NCBI GenBank assembly: GCA_023053545.1
Contig: JAKZAN010000006.1
Location: 11,105,412-11,169,411, forward strand
Direction: 5' to 3'
Length of the DNA: 64,000 nucleotides
Source of the DNA: Lepidurus packardi
Lineage: Eukaryota > Arthropoda > Branchiopoda > Notostraca > Triopsidae
In this document: positions 1-64,000 of the stretch, piece by piece
Position numbering within the stretch: position 1 is the first letter of the stretch
How the letters are laid out: each line of letters starts with the position of its first letter
Translations under genes and position numbers: made by a program
The notes under the pieces: generated by a model
Database searches by the model: none
The model's input: only the letters and a program-made list of their open reading frames with translations
Told to the model about the DNA's origin: nothing

Positions 1-970
1 ACTACGGTCAGCTCGTGCAGAATAGCTGACGAGTTCTGTTAATGAAGCGAACATAGAAAGTTTCCTAGCTGTAAAAAACCCGGCGTGGAAGTTTACACAA
101 TCCAATGACGAGTAAACACGGAGAAAATAAAAAAGGGAAGTGAAAGGAAAGGAGAAGCTGCCGTTCAAAGCTCCCAATCAACTGCAAGAGAACACAAAAT
201 ATTGCGACTCTTAAAAAATATCCAATACTATAGTCAAGGTCCCGTAGTAGATGCCACTTATTGCAATCCCTGGTTGCTAGAATCAGCCGTTGCAAAATAA
301 AGAATATGGTCATTTGGTATAGACAAGAAAATGTAATTTCGTTCTTAATATCGCTATTTGTATTTTTCTTATTTACATCATAAAACAACCTACGCACATG
401 TACTGTACACATGTACACATTTCCGATTTTCGGTTATTAGAATCTCCGCTTAATCGAAGTAATATTCGCTTGACAAACGTCATCACAATAAGCGACATCT
501 ACTCTGATGAAAATTGTATCAAAAACACCTGCACTCAAATGGATGAACTATATTTTACTCTTATTTTTAAGCTTACGAATGTTGTTGACAAAGGAGACTT
601 GGTTTCATTAAACCATGCAGGAAACAAATCTTTAACGTCCAGAAAAATGGCACCCTATTTAGAAAAATTATGAGTTGTGCTCTTACCATTAAAAAATATA
701 AATTAAAAAACTCACCTTGATAAAATCAAATTCTTGGTCACTTGATCAATCGGTACAAGCATCCAGAATTCCGAAATGGGAAGGAGACTAGTATTGCCTT
801 TCCTGAATTTAAAATTAGTATTTTTTTTTTACTCGATACTGAGCTTATTTTGAACTGACGTGTGTCGTTTAATCAATAATCCATAATCAATTATTGTCCG
901 GGGATACAAATAATAATAAAACGGGAGGAAGATAGTACCAGCATCCCTGTGCTTAAATGAAATTATTAAA
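1..970. other. AT-rich sequence, no gene seen
   Basis: Only short open frames without recognisable motifs occur here on either strand. No element boundary, RNA gene or repeat could be identified. Confidence 0.6.
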
Positions 971-2256
971 TTGCTTTATTATGAGCAATCTCTAACTTAT
1001 AGCGTTGACTGGATAAATGAACCCCTGAACATAGAATTCTTTTTATTTCATTTGGCTTTTAAAAAAAACAAGCACATGTCCCCAAAGACGCACATACAAG
1101 GAAATAGTCGCAAGGGGAAAAAGACTACGATGGAGGATGTAAGTAACCAAAGAGCAAAGACCACAGGAAGTAGAGACAAGTGGGTCAGGAAAACAAAAAG
1201 AAAAAGAAAGTTTGAACAAAGACAGTCCCAATTGCGAGGAAAGGGGAAAAATAGGAGTAATCCGCACATTGATTCAGAAAGTAATCAGAAAGATTATCCC
1301 GATAATTCTAAATGAAAGTAGCTGGAAAGAGAAAGCCAAGCAGTTATTATTTTTGGGAAAAGAGCTTATCAGGAAGGGAGACCTATTTACTATACTATTT
1401 GAATGGGGAGCATTATAAAAATCTTGGTGTGGAATGCACGAAGTATCAGTCAGCATCTCAGCGGCTTATGTGCGTACATCAGTGAGATGCAGCAGACCCC
1501 AGACGTCCTTTTTATATGTGAAACTATGCTGAAAGAAGGGAGGAAGGCAATAATCACTGGATATGACTGCTACAGGAAAGACAGGCCAGACAAAAAAGGA
1601 GGGAGAATTTATTTTATGTCAAACGCGGAGTGCAAATTGACTGGTTCCCAATGAAACCTTTTGCAAACGGTGTACTGGAGGTAGGGTGTGTAAGAGCAAA
1701 GTGGGTAAACCAAGACATCTTCCTAGTGGGAATTTACCTACAGGTGCAAATAGAGAAGAAAATAACCAAAGAAGAATATGAATTTTATATATCACAAATT
1801 GGTCCTGACGAAAAGTGCATAATGTTTGGAGATTTTAACTCAGACCACAATTTATGGAACGGAAAGAATTTTAACGACACCAGAGGGAAAATTTTATTTT
1901 CGTTTTTAGAAGGATGGGAAAAATTAGTGCTAGCCTCCCCAAAGGGCAGGGGCGGTCACTACCATTGACCTGGTGTTTGCGACAGCAAACCTGTACGATA
2001 AGACTAGTGTCAAAATAGGGGCAATGTTACAGAGCGACCATCTCCCAATCGTGATTGAAATAGAAGGAGCAAAGGGAATGGTTGTAAGAGAAAGGACACC
2101 GCGATGGGATTTTAATAAAGCGAATTGTGAGGAGTGGAGGAGAGAAATGGTGGAGACAGATATAGAAAAGGGAGTCCACTGGGGAAGGGTAGAGGAAAGA
2201 TACAAGTGGTTTATTGATACGCTCTTAGAAATTACGAAAAAGCATGTGCTGTACAT
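971..2256 (+). mobile_element. LINE (non-LTR retrotransposon), 5' fragment
   Basis: A basic ORF1-like tail (971-1418) is followed and overlapped by the endonuclease part of ORF2. Homology fades around 2256, before any reverse transcriptase, so the copy is cut off at its 3' side, which is unusual since LINE copies normally lose the 5' end. The RNase H end of a LINE at 26200-27421 could be the same family, but no shared segment exists to prove it. Confidence 0.75.
1403..2256 (+). pseudogene. LINE ORF2 APE-type endonuclease, frameshifted fragment
   Basis: This encodes the apurinic-like endonuclease that nicks target DNA for target-primed reverse transcription. The start at 1403 gives an N-terminus with the LVWNARS block. 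The middle carries GDFNSDHN, the family's Asp/Asn metal and base-flipping motif. A third piece has the IDLVFA block and SDHLPI, the catalytic Ser-Asp-His motif. These blocks lie in three frames, with breaks near 1640 and 1955, so the gene is dead. ORF1 ends at 1418, overlapping the ORF2 start by 16 bases, a normal LINE arrangement. No reverse transcriptase follows. The identification as APE-clade LINE is secure; the clade is not. Confidence 0.85.
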
Positions 2257-2607
2257 GGTACGCCGGCGCCTATCTCAGGCAACAATTAAACAGGTTGTAG
2301 TACGTCAACAGATTGCAAGCTTGGTAAGTTGAATTAAGCTATACAAACCAGACAAAAATAGAAAGATTCGCTGTTTGGGGCATACATTTTTTATTAGCCA
2401 GAGGAGGACTTTTGCTTTGCTAAACAGTAAAGTGAAAACTGTCTTTTGCTCAACGGATCAATCCGTTATAATGAAGTTAATCCAAGTAAAATTGAAGTGT
2501 TTGTTCACTATATAATTAAATTTAAAGATTACTATAAAGATTTAATATTAAGATTACACTATATGATTTAATTTAAAGATTTTCTGTCACTGTATAATTT
2601 AGTGAGC

Positions 2608-3950
2608 ATGGAAGAAAGGAAAGCCGCCAAGAAAGGTGGCGCCGGAAGGATAAGGGAAAAACGAGCCGCAGATTTGGAAAAGGCCGGGACTAATCCCAAA
2701 CAGCAAAAAATTAGCTTCGTGATTGCAGTAACTTTTACTTTTTTCAGTGCGCTTTTTGCTATAGTTTAATTACCAAAATAGGCCGCAGCACAAAATGAAA
2801 CGTCAAATTCCTCCCAAGTAAACTTTTATCCCGAAAACGAAAGTCAACCTTTCCATAATGACGAAGAGCTAGGAGTTTGCAAAGGTACCGAACTAGTAGC
2901 GGGTGTGTCTTGCGACAAAAGCGAAGAATCCTCCGCTCGCTCCGGACCAACATGCTCTCTGAGAAATATCGCTACATCCGAGACACCCCAAGAAGCAAGC
3001 GTTGCTGAGAATGAAGAAGACTTTAGTTTCAGTTTACCCTCAAACTTCAATCTTCACCAAAAACTCGCTTTTATAAAACGGCATCCCATTCAGCCTATGT
3101 CATTTAGCGAGGTAGATTCTATGCCGTACGTGCCCCAAAAATTGTATAGTCGTTCCCTCGTGAACGGAGGTGAAGTGTAAAGGTCATGGTTAACAGTCAG
3201 AGTTGAACACAGGCAAACTAAGAGCCTCTATTGTAGCATATGCATTGCCTTCTCTGAGAAACCTTCCACATTCAAGACTGGATTCACCGACTTTCGTCAC
3301 GCGTACCAACTTGTGGAGCGTCATGAAAATTCTCAAACCCATCGTGACAGTGTTCAAGCATTTATTATGCACAAGCAGAACGGAGCTATTGATATGCTCA
3401 TTAACAAAGATCTTGTTAACTTAAGAGCCTCGCAGATTCAAAAGAACGTTGACGTTTTATATCGAGTGTTTGAAATCGTCAAACACCTCGCTAAACAGGG
3501 ACTCCCTTTTAGAGGTCATGGGACTAGTGAATCCCTTTACTACCTTCATGACGTGTCTTCTAATCATGGAAACTTTCTTGAAACAGTTAAGTTGGTTTCA
3601 CTTTTCGACAGCGTTCTTAACGGGCATCTGCAGAAATCTGTCGAATTAAGTGAAAATCGAAAGCTTGCACTGTCAGGTAAAGAGACTGTAAGTTCCGGAG
3701 GAGGAAATTTAGTCACATTTCTTTCTAAGACAACTGTAGACAAGGTAATCGAAGCTATGTTGATTGGAATTCGGAAAAAGATCATCCAGCGCATTGGTGG
3801 CAAAAAGTTCAGCATTCAGTTAGATTCCACACAAGATGTCAGTGTAGTAAATCAAGGAATGTTAATAGTTCGGTTTGTTTTCAATGAACGTCGTGAGGAA
3901 AGACTGTTAGCTGTTTTGGATGTCCAAGATAGCACAGGTACTGGCATGCA
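2608..3950 (+). pseudogene. hAT-type transposase, ZMYM1-like (TTF zinc finger + DUF4371), broken
   Basis: The reading starts at an ATG at 2608 with a Lys/Arg-rich N-terminus, then a likely small intron near 2720-2740. A long frame from about 2790 holds the KRHPIQP block, then a TTF-type zinc finger with CSIC and HENSQTHRD, then the start of DUF4371 (LPFRGHG, NHGNF). An in-frame TAA at 3178-3180 interrupts it, and the frame resumes directly after the stop with the finger intact, so this is a simple nonsense mutation. The catalytic C-terminal half is missing because Gypsy sequence takes over at about 3945. The N-terminal exon assignment is inferred from position and composition. Confidence 0.8.
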
Positions 3951-4669
3951 TGTATGTAAGCTCGAATCAACGGGACTGGGATGAATTCTTGGAATACATC
4001 ACTTTCGCGTACAACACTACCGAGCAAGAATCAACAGGCTATACCCCGTTCTATTTAGTCCACGGTAGGGAACCAGCATTGCCCATAGATGTAGCCTTAG
4101 GGGTTACCGTTGAACCATTCCCCTTAACCGAGGGTGAGGACGGACCTGGTGAAAGAGTCCGAAACAGATTGACAGAGGCATTCCGCATAGTTAGGGAGCG
4201 TCTAAGTGGTACTCGAGGGAAACAAAAGGATCGGTATGATGGGAGACATGTAGAGAGAAACTATGAAACCGGGGACATGGTATGGGTGTATACACCTGTT
4301 AGAAAAATAGGAAAGTCGGATACACTTTTACACCGATTTCACGGGCCCTACGAGATCATCCGTAGGACGTCGCTGGTAGATTATGAGGTCAAAGGCGTAA
4401 AGCGTAGAAAAACTTCCGACATTGTCCATGTTTCTAGACTAAATCCATACTATCCCCGGATGATACAGTTGAACGCAGATGAAGAATACGTAGAATTGGA
4501 ACCACCGGAGCCGATACAATCATCGCCTACCCCGGAGACTAGGTCTCCGTCTCCGATAAACGAACACGAAAGGCACGTCGGAGGATCAAATAGTGAATCA
4601 TCTCGACAGGAGTTTAGAAGATCGAACCGTACTAGGAAAGCAACCCGATTCTTTGGGTACGATGAATAA
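3945..4669 (+). pseudogene. Gypsy integrase C-terminal region with GPY/F domain
   Basis: The translated segment starts inside the integrase catalytic core, after the catalytic residues, with QRDWDEFL and FAYNTT, which typify the core's last helices. It runs through the linker to a GPY/F-type C-terminal domain (HRFHGPYEI, HVSRLNPY) that binds LTR ends. A Ser/Pro/Glu-rich tail ends the protein at 4669. The frame is open for over 240 codons but the gene is only a fragment; its first codons in the same frame are hAT-derived. Protease, reverse transcriptase, RNase H and most of the integrase are absent. Confidence 0.85.
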
Positions 4670-5462
4670 TACATAATTCTGGTAAAGACGAGTTGGCCCA
4701 GTGAAAAAGGAGAAGTAGAGGGGTAGAGTGTTGATCAACAGGCATACGTGACAGTAGTTATTTCCCAAGGATAAGACGGGGATAACAAACCATGGTGTGA
4801 GAATTGTAAGAAAGCGCTCTGGTTCGGAGATTCGACCCATCGGGTTTGGGAACTGGTAGTTACACAGTAATGGAACTCTTCAAATTAGTCTTACCAGTTA
4901 AAAAGGGGAGCCTATGGTCAAACCCCGCTACACTAACCATCCAGGATGATTTCGTACCAGAGGTGTGTAGCGCTTGCGTGATCTACTCCGTATTTTGGGT
5001 AATACCCATTGAACCGAATAAGTTATAAAGTTATACGCAAACACGGTTGTAGTACCCTATTTACTATGCATGTTCGATCACTAATTTAAAACCCCTAACC
5101 CCTGGCCAACCTGTCCAAATCGAACCTTGCCACCGAAGACAATAATTGGATCCAACGTTGTTATTGTTACTTGTGTATGTGACTCCAAGATGTGTGTGTG
5201 ACTCCAAGATGTGTGAGTGACTCCAAGAAAACCCCAAGATAAGCTTGGGAATGGGTCAAATTCAAAGCCAATGAAGAAGTGATTATGATTCCGTCTTAGC
5301 AATGTAGAACATCAAGATAGCCCCGTATGTGAAATGATGATAGCCCCGTATCTAACGTTACGATATTTGGATATTTCCTATTTTTGTGTGTGTTTTGTTG
5401 TTCATTTGTGTGGATACTTGTAAAAGCTCACCGAGGACGGTTGAGCCCAAGAGGGGAGCAAT
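4670..5462 (+). other. Gypsy 3' internal region without recognisable gene
   Basis: No env-like product could be recognised in the short frames. Three imperfect copies of a unit containing GTGACTCCAAGA lie at about 5176-5228, and the 12-mer ATAGCCCCGTAT occurs twice near 5317-5351. Confidence 0.5.
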
Positions 5463-5820
5463 TGTGACGAAATTGTTGTAATGGTGGTGGTATTTGTCCT
5501 TCTCTTTAATCTTTCCTTCCTTTGACTACTTAACCTTCACCTTTCCTGCTTATTTTTTTAGTAACCTTGGGTCATTCTTCCTTTTCTTCCTACATTCTTG
5601 ACCTGACGTTATACTCTATTCCTATAAAGGGGTATGTTTTTGGTGGGTGGCGGAGAGCCAGAAGTGAGTACTAAGGGGATAGTGAGAGTGGTTAGTGGGG
5701 TCAGAAGAGCAAGAAAAGCGTTAAATCTGCAGAGTGATAGTTGGGAAAATCAGTCAAATATACGCGACTTTCCGAACTCTGGTTACGTATTTTTCTTGTG
5801 AGTAGAAAAATTGCGTGACA
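5463..5820 (+). repeat. Gypsy 3' LTR
   Basis: The proposed 358-bp LTR begins TGTGACGA right after a purine-rich tract and ends GCGTGACA, giving TG...CA ends. It contains a TATAAAG box in its middle. With no 5' LTR to compare, the end points are inferred from the terminal motifs. Confidence 0.65.
5623..5628 (+). promoter_or_regulatory. TATA box in Gypsy LTR
   Basis: TATAAA in the context CCTATAAAGGGG, well placed to drive transcription from the R region of the LTR. Confidence 0.5.
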
Positions 5821-5923
5821 ATATTACGGAAAAGTATGTACATACATAGTACTCAGAATTGAAAAATGTTAAAAGGGAACATTGAATAGGGGTCGTCTTA
5901 GGCATGGAGATTACAACAATTTA

Positions 5924-7126
5924 ATGCGTGAGTTACGGATGAACGTCTCCGGTAACGGCCCTTTAGGATTTGTGGAATGGCTTCGGTTGACACCAGCGCA
6001 GTTTGATGAATTGCTTTCTTTGGTGGAGCCAATTATTGTAAAAAACGACACTAACTTCAGAAAGAGCCTTCCTTCAGGTCTGCGGCTTGGTGTAACTTTG
6101 AGGTAGAGCGATTTCAATCACTACATTATTCTAAATCAGAATATGTCTAGATACTTGAGCACAGGCGATATGCAAAAGTCAATTGCGTATTCTTATCGCA
6201 TCAGCGCTCCGTCGGTCTCACTAATATTAAGGGAAACGGCAGTGGCTATATGGGAAGCCTTACAACCCAAGGTTTTGTCCATTCCGTCTAGAAGGCAATG
6301 GAATAAAATAATGGAAGATTTTTGGAACATTTGGAATTTTCCGAATTGCGTAGGAGCAATAGACGGAAAGCATATAAAAATCCAATGCCCCCGTAACAGT
6401 GGATCATCGTATTTCAGCTACAAAGGTGATTTCAGCATAGTTCTGCTTGCCATATGTGATGCACGTTACAGATTCACATACGTGGATATCGGGAGCTATG
6501 GAAGTTTAAGTGACGGTGGCATATTTGCATCTTCAAAGCTGGGTAGAGCTCTAAGAAGAAATATTTTAGGCATCAGCGCTCAAAGTACGCTCCCAAATAC
6601 TGATGAACAAATGTCTGTGTTTTTCGTCGGTGACGAGGCGTTTGGCCGTAGTGAACGAATGATGCGCCCGTACTCAAGGAGAGATTCCAGAAACTTTAGT
6701 GAGGAACAGAAAATTTTTAACTATAGACTATCGAGGGCGCGTCGAACCATTGAAAACACCTTTGGCATCGTCGCAAGCCGATGGAGACTTCTACGAAACG
6801 CTATTGTCGCTGATGTTGACAACATTATAAGTTACGTCAAGCGAATAGTTTGTTTACACAATTACCTAAAAAGTGAAGACGATTCAAAGCCTCCGGCTCA
6901 GCGTTTTTACTTCCCACCTGTATGTGTGGACCAAGAAGACCAAAACGGAAACGTGGCGCTTGGAGAGTGTAGGAGACAAGTCGAACGTCTTCGAGATGTT
7001 AGAAGACTTGGCAGTAACAACGCTAGCAGGACAGCATATGCTCAACGAGATACATTAGCTGGCTTTTTAACAACACAATTAGGAAGCTTGCTTTGGCAAC
7101 TAAATGTTGTAAATCGGGGAAACTGA
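5924..7126 (+). CDS. PIF/Harbinger transposase (DDE nuclease), one 48-bp intron
   Basis: This is the endonuclease that cuts and joins PIF/Harbinger elements. Exon 1 holds the N-terminal helical part (WLRLTPAQFDELL). An intron at 6103-6150 (GTAGAG...CTAG) restores the conserved TLR-YLSTGD junction, so the apparent frame break is splicing and not damage. Exon 2 has the DDE_Tnp_4 core: CVGAIDGKHI (first Asp), SDGGIF (second Asp), VGDEAF, and IENTFGIVASRWRLL with the catalytic Glu. It ends at 7126. ATG 5924 is the first in frame; AATAG directly upstream of 5890 could be an acceptor for an earlier exon. The partner Myb-like gene and TIRs were not found nearby. The frame is free of stops, so the gene may be young or domesticated. 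Confidence 0.85.
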
Positions 7127-7300
7127 AATGAAATAAATTTCTTGTGTTATCGCGAACTTGCTGTTTATGGCAACTTTAGTCTTTACTGTTTAACTGCTGG
7201 CTGGTGTAAATAGTCTTTTAAGTTATGGGCTTTACTTCCACTATTTCTCCGGGATATATAATGGATATAAAATATATAACGGATATATATAATATATAGT
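7127..7300. other. AT-rich spacer with TA-rich repeats
   Basis: TATA-rich sequence at 7253-7300 was the insertion target of the Mag-like element; ATAGT at 7296-7300 is its left target duplication. Confidence 0.6.
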
Positions 7301-7413
7301 TGTTGTGGGCTTGGTAGCGTGGCACGGTGCCACCGTGCTTGGTGGACGACCTCTATGGGGGAGTGGCCCCGCCTCCGGGGGAATACAGATTATTCTTGAA
7401 TCAGACTACAACA
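7301..7413 (+). repeat. Mag-like 5' LTR
   Basis: 113 bp. It differs from the 3' LTR by two substitutions and one G in a G run, so the insertion is fairly recent but not brand new. Confidence 0.93.
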
Positions 7414-7431
7414 TGGCGCAGCCTGCCTGAA
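7414..7431 (+). promoter_or_regulatory. Primer binding site of the Mag-like element
   Basis: TGGCGCAGCC begins immediately after the LTR; the TGG start matches the CCA end of a primer tRNA. The tRNA was not identified with confidence. Confidence 0.55.
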
Positions 7432-7499
7432 GTAAATAGAGTGAATTTTCGCGAATATCGGAAGCATCTATCGTCAGAAAGTTATTATTCGTAAAGAAA

Positions 7500-8840
7500 A
7501 TGGCCCAGGGTACACGATCGAACAGTCAAAGGCAAGGTAGTGTTTCAGTTCCGGGTATAAAGCCCCCGAAATTAGACTTGCCGACAGACCAAAGGTTTGA
7601 GGCCTTCCAACTGTGGAAACAAAAGTGGTCTGATTACGTGATCTTGGCGGACTTAGAAGCCCAGCCTAGTGTTTTCCAGAAAGCTGTGCTGCGTTCCTGT
7701 TTTAGCGACGACGTTTTAAAGGCTTATAATGGTCTGAAGGTGGCAGCGGATGAGTCGGCTCAAGGCATCGTGGATGCATTAAACATCTTTGTCAAGGGAA
7801 CTATCAACGAGACATTCGAACGCTACACGTTTAATCGGCGATGCCAGCGCCCAAGAGAAGCCATCGATGACTTCGTGACTGACCTAAAAGACAAGATCAA
7901 GAACTGCAACTATTGTAGCAGCTGTGAGGAGTCCATCTTGCGGGACAGGGTGGTTGCCGGCGTGATAAGTAAGCAGACCAGGCAGCGCCTCCTCGAAGAA
8001 AATGATTTGTCCTTCAGGAAAGCCTGTGACCTTGCGAGGGCACAAGAGTCGTCAAAAGCGCAGGCAGATGAGATTAGCAAGAGCACGGAGCAACATGAGC
8101 TAAGCGTTCAGCGTGTTAAAGCCGGAAGAGGCAACACGGTTCGCAAACCCCATGACAAGTGCGACTACTGCGGTAGGGAACACCCACGAGGGAGAGAATC
8201 ATGCCCAGCGTTTGGTAGGCGATGCAGGAGCTGTGGAAAGAACAACCACTTTGCGGGAAGCAGATTTTGCAGACGCGAAAAGATCCAAGAAGTTGCCAAA
8301 GACACAGAGTTGGAAGATGACGAGGAATGTGGTCCTATATTCCTTGGTACAATATCAACACCGAAAAACCAACAGTGGGTTATCCAGCTGGGTGTAGATG
8401 GCAAGAAGATATCTTTTAAGGTCGACACGGGAGCGGACGTTACCGTCATTCCAGAGAAGACGTGGAGGGAGATGGGTGAACCGAAGTTGCGCCCCACGAA
8501 GAAGAATCTCTACGGTCCAGTTGAACAGAAGTTAACGGTGAAGGGAGTCCTTGCAGCAGAGCTGACCAGGGGGAAGGCTACCACGCAAGAACAAATTTAC
8601 GTTGACCGAGGCCTAAAGCAGCCCCTGGTAGGGCGGCCGGCAATCGAAAGTCTGAAAATTGTTAAACTGCAGGTGGACTTGGTAAGATCGGACGAAGATG
8701 TTGTCGCGAATCACCCAAATCTTTTCAACGGACTGGGGAAATGGGAAGAAGAGTACGCCATTAAACTCAAGCCTGATGCGCAGCCCTACTGTCTTCATAC
8801 TCCGAGCAGTTTACTAGTCACAAGTTCCAAGATTTCTTAG
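7500..8840 (+). pseudogene. Mag-like gag-protease, 3' truncated
   Basis: Starts at ATG 7500, 87 bp after the LTR. Residues 1-200 are a helical gag capsid. Two zinc knuckles follow (CDYCGREH... and CRSCGKNNHF...C), which bind RNA. The aspartic protease active site VDTGADVT lies at about residues 308-315. The start of the pol region (KLKPDAQPYC) then leads to the deletion joint near 8795, beyond which the frame is nonsense and stops at 8840. Gag and protease could still be made, so this copy might supply structural proteins or be mobilised by a complete relative. Confidence 0.88.
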
Positions 8841-9463
8841 AAGAATGGAACATTGACCACGTAACCTCTAGTCCCTACTATCCCAAGTCAAACGGACTCG
8901 CCGAAGCTGCTGTGAAAGTCGTAAAAAGAATTCTCAAGAAGTCGAAGTCCCTGACGGAATTTCAACAAGGCCTACTGGTTTATCGAAACACCCCTCTCAA
9001 ATTGGGAAGGTCGCCAGCTGAGCTTCTTATGGGAAGAAAACTCCAAGACTTCTTACCTGCATTCCAACGTCAAAAGGAGAATGCTATTAGCCGCAAAGCA
9101 GCATGTGAATCAGAGAAGCATTACAACAAGACAGCGAAGGAGTTGCCCCCGCTTGCTCCGGGAACAAGGGTCCTGGTCCAGCACCATCTGACGAAATTGT
9201 GGAAAGAAGACGGCACGGTCCTTCGACAAATTGGCCCGAGATCTTATGAGGTGAAAATATCTAATGGAGCAATTTTCCGACGGAACAGAGTCCACCTCAA
9301 GAGGTTCCAAACCACTATCAGGGTGCCATCGGAACCAATAATTTACCAGCGCACCCAAACAAGGAGTGAAAGAAAGGCGGAGGAAGGAGGGGGAGCAGGA
9401 GATGGGCAACATGTTACGAGAACGGGGAGAAAGTGCAGACAGAAAAAGATCTTTGACTTGTGA
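8795..9463 (+). pseudogene. Mag-like integrase C-terminal part
   Basis: After the deletion the frame changes and enters integrase shortly after its second catalytic Asp (SEQFTSHKF). The catalytic Glu region survives (SNGLAEAAVKVVK), as do the core's last helices (YRNTPLKLGRSPAELLMG) and the C-terminal DNA-binding part with NRVHLKRF. It ends at 9463, about 80 bp before the polypurine tract. The first methionine in frame is at 8912, but that start has no meaning in the original polyprotein. Confidence 0.88.
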
Positions 9464-9540
9464 AATGTAATCTCTCTTATGCTAACCCCGCAATATTATT
9501 TTGATTTGATCTCGTAATAAGTTAATGTATGTACCCTGAC

Positions 9541-9549
9541 AAGGGGAGA
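9541..9549 (+). promoter_or_regulatory. Polypurine tract
   Basis: AAGGGGAGA directly precedes the 3' LTR and would prime plus-strand synthesis. Confidence 0.75.
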
Positions 9550-9661
9550 TGTTGTGGGCTTGGTAGCGTGGCACGGTGCCACCGTACTTGGGGGACGACC
9601 TCTATGGGGGAGTGGCCCCGCCTCCGGGGAATACAGATTATTCTTGAATCAGACTACAACA
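9550..9661 (+). repeat. Mag-like 3' LTR
   Basis: 112 bp copy of 7301-7413, followed by the ATAGT target duplication. Confidence 0.93.
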
Positions 9662-9666
9662 ATAGT

Positions 9667-9869
9667 GAATATATATAAGACTATGTATAATTACCTATAG
9701 GCTATAAAAATAATACCAAGTTAAATAATTCATAATAATGTTCATAAGTAGTTCAAGTCAAATCAAAATCAATGTTTACAAACACACGTGGCCCTACCCA
9801 CCACTTTTGTGATTGGTGGAAGCAGGCCCTGTCAGCCAGAAAAGTTGAGCGCTGCTGGACTCTTTACAT
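9667..9869. other. AT-rich spacer
   Basis: No gene or element is recognised between the Mag-like element and the hAT terminus. Confidence 0.5.
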
Positions 9870-9936
9870 CAGAGGTTGTCAACCTGTGAGCCGCGGCTCC
9901 CAGGGGAGCCGCGACCATAAGCTAGGGGAGCCGCGA
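9870..9936 (+). repeat. hAT left TIR and subterminal repeats
   Basis: The TIR is followed by an inverted copy of the subterminal motif and direct copies of GGGGAGCCGCGA at 9903-9914 and 9925-9936, probable transposase binding sites. Confidence 0.8.
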
Positions 9937-10270
9937 GTCTTATGCAAAAGCAAATAATCTATCAAAGACTGTTCCACTTTCGCTAGCTTTGGAAAAATCA
10001 AATCCCTGTAATAGCGCGTGATTGTGTTTCTGAGCCATAAAACTTCATCGTAGAAACGTTGCGATAGACTGAAATCATGTCTACTTCTACCTGAGTGTAA
10101 AAAATAACGTCAATTTCCCAAATATGGCAGTAAGCTACAAGTTATGCGCTAGCAACGCCTAGCGGACAAGCTAGACATTCTTGTTGTTTTCGTCTGTAGC
10201 GTAGTAGCTTAGATTTTGCGCATGTGATTCTTTATCTAAATGTGTTTCTTTGTGCAACTTCCTAGTCAAA

Positions 10271-12112
10271 ATGGATAAATATCTAACGACAGGAGTAAAA
10301 CGGGTGATTGAAGACAATTCGTATAGTTCTAAAGACGAACAGAAACGTAAAATTCGCAAATACGACGATTGTTATTTGGATTTTGGATTTACGTTCACTG
10401 TTGTAGGTGACGAAGAACGTCCACAGTGTGTAATTTGTTGTAAAGTATTGGCTTCTGATTGCATGCTCCCCAGCAAGCTAAAAAGTCATTTAGAGACAGT
10501 CCATGGTAGTTTAGTGAATAAACCACATGAGTTTTTTGCTCGGAAATTGGAGGAATTCAGGCAACAGAAAGCTAGTTTCACAAAACAAGCTACAATTCCT
10601 TCCAAGGCTCTTTCCGTGTCATATAAAGTCGCTTACCGTGTAGCAAAGAGCAAGAAACCTCACACCATAGCACAGGACCTAATTTTACCTGCTGCGATGG
10701 ACATGGTGTCCATTATGATTAGCGAGTCGGCTGCTAAACAATTGCTCAGTATACCTTTGTCCAACAACACCATTAGTCGTCGAATTCTTGATATTGCAGA
10801 AGATATCAACGAACAACTAATCCAGAAACTCACTTGTGATTTTGCCATACAGTTAGACGAGGCTACTGATTCGCATAATGATGCGCATCTCATTTGCTAT
10901 GTACGTTATATTGATGAAAGAAATTCCAAGTTTTATGAAGACCTTCTCTTCTGCAAAGGAATTAAATCTGGAACCAAAGCGAAAGATCTTTTTGAAATTC
11001 TGCAGTCTTTCATGGAAGAGAATAGCATCAACTGGGAGAAATGTGTAGGTGTCTGCACAGATGGAGCTCGTTCTATGTCGGGGCGTTACGGCGGTTTGCA
11101 AGCTTTGATCCGTGACAAAGCTCCTTTCTGTGTTTGGACTCACTGTATCATTCACAGAGAAGTACTGGCATCGAAAAACCTTAGCACTGCCCTTAATGAA
11201 GTCCTCACATCGGCAACGGAAGTCGTGAATTTCATAAAAACACGGCCATTGAAGTCGAGGCTTTTCGGACAGATATGCCGTGACATGGGAGCGGAGCATA
11301 CTTCGTTGCTATATTACTGCAATTCTCGCTGGCTTTCTCGCGGAAATGTCTTGAAGAGAGTATACGAACTCAGAAAGGAACTTTAGTCCTACCTTGCGGA
11401 GGAAAAACACCCCAGTTCGGACAAGTTTGTCGACGATGATTTTTCAGTAAAGCTGGCGTATCTTTGTGATGTCTTCGAAAAGCTCAACATCTTGAATCTT
11501 TCTCTGCAAGGGTCTGAGACGCATATTCTGCAACTTTCAGACAAAATCTCTGCATTCAAAAAGAAGCTCCTGCTGTGGACTACAAAACTGAACGAAGACG
11601 ACTTCAGCTGCTGCTTTCCAGCTTTGTACGCTTGCTTAGATGAGAACAACTTGGTTTTGAGCATGGAACTGAAAGCGGTGTTTGTAGACCACCTTACGCA
11701 ACTTAATGTTTTCTTTGGGAAGTACTTTCCGGATAATGTGGAACAGCATTATTGGATAAAAAATCCTTTTGACGCAGAACTCCCATCAACACTGCCCCTT
11801 GGAGAGCAAGAGCAATTCATTGATATCTCTTCGGACTCCGGATTCAAATCGAAGTTCTACGCCTTATCACTGCCAGAATTCCGGTCTTCGGTTAAGCGAG
11901 AGTACCCAGAAATAGGGAAGAGGGCCCTGCGAGTACTGATTCCCTTTGCGACGTCTTACTTGTGCGAGGCAGGTTTTTCTGCACTAGCAGCAATTAAAAC
12001 GAAATACCGGTCGCGACTAAACGTTGAAAAGGAAATACGAGTCGCAATTTCTAACATCCAGCCAAGATTTGAGGAACTGATGAAAAAAAAGCAAGCACAA
12101 CCTTCACACTGA
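10271..12112 (+). pseudogene. hAT transposase with BED zinc finger, one nonsense codon
   Basis: About 613 codons starting MDKYL at 10271. A BED-type zinc finger lies at about residues 55-85 (CVICCKV...LKSHLETVH) and binds the termini. The RNase H-like core follows with QLDEATDS (first Asp) and VCTDGARSMSG (second Asp), and the hAT C-terminal dimerisation block is near the end (YLCEAGFSALA, KYRSRLNVEKEIRVAI). The product resembles ZBED5/SCAND3-type proteins. A single TAG at 11384-11386 breaks an otherwise continuous frame; the frame is the same on both sides. It is therefore a recently inactivated gene, unless the stop is a sequencing error. Confidence 0.9.
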
Positions 12113-12307
12113 TTTTTTGTCGAATTAAAGGTAGTAGAATTTTCAGTCCAGTTTGACTTTTTGTAAGCATTGTAATCCAAATTAACGCCAGAATAGCTGG
12201 ATTTGTGCTTCTGTGATTTCGTGAGCGTAGCTCGGAGCAAATGTAAAATACAATACACATAAGTAATGGAAACGTAAATTTTTGCCACTTGAGTTGATTT
12301 AATTTCA

Positions 12308-12373
12308 GGGGAGCCGCGATGGGTTTATACTTATGTAGGGGAGCCGCGGACCAAAAAAGGTTGACAACCACTG
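12308..12373 (-). repeat. hAT right TIR and subterminal repeats
   Basis: GGGGAGCCGCG occurs at 12308 and 12338, followed by GGTTGACAACCACTG at the tip. Confidence 0.8.
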
Positions 12374-15300
12374 TCCTAATTCTTCTATGCCTACAGCTGT
12401 TGCTCTTACACTCTCTCAAGCTCCTCCCAACACACCCTGTTGCGTTTTCTGTCAAGAATCCCACACACCGAGCATATGTACAAAATTGGCGACTGCGGAT
12501 GAACGTAAGAGATTTGTCAAGGATCATAAACTTTAGTTTTAATTGTCTAAGCGGCTCACATCAAGCCGCCGACTGTCGTTCAAAACACACTTGCAGGATC
12601 TGTCGAAAAAAACATCACACCAGCTTACATCTAACTACCAATGTTTGTTCCCTTCTGCGACTCCTGAATACGCGACTTTCGCTCAAATAGCTCTTCATGC
12701 TTCGTCAAATTCTTCTATCGAAATCTCCGGCATGCTTAAAATTGCCAACGCTACTGTCCGAGTTGAAGATAGAGCCGTTCCTGCTAATATTTTATTCGAC
12801 GAAAGTTCTCAACGATCATTCATATCGTATAAATTACGATCTCTTCTCCAAGCTCCAGTTGATCATTCTATCACAACGAAACTTGCGGTGTTTGGAAGGT
12901 CCGCTCCTCGCATTAATCAGTTAAGGGTCATTAAGCTGACCATTTTGGATTCAGAAGGGAAACCCATTCCCATTGTCACTTTGGAGGTACCTCAAATTGC
13001 TGCACCGTTTTATGCCCCCCCCCCCCCCTTAAGAAACTCCGTGAATTCGAACACTTAAGGGATCTTCGCTTTGCCTACTCATACAGTGAAAGGTGTCCGT
13101 TTACCATTGACATCCTTGTAGGAGCCGACCATTTTTGGGACTTCGTTGGAGATGTCACTTTTAAGGGAAATGGACCCATTGCCGTTAGCTCGCGTCTCGG
13201 GCACCTGCTATCAGGTGCTACCTTGAAGACTGAATTGGAGGAACCGCTAACATTTCTTCTTTTTGGGAATATCGAATTTAACGTCGACCAACTCTGGAAC
13301 CTAGACTCTTTGGGTATGACTCTGGAAAGTGATTGCAACTCTTCCTTCCTCGTTTATTATCTACAAGATTCCGTAAGCATGCGTGATGGTCGTTACGTAG
13401 CCAAGCTCCCTTGGAAACAGCTTCACCCCCCTCTTCCAAACAACTTCGAAATCAGCCTAAAGCGTCTATCCGCTCTATGTAATCGTTTACAAAAGGACCA
13501 TAAGCTCCTCTTCGCTTATCACGAAATCATTCAGGATCAAGAACGGAAGGGATTGATTGAAAGAATTGACTTTTCGCCCACTGAAGAGAAGGCAACTCAT
13601 TATATTCCTCATCGCGCGGTGCTCAAGGCGTCGAGTAGTACACCTGTAAGAACTGTCTACGATTGTTCGTGTAAGTCGAGTTCAAGTTCCCCTAGTCTGA
13701 ATGACTGCCGCGAAGCAGGCCCTTCCCTCTTGAGTGATCTCTCTGGAATTCTTATCAGCTTTCGTATTGGCACCTTCGCTTGTACCGCTGACATTGAAAA
13801 TGCGTTTCTGCAAGTATCTCTTCACCCCGATGATCAAGACTTTGTTCGTTTTTTGTGGAAAGAGAACCCCTTTGATCCGAAATCAAAAATCAACTGCTTT
13901 CGTTTTCGCGTCGTACTATTTGGAGCCGCAAGTTCTCCGTTTATGCTTAATGCTGTCGTCGCTCTTCATCTCGAGAAGTACCTAAACGTCGTTGCTGACG
14001 ACCTAAAGCGTAACCTTTATGTCGACAACGTGGCGACCAGTTTGAATAACGAAGATGATTTGCTGAACTACTTTTTTGAATCTCGATCCATTTTTGCTGA
14101 AGCGGGTATGAATCTTCGTGATTGGGCTACTAATAGTCGTCGTCTTTCCTCTTTAACCCATGACTTGGGACTCTCTACCAACAGGCACCTAGTTAAGGTC
14201 CTCGGTCTCAATTGGGACAGTCAGCGTGATACTCTTAACCTTGTCCATCGTGATCTCACCATTGACCCTCCCTCACCCAAAAGGAAAATTTTACAACTAA
14301 CAGCGGGTATCTACGATCCTCTTGGCATTATTGGGCCGGTTTTGATTCGGGCTAAATTCCTCCTACAGGAGCTGTGGAAATTGAAGTCTGATTGGGATAC
14401 TCCCATTCCTGATGAACTTGAGAAAACCTTGAATTTGTTAACCTTGGATCTGTCCGCTGTTCTCGAAGCCACGATCTCTCGCCCTTACTTCTCTGAAGAA
14501 GTCCACTCCTTCGATTTGCATATCTTTGCTGACGCTAGTCTCAAGGGTTATGGTGCTTGCGCCTACTTCGTTTCTGAGAAAGAATCTAGTCTTGCCTTTG
14601 CTAAGGCCAAGGTTGCTCCTGTGAAAACCCTCACTTTACCCCAACTTGAGCTTACTGCTCTCCTTATTGCTTGCAGGCTCGGCATTCGGTTATCGGAAAT
14701 GCTGAAACCTACCGGAATGTTGAAATCTGTGAAAGTTTGGACCGATTCTCAAATTGCGATTCATTGGACACGTAATCTTTGTCAGAAGAAGATTTACGTT
14801 TCTCATCGAGTTCAAGAAATCCGAAAACTCTGCTCCTTATTAGACGCCGAAATACGTTTCTGCCCTGGTTTTTCTAATCCGGCTGATTTATGTACGCTTG
14901 GCGTCACTGCCAAGGAAATTCTGAAGAACGATCTCTGGTTAAAAGGACCCCGTTGGTTGTGTCCAAAGTGAATGGCTAACATGGGATGAAACTGTTCTGT
15001 CCGTTTTTGAAGATCAAGAGGTTGTTACACTAGCCCTCACAATGTCTTCTTGTGACGACTTTGAAACCTTGTTCAACTCCTGGTCTAAACTCAAGAAAAT
15101 CACCAGCTGGATTTTCCGTTCCGTTAGAAATTGTCGCTCTCCTTCTAGTCTACGAACATCTGGCCTTCTAACTCTTCAGGAGCTGAATCGTGTCGAACTA
15201 TTGCTCGTACGTCGCGCACAGTTTCGACATTTCCAAGAAGAATTTGCGGAGTTGGAGAAGGGGAGTCAGAGATCTACTTCTGATTAAACAACTAAATCTG

Positions 15301-15674
15301 TTCCTTTCTGATGGAGTGATAAAATGTCGTGGTAGAATTCAAAACGCTGCTGTTTCGGAAAGTGCAAAACACCGGTCAATGTTGAAACAACTGCTGATAA
15401 TTTGCGTGTATCTGATTTTATTGATCCGAAATCTAATTTTGATGTTCTAGTTGGTTCTCATGTTTTAAAACCTGTTTCTGACGTATTGCTACCTGCTTCT
15501 GAAGTTGTACAATTTGATTCCCGTTCGCATCTTAACTCGCAACCAGTTTGCAATGATATTGTACGCGGGTGTCCTCGCAGAAGAGCGCAGACCCAGGCCA
15601 AACAACTTATTCGTGGCTGGGTTCGGGAACTTCAGGATGAAGATTATTGCGCGCGGGAGGATGTTGCGGAGTGA
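12374..15674 (+). mobile_element. Old BEL/Pao retrotransposon remnant, no LTRs found
   Basis: Pol and part of gag remain, directly against the hAT right end; the 5' part is missing. The integrase core is deleted near 15390-15400. No LTR pair was found. Confidence 0.8.
12427..15674 (+). pseudogene. BEL/Pao gag-pol, frameshifted and internally deleted
   Basis: From 12427 the gag zinc knuckles can be read in two frames (CCVFCQESH..., then CLSGSHQAADC). The protease (DUF1758-like) has FDESSQRSFIS at about 12796-12830 where an Asp-Thr/Ser-Gly-like triad is expected, so the active site is degraded. Reverse transcriptase spans about 13600-14060 with TADIENAFLQ and the YVDN box. RNase H follows with IFADASLKGYG near 14525 and WTDSQIAIHW near 14740. 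Frame breaks occur after the protease (about 13015, in a C run), at 14971 and near 15260. The H2C2 integrase finger is entered and then lost. A basic C-terminal pol tail ends at 15674. The copy is clearly dead. Confidence 0.85.
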
Positions 15675-16043
15675 TTCGAATGTGGAGATATACCATCTGT
15701 AAGCCTAGTGAGAAGTTTGGTTTTCGGGGTTGGCTCACATTCTTAGCTCTGACTTGACAAGACGTTTTTCGTAAAACTCTTAAATCAATACATGTATATT
15801 TTAACTAAAATCCGTGATTCCTGAAGACATCCATCCCTTAAACACAACGCAGGCTTTCTTTATATCTTTTCGAAATTTCCTCCGTGAAATATACTACTGT
15901 AAGGTTGTCAATTGCCTTTAATGTTGTTAACCTTGTAACGTTATACCTACGTAGTTATTTTTTGTATACGATGACCTGACAGTGTTGTGACTTCACCTTG
16001 ATGAGATGGATCTATTGACGCATCAAGAACACATTAGTAGACC
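15675..16043. other. Spacer, no gene seen
   Basis: Mostly AT-rich sequence. It may include the lost BEL/Pao 3' LTR, but no second copy exists in the window to test this. Confidence 0.5.
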
Positions 16044-16061
16044 AAGAGTGTGTTTCCACTG
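16044..16061 (+). repeat. Harbinger left TIR
   Basis: Perfect 18-bp inverted match to 25544-25561. Related GTTTCCACTG and (G)AACTCGAGTT motifs recur through 16062-16130. Confidence 0.85.
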
Positions 16062-16500
16062 CCGGCTGAACTCGAGTTCAAGTGGGATTTCAACTCGAGT
16101 TCCCGAACTCACATGTTTCCACTGGCCAAACTCTAGTTCGAAGTGGGGTTTGGTGAGAGGTTTCGAAACCACTTTTCGGATCAGGGGTCTGGGCCAGCAG
16201 TGGTGAGTTGAGGATCGTTTCGGGTCAAGACTAGAGAGGGAGTGACTTGTAATGTAAATAAAGCAGTTGTATGTTTTGTGACCAGCGTGTTGAACTTTTC
16301 ATCGATAGACTTTGCGTTTCAAGTAAGAATCACTTTAAATACACAACAGTCATAAATACTTGCCACACATAAATCGCCTTTTAGCCATCACGTTGTTTTA
16401 CTCTTTTTATCGTGATTCCCATTGATATCAGAAAAGTGAAGTTGTGTCGCACACTACAAGGAACCGCACTTATTTTTGTTATGTTTGTTTTAGCGAAAGT

Positions 16501-17279
16501 ATGAGTGACCCCAAGAAGAAGAGGATGATGTGGGGAACTGAAGAGACAAAGTTGCTAATTCAGCTCTGGGGTGATGCCGAGATGCAAAAAAAGTTTGACG
16601 GAATGAAGCGAAAGGAACCGCTGTACAAAGAGTTGGTGGCCAAGATGTCGGAATCAAATTACACGCGAACATGGGAGCAAATCAAGGAAAAAGTGCGAAA
16701 CCTTAAGAGAGATTACCGCGATAGTCTGAAGGCTATAACGCAGAGTGGAGCGGGTGATTTCTGCATGGACGACCACCCTTACTATGAAGAAATGAACAAG
16801 ATAATGGGAGATCGACCGAGCTCTAATCCTATTGAGATTTTAGACTCCCTCTAGCCCGTTCCGTCTCTACCTTTCTCCATTCCTTCCTCAGTTACTCCTG
16901 TTAACGATCCCCTAGCCATGGATGAAGACTTCTAATTTTTACAGAGTGATACTGAAGGTGCATACTTTACTTTATGCTTAGCACGAGTATATTTTTTACT
17001 ATACTAGAAGCACGCAATGGATCTTCATGCTCTCACGACGCAGTGCTGCCTCCGAAGAGGAAAAACAAAAAAGTTGATCTGATGAATATCGAGACTCTTA
17101 TTCAAGGGTTTGCTGAAAGAGACACGGAGTTCATGGAGCAGCAAAGGCAAATTCAGAGTAGCATCAAAGAAAGGACGGAAAAGGAAGATGCCTGGCGCCT
17201 AAAGGAGCAGGAGTATCGCGACAAGGAGGCCGAACGCCTTGCTAGGGATGAAGAGCGATGCAAAAAAGACGAAGATAGG
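16501..17279 (+). pseudogene. Harbinger Myb/SANT-like DNA-binding protein, broken and split
   Basis: The partner protein binds element ends and carries the nuclease to them. ATG 16501 opens a Myb/SANT-like trihelix domain (MMWGTEETKLLIQLW, TWEQIKEKVRNLKRDY) over about 100 residues. Stops at 16852 (TAG) and 16932 (TAA) break the linker; the related copy at 30504 reads through the second position with a serine codon. A 50-bp intron (16958-17007, GTGCAT...CTAG) leads to a Glu/Arg/Lys-rich coiled-coil exon, interrupted at 17279 by the BEL/Pao LTR. The last codons resume at 23755-23843 after the insertion. Open frame running past 17280 is LTR-derived. Confidence 0.8.
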
Positions 17280-17669
17280 TGTACGAAACGCGTAGGGTTC
17301 GATGAGTTGATGCGAGAACGTGGGTGCGTAAGTTGAACGTGAACGTGTGGGTTTTAAAGATTTTTATTGAATTACGCCTATGCACGGCCTTACACTTAAA
17401 TACACAACACTATCGCGAGGGAAAATTAGTACTGTGTTTCGTAGGACGTAGAGAAGTATATTGAACGTGTAGTAAACAAAAAAAAACGTCCCTATCCCTG
17501 TGCCACCACCTCTATATATCCCTGAAGGTAAAAAGGAGACCAACGTTGACTTGGGTAAAAGGATGAAGTAAAAACAGAAACACAAAAAGGGGAGCCAAAC
17601 ATTCTGGGAATGGGTCACTCTGGGTCAAAAGGGCAACCAACGTTTGAGCTTGATTAGTAGTCTAGAACA
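17280..17669 (-). repeat. BEL/Pao 3' LTR
   Basis: Reads TGTTC...GTACA on the minus strand. It contains an AATAAA polyadenylation signal (complement of 17363-17368) and a TATATA box near 17513-17519. Confidence 0.93.
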
Positions 17670-17714
17670 TTCCGGCCCCTGTTTTTAATCGAAGATTGAA
17701 AACAAAAAACGTGA

Positions 17715-20700
17715 TTAATTTGATTTGAATTCGAAAAGACATAACTTTGTTACTGGACGAACATAAACACCATTGTCGGTTCTGATCTCAACGGTTCTAA
17801 CGACACCATCCTTTCCGGGGAATACTCGTAAAATTCTCCCAAGTGGCCAATGACCACGAGGTGTATTGACATCCATCACGAGGACCACATCTCCAATCTT
17901 GACGTTTTCTCGCCTTTCGGCCCACTTGTTCCTCGTTGTAAGGTGTGGAAGGTATTCTTTCAACCATCGTCGCCAAAACTGGTTGGTGATGGCTTGAGCT
18001 GCGCGCCACCTTCTCCGGGAAAGAATTTCCTTATCCAGTACGACGTCGGGAGGAATTTCCGACAAGAAAATGATTCGGTGTGAGTGGTTCGGGGTCGTCT
18101 GGATCCATACTTAGATGAGTAAGGGGTCTCCCGTTGAGGAGCGATTCGACTTCAGTAAAGACTGTGTATAAAATCTCTTCATTGCATCTTTGGCCTTGCA
18201 GAACGGCGTGGAGAGCGGACTTTGCGGATCTGATCAGGCGTTCCCAAGTGCCCCCAAAGTGGGGTGCGGAGGGAGGAGAAAACTGCCATTCAATACCTTT
18301 GACTGCCATGGCATTCGCAATTTTTTCGTGGTTCCAATTTTCGACTCCTTCGCGCAGCTCTCGTTCGCCTGCAATGAAATTAGTACCGTTGTCGCTAAAA
18401 CATTTCGCGGGAGTACGTCGTCTGGCGGTGAAACGTCGAAAACTTAACAGAAACGAGTCGGCATCGAGTTTGTTACAGATTTCCAGGTGGACAGCTCGTG
18501 TTGACATGCACGTAAAAATACATCCCCATCTTTTCTCTGTAGATCTTTTAACTGTTGCATAAAGTGGGCCAAACAAATCAATACCCGTAAACGTGAACGG
18601 AGGGTTAAAAGGTTGAACTCTTTCAACAGGCAAATCAGCCATGACCGGAGTTAAAGGTTGAGCCTTTTGTTTCTTGCAAAATGCACAACGAGCGATGATG
18701 GTCTTGATTGTTTGACGTCCTTTAGGGATCCAATACTGACTCCGAAGCTCGTGTAGCGTTCGTTCGGTAGAACCGTGCGCCAGGGCTTCATGCGTTTGCT
18801 GGATCAGGAGCTCACATATACGGTGGTCATGAGGTAAGAGTATAGGGTGTTTTGCGTCATCGTCCAACGTGCTGTTGCGTAATCTTCCACCCACTCGTAA
18901 AACTTCAGCAGCGTCTAAAAAAGGGTTAAGTTTCAAAATGTTAGACTCTTTGAAGGTTGCTCCTTTCTTTCTGATCGTTTCGATGTCTTTGGAAAATTTT
19001 TCGCGTTGGCTAATGATGATGGCAACCTTTGTTGACGCTCGAAGTTCGCCTGCCGTTAAATATTTAGGATGGACTTTTCGCGATTTTTTAGCGGCTTGGC
19101 GGAGTGAATCCACATAACGCGTTACGTAAGCGAGGATTCTTACAGCCTTGCTCAGGCGAGACGTTTTTTTTAAAAGCGTGGTCACTCGATTTTCTTGTGC
19201 CGAGTTCGTCACCATACCGAACCACGGATCGCTTATGATCTCGTCGTCATTCGGCTCGGAATGTTGAATTGGCGAAGGCCATTCGCTTTTGGGTTTGCGT
19301 AAGAACTTTGGTCCGGACAGCCAGTTTTGATAGTCCCAAGAGTTCGCTGAAGTAAAACGACTGCAAGCGTCGGCTGGATTTAACGTGCCTGGAACGTGTC
19401 GCCATTGTTGTGCGCTTGTCGATTCCAAAATTTCCCCAATCCGGTTTCCCACGAAAGCCTTGAATTTTCGGGTGGTGCTGTTGATCCACTGAAGAGTCGT
19501 CTTGGAGTCTGACCAAAAGAAGACGTGGCTCATGGAAATTCCGATCTCAGGACAAATTATTGTAGCTAGCCGAGCTCCGATGACAGCGGCGCACAGTTCA
19601 AGACGTGGGATTGACGTTGGTTTTATTGGCGCCACGCGGGACTTTGACATAATGAAGCGTAGTTGGTAGTCGTTTGATGGATATTCCGTTCGCAGGTACG
19701 CTACTGCTCCAAAGCCTCCTTCGGACGCATCTGTGAAGACGTGGATCTGCTTTGTAATGGGTTGCTCGTTGAGTTGAAGGCATCTGGGAATTTTGACGTT
19801 TTTTAGTGATTGCAGCGAGGTGTGCCAATGTGTCCAATCCTTTACGAGGCTTGCCGGAAGTTTGTCGTCCCAGTCAATTCCTTGTCGCCACAGGGATTGG
19901 AGAATTATTTTTACGTAGAGGTTTAAAGGAGCTAGAAATCCGAAAGGATCATAAGTTGAAATTTGACGAAGGATACCTCGCTTCGTTACGGCGGGTTTTG
20001 CTGACCCGATGTCGAAAATGAACACGTCTTCGTGGCAATTCCAAAGAATTCCTAGTGTTCGTTCGGTGGGCAAATTGCCATCGGTCAGGTTCAGTGTGGG
20101 GTTCACCCATTCGGAGGGCTCGATGCCCTTTAAGACATTTCGGGAGTTCGAGACCCATTTAGTCAGACGAAAACCTCCTTTAGCGAGCAGCTGGGTCATG
20201 TCGTGAGCAGCTTCCGTTGCGGCCTGATCGGAATCAAACGAATCCAGATAGTTATCCACGTAAAAGTTCGATAACACTCGTTTTGCAGCTTTCGGGTGAG
20301 CCTCCTCGTTGTCCTTGGCGGTAAGCTGGAGCGCGAACATGCAGGTGGCGGGGCTTGAGACCGCGCCGAAGACATGAACAGTCATTTGATGGATTTTGGG
20401 AAGCTCGGAGGAACCTGGTTTCTTCCATAGAAAACGAAATGCGGATTTATCTTCTTCACGTATCTTTACTTGATAGTACATCTTCTCTATATCGGCTGAG
20501 ACAGCGATAGGGTTGAGACGAAAACGTAGGAAAACTCCGACTAGGTTCGTCAGGAAGTCGGGACCTTTCAACAGGGCATCGTTCAGCGACCGTCCTTGGT
20601 GTTGGGCTGAGGCGTCGAAAACGACGCGTATCTTGCCTGGTTTGTTCGGGTGCTGTACGGGATGGTGTGGTAAGTACCATGTTTTACCGGGGAATTCGTT

Positions 20701-23241
20701 GGACTTCTCATCGTTGACGGGTTCAGCGTACCCTGTTCTCAGGTAATCCGTTATTGTTTTTTCGTACTCGTGTCGTAGGTTGGCGTCGCTTAACAAACGT
20801 CGTTCTAGGTGCTTGAAACGATGGAGAGCGTTGGTATAGTTGTCTGGAAGCGCGGGGTTGGAGGATTTCCAAAGGAGTCCGGCTTCATAGCGGTTTCCAA
20901 CGTTGCGAGTTGTTGCTTGAAGGATTGCCAGTGCTTTCTCTTCGTTAGCTGGTAGGAGACGCTGTTTTACGGTTCCAAAGGCCTCTATTTCCCAAAATTT
21001 CTGCAAAGTTTCATTAATTTGTTGATCGTTTGGGGCGCTTACGTGTAGGATTGATTTTGGGCTGTCGGAACTTCTGTGGTTTGCGTTGTAGTCGCCAATG
21101 ACGGTCCAGCCGAAGGGTGTAAGATTTGCTTCGGGGCCTTCTTCGCTGTCTGGTTCGCGTATATCGTAAATCCTATGTGCTTTTCGTACCTTTTGCCCGA
21201 TTAAGACGCTGACCTGGCTTGTGTCGATGGGCGGAACGTTTAGGTCGGCCAAGTGAGAATACCGGGATTTCTCTTTTGTCCAGTTGATTCTCCAGGGGCT
21301 CATTCCTATTCGCGGAACAGTGTAAACTTTGACGTCTTGAAAGGTTGTTTGGCCGTTTGTCGAACTGATTGTAAGATGGACGATGTGGCCTTTCATTACT
21401 GGGTCCTTCCCGTGGAATGTACCCATTGTCGTCGAATATGGTTCGCCTTTGAGACCAAGTGCGTTTGCTATTTCTTTCTTTATTAGCGAAGCTTCGCTTC
21501 CCTTATCAAGGATCGCGAACGTTTTTATTTGCTTGTCGCCATTGCTGAGGACAATTGGCACGACTGGCAGCAGGACTATGTCGGAATTTTTCGTTACGTT
21601 GACGTGACCGACGTGGGTTGAGTCTGCAGACGGTGACGGTGTGTTCGATGTCGAGTCTGAAGACGAATTGGGTTTGTTATATGCTCGTGGAGCGTTGTGA
21701 AGTAGTGGATTGTGTCGCCCTTTGCATTCGTTGATGTTGCAGAGTCGTTTAGACGGGCAAGATTTGCTTTGGTGGTTTGGGGCTAGGCAGCGAAAACAAC
21801 ATTTTTTGTTTTTAACTAACTCCGTGCGTTTTTCCAAGCTGCAGTCTCGGAATGTTTCACAGGCGGAATTTTTATGCTGCTTTTCGCAAAACGAGCAGAC
21901 GATCTCTTGTTTCGTTGGATTCGTTGATGTCGTCAAGATGTTTTGCCGATCTTTCGCTGCTGCGGGTTTAGTTGATTTGGTAGCTTCACGTTGGTTAGCC
22001 GACAAAGGAGGGTAGAGTTGCTGTCCAATTACTTTCCTTTTTAGCCATTTGTCGAGGTCGTACAACGTAGGGGAACGTCGTTCTTCGTTTCGGATTCTGT
22101 AGGTTTCTTCGCCCCATGAGGCACGGAGATTGTTAGGAAGTTTTGTTAAAACTTGCTCCAGGATGGCTGATGACTGTAGGTCGAGCGTTAGTCCTTCCTT
22201 TTCCATCATGGGGATTGTGCCGTGCAGGTCGTTGAAGAACTTTCTTAATGATTGAGCGTCGTTTGGTTTGACGGGGTTTAAATTTAGCAACGTTTTGACG
22301 TACGCGCTTGCGACCATACTTGGGTGTCCATAGAGCTCTTGTAAGTCTTGCAAAGCGTGATAATATAGCGCGGGATTGTGGAGACTTTGAGCAATACTGT
22401 CACGCACGTCCGGAAGCAGTAGCTCTCGAAGATAGGCGATTCTTTGCGCGTCGCTCGGTACTACGTCGTGAATGAGGCTTTTGAACTGGGCAATAAACAT
22501 GTGCCATTCGCGGGGATCTCCGTTGAAAGGTTTGATAGTAACGTTGGCCAGTTGTGGGGATGCCCATGGCATTCCGAAGTAGGGCGCTGAAGTGTTGCTG
22601 TTGCCGTGAATCCAGGCGTCGGCGGAGCCAGGATGCGAGAGTGTTGATACTCTTTGATTTTGCGTTGAATCTGGATTTGGGCGAACAGATTGGGCTTCTG
22701 GGCTTCTTTGCGTTATGACGGAACTCTGAAGACGTAACAGCTGCTGTTGGGCTTCGGAAATTTGTCTTCCTATTTCTTCCATCTGGCGGATGCGAGCTGA
22801 ATCATCGTCTCTAATTGGAGCGGACGTTTGTGAAACGCTGGGGTTACTGACGTTTGAATTGGGCGTAACAACAGTGACCGTTGGAGGGGTTGCAGGCCTA
22901 TGCAAGTAATCGTTGATTTCGGTGACGTACGGAAGAATATCGGCTTCAATTTTGGCGTGGTAATTTCTTGCCGTTCGTAAACGCTGGTCTTCAAGTTGCG
23001 CTGCGAGGATGTATCGTTCATTTGTTGATTCGCATTCTTTCAGCATCGAGAGAAGTTGTCTTTTTAGGACGGCGATGGCGTCGCGGGCCTCTTGACGTAG
23101 AATGCTTTCGCGAATTTCGATTGCAAGCTTGAAAAGACGTTTCTTGTTTGTGGTACGCTGGTGGTACAGAGTCTTTGGATCGTTGTCATCGTCGTCTTCG
23201 TTATCTGATTCGAGAGGGGGTAACGGAGGAGCTTGTGCCAT
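17715..23241 (-). CDS. BEL/Pao gag-pol polyprotein (one frame break near the C-terminus)
   Basis: ATG at 23241 is 124 bp inside the 5' LTR. In order: acidic and coiled-coil N-terminus; DUF1759 gag near residues 235-390; zinc knuckles near 445-510 (CSFC, CCFRC, CNINEC); protease near 575, reading LDKGSEAS where the family has Asp-(T/S/G)-Gly; reverse transcriptase with SADIEKMYYQV and YVDN near residue 996; RNase H with FTDASEGGFG near 1170; H2C2 finger, then integrase GIDLFGP (about 1553), SDNGTNF (about 1616) and GGTWERL (about 1663) as Asp, Asp, Glu. At about 18055 the frame shifts; the remaining 100 or so residues (SRRRWR, HWPLGRI) continue in another frame to 17715. That break may be a mutation, a sequencing error or the deciding defect of an otherwise intact copy. 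Confidence 0.93.
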
Positions 23242-23340
23242 TTTCGTAGTTTGAACGTAGGGTTGGGGGGTTAAACGATCTTAATAGTCGATGTTTTTCG
23301 TAGTACGAGATTTTGACGTTGGTTGGGAACTTTATTGGGT

Positions 23341-23358
23341 TTCCCGGTCGATGCACCA
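23341..23358 (-). promoter_or_regulatory. BEL/Pao primer binding site, tRNA-Gly-like
   Basis: On the minus strand, TGGTGCATCGACCGGGAA lies 6 nt inside the 5' LTR. It is complementary to the 3' end of insect-type tRNA-Gly(GCC) with one mismatch; the tRNA sequence is recalled, not searched. Confidence 0.65.
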
Positions 23359-23364
23359 TAAAAT

Positions 23365-23754
23365 TGTACGAAACGCGTAGGGTTCGATGAGTTGATGCGA
23401 GAACGTGGGTGCGTAAGTTGAACGTGAACGTGTGGGTTTTAAAGATTTTTATTGAATTACGCCTATGCACGGCCTTACACTTAAATACACAACACTATCG
23501 CGAGGGAAAATTAGTACTGTGTTTCGTAGGACGTAGAGAAGTATATTGAACGTGTAGTAAACAAAAAAAAACGTCCCTATCCCTGTGCCACCACCTCTAT
23601 ATATCCCTGAAGGTAAAAAGGAGACCAACGTTGACTTGGGTAAAAGGATGAAGTAAAAACAGAAACACAAAAAGGGGAGCCAAACATTCTGGGAATGGGT
23701 CACTCTGGGTCAAAAGGGCAACCAACGTTTGAGCTTGATTAGTAGTCTAGAACA
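23365..23754 (-). repeat. BEL/Pao 5' LTR
   Basis: 390-bp copy of 17280-17669; same length and no visible mismatch. Confidence 0.93.
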
Positions 23755-23843
23755 ATAGGAAAGACAAGACGTTGGAGCTTATGGCTTTGTTGGTAGGGAA
23801 CGTCTGCTCTAAGAAAAAGACGTCCCGTTCTCAAAGAAAATAA
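23755..23843 (+). pseudogene. Last codons of the split Harbinger Myb-like gene
   Basis: Downstream remainder of the coiled-coil exon after the BEL/Pao insertion, ending TAA at 23841-23843. The second Harbinger copy has the matching block (LMAMLVGNAC, ARSQRK) at about 30890-30959. Confidence 0.7.
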
Positions 23844-23954
23844 GAGCATGTTTCCTTTCATGTCATGTATTAGAGATGATCTCAACTTACCAGTGCAATA
23901 CAAAGCCGTGCATTTCTAGAAAGTAGACGTTCGCAAAAATTTGAAAGTTGGAAA

Positions 23955-25190
23955 TTATAAATTTGCACACAAGGTACGACGAATCAATTCCGGGTTTGCA
24001 GCGGCTTGTGGGACGCGTGGATCTGGAATAACTTCGGCAGGTCCGTCATTCTCTACAGCCATCTGGAAGCAAGAGTCAAACGTGTCGCCCTGCTCTTCGC
24101 AAATGTTGTGAAGAATGCAACACGCGTATATGACCCTGTTAATCCGACGGATATTGTTGTCGTTTCTTTTGAGGAGACACCTCCATCTACACTTTAGCTT
24201 CCCGATGGCCCGTTCAACTACCATGCGATCACTGCTCAGAATGTTGTTAAAGCGTTCTTTCTCAGCAGTGATCGCATGGGTAGGGTAAGGCTTCATGAGC
24301 CAAGTAAGGATCGGATATGCTGCATCGCCAATAAGGTAATACGGGACGTTGACGTCCCCGATGAGCTTCGTGGTGTCATGAAACAACGTTCCCTGCTGGC
24401 CAAGCTGGTACAGTTTGCTGTTGACGAAAATTCGTGCATCGTGAACCGAGCCTGGCCAGCCAGCGTTGATATTGATGAAGCGCCCTGAGAAGTCGACCAC
24501 CACTTGGAGGACGACAGTGTATCCCCCCTTTCGTACGCAATAATAGTCCGCACGGTATTTTGGCGGGGCCAAAATAGGAATATGCGTACCATCAATGGCA
24601 CCAACGCACTGGGGGAGATTTCTACGCTCAAAGCTAGACACCGTTTCTTCCAGACGCTGGCCAGTTGGCATTGATATGATGGAGTCGCCTAGTAGAACTA
24701 CCAGGGCATCGCAGGTCTCATGAAAGGCCCGCCATGCTGTAGTTCGGCCTATACCAAAGAGACCACCCAACGTCCGAAACTCAATATTTGTTCCAAGGCG
24801 CCATAATGTGATCGCAACCCGTTTTTCGCAAGAAACAGGTACTCGGTAGTTAGTCGTCTTTTTGGCAAGCTTTTCGCGAAGAAGATTGGAAAGGTAATGG
24901 AAGGTACGACGGGTCACACGGATGTTAAGCTTCCATTCCTTGTCCGTCCACCTTTCATTCATGATCTCTGTCCAAAAAGTGTCCGTTCTCTTAAATACCC
25001 ATACCGATCGATGACAGGCTCTACTGGTTAATATTTTGTGAACCATGGTGAACTGCATCAACAACCGTTTCCTGCGAATTTCTCTAATACTTGACAGAGC
25101 CAACAGGATTTCGAAGTCGCTATTTTCGATACCGTGGTTTGAAAGCCTCGACGTAAGACACGCTGAAACGCGATCTAGATATTGTACCAA
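23955..25190 (-). CDS. PIF/Harbinger DDE nuclease, uninterrupted
   Basis: Up to 411 codons on the minus strand, convergent with the Myb-like gene. The helix-turn-helix-like N-terminal half has WRLGTNIEFRTLGGLFGIGRTT. The nuclease core has CVGAIDGTHI (Asp), WPGSVHDARIF (Asp), LIGDAAYP (Asp) and VERAIGKLKCRWRCL (Glu), all intact. The C-terminus reads ACCILHNICEEQGD. The open frame has no ATG at its upstream edge; the first in frame is at 25058-25056, so the first 44 codons are either non-coding or need an upstream exon. With an intact core this copy might still cut related ends, including the MITE next door, although its own Myb partner is broken. Confidence 0.9.
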   Translation of the reverse strand: MVQYLDRVSACLTSRLSNHGIENSDFEILLALSSIREIRRKRLLMQFTMVHKILTSRACHRSVWVFKRTDTFWTEIMNERWTDKEWKLNIRVTRRTFHYLSNLLREKLAKKTTNYRVPVSCEKRVAITLWRLGTNIEFRTLGGLFGIGRTTAWRAFHETCDALVVLLGDSIISMPTGQRLEETVSSFERRNLPQCVGAIDGTHIPILAPPKYRADYYCVRKGGYTVVLQVVVDFSGRFININAGWPGSVHDARIFVNSKLYQLGQQGTLFHDTTKLIGDVNVPYYLIGDAAYPILTWLMKPYPTHAITAEKERFNNILSSDRMVVERAIGKLKCRWRCLLKRNDNNIRRINRVIYACCILHNICEEQGDTFDSCFQMAVENDGPAEVIPDPRVPQAAANPELIRRTLCANL

Positions 25191-25543
25191 GTATTTTAAT
25201 TAATATGCATATCTAACGTATAATATAGTAGTTTATTACTGCTCTGCGACGCAGCAAAGTCCAGCAACATCTTCTGAAGTAAAAGGAATATAAAACTTTC
25301 ATCCATTTCCCAAGAATTCGAGTTTGCGCTACAATAGTTTGACAATTTTGTTGTTGTTTATATATATGTCTTGCTTTTTATTAATATCACTCACTGCGAT
25401 AGAACGATTTGAAGCTTATAATTACAGGTTGAATCGATATCAAGCTCAACTCGAGTGAATAATATTATGTCAATGGGGACGCAAGTTGACTAAACCAAAC
25501 ACCGGTGCTGAGTTCTGGGAACTCAACACCGGTGTCGAGCTTT

Positions 25544-25561
25544 CAGTGGAAACACACTCTT
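25544..25561 (-). repeat. Harbinger right TIR
   Basis: Perfect inverted match to 16044-16061. Confidence 0.85.
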
Positions 25562-25562
25562 A

Positions 25563-26103
25563 GGGTGCGTTCCAATTGCGAACTCGACTAGGGAGTTGAG
25601 TTTTCCGGACTCGGGCTGAGTAAACCCGCGTCCCAATAGGCACATGTACTATTCAATCGGGTTATGGTTGGAATCGATTGTACAATGACACAGTACAATC
25701 GATTGTACAATCAGAGACAATGAATCGCTGTATTGCACTCAACGATACAATACTACTTCATTTAAAATTTAAAAGTGAAAATTTAAAGAAAGGTTAATAT
25801 TTCTAAAAAAATACCTTTTTATGTGACGATACAATAAGATAATATAACTGTAAACGAAAAGAGTGAAAATGCTTGAAAAGCTTTGTTTTGTTTACATGGA
25901 ACCACGACTCGGCCTAGCACCCAGACGCGAAACGTCCCCCAACTCGCTTCTGCTGTGCTCAACCCTGATCCAAAGTGGAGTCGAACAACCCTTCCCCAAA
26001 CTCCGCTTTGAACCCGAGTTTGGCCACTTGAAACAGGCGAGTTCTGGAACCCGAGTTGAAAACCCACTTCAACCCGGGTTGAGTCCCCAATTGGAACGCA
26101 CCC
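25563..26103 (-). mobile_element. 541-bp Harbinger-type MITE
   Basis: A 16-bp TIR, GGGTGCGTTCCAATTG, at 25563 is matched inverted at 26088-26103, with TTA on both sides (25560-25562 and 26104-26106). No gene inside. Read on the minus strand, its first 200 bp resemble the 5' ends of the Harbinger copies at 16062 and 27424 (shared AACTCG(A/G)GTTC, TGGCCAAACTC, GGATCAGG blocks), so it is a non-autonomous derivative. A tandem AATCGATTGTACAAT lies at 25671-25712. Confidence 0.85.
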
Positions 26104-26106
26104 TTA

Positions 26107-26122
26107 GGGTGCGTTCCAATTG
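26107..26122 (+). repeat. Extra solitary copy of the MITE TIR
   Basis: GGGTGCGTTCCAATTG recurs directly after the MITE's right TTA, then a partial GGGTGCGTTAGGGTG and another TTA. It looks like debris from excision or a nested neighbour. Confidence 0.6.
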
Positions 26123-26149
26123 GGGTGCGTTAGGGTGTTAGGGAAGTTT

Positions 26150-27422
26150 TATCACTACAAAAAAGAAGAATTTTACTTGAACAAACATATTTTAACAGAA
26201 TGACAGAGTGCCACAAAGATGACTTGGTGGTACAAGAGAGGGTTAATAAGAGATCCTTAATGAAGGGTGATATGTTTAAAAATCTGTTACCACCATGGGA
26301 ATTTGAAGGGTATCTAACACAAACCGAAATTCCAGAATTTAGGAAGGAAAAGAGCCATATACAAACAGTGCAAGAAGTTTTATTTGTTCTAGAGAAGTAT
26401 TATGGAGGTTACAAAAGAGTGTTTACAGATGGTTCGAAGGACAGGGAGGGAAACACGGGGTGCGGCGTATACATGGAGGAAACCGAAGAGACAAGAGTAT
26501 ACGCTTTGAATCATTCGCCGACAGTAATGGCAACGGAACTACACGCCATATTAAAAGCCGTGGACTGGATAGAAGAAAAAGATCAAGACAAATACATTAT
26601 ATTAACTGATTCAAAATCGGCGGTATACCTCATGGACAGTTGGGGGAACCGATCTTATTATGGTATCGTGCAAGAGATCCAAACCAAGATAAAACGTTTA
26701 AAGATAGCGGGGTATATCATAAAGGTGCAGTGGATTCCGGCACATAAAGGGATCAGCGGAAACGAAACAGCCGATGGAGCAGCAAAAGAAGGAAGGCGGT
26801 CAAGAGTGGAGATTGAGCACAGAACAACCAGCCAGGAACTGAAAACAATACTAAAAAAGAAAATCGAACAACAGTACATAGAAGAGCTAAAAGCAAGAAC
26901 GGAACAGAAATTGGTGCAGAACACAGATCACTTCGGAACTAACAAGTGGAAAAACAGCAGGAAAAGAAGAGAAGCCATTGTTTTATTAAGATTAAGGTGT
27001 GGCCACGGGAGGTTCGGATCATGGCTAAACAGGTGTAACTTGATTGAAGACGATACATGCCGGTACTGTGGGGAAGAGGAAGAAAACCCAGAACATTTAA
27101 TAATGAGATGCGACAGATTCAAGGAAGAAAGGGAGGAATTTCGTAGAAAGCTAGAAATCAACCACATAGACTGGAGTTTGGATAATGTTCTAGCACTGGA
27201 GGGTGAGAAGAGGAAACAGAACATAGCGCAAACTGCGTTGATAAAGTATTTGAAAGCAACCGATCTAATTTCAATCATCTAGTCAAAAAAGGAATTTTAT
27301 ACCACCACGATCTACTTGTAACCCATTGAAGTATCTGTTGAAAGAAAGTCGAAGACGACAATGCGTTGCGAATGCGACGTTGGTTGTCTATAAAAAACAA
27401 AATACAATACAAAATACAATAC
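26150..27422 (+). mobile_element. LINE 3' end
   Basis: 5'-truncated copy holding RNase H, the C-terminal zinc finger and a 3' tail of repeated ACAAAATACAAT units at about 27395-27422. No target duplication was found. Confidence 0.75.
26200..27282 (+). CDS. LINE ORF2 C-terminal part: RNase H and CCHC-like finger
   Basis: A clean 360-codon frame. RNase H degrades RNA in RNA/DNA hybrids; its four acidic residues are visible in FTDGSKD, TELHAI, LTDSKSAVYL and NETADGAAKEG (about residues 75-195). A Cys/His cluster, CRYCGEEEENPEHLIMRC, near residues 287-304 is the usual C-terminal finger of I, R1, LOA and Ingi-like LINEs. The reverse transcriptase and endonuclease are missing, and ATG 26200 is internal to the original ORF2. 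The frame shows no damage, so the insertion is fairly young. Confidence 0.88.
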   Translation: MTECHKDDLVVQERVNKRSLMKGDMFKNLLPPWEFEGYLTQTEIPEFRKEKSHIQTVQEVLFVLEKYYGGYKRVFTDGSKDREGNTGCGVYMEETEETRVYALNHSPTVMATELHAILKAVDWIEEKDQDKYIILTDSKSAVYLMDSWGNRSYYGIVQEIQTKIKRLKIAGYIIKVQWIPAHKGISGNETADGAAKEGRRSRVEIEHRTTSQELKTILKKKIEQQYIEELKARTEQKLVQNTDHFGTNKWKNSRKRREAIVLLRLRCGHGRFGSWLNRCNLIEDDTCRYCGEEEENPEHLIMRCDRFKEEREEFRRKLEINHIDWSLDNVLALEGEKRKQNIAQTALIKYLKATDLISII

Positions 27423-27675
27423 CTCGCCTGTTTCCACTGGCTTAACCCGGGTTCAAGTGGGGTTGGGAGACGGGTCCTTCAACTCCATTTCGGATCAGGG
27501 GTTTAGGCCAGCGGTGGTGGGTTGGGGGAGTTTCACGTCGTGATGCTAGGTGGAGTCGTGGTGCAATGTAAATAAAGTCGTTGTTGATTTCATGCCTCAA
27601 GTTTTCCCTGCACAAACCGTTCAGTAACCATACACGTAATCATATCAAGTAAAATATATTTAATTTGTATAATAG

Positions 27676-27932
27676 TGTGAGATAGCCCGTAATAATAATA
27701 GTAGGAGATAGCCCGTAGCCATCCTTCCTCTGCGTACTTTCCTTTGTACCCTTTTCTCTTTCTCCTCTTTTTCCGTTTTTTACTCGTTGTTGACGGGTCG
27801 TTTTTTGTATGGTCGGTGGCGAGTGGTGCTTGTTTTGGCAGTCGGTCTTTGGTACGAACTCGAGAACAAACGGTGACTTTACTCTCTCCAAGCAAAGGGG
27901 TTTAGTAGATTAATTCGGCTACTTGCTACACA
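27676..27932 (+). repeat. Probable Gypsy 5' LTR
   Basis: TGTGAGATAG...CTACACA, ending two bases before the primer site. The left end is a guess from the TG dinucleotide; GAGATAGCCCGTA occurs twice near it. Confidence 0.5.
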
Positions 27933-27934
27933 TT

Positions 27935-27953
27935 TGGTGGCAGCGGTGGGATT
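27935..27953 (+). promoter_or_regulatory. Gypsy primer binding site, tRNA-Leu
   Basis: TGGTGGCAGCGGTGGGATT is the exact complement of the 3' end of common animal tRNA-Leu(AAG), as recalled. Confidence 0.8.
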
Positions 27954-28445
27954 TGCGTTGCTGTCTATTGCACGCAGGCTGCATTTTTCGTGGAAAATTA
28001 GGCTGGTTGGTGAGTGGCTGCGATCTGTTAGGAGTGATAGGAGTCCTGGGTGTGGTCGCTGCACGGTCTTTTGAAAACGCGTACGAGGCGGGCCGCGGAG
28101 CGCCTTAAATTGCCTTGGTTACAGAGACGCAGTTGACCTCAACCTGCCTATTACATCCGCGACGACCTTTGATTCCCCTTATTTTAAGCCAAAACCACCA
28201 GTCCTAAAAATCACCCGGTTCTTTCTGCCGGTTTTGATATTCCCTCGAACGGATTGTCAACGTCGGCCCTGGTGCCTCACATGTATGGGGTAGATCTGGG
28301 TGACGTATCGAGTGACAGTTCCTGTCAAAGTGACGGTGACCCAGAACCAACCAAAAGACGGGTTTCGGGAACCCTACTGAGGAGCGGCAGGTTGCTTCCT
28401 CGTACCCCCTCGACACTGCTTTGCCTTTCGTCCGACTCTTCCACG

Positions 28446-30503
28446 ATGGCGAAGTCAGAAGAGTCAGGAGAGACGTCGCGGGCGATGGTGGCCATGATGG
28501 CTCAATTCCAGCAGTTCTTAGCCCAGCAGCAGACACAACAGCACGCACCTGCGCTTGCCCTCCCGGCATACAATGGGGACAGCGATGTAGCGACTCGGAA
28601 AGACGCGTATCCTCTCCCCAGAGTGGACGACGTTCTTGATCGACTGGCAGGGGAATCGTACTTCAGTACGCTGGATATGTGCCACGGATATTGGCAGGTG
28701 GGCATGGCCGAGGCCTCTTCCAATACAAGCGTATGCCCCAAGGATTGTGCAACGCCCCTGCATCCTTTCAGCGTCTATTGGACCGGGTCCTCGGAAGCCT
28801 TAAGTGGCGCTTTTGTTTAGTTTACCTGGATGACATCATGGTGTTTTCTCTGACCTTTGAGGAGCATCTTGAACGGTTGTCATCTGTACTGATTTCCCAT
28901 AGGCAAGCAGGATTGTTGCTCAAACCGAGCAAATGCTTTCTCGCCAGTCGGAAGATCTTATTTCTGGGACACGTTATATCGGGAGATGGCATTCGGCCGG
29001 ATCCTAACAAGATTGAAGCAGTTTCAAATCATCCAACCCCTAGGAACGTCCGCGACGTGCGGAGCTTCCTGGGCTTAGCTTCTTATTACCGCCGATTCGT
29101 TCCAGGCTTCGCAAACACCGCGAGTTCGCTGAACGATTTGTTGAAGAAAGATGTCGGTTGGACTTGGGAGAGCAATCAGGAGCTGGCCTTCCGAAGTCTG
29201 ATTGCCGCTCTGACCTCCTCTCCTACCTTGGTACACTACGACGAGAACGCTTCCCTCGTTTTGCGAACGGACGCCAGTGGTACTGGGTTGGGAGCAGTGT
29301 TGTCACAGCTGGACGGCGATAAGGAAGGGGTCGTCAGTTACCTTAGCCGTAGATTGTCCGATGCCGAAAGGAAATGGCACAGCAATGAGCTCGAATGCAT
29401 GGCCGTCGTCTGGGCCGTTCAGAAGCTCAGGTCTTATTTGCTGGGAAAACACTTCACACTGCAGACAGCGCGGTGATGTGGCTGCGGTGATGTGGCTTTT
29501 TAAGAAAAAAAACATCACAGGGAAGTTCGCGCGGTGGGTACTGGCTCTACAAGAGTTCGATTTTGAAATCCGACACATCAAGGGCAGCCAGAACGTTGTC
29601 GCCGATGCGCTATCCAGGATCCCCGAGATGAGCCCAACGCCCGTGTGTGCGGCAATGGTCGTCCAGAGGGATGATTTCTTACTACAGCAGAGAAGCGACC
29701 AGCAACTGTCTGTCATTATGGAGTCTCTGGAGGCTGGAGAATCTGAGCACTCCCGCAGTTATGTTATGAAGGAAGGCGTTCTTTATCATACCACCGGAGA
29801 CCAGGGTAGAAAACTGCGTTTGGTCGTACCTCGCTGTCTGCGAAGGACCGTACTCTCAGAATGTCACGACAGTATTAGTGGGGGTCATCTGGGCATCGCG
29901 AAAACCTTCGATAAGGTTGCGAATCGGTATTGGTGGACGAAAATGACGAAACACGTGCAGGATTACGTAAGGTCCTGCATTAGATGCCAGACTTTCAAGC
30001 CTATGACAGGGAAACCCATGGGCAAATTGCAGTCGATAACACTCCTGAATATCCCGTTTCTAACTATGGGAATCGATCATGTTGGGCCCCTTCGGACGAC
30101 AATGCGGGGTAATCAGCACGTGTTGGTGGCGGTAGATTATGCGACCCGTTGGGTGGAGGCCTCGGCTGTTCCGGATACCTCAGCGTCGGTGGCGGCTGAG
30201 TTCCTCCTGAATCAAGTAGTCTATCGTCACGGTGCACCGGATAAGCTGATCAGTGATCGAGGGACGGCTTTCACTGCGCAAATATTCGAAAAAGCATTGG
30301 AAACCATTGGAGTCCGTCATGCGATGGCGGCAGCGTACCACCCGCAGACCAACGGCCTGTGCGAGCGGACTAACAAAAGCCTGATGGCAGTAATGGAACT
30401 TTGTATTGGCGGACTTGAACGGGATTGGGACCTTTTCGTCCCTGGTGCCGTATTCGCGCTTAACACCTCACGTCAGGAGACAACCAAGTACTCCCCGTTT
30501 TGA
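28446..30503 (+). pseudogene. Gypsy gag-pol, deleted and frameshifted
   Basis: The gag N-terminus (MAKSEESG, Gln-rich) is fused in frame near 28590 to reverse transcriptase (DAYPLPRVDDVLDRL, YFSTLDMCHGYWQV); the rest of gag and protease are gone. About 40 bp are missing near 28695, moving the frame; it continues with MPQGLCNAPASFQ and the YLDDIMVF active site. RNase H (RTDASGTGLGAVL) follows. A 14-bp tandem duplication (29470-29483 and 29484-29497) shifts the frame again. Integrase then has the H2C2 finger (HLGIAKTF...CIRCQTF), MGIDHVGPL, ISDRGTAF and NGLCERTNKS (Asp, Asp, Glu), ending abruptly at TKYSPF. Confidence 0.9.
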
Positions 30504-30959
30504 CGATCAACTAGATGAAGATTTCTCAGCCTTACCGAGTGATATTGAAGGTAATGTACTTTTATAAATGTTTAGCACGAAGTTATTTGTCTGTATATTA
30601 GAAACACGCAACGAATCTTCTAGCTCCCGCGACACAGTGCCGCCCCCGAAAAAAAGGTCAAAACAAAATTATTTGAAGATTATCGAGGACCTCATGCAGG
30701 GATTTGCTGAACGGGATGCACAGTTTTTAGAGCAGCACAGGCAGATACAAAGTGATATCAAAGAACGAAATGACAAGGAAGAGGCTTGGCGCATGAAACA
30801 GCTAGAGAACGAGGGACAACGTATTGCAAGAGAAGCAGCGCGCCTTGCAAAGGAAGAAGAACGCGTCAAGAAAGAGGAAGGACAAGATGCTTGATCTAAT
30901 GGCTATGCTGGTCGGAAACGCCTGCGCAGAAAAGAAGCCAGCCCGTTCTCAACGGAAAT
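30504..30959 (+). pseudogene. Second Harbinger Myb-like gene, 3' exons only
   Basis: The tail of exon 1 (DEDFSALPSDIEG) is spliced over a 51-bp intron (30551-30601, GTAATG...TTAG) to the coiled-coil exon (QGFAERDAQFLEQHRQIQ...). A one-base shift near 30880 stops the frame at 30894, while the conserved end block continues in another frame to about 30959. The Myb domain itself is absent. Confidence 0.75.
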
Positions 30960-31064
30960 GAATCTTTCTCGTAATTTATTTCTGAAATTATCCCAGTTCT
31001 GAAGTGCAATACATTACTCGTTCATTTTAAGTGCAATTTCTAGTTTCAACTGGAATTGAAACTT

Positions 31065-31340
31065 CTACGGAGCATACCATACATGTGCAGATAGGGCATT
31101 ACGGATAGTATCTTGGTTCATGGCGTCTTGTGGAACAAAGGGATCTTGCACAACTTCAGCTGGACCTTCTTCTACAGCCATCTGAAAGCACGAGTCGAAC
31201 GTGTCGCCCTGCTCTTCACAAATATTGTGAAGAATGCAACAAGCATAAATGACCCTATTTATGCGGCGAATATGTGTGTCATTTCTTTTCAGAAGACACC
31301 GCCATCTACCCTTCAATTTACCAAAGGCACCACCTAATCT
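31065..31340 (-). pseudogene. Second Harbinger nuclease, C-terminal end
   Basis: Reads KGRWRCLLKRND, RVIYACCILHNICEEQGD and a C-terminus ending at 31065, close to the nuclease at 23955. The gap from 31354 removes the rest. The nucleotide match to the nuclease cores in the tandem array (for example 36266-36330) is very close, so it is the nearest relative in the window. Confidence 0.85.
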
Positions 31341-31353
31341 TCCACATCAATGC

Positions 31354-31453
31354 NNNNNNNNNNNNNNNNNNNNNNNNNNNNNNNNNNNNNNNNNNNNNNN
31401 NNNNNNNNNNNNNNNNNNNNNNNNNNNNNNNNNNNNNNNNNNNNNNNNNNNNN
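31354..31453. other. Assembly gap (100 N)
   Basis: Exactly 100 undetermined bases, the usual placeholder for a gap of unknown size. Confidence 0.99.
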
Positions 31454-31603
31454 GATCAAGGATGGCTTGAAAAATTAGGAGCCCAAGGGGTCTATCAAAA
31501 AATATTATTACAATCTAATTTTATTCGTATAATACAAAAATCCCCAATAAAGTCTTATTTTTTTCTATATCTGCTGTTTTTTTTATTATTTTGATATTCA
31601 TAA
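31454..31603 (+). pseudogene. nad5: Mitochondrial nad5, C-terminal 49 codons
   Basis: NADH dehydrogenase subunit 5 is a proton-pumping membrane subunit of complex I. The fragment opens with DQGWLE, a conserved C-terminal block, and ends in a hydrophobic stretch. TGA at 31592-31594 lies in frame and reads as tryptophan under invertebrate mitochondrial code; TAA at 31601-31603 ends the gene. It has no other stop. In the nucleus it cannot be expressed as such. Confidence 0.85.
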
Positions 31604-31608
31604 TTTAA

Positions 31609-31672
31609 GTTTTTATAGCGTATGCAGAGTGTAGTACTGAAGATGCTAATGATATTTTAGGATTTAAAAACA
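31609..31672 (+). tRNA. trnF: Mitochondrial tRNA-Phe (GAA)
   Basis: Acceptor arms GTTTTTA (31609-31615) and TAAAAAC (31665-31671) pair fully, with discriminator A. The anticodon stem TAGTA/TGCTA encloses loop CTGAAGA with anticodon GAA. D and T arms are weak, as common in arthropod mitochondria. It starts 5 nt after nad5, its normal neighbour. Confidence 0.88.
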
Positions 31673-31741
31673 TACTACTAAAAATTGAAAAATTTTATTT
31701 TTACAATGAAAATGTAACGTTTTCAAATAAACTATAGTGGC
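31673..31741 (-). tRNA. trnE: Mitochondrial tRNA-Glu (TTC)
   Basis: On the minus strand the acceptor GCCACTA pairs with TAGTAGT at six of seven positions (one G-U). D stem GTTT/AAAC, anticodon stem TTACA/TGTAA, loop TTTTCAT with anticodon TTC. It abuts trnF tail to tail, as in the ancestral arthropod genome. Confidence 0.85.
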
Positions 31742-31785
31742 AAGAATACAAACGGAGTTTAACCGCTTAAAATGAGAGTTAGCAG
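31742..31785 (-). tRNA. trnS1: Mitochondrial tRNA-Ser1 (GCT), 3' half only
   Basis: From the anticodon loop CTGCTAA (31779-31785, minus strand) the 3' half is present, with a T arm GCGG/CCGT around TTAAACT. The 5' half is absent: homology stops at the first base of the anticodon loop, where the hairpin at 31786 begins. Confidence 0.75.
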
Positions 31786-31822
31786 CACAGTATAGAGGTT
31801 TTCTATAAACCTCTATACTGTG
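31786..31822. repeat. Perfect 16-bp hairpin
   Basis: CACAGTATAGAGGTTT, a 5-nt loop TCTAT, then the exact complement. It sits precisely at the mitochondrial breakpoint. Confidence 0.9.
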
Positions 31823-32381
31823 GCCACATCTTGTTCCAGTAGGAGAGTTAAGTCGTCGACAGAAATGTTGGGTTGGGGTATGGGCCTGGTCCTGGGTGGG
31901 GTTGTTATGGGTCTGGTGGAGTTACTGAGCGATGGCCAGGATGGTTGCGGGAACGATTGGTGGAGGTGGGGTGGAGTTTGTTAGCCGTCTCCTTTAGAGA
32001 TTTAATCTCTGCTAGTAGCTTAGAGATGGCGTTGGTTTGCTGTTGGATTTGGTCTAATTTGGAGCTCATTTGGATGATTTGCTGATTTGATTTGAGAGCT
32101 GATTTGGTCTAATTTCGATAATTCCTCCCTCGGGAGGAGGACCGAGGAAACCTACGGTGGAGGGCGTGCCAGTTTGTAAAGGCCGCCCAGTGTGATAACA
32201 GTCTGTGATATCCCCTTCCCCTACCCGATTTGAAATGTACGGTTTAACAATAAACTTCGGCAACAGGCTTAGGTCTATACGCCAATCAAAAAAATGAAAG
32301 GAAGTAACTTACTTTCCAGCACAAACCTTCTCCCAAACGGCTCCCCCCGGCGGGACATTTTGTACGGTCGGCCTTTGGAGG
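31823..32381. other. No confirmed gene
   Basis: On the minus strand a short stop-bounded frame ending at 31905-31907 reads as a coiled-coil-like peptide (SKLDQIQQQTNAISKLL), perhaps a gag or ORF1 remnant, but it is frame-broken near 32075. Nothing else is recognised. Confidence 0.4.
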
Positions 32382-32575
32382 TGGGGGGGGGGGGGGTCTA
32401 GGTGTTGGGTAGCGGGAGCTCTTCCTGAGCTTTTGGGGTGCGGGAAGTCTAGGTGTTGGGGAGCGGGAGCTCTTCCTGGGCTCTTGCGGTGCGGGAAGTC
32501 TAGGTGTTGGGGAGCGGGAGCTCTTCCTGGGCTCTTGGGGTGCGGAAGTCTAGGTTTTGGGGAGCGGGAAGTCTA
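32382..32575. repeat. G run and 51-bp minisatellite
   Basis: A run of about 15 G is followed by 3.5 units starting at 32396, 32447, 32498 and 32548, sharing GTCTAGGTGTTGGG and GCGGGAGCTCTTCCTG. The units differ by a few bases. Confidence 0.85.
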
Positions 32576-33206
32576 GGGGTAGAAGACTTTCACCACGTAG
32601 TAAGAGGGAGAGATAACCAGCTACGTGGTATTAAAAGATGAGATGGGGAATCTGAATGGGTTCCTGCGTTATGTTTCTAAACTGATAGATAACAGCTTTG
32701 TTCACTTACAAAAGAACTCACTTTGTATTTTCACATTCTTAAAAATGGAAGAGTTACGACTACTTGGTTTAGACACCAAAAACTTAGCCACTTGAACTGC
32801 AAGGGGAACGCTTTACTTATATTCTAAAAGAGGGAAAACGTCAGGAATATGTGTAAATCGAGGGCACAAAAGGGAATCTCTCCTTTTACTGAAAAAACGG
32901 GGGTCACTGTCAAACAAGGTTTAAAGGGAAAGTAGATGGAATAAATCGGATGTATGTACATAATTTTCAATACCATGCACTTTAGGTCAAGTTTCACACA
33001 AATTATATATTAGAGGTTATGGTCAATTTTCCCTCTTTAAAGAAGATGTATAATGAAAGAGTTATTGATCTGCAAGGTTTTTGAAGTAATACGTAATGGT
33101 AACTTGGGTAAATCGGCCAGGGAAAAATACATGCTAATCAGGAATAGCCATGATATGACAAGACATAGCAATCCGCTATTTTTTTGCTGGGTCATTAGTA
33201 TAGCAT
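32576..33206. other. AT-rich spacer upstream of the viral-like region
   Basis: No gene, repeat or element end was identified. Confidence 0.5.
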
Positions 33207-33236
33207 TCAGAAAGAGTGTAAATAGTAGATATTTAC

Positions 33237-33318
33237 CAGATGGGCCTTCTCCCGGCACAGCGAACAGGAGTACGGGAACTCCTCCAGAAGCTGTAATTTG
33301 GCATACTCCTCTTCGCTG
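33237..33318 (-). other. Possible minus-strand exon with CxxC pair
   Basis: On the minus strand the frame reads EEEYAKLQLLEEFPYSCSLC and then meets CTG/GTAAAT, a fair 5' splice site, at 33237/33236. It could be an exon of an unknown gene that ends where the viral-like sequence begins. Support is weak: one short frame and one splice motif. Confidence 0.25.
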
Positions 33319-34770
33319 ATGCCTAAGATTGCAAGTATAAGCAACCAGCTTACTGGTGTGAAGAAAGTAATACTCACCGGAGCCACACGAGATGTGTTGC
33401 CAAACGCCGCAGATGTCGTAATAGCCGGAGCCGCCATTTTAGCTTATCTTGGGGTGACGACAGCTGTCTCCATTGGATGCCACCAATTGGAGAGTCGAGA
33501 AATCATGTCCGCGGGGACGAACTCGTGGATAGACGTCGTCCTTGACAGGAAGACTTGCGTGACTCTCCAAGCCGAAGCAAGGCCAACCCTGGCTTTGACC
33601 CTAGAATCGGCCAAGTATACCGGCCTGACATTCGAACGGGAGTTCGCCTTGAGCTGCAAGGTAGAACAGAGCGAGTTCTCCGCAGCTTGCCCTGGCACGG
33701 GTGAGGCTTCCCTATCCCAGGAGCACGAAGCCGGATGGACCTGTAAGCGAGCTCTCACGGACAGGGGCTGGGGAAACGGCTGCGGGCTGTTTGCCAAGGG
33801 CTCTGTCGTTGGATGCGTAAAGGTACAACCTTACAATAAGAAGTTTGCCGTATATTCGGTGGACCAGGGGAAGACCCGGTACACGCTCAGGCTCAACGTC
33901 CACGGCGTCCTTGTAAGCAACCACTCTATCAAAAGGCTGGAAAAGACCATCTTAGCCGGAGGGAATGACACAGAAGCGACGGAGAAGGCCCGGAAACTGG
34001 CCTTCGACGAGATCTCCCACACGATCTCATTTGACGCTTCAAGCAGCGACGGAACTGTGAGCCTGGGAGAGTACGGCACCCTTGGATATAGCTGCAAAGC
34101 CTATTCCGGTAATGGGTTCGAGAACTCCTTCTTGGGGTTCTTCTTCGACTCAAGGGACCAGGAGAAGGAAGACTTCAACGTGTTCCTCGTTAACAAAAAC
34201 TGGATTCACGACCTGGCCGAACCATGGCGATACCGTAATGGCGAGTGGAGGAACCTAGAGAGGTTCATCGACTGGGGCGGGGCATCGGGGGTGACGATCC
34301 GTTATAGCGTTGCAGAAGAGCAAGGGGGGGGGCTTTCGAGAAGGCCCTTGAAGGCGTCGAGACGCTCCGAGGTTTCACCAACAACAGCGACCTCTCCTAC
34401 GTGCTGAGCGAGTCCGCCCATGTAACGTGCCGGCTTCAGCTTGAAAACCTCAAGATCAAAGGTATAACGCTGGGATTTTGCCAGGGGAAGAAATTCCGCT
34501 GGGTGAAGGAACCGAGCTGGACGCAACACGACACAGTCGTATTTTCCGTTAAGAATGAGGGAAAAGAAGAAAACTGCCGTGTGACGGTGAGAATCACTGA
34601 AGCCGGGGACAAGCAAAAACCTCGAGGAGTGGTCCTCACGTCGGATCTCGTCTACAGTGGTGATGACTTCGAAGTGGAGGTACGGGTGGACCCTGGAGAA
34701 GCTTCCATCCAGATCGAGAACCTGGTTTTCCCTTGGACTCAGCTACAAGATGGTTTTAGAAAGGCGTTTA
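33319..34770 (+). pseudogene. Endogenous flavivirus-like M/E glycoprotein sequence, array unit 1
   Basis: This resembles the end of the flavivirus membrane protein followed by the envelope glycoprotein, a class II fusion protein. A hydrophobic segment (about 33415-33474) leads to the E N-terminus near 33478. The fusion-loop signature DRGWGNGCG lies at 33760-33786, within a Cys-rich domain II. The frame is open from 33319 to a run of nine G at 34324-34332, where it breaks. Domain III-like sequence (FRWVKEPSW, then paired Cys) continues in another frame. Viral similarity fades at a stem-like WTQLQDGFRKAF near 34770, before any membrane anchor; capsid, most of prM and all nonstructural genes are absent. 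It is a partial endogenous viral element, inferred from motifs only; the closest viral lineage is unknown. Confidence 0.92.
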
Positions 34771-35045
34771 TCAAACAGAACCGAAAGTTACATCTTAAGG
34801 AGAGACTTCGCTCACGCTACCAGGGTTTGGACGAAACCTACAGGCGACGTAGTCGCTACACTATAAAATGTCAGGTCTCTTTATTAGACTCTAGTGCATT
34901 AAAATCATTAATTATCTATTATTTTCTAATTCTACCTATCTCTTGGCCTTACCCACCGTTTTCCTGGTGACCTGACCAGTTGCGTTTTATGAAGAAAGCT
35001 GTTTTGTTTTACGTCAAACCACTCTCAAGGGAAAAGAAAGTCGGG
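34771..35045 (+). other. Non-viral tail of the E-like frame and spacer
   Basis: The frame carrying domain III runs on to a stop at 34968-34970, first as a basic stretch, then as a hydrophobic segment (SLIIYYFLILPISW) close to its end. No similarity to viral or known host protein is recognised. The rest is upstream sequence of the next gene. Confidence 0.6.
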
Positions 35046-35105
35046 TATAAAATGTGTCCCTGGTTTGTGTTTCAGATAATTCCAACAGCAGCTACGCTAC
35101 GGACA
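35046..35105 (+). promoter_or_regulatory. Core promoter (TATA, Inr, DPE) of the Pro/Ala-rich gene, unit 1
   Basis: TATAAAA at 35046-35052, a TCAGAT initiator with A(+1) at 35074, and GGACA at +28 to +32 (35101-35105), fitting the arthropod DPE consensus RGWYV. Spacing from TATA to +1 is 28 bp. The same block recurs with TATA at 38704, 42425, 46146, 49867, 53588 and 60636; unit 7's copy falls in the gap. Confidence 0.7.
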
Positions 35106-35106
35106 A

Positions 35107-35180
35107 GTAAGTCAATATTGAATTTAATGTCAATTATTACATTTGCTTACTGATTTTGTTTTCACGTTTTCTATTCACAG
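35107..35180 (+). other. 5'-UTR intron of the Pro/Ala-rich gene, unit 1
   Basis: Donor ACAA/GTAAGT and acceptor TTCTATTCACAG/AG bound a 74-bp AT-rich intron. Exon 1 is about 33 nt, and the ATG lies 3 nt into exon 2. Equivalent introns follow each promoter copy, for example 38765-38838. Confidence 0.7.
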
Positions 35181-35183
35181 AGA

Positions 35184-36131
<948 letters not shown>

Positions 36132-36248
36132 TTTACCGCTGGAAAAGGTGGAAAGTTCTTTCCCTTAATTTAATGTACTGATGAAATGATGATATGTAAT
36201 GATGAAATATACAAATATTGTATTCTTTTTACATTACATCATATTATA

Positions 36249-36854
36249 TTATATTTTTTGAATATTTGTGTCATTTCTTTTCAGAAGACACCGCCATCTA
36301 CCCTTCAGTTTACCAAAGGACCGTTCAACTGTCATGCGATTACTGCTCAGTATATTATTAAAACGTTCATTCTGAGCAGTAATGGCATGGGCAGAGTAAG
36401 GCTTCATAAGCCAAGTAAGAAGGGGATACGCAGCGTCACCTATAAGGTAGAAAGGGATGTTGACGCCACTGATAAGCTTCGTGGTGTCAGGGAACAGCAT
36501 ATTCTGCTGGGCAAGCTGGTGCAGTTTGCTGTTAGCAAAAATTCTCGCATCGTGCACCGAACCAGGCCAGCCAACGTTTATGTTAATAAAACGCCCGGAA
36601 AAATCAACCACCGTCTGGAGTACAACCATGTAGTCCCCTTTACGAACACAGTAGTAGTCCGCACGGTACTTTTTCGGGCCGAAAATAGGGATGTGCGTGC
36701 CGTCTATAGCTCCAACACACTGTGGAAGTTTTTTTCGACGGAAGTTTGACTCCGTTTCTTCCAGGCGCTGACCTTTGGGAATAGTTATGATAGTGTCACC
36801 GAAGAGAATTACCAGGGCAGCGCAGGTCTCATGCAAAGACCGCCATGCTGTTGT
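36249..36854 (-). pseudogene. Harbinger nuclease catalytic core, array unit 1
   Basis: A 195-codon open frame with a little more homology upstream. It holds CVGAIDGTHI, WPGSVHDARIF, LIGDAAYP and VERSFGKLKGRWRCL, so all acidic catalytic residues are present. The N-terminal DNA-binding half and the C-terminal ACCILHN block are missing, cut at AT-rich sequence on one side and at the FLYWCH joint near 36854 on the other. It is closest to the Harbinger copy at 31065-31340. It lies antisense to its neighbours in the unit. Confidence 0.88.
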
Positions 36855-37259
36855 CCCATGGTGGAAAATACATTAAACACCGGGTACATACATCTGGTGC
36901 GATCGACTGGAAATGCTCCGTTTATGGAAAAAATTTCAAGTGCTATGGCGCGATCAAGCAAACCGGCTCACAGTTTACAGTTGTTCGCGAGCATCAATGC
37001 AATAGCCTTGTCCCAGGAAGGGACAAAGAAATTGTAATGAAGAAAGACATGAAGGATACAGCCGTTAGAAGTAATTTATTGTGTAAATTGTGATTAAATT
37101 ACTATTAATAGAAAATTCCAACAGACCAATTCCAATCCGCCCAAAATATCGTGGAGGATATTCTGATCAGCCGTCCAGCCCAGGAGACATTGCCAATGGC
37201 AATACCGAAATTTGCCTCCCTTGTTCGGCTAACCAACAGGGCTAGGGAACAGCAAAGAC
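36855..37259 (+). pseudogene. FLYWCH zinc finger and MULE-like N-terminal segment, array unit 1
   Basis: The first exon encodes a FLYWCH finger (GGKYIKHRVHTSG, WKCSVYGKNFKCYGAI, REHQC). A GT...AG intron of 41 bp at 37071-37111 joins it in frame to a helical segment (AQNIVEDILISRPAQ, LVRLTNRAREQQRP) of the kind that follows the finger in FLYWCH-MULE transposases. The reading ends at the unit boundary, where E-like sequence begins in a different frame. No MULE catalytic domain is present. Splicing is inferred from frame and splice motifs only. Confidence 0.65.
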
Positions 37260-38428
37260 CTAGAATCGGCCAAGTATACCGGCCTGACATTCGAACGGGA
37301 GTTCGCCTTGAGCTGCAAGGTAGAACAGAGCGAGTTCTCCGCAGCTTGCCCTGGCACGGGTGAGGCTTCCCTATCCCAGGAGCACGAAGCCGGATGGACC
37401 TGTAAGCGAGCTCTCACGGACAGGGGCTGGGGAAACGGCTGCGGGCTGTTTGCCAAGGGCTCTGTCGTTGGATGCGTAAAGGTACAACCTTACAATAAGA
37501 AGTTTGCCGTATATTCGGTGGACCAGGGGAAGACCCGGTACACGCTCAGGCTCAACGTCCACGGCGTCCTTGTAAGCAACCACTCTATCAAAAGGCTGGA
37601 AAAGACCATCTTAGCCGGAGGGAATGACACAGAAGCGACGGAGAAGGCCCGGAAACTGGCCTTCGACGAGATCTCCCACACGATCTCATTTGACGCTTCA
37701 AGCAGCGACGGAACTGTGAGCCTGGGAGAGTACGGCACCCTTGGATATAGCTGCAAAGCCTATTCCGGTAATGGGTTCGAGAACTCCTTCTTGGGGTTCT
37801 TCTTCGACTCAAGGGACCAGGAGAAGGAAGACTTCAACGTGTTCCTCGTTAACAAAAACTGGATTCACGACCTGGCCGAACCATGGCGATACCGTAATGG
37901 CGAGTGGAGGAACCTAGAGAGGTTCATCGACTGGGGCGGGGCATCGGGGGTGACGATCCGTTATAGCGTTGCAGAAGAGCAAGGGGGGGGCTTTCGAGAA
38001 GGCCCTTGAAGGCGTCGAGACGCTCCGAGGTTTCACCAACAACAGCGACCTCTCCTACGTGCTGAGCGAGTCCGCCCATGTAACGTGCCGGCTTCAGCTT
38101 GAAAACCTCAAGATCAAAGGTATAACGCTGGGATTTTGCCAGGGGAAGAAATTCCGCTGGGTGAAGGAACCGAGCTGGACGCAACACGACACAGTCGTAT
38201 TTTCCGTTAAGAATGAGGGAAAAGAAGAAAACTGCCGTGTGACGGTGAGAATCACTGAAGCCGGGGACAAGCAAAAACCTCGAGGAGTGGTCCTCACGTC
38301 GAATCTCGTCTACAGTGGTGATGACTTCGAAGTGGAGGTACGGGTGGACCCTGGAGAAGCTTCCATCCAGATCGAGAACCTGGTTTTCCCTTGGACTCAG
38401 CTACAAGATGGTTTTAGAAAGGCGTTTA
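37260..38428 (+). pseudogene. E-like segment, array unit 2 (5' truncated)
   Basis: Begins in mid domain II at the joint with the FLYWCH/MULE piece; hydrophobic leader and E N-terminus are absent. The fusion loop is at about 37419. The frame breaks at eight G (37983-37990). Confidence 0.9.
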
Positions 38429-38703
38429 TCAAACAGAACCGAAAGTTACATCTTAAGGAGAGACTTCGCTCACGCTACCAGGGTTTGGACGAAACCTACA
38501 GGCGACGTAGTCGCTACACTATAAAATGTCAGGTCTCTTTATTAGACTCTAGTGCATTAAAATCATTAATTATCTATTATTTTCTAATTCTACCTATCTC
38601 TTGGCCTTACCCACCGTTTTCCTGGTGACCTGACCAGTTGCGTTTTATGAAGAAAGCTGTTTTGTTTTACGTCAAACCACTCTCAAGGGAAAAGAAAGTC
38701 GGG

Positions 38704-38763
38704 TATAAAATGTGTCCCTGGTTTGTGTTTCAGATAATTCCAACAGCAGCTACGCTACGGACA
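38704..38763 (+). promoter_or_regulatory. Core promoter, unit 2
   Basis: Same TATA, Inr and DPE spacing as unit 1; +1 expected at 38732. Confidence 0.68.
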
Positions 38764-38841
38764 AGTAAGTCAATATTGAATTTAATGTCAATTATTACAT
38801 TTGCTTACTGATTTTGTTTTCACGTTTTCTATTCACAGAGA

Positions 38842-39852
<1,011 letters not shown>

Positions 39853-39969
39853 TTTACCGCTGGAAAAGGTGGAAAGTTCTTTCCCTTAATTTAATGTACT
39901 GATGAAATGATGATATGTAATGATGAAATATACAAATATTGTATTCTTTTTACATTACATCATATTATA

Positions 39970-40575
39970 TTATATTTTTTGAATATTTGTGTCATTTCTT
40001 TTCAGAAGACACCGCCATCTACCCTTCAGTTTACCAAAGGACCGTTCAACTGTCATGCGATTACTGCTCAGTATATTATTAAAACGTTCATTCTGAGCAG
40101 TAATGGCATGGGCAGAGTAAGGCTTCATAAGCCAAGTAAGAAGGGGATACGCAGCGTCACCTATAAGGTAGAAAGGGATGTTGACGCCACTGATAAGCTT
40201 CGTGGTGTCAGGGAACAGCATATTCTGCTGGGCAAGCTGGTGCAGTTTGCTGTTAGCAAAAATTCTCGCATCGTGCACCGAACCAGGCCAGCCAACGTTT
40301 ATGTTAATAAAACGCCCGGAAAAATCAACCACCGTCTGGAGTACAACCATGTAGTCCCCTTTACGAACACAGTAGTAGTCCGCACGGTACTTTTTCGGGC
40401 CGAAAATAGGGATGTGCGTGCCGTCTATAGCTCCAACACACTGTGGAAGTTTTTTTCGACGGAAGTTTGACTCCGTTTCTTCCAGGCGCTGACCTTTGGG
40501 AATAGTTATGATAGTGTCACCGAAGAGAATTACCAGGGCAGCGCAGGTCTCATGCAAAGACCGCCATGCTGTTGT
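39970..40575 (-). pseudogene. Harbinger nuclease core, unit 2
   Basis: Same 195-codon frame as in unit 1. Confidence 0.88.
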
Positions 40576-40980
40576 CCCATGGTGGAAAATACATTAAACA
40601 CCGGGTACATACATCTGGTGCGATCGACTGGAAATGCTCCGTTTATGGAAAAAATTTCAAGTGCTATGGCGCGATCAAGCAAACCGGCTCACAGTTTACA
40701 GTTGTTCGCGAGCATCAATGCAATAGCCTTGTCCCAGGAAGGGACAAAGAAATTGTAATGAAGAAAGACATGAAGGATACAGCCGTTAGAAGTAATTTAT
40801 TGTGTAAATTGTGATTAAATTACTATTAATAGAAAATTCCAACAGACCAATTCCAATCCGCCCAAAATATCGTGGAGGATATTCTGATCAGCCGTCCAGC
40901 CCAGGAGACATTGCCAATGGCAATACCGAAATTTGCCTCCCTTGTTCGGCTAACCAACAGGGCTAGGGAACAGCAAAGAC
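40576..40980 (+). pseudogene. FLYWCH/MULE-like segment, unit 2
   Basis: Same two exons and 41-bp intron as unit 1 (intron at 40792-40832). Confidence 0.65.
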
Positions 40981-42149
40981 CTAGAATCGGCCAAGTATAC
41001 CGGCCTGACATTCGAACGGGAGTTCGCCTTGAGCTGCAAGGTAGAACAGAGCGAGTTCTCCGCAGCTTGCCCTGGCACGGGTGAGGCTTCCCTATCCCAG
41101 GAGCACGAAGCCGGATGGACCTGTAAGCGAGCTCTCACGGACAGGGGCTGGGGAAACGGCTGCGGGCTGTTTGCCAAGGGCTCTGTCGTTGGATGCGTAA
41201 AGGTACAACCTTACAATAAGAAGTTTGCCGTATATTCGGTGGACCAGGGGAAGACCCGGTACACGCTCAGGCTCAACGTCCACGGCGTCCTTGTAAGCAA
41301 CCACTCTATCAAAAGGCTGGAAAAGACCATCTTAGCCGGAGGGAATGACACAGAAGCGACGGAGAAGGCCCGGAAACTGGCCTTCGACGAGATCTCCCAC
41401 ACGATCTCATTTGACGCTTCAAGCAGCGACGGAACTGTGAGCCTGGGAGAGTACGGCACCCTTGGATATAGCTGCAAAGCCTATTCCGGTAATGGGTTCG
41501 AGAACTCCTTCTTGGGGTTCTTCTTCGACTCAAGGGACCAGGAGAAGGAAGACTTCAACGTGTTCCTCGTTAACAAAAACTGGATTCACGACCTGGCCGA
41601 ACCATGGCGATACCGTAATGGCGAGTGGAGGAACCTAGAGAGGTTCATCGACTGGGGCGGGGCATCGGGGGTGACGATCCGTTATAGCGTTGCAGAAGAG
41701 CAAGGGGGGGGCTTTCGAGAAGGCCCTTGAAGGCGTCGAGACGCTCCGAGGTTTCACCAACAACAGCGACCTCTCCTACGTGCTGAGCGAGTCCGCCCAT
41801 GTAACGTGCCGGCTTCAGCTTGAAAACCTCAAGATCAAAGGTATAACGCTGGGATTTTGCCAGGGGAAGAAATTCCGCTGGGTGAAGGAACCGAGCTGGA
41901 CGCAACACGACACAGTCGTATTTTCCGTTAAGAATGAGGGAAAAGAAGAAAACTGCCGTGTGACGGTGAGAATCACTGAAGCCGGGGACAAGCAAAAACC
42001 TCGAGGAGTGGTCCTCACGTCGAATCTCGTCTACAGTGGTGATGACTTCGAAGTGGAGGTACGGGTGGACCCTGGAGAAGCTTCCATCCAGATCGAGAAC
42101 CTGGTTTTCCCTTGGACTCAGCTACAAGATGGTTTTAGAAAGGCGTTTA
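40981..42149 (+). pseudogene. E-like segment, unit 3
   Basis: As unit 2; eight-G frame break at about 41704. Confidence 0.9.
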
Positions 42150-42424
42150 TCAAACAGAACCGAAAGTTACATCTTAAGGAGAGACTTCGCTCACGCTACC
42201 AGGGTTTGGACGAAACCTACAGGCGACGTAGTCGCTACACTATAAAATGTCAGGTCTCTTTATTAGACTCTAGTGCATTAAAATCATTAATTATCTATTA
42301 TTTTCTAATTCTACCTATCTCTTGGCCTTACCCACCGTTTTCCTGGTGACCTGACCAGTTGCGTTTTATGAAGAAAGCTGTTTTGTTTTACGTCAAACCA
42401 CTCTCAAGGGAAAAGAAAGTCGGG

Positions 42425-42484
42425 TATAAAATGTGTCCCTGGTTTGTGTTTCAGATAATTCCAACAGCAGCTACGCTACGGACA
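42425..42484 (+). promoter_or_regulatory. Core promoter, unit 3
   Basis: TATAAAA at 42425; same arrangement as unit 1. Confidence 0.68.
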
Positions 42485-42562
42485 AGTAAGTCAATATTGA
42501 ATTTAATGTCAATTATTACATTTGCTTACTGATTTTGTTTTCACGTTTTCTATTCACAGAGA

Positions 42563-43573
<1,011 letters not shown>

Positions 43574-43690
43574 TTTACCGCTGGAAAAGGTGGAAAGTTC
43601 TTTCCCTTAATTTAATGTACTGATGAAATGATGATATGTAATGATGAAATATACAAATATTGTATTCTTTTTACATTACATCATATTATA

Positions 43691-44296
43691 TTATATTTTT
43701 TGAATATTTGTGTCATTTCTTTTCAGAAGACACCGCCATCTACCCTTCAGTTTACCAAAGGACCGTTCAACTGTCATGCGATTACTGCTCAGTATATTAT
43801 TAAAACGTTCATTCTGAGCAGTAATGGCATGGGCAGAGTAAGGCTTCATAAGCCAAGTAAGAAGGGGATACGCAGCGTCACCTATAAGGTAGAAAGGGAT
43901 GTTGACGCCACTGATAAGCTTCGTGGTGTCAGGGAACAGCATATTCTGCTGGGCAAGCTGGTGCAGTTTGCTGTTAGCAAAAATTCTCGCATCGTGCACC
44001 GAACCAGGCCAGCCAACGTTTATGTTAATAAAACGCCCGGAAAAATCAACCACCGTCTGGAGTACAACCATGTAGTCCCCTTTACGAACACAGTAGTAGT
44101 CCGCACGGTACTTTTTCGGGCCGAAAATAGGGATGTGCGTGCCGTCTATAGCTCCAACACACTGTGGAAGTTTTTTTCGACGGAAGTTTGACTCCGTTTC
44201 TTCCAGGCGCTGACCTTTGGGAATAGTTATGATAGTGTCACCGAAGAGAATTACCAGGGCAGCGCAGGTCTCATGCAAAGACCGCCATGCTGTTGT
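43691..44296 (-). pseudogene. Harbinger nuclease core, unit 3
   Basis: Same frame as unit 1. Confidence 0.88.
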
Positions 44297-44701
44297 CCCA
44301 TGGTGGAAAATACATTAAACACCGGGTACATACATCTGGTGCGATCGACTGGAAATGCTCCGTTTATGGAAAAAATTTCAAGTGCTATGGCGCGATCAAG
44401 CAAACCGGCTCACAGTTTACAGTTGTTCGCGAGCATCAATGCAATAGCCTTGTCCCAGGAAGGGACAAAGAAATTGTAATGAAGAAAGACATGAAGGATA
44501 CAGCCGTTAGAAGTAATTTATTGTGTAAATTGTGATTAAATTACTATTAATAGAAAATTCCAACAGACCAATTCCAATCCGCCCAAAATATCGTGGAGGA
44601 TATTCTGATCAGCCGTCCAGCCCAGGAGACATTGCCAATGGCAATACCGAAATTTGCCTCCCTTGTTCGGCTAACCAACAGGGCTAGGGAACAGCAAAGA
44701 C
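44297..44701 (+). pseudogene. FLYWCH/MULE-like segment, unit 3
   Basis: Same as unit 1. Confidence 0.65.
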
Positions 44702-45870
44702 CTAGAATCGGCCAAGTATACCGGCCTGACATTCGAACGGGAGTTCGCCTTGAGCTGCAAGGTAGAACAGAGCGAGTTCTCCGCAGCTTGCCCTGGCACG
44801 GGTGAGGCTTCCCTATCCCAGGAGCACGAAGCCGGATGGACCTGTAAGCGAGCTCTCACGGACAGGGGCTGGGGAAACGGCTGCGGGCTGTTTGCCAAGG
44901 GCTCTGTCGTTGGATGCGTAAAGGTACAACCTTACAATAAGAAGTTTGCCGTATATTCGGTGGACCAGGGGAAGACCCGGTACACGCTCAGGCTCAACGT
45001 CCACGGCGTCCTTGTAAGCAACCACTCTATCAAAAGGCTGGAAAAGACCATCTTAGCCGGAGGGAATGACACAGAAGCGACGGAGAAGGCCCGGAAACTG
45101 GCCTTCGACGAGATCTCCCACACGATCTCATTTGACGCTTCAAGCAGCGACGGAACTGTGAGCCTGGGAGAGTACGGCACCCTTGGATATAGCTGCAAAG
45201 CCTATTCCGGTAATGGGTTCGAGAACTCCTTCTTGGGGTTCTTCTTCGACTCAAGGGACCAGGAGAAGGAAGACTTCAACGTGTTCCTCGTTAACAAAAA
45301 CTGGATTCACGACCTGGCCGAACCATGGCGATACCGTAATGGCGAGTGGAGGAACCTAGAGAGGTTCATCGACTGGGGCGGGGCATCGGGGGTGACGATC
45401 CGTTATAGCGTTGCAGAAGAGCAAGGGGGGGGCTTTCGAGAAGGCCCTTGAAGGCGTCGAGACGCTCCGAGGTTTCACCAACAACAGCGACCTCTCCTAC
45501 GTGCTGAGCGAGTCCGCCCATGTAACGTGCCGGCTTCAGCTTGAAAACCTCAAGATCAAAGGTATAACGCTGGGATTTTGCCAGGGGAAGAAATTCCGCT
45601 GGGTGAAGGAACCGAGCTGGACGCAACACGACACAGTCGTATTTTCCGTTAAGAATGAGGGAAAAGAAGAAAACTGCCGTGTGACGGTGAGAATCACTGA
45701 AGCCGGGGACAAGCAAAAACCTCGAGGAGTGGTCCTCACGTCGAATCTCGTCTACAGTGGTGATGACTTCGAAGTGGAGGTACGGGTGGACCCTGGAGAA
45801 GCTTCCATCCAGATCGAGAACCTGGTTTTCCCTTGGACTCAGCTACAAGATGGTTTTAGAAAGGCGTTTA
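44702..45870 (+). pseudogene. E-like segment, unit 4
   Basis: As unit 2; eight-G frame break at about 45425. Confidence 0.9.
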
Positions 45871-46145
45871 TCAAACAGAACCGAAAGTTACATCTTAAGG
45901 AGAGACTTCGCTCACGCTACCAGGGTTTGGACGAAACCTACAGGCGACGTAGTCGCTACACTATAAAATGTCAGGTCTCTTTATTAGACTCTAGTGCATT
46001 AAAATCATTAATTATCTATTATTTTCTAATTCTACCTATCTCTTGGCCTTACCCACCGTTTTCCTGGTGACCTGACCAGTTGCGTTTTATGAAGAAAGCT
46101 GTTTTGTTTTACGTCAAACCACTCTCAAGGGAAAAGAAAGTCGGG

Positions 46146-46205
46146 TATAAAATGTGTCCCTGGTTTGTGTTTCAGATAATTCCAACAGCAGCTACGCTAC
46201 GGACA
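46146..46205 (+). promoter_or_regulatory. Core promoter, unit 4
   Basis: TATAAAA at 46146; same arrangement as unit 1. Confidence 0.68.
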
Positions 46206-46283
46206 AGTAAGTCAATATTGAATTTAATGTCAATTATTACATTTGCTTACTGATTTTGTTTTCACGTTTTCTATTCACAGAGA

Positions 46284-47294
<1,011 letters not shown>

Positions 47295-47411
47295 TTTACC
47301 GCTGGAAAAGGTGGAAAGTTCTTTCCCTTAATTTAATGTACTGATGAAATGATGATATGTAATGATGAAATATACAAATATTGTATTCTTTTTACATTAC
47401 ATCATATTATA

Positions 47412-48017
47412 TTATATTTTTTGAATATTTGTGTCATTTCTTTTCAGAAGACACCGCCATCTACCCTTCAGTTTACCAAAGGACCGTTCAACTGTCATGC
47501 GATTACTGCTCAGTATATTATTAAAACGTTCATTCTGAGCAGTAATGGCATGGGCAGAGTAAGGCTTCATAAGCCAAGTAAGAAGGGGATACGCAGCGTC
47601 ACCTATAAGGTAGAAAGGGATGTTGACGCCACTGATAAGCTTCGTGGTGTCAGGGAACAGCATATTCTGCTGGGCAAGCTGGTGCAGTTTGCTGTTAGCA
47701 AAAATTCTCGCATCGTGCACCGAACCAGGCCAGCCAACGTTTATGTTAATAAAACGCCCGGAAAAATCAACCACCGTCTGGAGTACAACCATGTAGTCCC
47801 CTTTACGAACACAGTAGTAGTCCGCACGGTACTTTTTCGGGCCGAAAATAGGGATGTGCGTGCCGTCTATAGCTCCAACACACTGTGGAAGTTTTTTTCG
47901 ACGGAAGTTTGACTCCGTTTCTTCCAGGCGCTGACCTTTGGGAATAGTTATGATAGTGTCACCGAAGAGAATTACCAGGGCAGCGCAGGTCTCATGCAAA
48001 GACCGCCATGCTGTTGT
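47412..48017 (-). pseudogene. Harbinger nuclease core, unit 4
   Basis: Same frame as unit 1. Confidence 0.88.
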
Positions 48018-48422
48018 CCCATGGTGGAAAATACATTAAACACCGGGTACATACATCTGGTGCGATCGACTGGAAATGCTCCGTTTATGGAAAAAATTTC
48101 AAGTGCTATGGCGCGATCAAGCAAACCGGCTCACAGTTTACAGTTGTTCGCGAGCATCAATGCAATAGCCTTGTCCCAGGAAGGGACAAAGAAATTGTAA
48201 TGAAGAAAGACATGAAGGATACAGCCGTTAGAAGTAATTTATTGTGTAAATTGTGATTAAATTACTATTAATAGAAAATTCCAACAGACCAATTCCAATC
48301 CGCCCAAAATATCGTGGAGGATATTCTGATCAGCCGTCCAGCCCAGGAGACATTGCCAATGGCAATACCGAAATTTGCCTCCCTTGTTCGGCTAACCAAC
48401 AGGGCTAGGGAACAGCAAAGAC
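48018..48422 (+). pseudogene. FLYWCH/MULE-like segment, unit 4
   Basis: Same as unit 1. Confidence 0.65.
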
Positions 48423-49591
48423 CTAGAATCGGCCAAGTATACCGGCCTGACATTCGAACGGGAGTTCGCCTTGAGCTGCAAGGTAGAACAGAGCGAGTTC
48501 TCCGCAGCTTGCCCTGGCACGGGTGAGGCTTCCCTATCCCAGGAGCACGAAGCCGGATGGACCTGTAAGCGAGCTCTCACGGACAGGGGCTGGGGAAACG
48601 GCTGCGGGCTGTTTGCCAAGGGCTCTGTCGTTGGATGCGTAAAGGTACAACCTTACAATAAGAAGTTTGCCGTATATTCGGTGGACCAGGGGAAGACCCG
48701 GTACACGCTCAGGCTCAACGTCCACGGCGTCCTTGTAAGCAACCACTCTATCAAAAGGCTGGAAAAGACCATCTTAGCCGGAGGGAATGACACAGAAGCG
48801 ACGGAGAAGGCCCGGAAACTGGCCTTCGACGAGATCTCCCACACGATCTCATTTGACGCTTCAAGCAGCGACGGAACTGTGAGCCTGGGAGAGTACGGCA
48901 CCCTTGGATATAGCTGCAAAGCCTATTCCGGTAATGGGTTCGAGAACTCCTTCTTGGGGTTCTTCTTCGACTCAAGGGACCAGGAGAAGGAAGACTTCAA
49001 CGTGTTCCTCGTTAACAAAAACTGGATTCACGACCTGGCCGAACCATGGCGATACCGTAATGGCGAGTGGAGGAACCTAGAGAGGTTCATCGACTGGGGC
49101 GGGGCATCGGGGGTGACGATCCGTTATAGCGTTGCAGAAGAGCAAGGGGGGGGCTTTCGAGAAGGCCCTTGAAGGCGTCGAGACGCTCCGAGGTTTCACC
49201 AACAACAGCGACCTCTCCTACGTGCTGAGCGAGTCCGCCCATGTAACGTGCCGGCTTCAGCTTGAAAACCTCAAGATCAAAGGTATAACGCTGGGATTTT
49301 GCCAGGGGAAGAAATTCCGCTGGGTGAAGGAACCGAGCTGGACGCAACACGACACAGTCGTATTTTCCGTTAAGAATGAGGGAAAAGAAGAAAACTGCCG
49401 TGTGACGGTGAGAATCACTGAAGCCGGGGACAAGCAAAAACCTCGAGGAGTGGTCCTCACGTCGAATCTCGTCTACAGTGGTGATGACTTCGAAGTGGAG
49501 GTACGGGTGGACCCTGGAGAAGCTTCCATCCAGATCGAGAACCTGGTTTTCCCTTGGACTCAGCTACAAGATGGTTTTAGAAAGGCGTTTA
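48423..49591 (+). pseudogene. E-like segment, unit 5
   Basis: As unit 2; eight-G frame break at about 49146. Confidence 0.9.
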
Positions 49592-49866
49592 TCAAACAGA
49601 ACCGAAAGTTACATCTTAAGGAGAGACTTCGCTCACGCTACCAGGGTTTGGACGAAACCTACAGGCGACGTAGTCGCTACACTATAAAATGTCAGGTCTC
49701 TTTATTAGACTCTAGTGCATTAAAATCATTAATTATCTATTATTTTCTAATTCTACCTATCTCTTGGCCTTACCCACCGTTTTCCTGGTGACCTGACCAG
49801 TTGCGTTTTATGAAGAAAGCTGTTTTGTTTTACGTCAAACCACTCTCAAGGGAAAAGAAAGTCGGG

Positions 49867-49926
49867 TATAAAATGTGTCCCTGGTTTGTGTTTCAGATAA
49901 TTCCAACAGCAGCTACGCTACGGACA
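49867..49926 (+). promoter_or_regulatory. Core promoter, unit 5
   Basis: TATAAAA at 49867; same arrangement as unit 1. Confidence 0.68.
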
Positions 49927-50004
49927 AGTAAGTCAATATTGAATTTAATGTCAATTATTACATTTGCTTACTGATTTTGTTTTCACGTTTTCTATTCACA
50001 GAGA

Positions 50005-51015
<1,011 letters not shown>

Positions 51016-51132
51016 TTTACCGCTGGAAAAGGTGGAAAGTTCTTTCCCTTAATTTAATGTACTGATGAAATGATGATATGTAATGATGAAATATACAAAT
51101 ATTGTATTCTTTTTACATTACATCATATTATA

Positions 51133-51738
51133 TTATATTTTTTGAATATTTGTGTCATTTCTTTTCAGAAGACACCGCCATCTACCCTTCAGTTTACCAA
51201 AGGACCGTTCAACTGTCATGCGATTACTGCTCAGTATATTATTAAAACGTTCATTCTGAGCAGTAATGGCATGGGCAGAGTAAGGCTTCATAAGCCAAGT
51301 AAGAAGGGGATACGCAGCGTCACCTATAAGGTAGAAAGGGATGTTGACGCCACTGATAAGCTTCGTGGTGTCAGGGAACAGCATATTCTGCTGGGCAAGC
51401 TGGTGCAGTTTGCTGTTAGCAAAAATTCTCGCATCGTGCACCGAACCAGGCCAGCCAACGTTTATGTTAATAAAACGCCCGGAAAAATCAACCACCGTCT
51501 GGAGTACAACCATGTAGTCCCCTTTACGAACACAGTAGTAGTCCGCACGGTACTTTTTCGGGCCGAAAATAGGGATGTGCGTGCCGTCTATAGCTCCAAC
51601 ACACTGTGGAAGTTTTTTTCGACGGAAGTTTGACTCCGTTTCTTCCAGGCGCTGACCTTTGGGAATAGTTATGATAGTGTCACCGAAGAGAATTACCAGG
51701 GCAGCGCAGGTCTCATGCAAAGACCGCCATGCTGTTGT
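51133..51738 (-). pseudogene. Harbinger nuclease core, unit 5
   Basis: Same frame as unit 1. Confidence 0.88.
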
Positions 51739-52143
51739 CCCATGGTGGAAAATACATTAAACACCGGGTACATACATCTGGTGCGATCGACTGGAAATGC
51801 TCCGTTTATGGAAAAAATTTCAAGTGCTATGGCGCGATCAAGCAAACCGGCTCACAGTTTACAGTTGTTCGCGAGCATCAATGCAATAGCCTTGTCCCAG
51901 GAAGGGACAAAGAAATTGTAATGAAGAAAGACATGAAGGATACAGCCGTTAGAAGTAATTTATTGTGTAAATTGTGATTAAATTACTATTAATAGAAAAT
52001 TCCAACAGACCAATTCCAATCCGCCCAAAATATCGTGGAGGATATTCTGATCAGCCGTCCAGCCCAGGAGACATTGCCAATGGCAATACCGAAATTTGCC
52101 TCCCTTGTTCGGCTAACCAACAGGGCTAGGGAACAGCAAAGAC
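51739..52143 (+). pseudogene. FLYWCH/MULE-like segment, unit 5
   Basis: Same as unit 1. Confidence 0.65.
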
Positions 52144-53312
52144 CTAGAATCGGCCAAGTATACCGGCCTGACATTCGAACGGGAGTTCGCCTTGAGCTGC
52201 AAGGTAGAACAGAGCGAGTTCTCCGCAGCTTGCCCTGGCACGGGTGAGGCTTCCCTATCCCAGGAGCACGAAGCCGGATGGACCTGTAAGCGAGCTCTCA
52301 CGGACAGGGGCTGGGGAAACGGCTGCGGGCTGTTTGCCAAGGGCTCTGTCGTTGGATGCGTAAAGGTACAACCTTACAATAAGAAGTTTGCCGTATATTC
52401 GGTGGACCAGGGGAAGACCCGGTACACGCTCAGGCTCAACGTCCACGGCGTCCTTGTAAGCAACCACTCTATCAAAAGGCTGGAAAAGACCATCTTAGCC
52501 GGAGGGAATGACACAGAAGCGACGGAGAAGGCCCGGAAACTGGCCTTCGACGAGATCTCCCACACGATCTCATTTGACGCTTCAAGCAGCGACGGAACTG
52601 TGAGCCTGGGAGAGTACGGCACCCTTGGATATAGCTGCAAAGCCTATTCCGGTAATGGGTTCGAGAACTCCTTCTTGGGGTTCTTCTTCGACTCAAGGGA
52701 CCAGGAGAAGGAAGACTTCAACGTGTTCCTCGTTAACAAAAACTGGATTCACGACCTGGCCGAACCATGGCGATACCGTAATGGCGAGTGGAGGAACCTA
52801 GAGAGGTTCATCGACTGGGGCGGGGCATCGGGGGTGACGATCCGTTATAGCGTTGCAGAAGAGCAAGGGGGGGGCTTTCGAGAAGGCCCTTGAAGGCGTC
52901 GAGACGCTCCGAGGTTTCACCAACAACAGCGACCTCTCCTACGTGCTGAGCGAGTCCGCCCATGTAACGTGCCGGCTTCAGCTTGAAAACCTCAAGATCA
53001 AAGGTATAACGCTGGGATTTTGCCAGGGGAAGAAATTCCGCTGGGTGAAGGAACCGAGCTGGACGCAACACGACACAGTCGTATTTTCCGTTAAGAATGA
53101 GGGAAAAGAAGAAAACTGCCGTGTGACGGTGAGAATCACTGAAGCCGGGGACAAGCAAAAACCTCGAGGAGTGGTCCTCACGTCGAATCTCGTCTACAGT
53201 GGTGATGACTTCGAAGTGGAGGTACGGGTGGACCCTGGAGAAGCTTCCATCCAGATCGAGAACCTGGTTTTCCCTTGGACTCAGCTACAAGATGGTTTTA
53301 GAAAGGCGTTTA
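52144..53312 (+). pseudogene. E-like segment, unit 6
   Basis: As unit 2; eight-G frame break at about 52867. Confidence 0.9.
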
Positions 53313-53587
53313 TCAAACAGAACCGAAAGTTACATCTTAAGGAGAGACTTCGCTCACGCTACCAGGGTTTGGACGAAACCTACAGGCGACGTAGTCGCTA
53401 CACTATAAAATGTCAGGTCTCTTTATTAGACTCTAGTGCATTAAAATCATTAATTATCTATTATTTTCTAATTCTACCTATCTCTTGGCCTTACCCACCG
53501 TTTTCCTGGTGACCTGACCAGTTGCGTTTTATGAAGAAAGCTGTTTTGTTTTACGTCAAACCACTCTCAAGGGAAAAGAAAGTCGGG

Positions 53588-53647
53588 TATAAAATGTGTC
53601 CCTGGTTTGTGTTTCAGATAATTCCAACAGCAGCTACGCTACGGACA
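53588..53647 (+). promoter_or_regulatory. Core promoter, unit 6
   Basis: TATAAAA at 53588; same arrangement as unit 1. Confidence 0.68.
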
Positions 53648-53725
53648 AGTAAGTCAATATTGAATTTAATGTCAATTATTACATTTGCTTACTGATTTTG
53701 TTTTCACGTTTTCTATTCACAGAGA

Positions 53726-54736
<1,011 letters not shown>

Positions 54737-54853
54737 TTTACCGCTGGAAAAGGTGGAAAGTTCTTTCCCTTAATTTAATGTACTGATGAAATGATGATAT
54801 GTAATGATGAAATATACAAATATTGTATTCTTTTTACATTACATCATATTATA

Positions 54854-55459
54854 TTATATTTTTTGAATATTTGTGTCATTTCTTTTCAGAAGACACCGCC
54901 ATCTACCCTTCAGTTTACCAAAGGACCGTTCAACTGTCATGCGATTACTGCTCAGTATATTATTAAAACGTTCATTCTGAGCAGTAATGGCATGGGCAGA
55001 GTAAGGCTTCATAAGCCAAGTAAGAAGGGGATACGCAGCGTCACCTATAAGGTAGAAAGGGATGTTGACGCCACTGATAAGCTTCGTGGTGTCAGGGAAC
55101 AGCATATTCTGCTGGGCAAGCTGGTGCAGTTTGCTGTTAGCAAAAATTCTCGCATCGTGCACCGAACCAGGCCAGCCAACGTTTATGTTAATAAAACGCC
55201 CGGAAAAATCAACCACCGTCTGGAGTACAACCATGTAGTCCCCTTTACGAACACAGTAGTAGTCCGCACGGTACTTTTTCGGGCCGAAAATAGGGATGTG
55301 CGTGCCGTCTATAGCTCCAACACACTGTGGAAGTTTTTTTCGACGGAAGTTTGACTCCGTTTCTTCCAGGCGCTGACCTTTGGGAATAGTTATGATAGTG
55401 TCACCGAAGAGAATTACCAGGGCAGCGCAGGTCTCATGCAAAGACCGCCATGCTGTTGT
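54854..55459 (-). pseudogene. Harbinger nuclease core, unit 6
   Basis: Same frame as unit 1. Confidence 0.88.
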
Positions 55460-55864
55460 CCCATGGTGGAAAATACATTAAACACCGGGTACATACATCT
55501 GGTGCGATCGACTGGAAATGCTCCGTTTATGGAAAAAATTTCAAGTGCTATGGCGCGATCAAGCAAACCGGCTCACAGTTTACAGTTGTTCGCGAGCATC
55601 AATGCAATAGCCTTGTCCCAGGAAGGGACAAAGAAATTGTAATGAAGAAAGACATGAAGGATACAGCCGTTAGAAGTAATTTATTGTGTAAATTGTGATT
55701 AAATTACTATTAATAGAAAATTCCAACAGACCAATTCCAATCCGCCCAAAATATCGTGGAGGATATTCTGATCAGCCGTCCAGCCCAGGAGACATTGCCA
55801 ATGGCAATACCGAAATTTGCCTCCCTTGTTCGGCTAACCAACAGGGCTAGGGAACAGCAAAGAC
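55460..55864 (+). pseudogene. FLYWCH/MULE-like segment, unit 6
   Basis: Same as unit 1. Confidence 0.65.
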
Positions 55865-57033
55865 CTAGAATCGGCCAAGTATACCGGCCTGACATTCGAA
55901 CGGGAGTTCGCCTTGAGCTGCAAGGTAGAACAGAGCGAGTTCTCCGCAGCTTGCCCTGGCACGGGTGAGGCTTCCCTATCCCAGGAGCACGAAGCCGGAT
56001 GGACCTGTAAGCGAGCTCTCACGGACAGGGGCTGGGGAAACGGCTGCGGGCTGTTTGCCAAGGGCTCTGTCGTTGGATGCGTAAAGGTACAACCTTACAA
56101 TAAGAAGTTTGCCGTATATTCGGTGGACCAGGGGAAGACCCGGTACACGCTCAGGCTCAACGTCCACGGCGTCCTTGTAAGCAACCACTCTATCAAAAGG
56201 CTGGAAAAGACCATCTTAGCCGGAGGGAATGACACAGAAGCGACGGAGAAGGCCCGGAAACTGGCCTTCGACGAGATCTCCCACACGATCTCATTTGACG
56301 CTTCAAGCAGCGACGGAACTGTGAGCCTGGGAGAGTACGGCACCCTTGGATATAGCTGCAAAGCCTATTCCGGTAATGGGTTCGAGAACTCCTTCTTGGG
56401 GTTCTTCTTCGACTCAAGGGACCAGGAGAAGGAAGACTTCAACGTGTTCCTCGTTAACAAAAACTGGATTCACGACCTGGCCGAACCATGGCGATACCGT
56501 AATGGCGAGTGGAGGAACCTAGAGAGGTTCATCGACTGGGGCGGGGCATCGGGGGTGACGATCCGTTATAGCGTTGCAGAAGAGCAAGGGGGGGGCTTTC
56601 GAGAAGGCCCTTGAAGGCGTCGAGACGCTCCGAGGTTTCACCAACAACAGCGACCTCTCCTACGTGCTGAGCGAGTCCGCCCATGTAACGTGCCGGCTTC
56701 AGCTTGAAAACCTCAAGATCAAAGGTATAACGCTGGGATTTTGCCAGGGGAAGAAATTCCGCTGGGTGAAGGAACCGAGCTGGACGCAACACGACACAGT
56801 CGTATTTTCCGTTAAGAATGAGGGAAAAGAAGAAAACTGCCGTGTGACGGTGAGAATCACTGAAGCCGGGGACAAGCAAAAACCTCGAGGAGTGGTCCTC
56901 ACGTCGAATCTCGTCTACAGTGGTGATGACTTCGAAGTGGAGGTACGGGTGGACCCTGGAGAAGCTTCCATCCAGATCGAGAACCTGGTTTTCCCTTGGA
57001 CTCAGCTACAAGATGGTTTTAGAAAGGCGTTTA
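55865..57033 (+). pseudogene. E-like segment, unit 7
   Basis: As unit 2; eight-G frame break at about 56588. Last clean stretch before the gap. Confidence 0.9.
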
Positions 57034-57249
57034 TCAAACAGAACCGAAAGTTACATCTTAAGGAGAGACTTCGCTCACGCTACCAGGGTTTGGACGAAAC
57101 CTACAGGCGACGTAGTCGCTACACTATAAAATGTCAGGTCTCTTTATTAGACTCTAGTGCATTAAAATCATTAATTATCTATTATTTTCTAATTCTACCT
57201 ATCTCTTGGCCTTACCCACCGTTTTCCTGGTGACCTGACCAGTTGCGTT

Positions 57250-57349
57250 NNNNNNNNNNNNNNNNNNNNNNNNNNNNNNNNNNNNNNNNNNNNNNNNNNN
57301 NNNNNNNNNNNNNNNNNNNNNNNNNNNNNNNNNNNNNNNNNNNNNNNNN
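57250..57349. other. Assembly gap (100 N) in unit 7
   Basis: Comparison with unit 6 shows that about 520 bp should lie here, covering the core promoter, the intron and the start of the Pro/Ala-rich gene. Confidence 0.97.
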
Positions 57350-58042
57350 TCCTGCTGGCCCGGCTCCACTCCAGCTGCCCCGGTTCCACAAATCGTACAT
57401 TATTGCAAGTACCCCCCCGTACCCGGACTTGCTCCAGCTGCCCCGGCTCCACCTCCAGCCTGACCCGGCTCCACAAATCAAATATTATTGCAAGTACCCC
57501 CGTACCTGGACTTGCTTGCAAGTACCCCCGTACCCGGACTTGCTCCAGCTGCCCCGGCTCCACTTCCAGCTGCCCCGGCTCCACTTCCAGCTGCCCCGGC
57601 TCCACTTCCAGCTGCCCCGGCTCCACCTCCAGCTGCCCCGGCTCCACCTCCAGCTGCCATACAACAAAGAAATCTCGCAAGAAAAATTCGCTATCGGGAG
57701 AACCAGCGCAAGAGGACATGAAGAAAATAACAGGATAGCGTATTTATATCGCAATAATTTACTTCACATCAACTATCCACCACCAAATGTGCCTGTCCGG
57801 CCCTCCTGCTGCCCCGACTTCGTATGCTGCTCGGGGCTTCGTATGCTGCCCGGACTTCGTCTGCTGCCCCAGCTTCGTCTGCTGCCCCAGCTTCGTCTGC
57901 TGCCCCAGTTTCGCCTGCTGCCCCAACTTCACCTGCTGCCCCAACTTCGCCTGCTGCCCCAACTTCGCCTGCTGCCCAGGCTACGTCTGCTCATGAGGTT
58001 CCTCCCGCGGATCATGAGATTCCTCCCGCAGGGAATCCATGA
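57350..58042 (+). pseudogene. Pro/Ala-rich gene, unit 7, partial and frameshifted
   Basis: The 5' half is in the gap. Extra C, G or A bases (for example near 57412, 57459, 57499, 57714 and 57803) break the frame. These single-base insertions look like sequencing errors more than mutations. Confidence 0.7.
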
Positions 58043-58154
58043 TTTACCGCTGGAAAAGGTGGAAAGTTCTTTCCCTTAATTTAATGTACTGATGAAATGA
58101 TGATATGTAATGATGAAATATACAAATATTGTATTCTTTTTACATTACATCATA

Positions 58155-58769
58155 TTATATTATATTTTTTTGAATATTTGTGTCATTTCTTTTCAGAAGA
58201 CACCGCCATCTACCCTTCAGTTTACCAAAGGACCGTTCAACTGTCATGCGATTACTGCTCAGTATATTATTAAAACGTTCATTCTGAGCAGTAATGGCAT
58301 GGGCAGAGTAAGGCTTCATAAGCCAAGTAAGAAGGGGATACGCAGCGTCACCTATAAGGTAGAAAGGGATGTTGACGCCACTGATAAGCTTCGTGGTGTC
58401 AGGGAACAGCATATTCTGCTGGGCAAGCTGGTGCAGTTTGCTGTTAGCAAAAATTCTCGGCATCGTGCACCGAACCAGGCCAGGCCAACGTTTATGTTAA
58501 TAAAACGCCCGGAAAAATCAACCACCGTCTGGAGTACAACCATGTAGTCCCCTTTACGAACACAGTAGTAGTCCGCACGGTACTTTTTCGGGCCGAAAAT
58601 AGGGATGTGCGTGCCGTCTATAGCTCCAACACACTGTGGAAGTTTTTTTCGACGGAAGTTTGACTCCGTTTCTTCCAGGCGCTGACCTTTGGGAATAGTT
58701 ATGATAGTGTCACCGAAGAGAATTACCAGGGGCAGCGCAGGTCTCATGCAAAGACCGCCATGCTGTTGT
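58155..58769 (-). pseudogene. Harbinger nuclease core, unit 7, frameshifted
   Basis: Same segment with single-base insertions (around 58460, 58483 and 58731) that split the frame. Confidence 0.8.
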
Positions 58770-59179
58770 CCCATGGTGGAAAATACATTAAACACCGGGT
58801 ACATACATCTGGTGCGATCGACTGGAAATGCTCCGTTTATGGAAAAAATTTCAAGTGCTATGGCGCGATCAAGCAAACCGGCTCACAGTTTACAGTTGTT
58901 CGCGAGCATCAATGCAATAGCCTTGTCCCAGAAGGGACAAAGAAATTGTAATGAAGGAAAGACATGAAGGATACAGCCGTTAGAAGTAATTTATTGTGTA
59001 AATTGTGATTAAATTACTATTAATAGAAAATTCCAACAGACCAATTCCAATCCGCCCAAAATATCGTGGAGGATATTCTGATCAGCCCGTCCAGCCCAGC
59101 CAGGAGACATTGCCAATGGCAATACCGAAATTTGCCTCCCTTGTTCGGCTAACCAACAGGGCTAGGGAACAGCAAAGAC
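58770..59179 (+). pseudogene. FLYWCH/MULE-like segment, unit 7
   Basis: As unit 1 with small indels near 58932, 58957 and 59087-59101. Confidence 0.6.
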
Positions 59180-60357
59180 CTACGAATCGGCCAAGTATAC
59201 CGGCCTGACATTCGAACGGGAGTTCGCCTTGAGCTGCAAGGTAGAACAGAGCGAGTTCTCCGCAGCTTGCCCTGGCACGGGTGAGGCTTCCCTATCCAGG
59301 AGCACGAAGCCGGATGGACCTGTAAGCGAGCTCTCACGGACAGGGGCTGGGGAAACGGCTGCGGGCTGTTTGCCAAGGGCTCTGTCGTTGGATGCGTAAA
59401 GGTACAACCTTACAATAAGAAGTTTGCCGTATATTCGGTGGACCAGGGGAAGACCCGGTACACGCTTCAGGCTCAACGTCCACGGCGTCCTTGTAAGCAA
59501 CCCACTCTATCAAAAGGCTGGAAAAGACCATCTTAGCCGGAGGGAATGACACAGAAGCGACGGAGAAGGCCCGGAAACTGGCCTTCGACGAGATCTCCCA
59601 CACGATCTCATTTGACGCTTCAAGCAGCGACGGAACTGTGAGCCTGGGAGAGTACGGCACCCTTGGATATAGCTGCAAAGCCTATTCCGGTAATGGGTTC
59701 GAGGAAACTCCTTCTTGGGGTTCTTCTTCGACTCAAGGGACCAGGAGAAGGAAGACTTCAACGTGTTCCTCGTTAACAAAAACTGGATTCACGACCTGGC
59801 CGAACCATGGCGATACCGTAATGGCGAGTGGAGGAACCTAGAGAGGTTCATCGACTGGGGCGGGGGCATCGGGGGTGACGATCCGTTATAGCGTTGCAGA
59901 AGAGCAAGGGGGGGGGGCTTTCGAGAAGGCCCTTGAAGGCGTCGAGACGCTCCGAGGTTTCACCAACAACAGCGACCTCTCCTACGTGCTGAGCGAGGTC
60001 CGCCCATGTAACGTGTCGGCTTCAGCTTGAAAACCTCAAGATCAAAGGTATAACGCTGGGATTTTGCCCAGGGGAGAAATTCCGCTGGGTGAAGGAACCG
60101 AGCTGGACGCAACACGACACAGTCGTATTTTCCGTTAAGAATGAGGGAAAAGAAGAAAACTGCCGTGTGACGGTGAGAATCACTGAAGCCGGGGACAAGC
60201 AAAAACCTCGAGGAGTGGTCCTCACGTCGAATCTCGTCTACAGTGGTGATGACTTCGAAGTGGAGGTACGGGTGGACCCTGGAGAAGCTTTCCATCCAGA
60301 TCGAGAACCTGGTTTTCCCTTGGACTCAGCTACAAGATGGTTTTAGAAAGGCGTTTA
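59180..60357 (+). pseudogene. E-like segment, unit 8, many small indels
   Basis: The G run here is ten bases (59908-59917). Additional single-base indels throughout break every long frame; compare the clean units 2-6. Confidence 0.85.
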
Positions 60358-60635
60358 TCAAACAGAACCGAAAGTTACATCTTAAGGAGAGACTTCGCTC
60401 ACGCTACCAGGGTTTGGACGAAAACCTACAGGCGACGTAGTTCGCTACACTATAAAATGTCAGGTCTCTTTATTAGACTCTAGTGCATTAAAATCATTAA
60501 TTATCTATTATTTTCTAATTCTACCTATCTCTTGGCCTTACCCCACCGTTTTCCTGGTGACCTGACCAGTTGCGTTTTATGAAGAAAGCTGTTTTGTTTT
60601 ACGTCAAACCACTCTCAAGGGAAAAGAAAGTCGGG

Positions 60636-60695
60636 TATAAAATGTGTCCCTGGTTTGTGTTTCAGATAATTCCAACAGCAGCTACGCTACGGACA
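60636..60695 (+). promoter_or_regulatory. Core promoter, unit 8
   Basis: TATA, Inr (A at 60664) and GGACA at 60691 are intact. Confidence 0.65.
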
Positions 60696-60773
60696 AGTAA
60701 GTCAATATTGAATTTAATGTCAATTATTACATTGGCTTACTGATTTTGTTTTCACGTTTTCTATTCACAGAGA

Positions 60774-61796
<1,023 letters not shown>

Positions 61797-61913
61797 TTTA
61801 CCGCTGGAATAGGTGGAAAGTTCTTTCCCTTAATTTAATGTACTGATGAAATGATGATATGTAATGATGAAATATACAAATATTGTATTCTTTTTACATT
61901 ACATCATATTATA

Positions 61914-62520
61914 TTATATTTTTTGAATATTTGTGTCATTTCTTTTCAGAAGACACCGCCATCTACCCTTCAGTTTACCAAAGGACCGTTCAACTGTCAT
62001 GCGATTACTGCTCAGTATATTATTAAAACGTTCATTCTGAGCAGTAATGGCATGGGCAGAGTAAGGCTTCATAAGCCAAGTAAGAAGGGGATACGCAGCG
62101 TCACCTATAAGGTAGAAAGGGATGTTGACGCCACTGATAAGCTTCGTGGTGTCAGGGAACAGCATATTCTGCTGGGCAAGCTGGTGCAGTTTGCTGTTAG
62201 CAAAAAATTCTCGCATCGTGCACCGAACCAGGCCAGCCAACGTTTATGTTAATAAAACGCCCGGAAAAATCAACCACCGTCTGGAGTACAACCATGTAGT
62301 CCCCTTTACGAACACAGTAGTAGTCCGCACGGTACTTTTTCGGGCCGAAAATAGGGATGTGCGTGCCGTCTATAGCTCCAACACACTGTGGAAGTTTTTT
62401 TCGACGGAAGTTTGACTCCGTTTCTTCCAGGCGCTGACCTTTGGGAATAGTTATGATAGTGTCACCGAAGAGAATTACCAGGGCAGCGCAGGTCTCATGC
62501 AAAGACCGTCCATGCTGTTG
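61914..62520 (-). pseudogene. Harbinger nuclease core, unit 8, frameshifted
   Basis: An extra A near 62206 splits the frame; the rest matches unit 1. Confidence 0.8.
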
Positions 62521-62928
62521 TCCCATGGTGGAAAATACATTAAACACCGGGTACATACATCTGGTGCGATCGACTGGAAATGCTCCGTTTATGGAAAAAA
62601 TTTCAAGTGCTATGGCGCGATCAAGCAAAACCGGCTCACAGTTTACAGTTGTTCGCGAGCATCAATGCAATAGCCTTGTCCCAGGAAGGGACAAAGAAAT
62701 TGTAATGAAGAAAGACATGAAGGATACAGCCGTTAGAAAGTAATTTATTGTGTAAATTGTGATTAAATTACTATTAATAGAAAATTCCAACAGACCAATT
62801 CCAATCCGCCCAAAATATCGTGGAGGATATTCTGATCAGCCGTCCAGCCCAGGAGACATTGCCAATGGCAATACCGAAATTTGCCTCCCTTGTCCGGCTA
62901 ACCAACAGGGCTAGGGAACAGCAAAGAC
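62521..62928 (+). pseudogene. FLYWCH/MULE-like segment, unit 8
   Basis: As unit 1 with a few single-base insertions. Confidence 0.6.
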
Positions 62929-64000
62929 CTAGAATCGGCCAAGTATACCGGCCTGACATTCGAACGGGAGTTCGCCTTGAGCTGCAAAGGGTAGAAACAG
63001 AGCGAGTTCTCCGCAGCTTGCCCTGGCACGGGTGAGGCTTCCCTATCCCAGGAGCACGAAGCCGGATGGACCTGTAAGCGAGCTCTCACGGACAGGGGCT
63101 GGGGAAACGGCTGCGGGCTGTTTGCCAAGGGCTCTGTCGTTGGATGCGTAAAGGTACAACCTTACAATAAGAAGTTTGCCGTATATTCGGTGGACCAGGG
63201 GGAAGACCCGGTACACGCTCAGGCTCAACGTCCACGGCGTCCTTGTAAGCAACCACTCTATCAAAAGGCTGGAAAAGACCATCTTAGCCGGAGGGAATGA
63301 CACAGAAGCGACGGAGAAGGCCCGGAAACTGGCCTTCGACGAGATCTCCCACACGATCTCATTTGACGCTTCAAGCAGCGACGGAACTGTGAGCCTGGGA
63401 GAGTACGGCACCCTTGGATATAGCTGCAAAGCCTATTCCGGTAATGGGTTCGAGAACTCCTTCTTGGGGTTCTTCTTCGACTCAAGGGACCAGGAGAAGG
63501 AAGACTTCAACGTGTTCCTCGTTAACAAAAACTGGATTCACGACCTGGCCGAACCATGGCGATACCGTAATGGCGAGTGGAGGAACCTAGAGAGGTTCAT
63601 CGACTGGGGCGGGGCATCGGGGGTGACGATCCGTTATAGCGTTGCAGAAGAGCAAGGGGGGGGGCTTTCGAGAAGGCCCTTGAAGGCGTCGAGACGCTCC
63701 GAGGTTTCACCAACAACAGCGACCTCTCCTACGTGCTGAGCGAGTCCGCCCATGTAACGTGCCGGCTTCAGCTTGAAAACCTCAAGATCAAAGGTATAAC
63801 GCTGGGATTTTGCCAGGGGAAGAAATTCCGCTGGGTGAAGGAACCGAGCTGGACGCAACACGACACAGTCGTATTTTCCGTTAAGAATGAGGGAAAAGAA
63901 GAAAACTGCCGTGTGACGGTGAGAATCACTGAAGCCGGGGACAAGCAAAAACCTCGAGGAGTGGTCCTCACGTCGAATCTCGTCTACAGTGGTGATGACT
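62929..64000 (+). pseudogene. E-like segment, unit 9, cut by window edge
   Basis: Same truncated start as units 2-8. The G run is nine bases, as in unit 1, but the downstream base that marks unit 1 (LTSD versus LTSN) is the common form. Confidence 0.88.

Follow-up and report, generated by a model that had tools for sequence, protein, structure and literature searches.

Introduction

Composite satellite monomers arising from transposon graveyards are discussed in a review (PMC12628747), and the array described here resembles those covered in its excerpted text in having a monomer of successive unrelated mobile-element pieces in tandem. Endogenous caulimovirids in plants likewise provide viral DNA in head-to-tail arrays, and their integration as filler DNA at breaks is discussed in the excerpted text of PMC10377300. 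Germ-line fragments of flaviviruses are represented in arthropods, as here, by the endogenous flaviviral elements of Aedes, for which retrotransposon-dependent capture has been proposed (PMC5512259, excerpted text), and in another aquatic invertebrate by the Craspedacusta endogenous flavivirus element (cited in PMC9854234). In the excerpted text of a survey of crustacean endogenous viral elements, five viral groups are named, flaviviruses not among them (PMC4573495).

The locus examined here lies in a window of 64,000 nucleotides (C5:11105412-11169411) of the Lepidurus packardi assembly, which comprises 108.6 Mb in 344 contigs. A nuclear COX1 copy in it, translated with TGA as tryptophan, matches arthropod proteins at 86-89%; these are the seven entries bearing a taxon name among at least 120 matches. 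We consider it probable that the array in this window is a nascent composite satellite, formed from a chimeric insertion by tandem duplication and expansion. Once the copies have decayed, it is usually difficult to trace how one chimeric insertion became a composite satellite. This locus still shows an array-free sister, a viral overhang in single copy, the junctions, and units that are nearly identical, which makes the order of events readable and testable.

Results

Layout of the array

A head-to-tail array with a spacing of 3,721 bp starts at position 33601 of the window and is real in the assembly, as an earlier note made from the sequence had claimed. Its count of nine units is right for the unit starts inside the window, but the array holds ten units in total, the last ending at C5:11175769 outside it. 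The following parts lie in the window:

33601 to 37259, plus strand: unit 1, 3,659 bp
37260 to 40980, plus strand: unit 2, 3,721 bp
40981 to 44701, plus strand: unit 3, identical to unit 2
44702 to 48422, plus strand: unit 4, identical to unit 2
48423 to 52143, plus strand: unit 5, identical to unit 2
52144 to 55864, plus strand: unit 6, identical to unit 2
55865 to 59183, plus strand: unit 7, interrupted by a scaffold gap
57250 to 57349, no strand: 100-N scaffold gap within unit 7
59184 to 62928, plus strand: unit 8, 3,745 bp, with 14 substitutions relative to unit 2
62929 to 64000, plus strand: unit 9, continuing beyond the window and followed by unit 10, which runs to C5:11175769

From the first to the tenth, the unit lengths are 3659, 3721 (five times), 3319 (with the 100-N gap), 3745, 3727, and 3703 bp. 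Each unit runs from the virus fragment through 106 bp of retrotransposon gag and a P/A-rich segment to 1 kb of target-site flank. The earlier claim that virus, gene, and transposon pieces were amplified together as one unit thus agrees with the assembly: the copies are near-identical, pairs of units differ by between 0 and 23 substitutions, with unit 8 the most divergent of the ten, and units 2-6 are the same letter for letter, exactly as described. High-identity head-to-tail units and a monomer of unrelated pieces (virus, gag, P/A segment, Harbinger flank) are two features of a composite satellite or macrosatellite.

The number ten is the assembly's figure rather than a measured count, since one unit, unit 7, is interrupted by the 100-N scaffold gap. 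This gap, together with the five letter-identical units on a 25.8-kb contig, could indicate that one or a few true units were multiplied by the assembler or scaffolder. Some differences in units 8 and 9 are clustered, which points the same way; polishing errors can be clustered. We nevertheless regard such an artefact as very unlikely: the units are not uniform in length or sequence, units 8, 9, and 10 all lie on the far contig, which runs into the flank without N, and a second viral array in the genome has no N gap, though it is partly out of register.

Components of the unit

In unit 1 and the viral sequence before it, the components are:

33421 to 34743, plus strand: flavivirus-derived fragment, E domains I-III (PF00869, 2.7e-41; PF02832, 1.4e-08), with a nucleotide match to other viral loci over 33424-34743
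34734 to 34839, plus strand: retrotransposon gag piece of 106 bp, 98-99% identical to three further places (L042, L043, and L044), overlapping the virus by a shared 10 bp
34834 to 36230, plus strand: P/A-rich gene segment, with a TATA-like site at 35043, donor GT at 35107, exon from 35181, ATG at 35184, and stop at 36129-36131
36260 to 37259, minus strand: Harbinger-type DDE nuclease remnant and following sequence (PF13359, 1.1e-29), corresponding to sister L036:1711-2673

The viral E segment previously assigned to the unit is indeed flavivirus E, as judged from PF00869, PF02832, and solved E proteins, but the virus starts upstream of the repeated part, at about 33421. Each unit contains about 1,143 bp of the envelope gene, while the viral sequence upstream of 33601 is single copy and confined to unit 1; the short stretch preceding E, which has no Pfam match, we take to be the end of M. 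PF00869 (Flavi_glycoprot) scored 142 bits in the frame from 33229, which combines unit 1 and the left flank, and 112 bits in unit 2, and PF02832 (Flavi_glycop_C) scored 35 and 38 bits in units 1 and 2, respectively, against a cut-off of 27 for both families. The two open pieces of unit 2 matched solved flavivirus E proteins at 6.9e-31 and 7.8e-16. Host DNA lies on both sides, with a left flank that occurs virus-free elsewhere and with gag, gene segment, and transposon at the right, and the fragment is accordingly a flavivirus-derived non-retroviral endogenous viral element. A protein search for relatives of the virus gave 569 candidates, none at E<=0.001, and a scan of viral contigs gave one pattern match and no relative.

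In all ten units E is interrupted and occupies at least two frames, and we rejected a domesticated viral envelope gene on this ground. Most likely the virus piece is carried as a passenger, with little sign of being useful to the host.

A scrap of gag, absent from the earlier description of the unit, bridges virus and gene segment. One of its relatives, L043, matches Retrotrans_gag at 3.9e-11. The piece matches the downstream E frame in both sense and reading frame, and 9 of 10 bases are shared at the point where virus and gag meet. For the junction comparison, relatives at 9.60, 9.69, and 10.40 Mb took the place of the viral parent; random joins between the 9.69-Mb relative and gag equalled the 9-of-10 match in 55 of 200,000 cases, under a criterion set after the join had been seen. 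A sense, in-frame gag join of this kind raises the question of reverse transcription, although microhomology end-joining of DNA would look alike. At the junction between gag and the P/A segment, about 2 bases are shared.

The P/A-rich gene and its relatives

The spliced P/A-rich gene of the earlier note stands as an open frame that follows a TATA-like site and GT/AG borders, with splicing predicted. Related sequence is found in copies on C1, C3, and C4, and the C1 relative retains the TATA-like site, both splice borders (GT and AG), and the ATG. Within the array, the TATA-like site, splice borders, and ATG are present in each of the nine units whose P/A part is assembled; the frame spans 315-336 codons in eight of these and 233 codons in unit 8. 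Such retention is what a gene-dosage amplification could leave, in which selection would act on the P/A-rich gene as cargo, while the virus, gag, and Harbinger pieces would be carried along by the position of the breakpoints. Recurrence of P/A-related sequence on C4, at five places of which four are spaced 8.1-8.7 kb apart, is also in line with this explanation. The sole C4 stretch read (L038), however, contains only a truncated 3' P/A part without an array-type promoter, and a young array alone would also leave the frames open. We judge gene dosage unlikely as the cause of the array. The frame kept open in eight of nine units leaves room for selection on the P/A gene, and this is one point against reading the array as a nascent satellite.

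Other flaviviral loci in the genome

Pfam searches with four viral families detected eight flaviviral loci, a lower bound, with those at 10.40 and 10.46 Mb counted separately:

C5, 9.60 Mb
C5, 9.69 Mb
C5, 10.40-10.44 Mb: tandem array
C5, 10.46 Mb
C5, 11.14-11.17 Mb: array of the window
C5, 11.32 Mb
C2, 1.34 Mb
C4, 2.51 Mb: tandem pair

Six of the eight fall within the 9.6-11.32 Mb interval of a single chromosome, and three are tandem. The array at 10.40-10.44 Mb has a 5,338-bp spacing and no N gap, and 20 of its 34 one-kilobase steps are at least 99.6% identical to the next copy, the rest being out of register or at edges; it also contains a 2.48-kb transposon-like insert with GAT on both flanks. 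The members of the C4 pair are spaced about 3,215 bp apart and share 99.45% identity. Tandem growth of viral insertions has thus occurred more than once in this genome.

Of the 245 nucleotide changes that separate the window E from the 10.46-Mb copy, 184 fall at third codon positions, and the changed codons comprise 165 synonymous and 46 non-synonymous ones. Against the 9.60-Mb copy, third positions accounted for 100 of 124 changes. Because the changes are mostly at third positions, the E copies appear to have diverged as coding sequence, and neutral decay in the host is not favoured as the source of their divergence in view of this excess and that of synonymous changes. From these sequence patterns, the copies at different loci are best explained as separate insertions of related viruses that would have diverged before insertion, though host selection would look alike. 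Over the 201 codons compared there is no difference between the 9.60- and 9.69-Mb frames, which are oppositely oriented.

An antiviral small-RNA role has been reported for an endogenous non-retroviral element of Aedes aegypti (PMC7522710, excerpted text), and by analogy the repeated virus sequence might be kept by the host as a source of such RNAs. The share of tandem loci and the concentration of six of the eight flaviviral loci on one chromosome are compatible with a function of this type. The E fragment and the P/A gene, however, share one orientation, so that read-through from the promoter-like site of the gene would yield sense and not antisense RNA, and the C4 places with P/A-related sequence gave no match in the four viral Pfam searches. 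On balance, we find a functional virus array quite improbable. A broader proposal, that the host repeatedly makes flavivirus insertions tandem and keeps the arrays as a heritable amplified antiviral memory of which the composite unit is the newest member, strikes us as highly improbable.

The insertion site and its array-free sister

To the left of the array and along its flank, the window contains:

24800 to 28100, plus strand: left part of the locus with an array-free sister (C5:11503239-11506546, 98% over the full 3,301 bp)
29561 to 31268, plus strand: left flank of the insertion site, 98.4% to sister L036:1-1711
31354 to 31453, no strand: 100-N scaffold gap between left flank and array contig
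31454 to 33420, plus strand: array-side left flank, matching C5:11545419-11547385 (100% over 82 bp, 99.6% over 1,885 bp)

The sister locus is found 0.37 Mb away (C5:11508001-11515000, stretches L036 and L041) and holds the left flank, Harbinger, and right flank in that order, with neither the array nor any N runs. DNA to the right of the array matches it at 99.5%, and then at 99.6% and 97.0%. Alignment of 36260-37259 with L036:1711-2673 revealed 9 mismatches over 962 paired bases and 38 gap positions. Because the sister runs from left flank through Harbinger to right flank without virus or gene, the transposon part of the unit corresponds to the target site. The Harbinger nuclease core of the earlier note is therefore retained as a DDE_Tnp_4 match (PF13359, minus strand, 104 bits), but as flank and not as a separately joined partner; Harbinger is not favoured as the carrier either, since the array-free sister has the same part. 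A complete transposase was not found in the unit, the frame of which measures 207 codons compared with 414 codons at 23955-25199. The FLYWCH/MULE exons also proposed earlier were not recovered: neither 36794-37090 nor 37112-37360 gave such a Pfam match at E<=10 with the HMMER filters on. A 60-bp sister stretch (L036:1711-1770) recurs, with 2 differences, to the left and right of the insert, and the model does not explain it.

The sister is either a segmental duplicate or another haplotype left in the assembly. Given that units 2-6 are identical while the flank part of unit 1 shows about 0.9% difference from its sister counterpart, the expansion appears to postdate the separation of the two loci.

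The array-side left flank (31454-33420) stops at the virus edge, whereas its copy at C5:11545419-11547385 lacks the virus and continues into other DNA. A whole-assembly search with 32000-33600 as query gave no further near-full copy among the best 40 of 77 candidates scored. The sister has this left-flank sequence some 36 kb rightward of the array site, and a simple single insertion may therefore be the wrong model. Right of the array, the sister match, followed at points, ends at C5:11212104, about 1.07 kb before the left-flank sequence is due, and the stretch examined there stops 0.4 kb after the end of the match. Moreover, the array is split over two contigs, the left of which has only 25.8 kb between gaps. 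The contig order left of the array is consequently doubtful; one possibility is misplacement of the contig that bears units 1-7, and another is that the array stands at the junction of a duplication of about 37.7 kb.

Proposed origin of the array

The nascent-satellite reading can be set out in four steps. Flaviviral RNA would have been copied to DNA, and the copying could have switched to a retrotransposon gag template at the 10-bp near-match, giving a virus-gag chimera; microhomology joining of DNA ends would have the same outcome as this template switch. The chimera, joined to a genomic segment with the P/A-rich gene, presumably then inserted into the Harbinger remnant of a transposon-rich stretch. 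A tandem duplication by end joining would have followed, in which the flank just beyond Harbinger was joined to the inside of the virus piece. The resulting junction is seen in the sequence: sister-like flank just past the Harbinger remnant abuts the interior of the virus piece, the two sharing 2 bases, which is what an end-joined tandem duplication should leave. The extra virus (33421-33600) is found solely upstream of unit 1 and the right flank solely downstream of unit 10, which argues for tandem duplication within one insert. Lastly, unequal exchange or gene conversion may have increased the copies to about ten while keeping the middle units identical.

Discussion

The array appears to be a very young satellite repeat caught during its formation, and it shows that an RNA-virus fragment can form the core of a satellite-like unit. 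The earlier note knew of no description of repeated co-amplification of virus, gene, and transposon pieces as one unit. The kind is already in print, as the excerpts of PMC12628747 and PMC10377300 illustrate, while the combination with an array-free sister was not found among the matches listed. A literature search likewise found no RNA-virus gene within a composite tandem unit among the matches listed, subscription papers being mostly outside its scope.

Compared with the Aedes elements, the fragment studied here is the core of a tandem unit and derives from E; the strings 'tandem' and 'duplicat' have 0 matches in the excerpted text of PMC5512259. No tandem composite is described for the Craspedacusta element in the excerpt of PMC9854234, unlike the array. 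The caulimovirids, as excerpted in PMC10377300, are plant viruses with DNA genomes, whereas the array involves an RNA virus in an animal and carries a host gene and a gag scrap in every unit. In contrast to the transposon-graveyard satellites in the excerpted text of PMC12628747, its pieces are long and young, with an RNA-virus gene and a gene-like frame among them, and it has about ten copies and a surviving array-free sister. The parts and processes are of known kinds; their combination, with the array-free sister preserved, makes this locus a good test case.

Viral Tandem Repeats and Insertions Elsewhere in the Assembly

The following features lie on contigs C2, C4, and C5 of the whole assembly; the viral ones came from profile searches with four viral Pfam families.

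C5:10402844-10438522 (L011-L014): second viral tandem array, structural-gene sequence at 5,338-bp spacing
C4:2506810-2513499 (L046): NS3-bearing tandem pair, copies ~3,215 bp apart with 99.45% identity
C2:1339219-1343787 (L019): flaviviral insertion, a single open frame of 1,719 codons with NS3 and NS5 matches inside it
C5:9.59-9.70 Mb (L016, L017): a pair of flaviviral loci that face opposite ways
C4:1557879-1597800: a P/A-related piece present five times, four of the copies spaced at 8.1-8.7 kb

The second viral array is out of register in part and harbors a 2.48-kb transposon-like insert with ends CTGTGGAGAA and a 3-bp duplication, GAT; the sole nearby NS1 match sits at the low end of the array. 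The NS3-bearing pair carries a 255-bp direct repeat at both its start and its end, and small inverted repeats lie outside it. The C2 insertion is recent-looking, and comparison of E between the two opposed C5 loci disclosed identity across the 201 codons compared. None of the four viral Pfam searches returned a match in the region of the P/A-related copies, where the single stretch examined (L038) contained a truncated form.

COX1 copies with TGA codons were present on C1, C2, C4, C5, C6, C21, and C38 and are likely nuclear copies of mitochondrial DNA. Stop-free COX1 occurred on C43, C52, and C214; the one examined among these, on C214, reads as bacterial.

Sequence to the Left of the Main Array

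Window 31268-31353: 60 bp of the array-free sister locus, then 26 bp, immediately before the scaffold gap
Window 17280-23754: retrotransposon of the BEL/Pao type; its frame spans 1,749 codons, and its 390-bp terminal repeats are identical to each other

Among the retrieved assembly stretches, the 26 bp matched only short chance words. The 60 bp of sister sequence are repeated at window 36260, where the Harbinger-type flank of unit 1 begins. The BEL/Pao element looks very recent.
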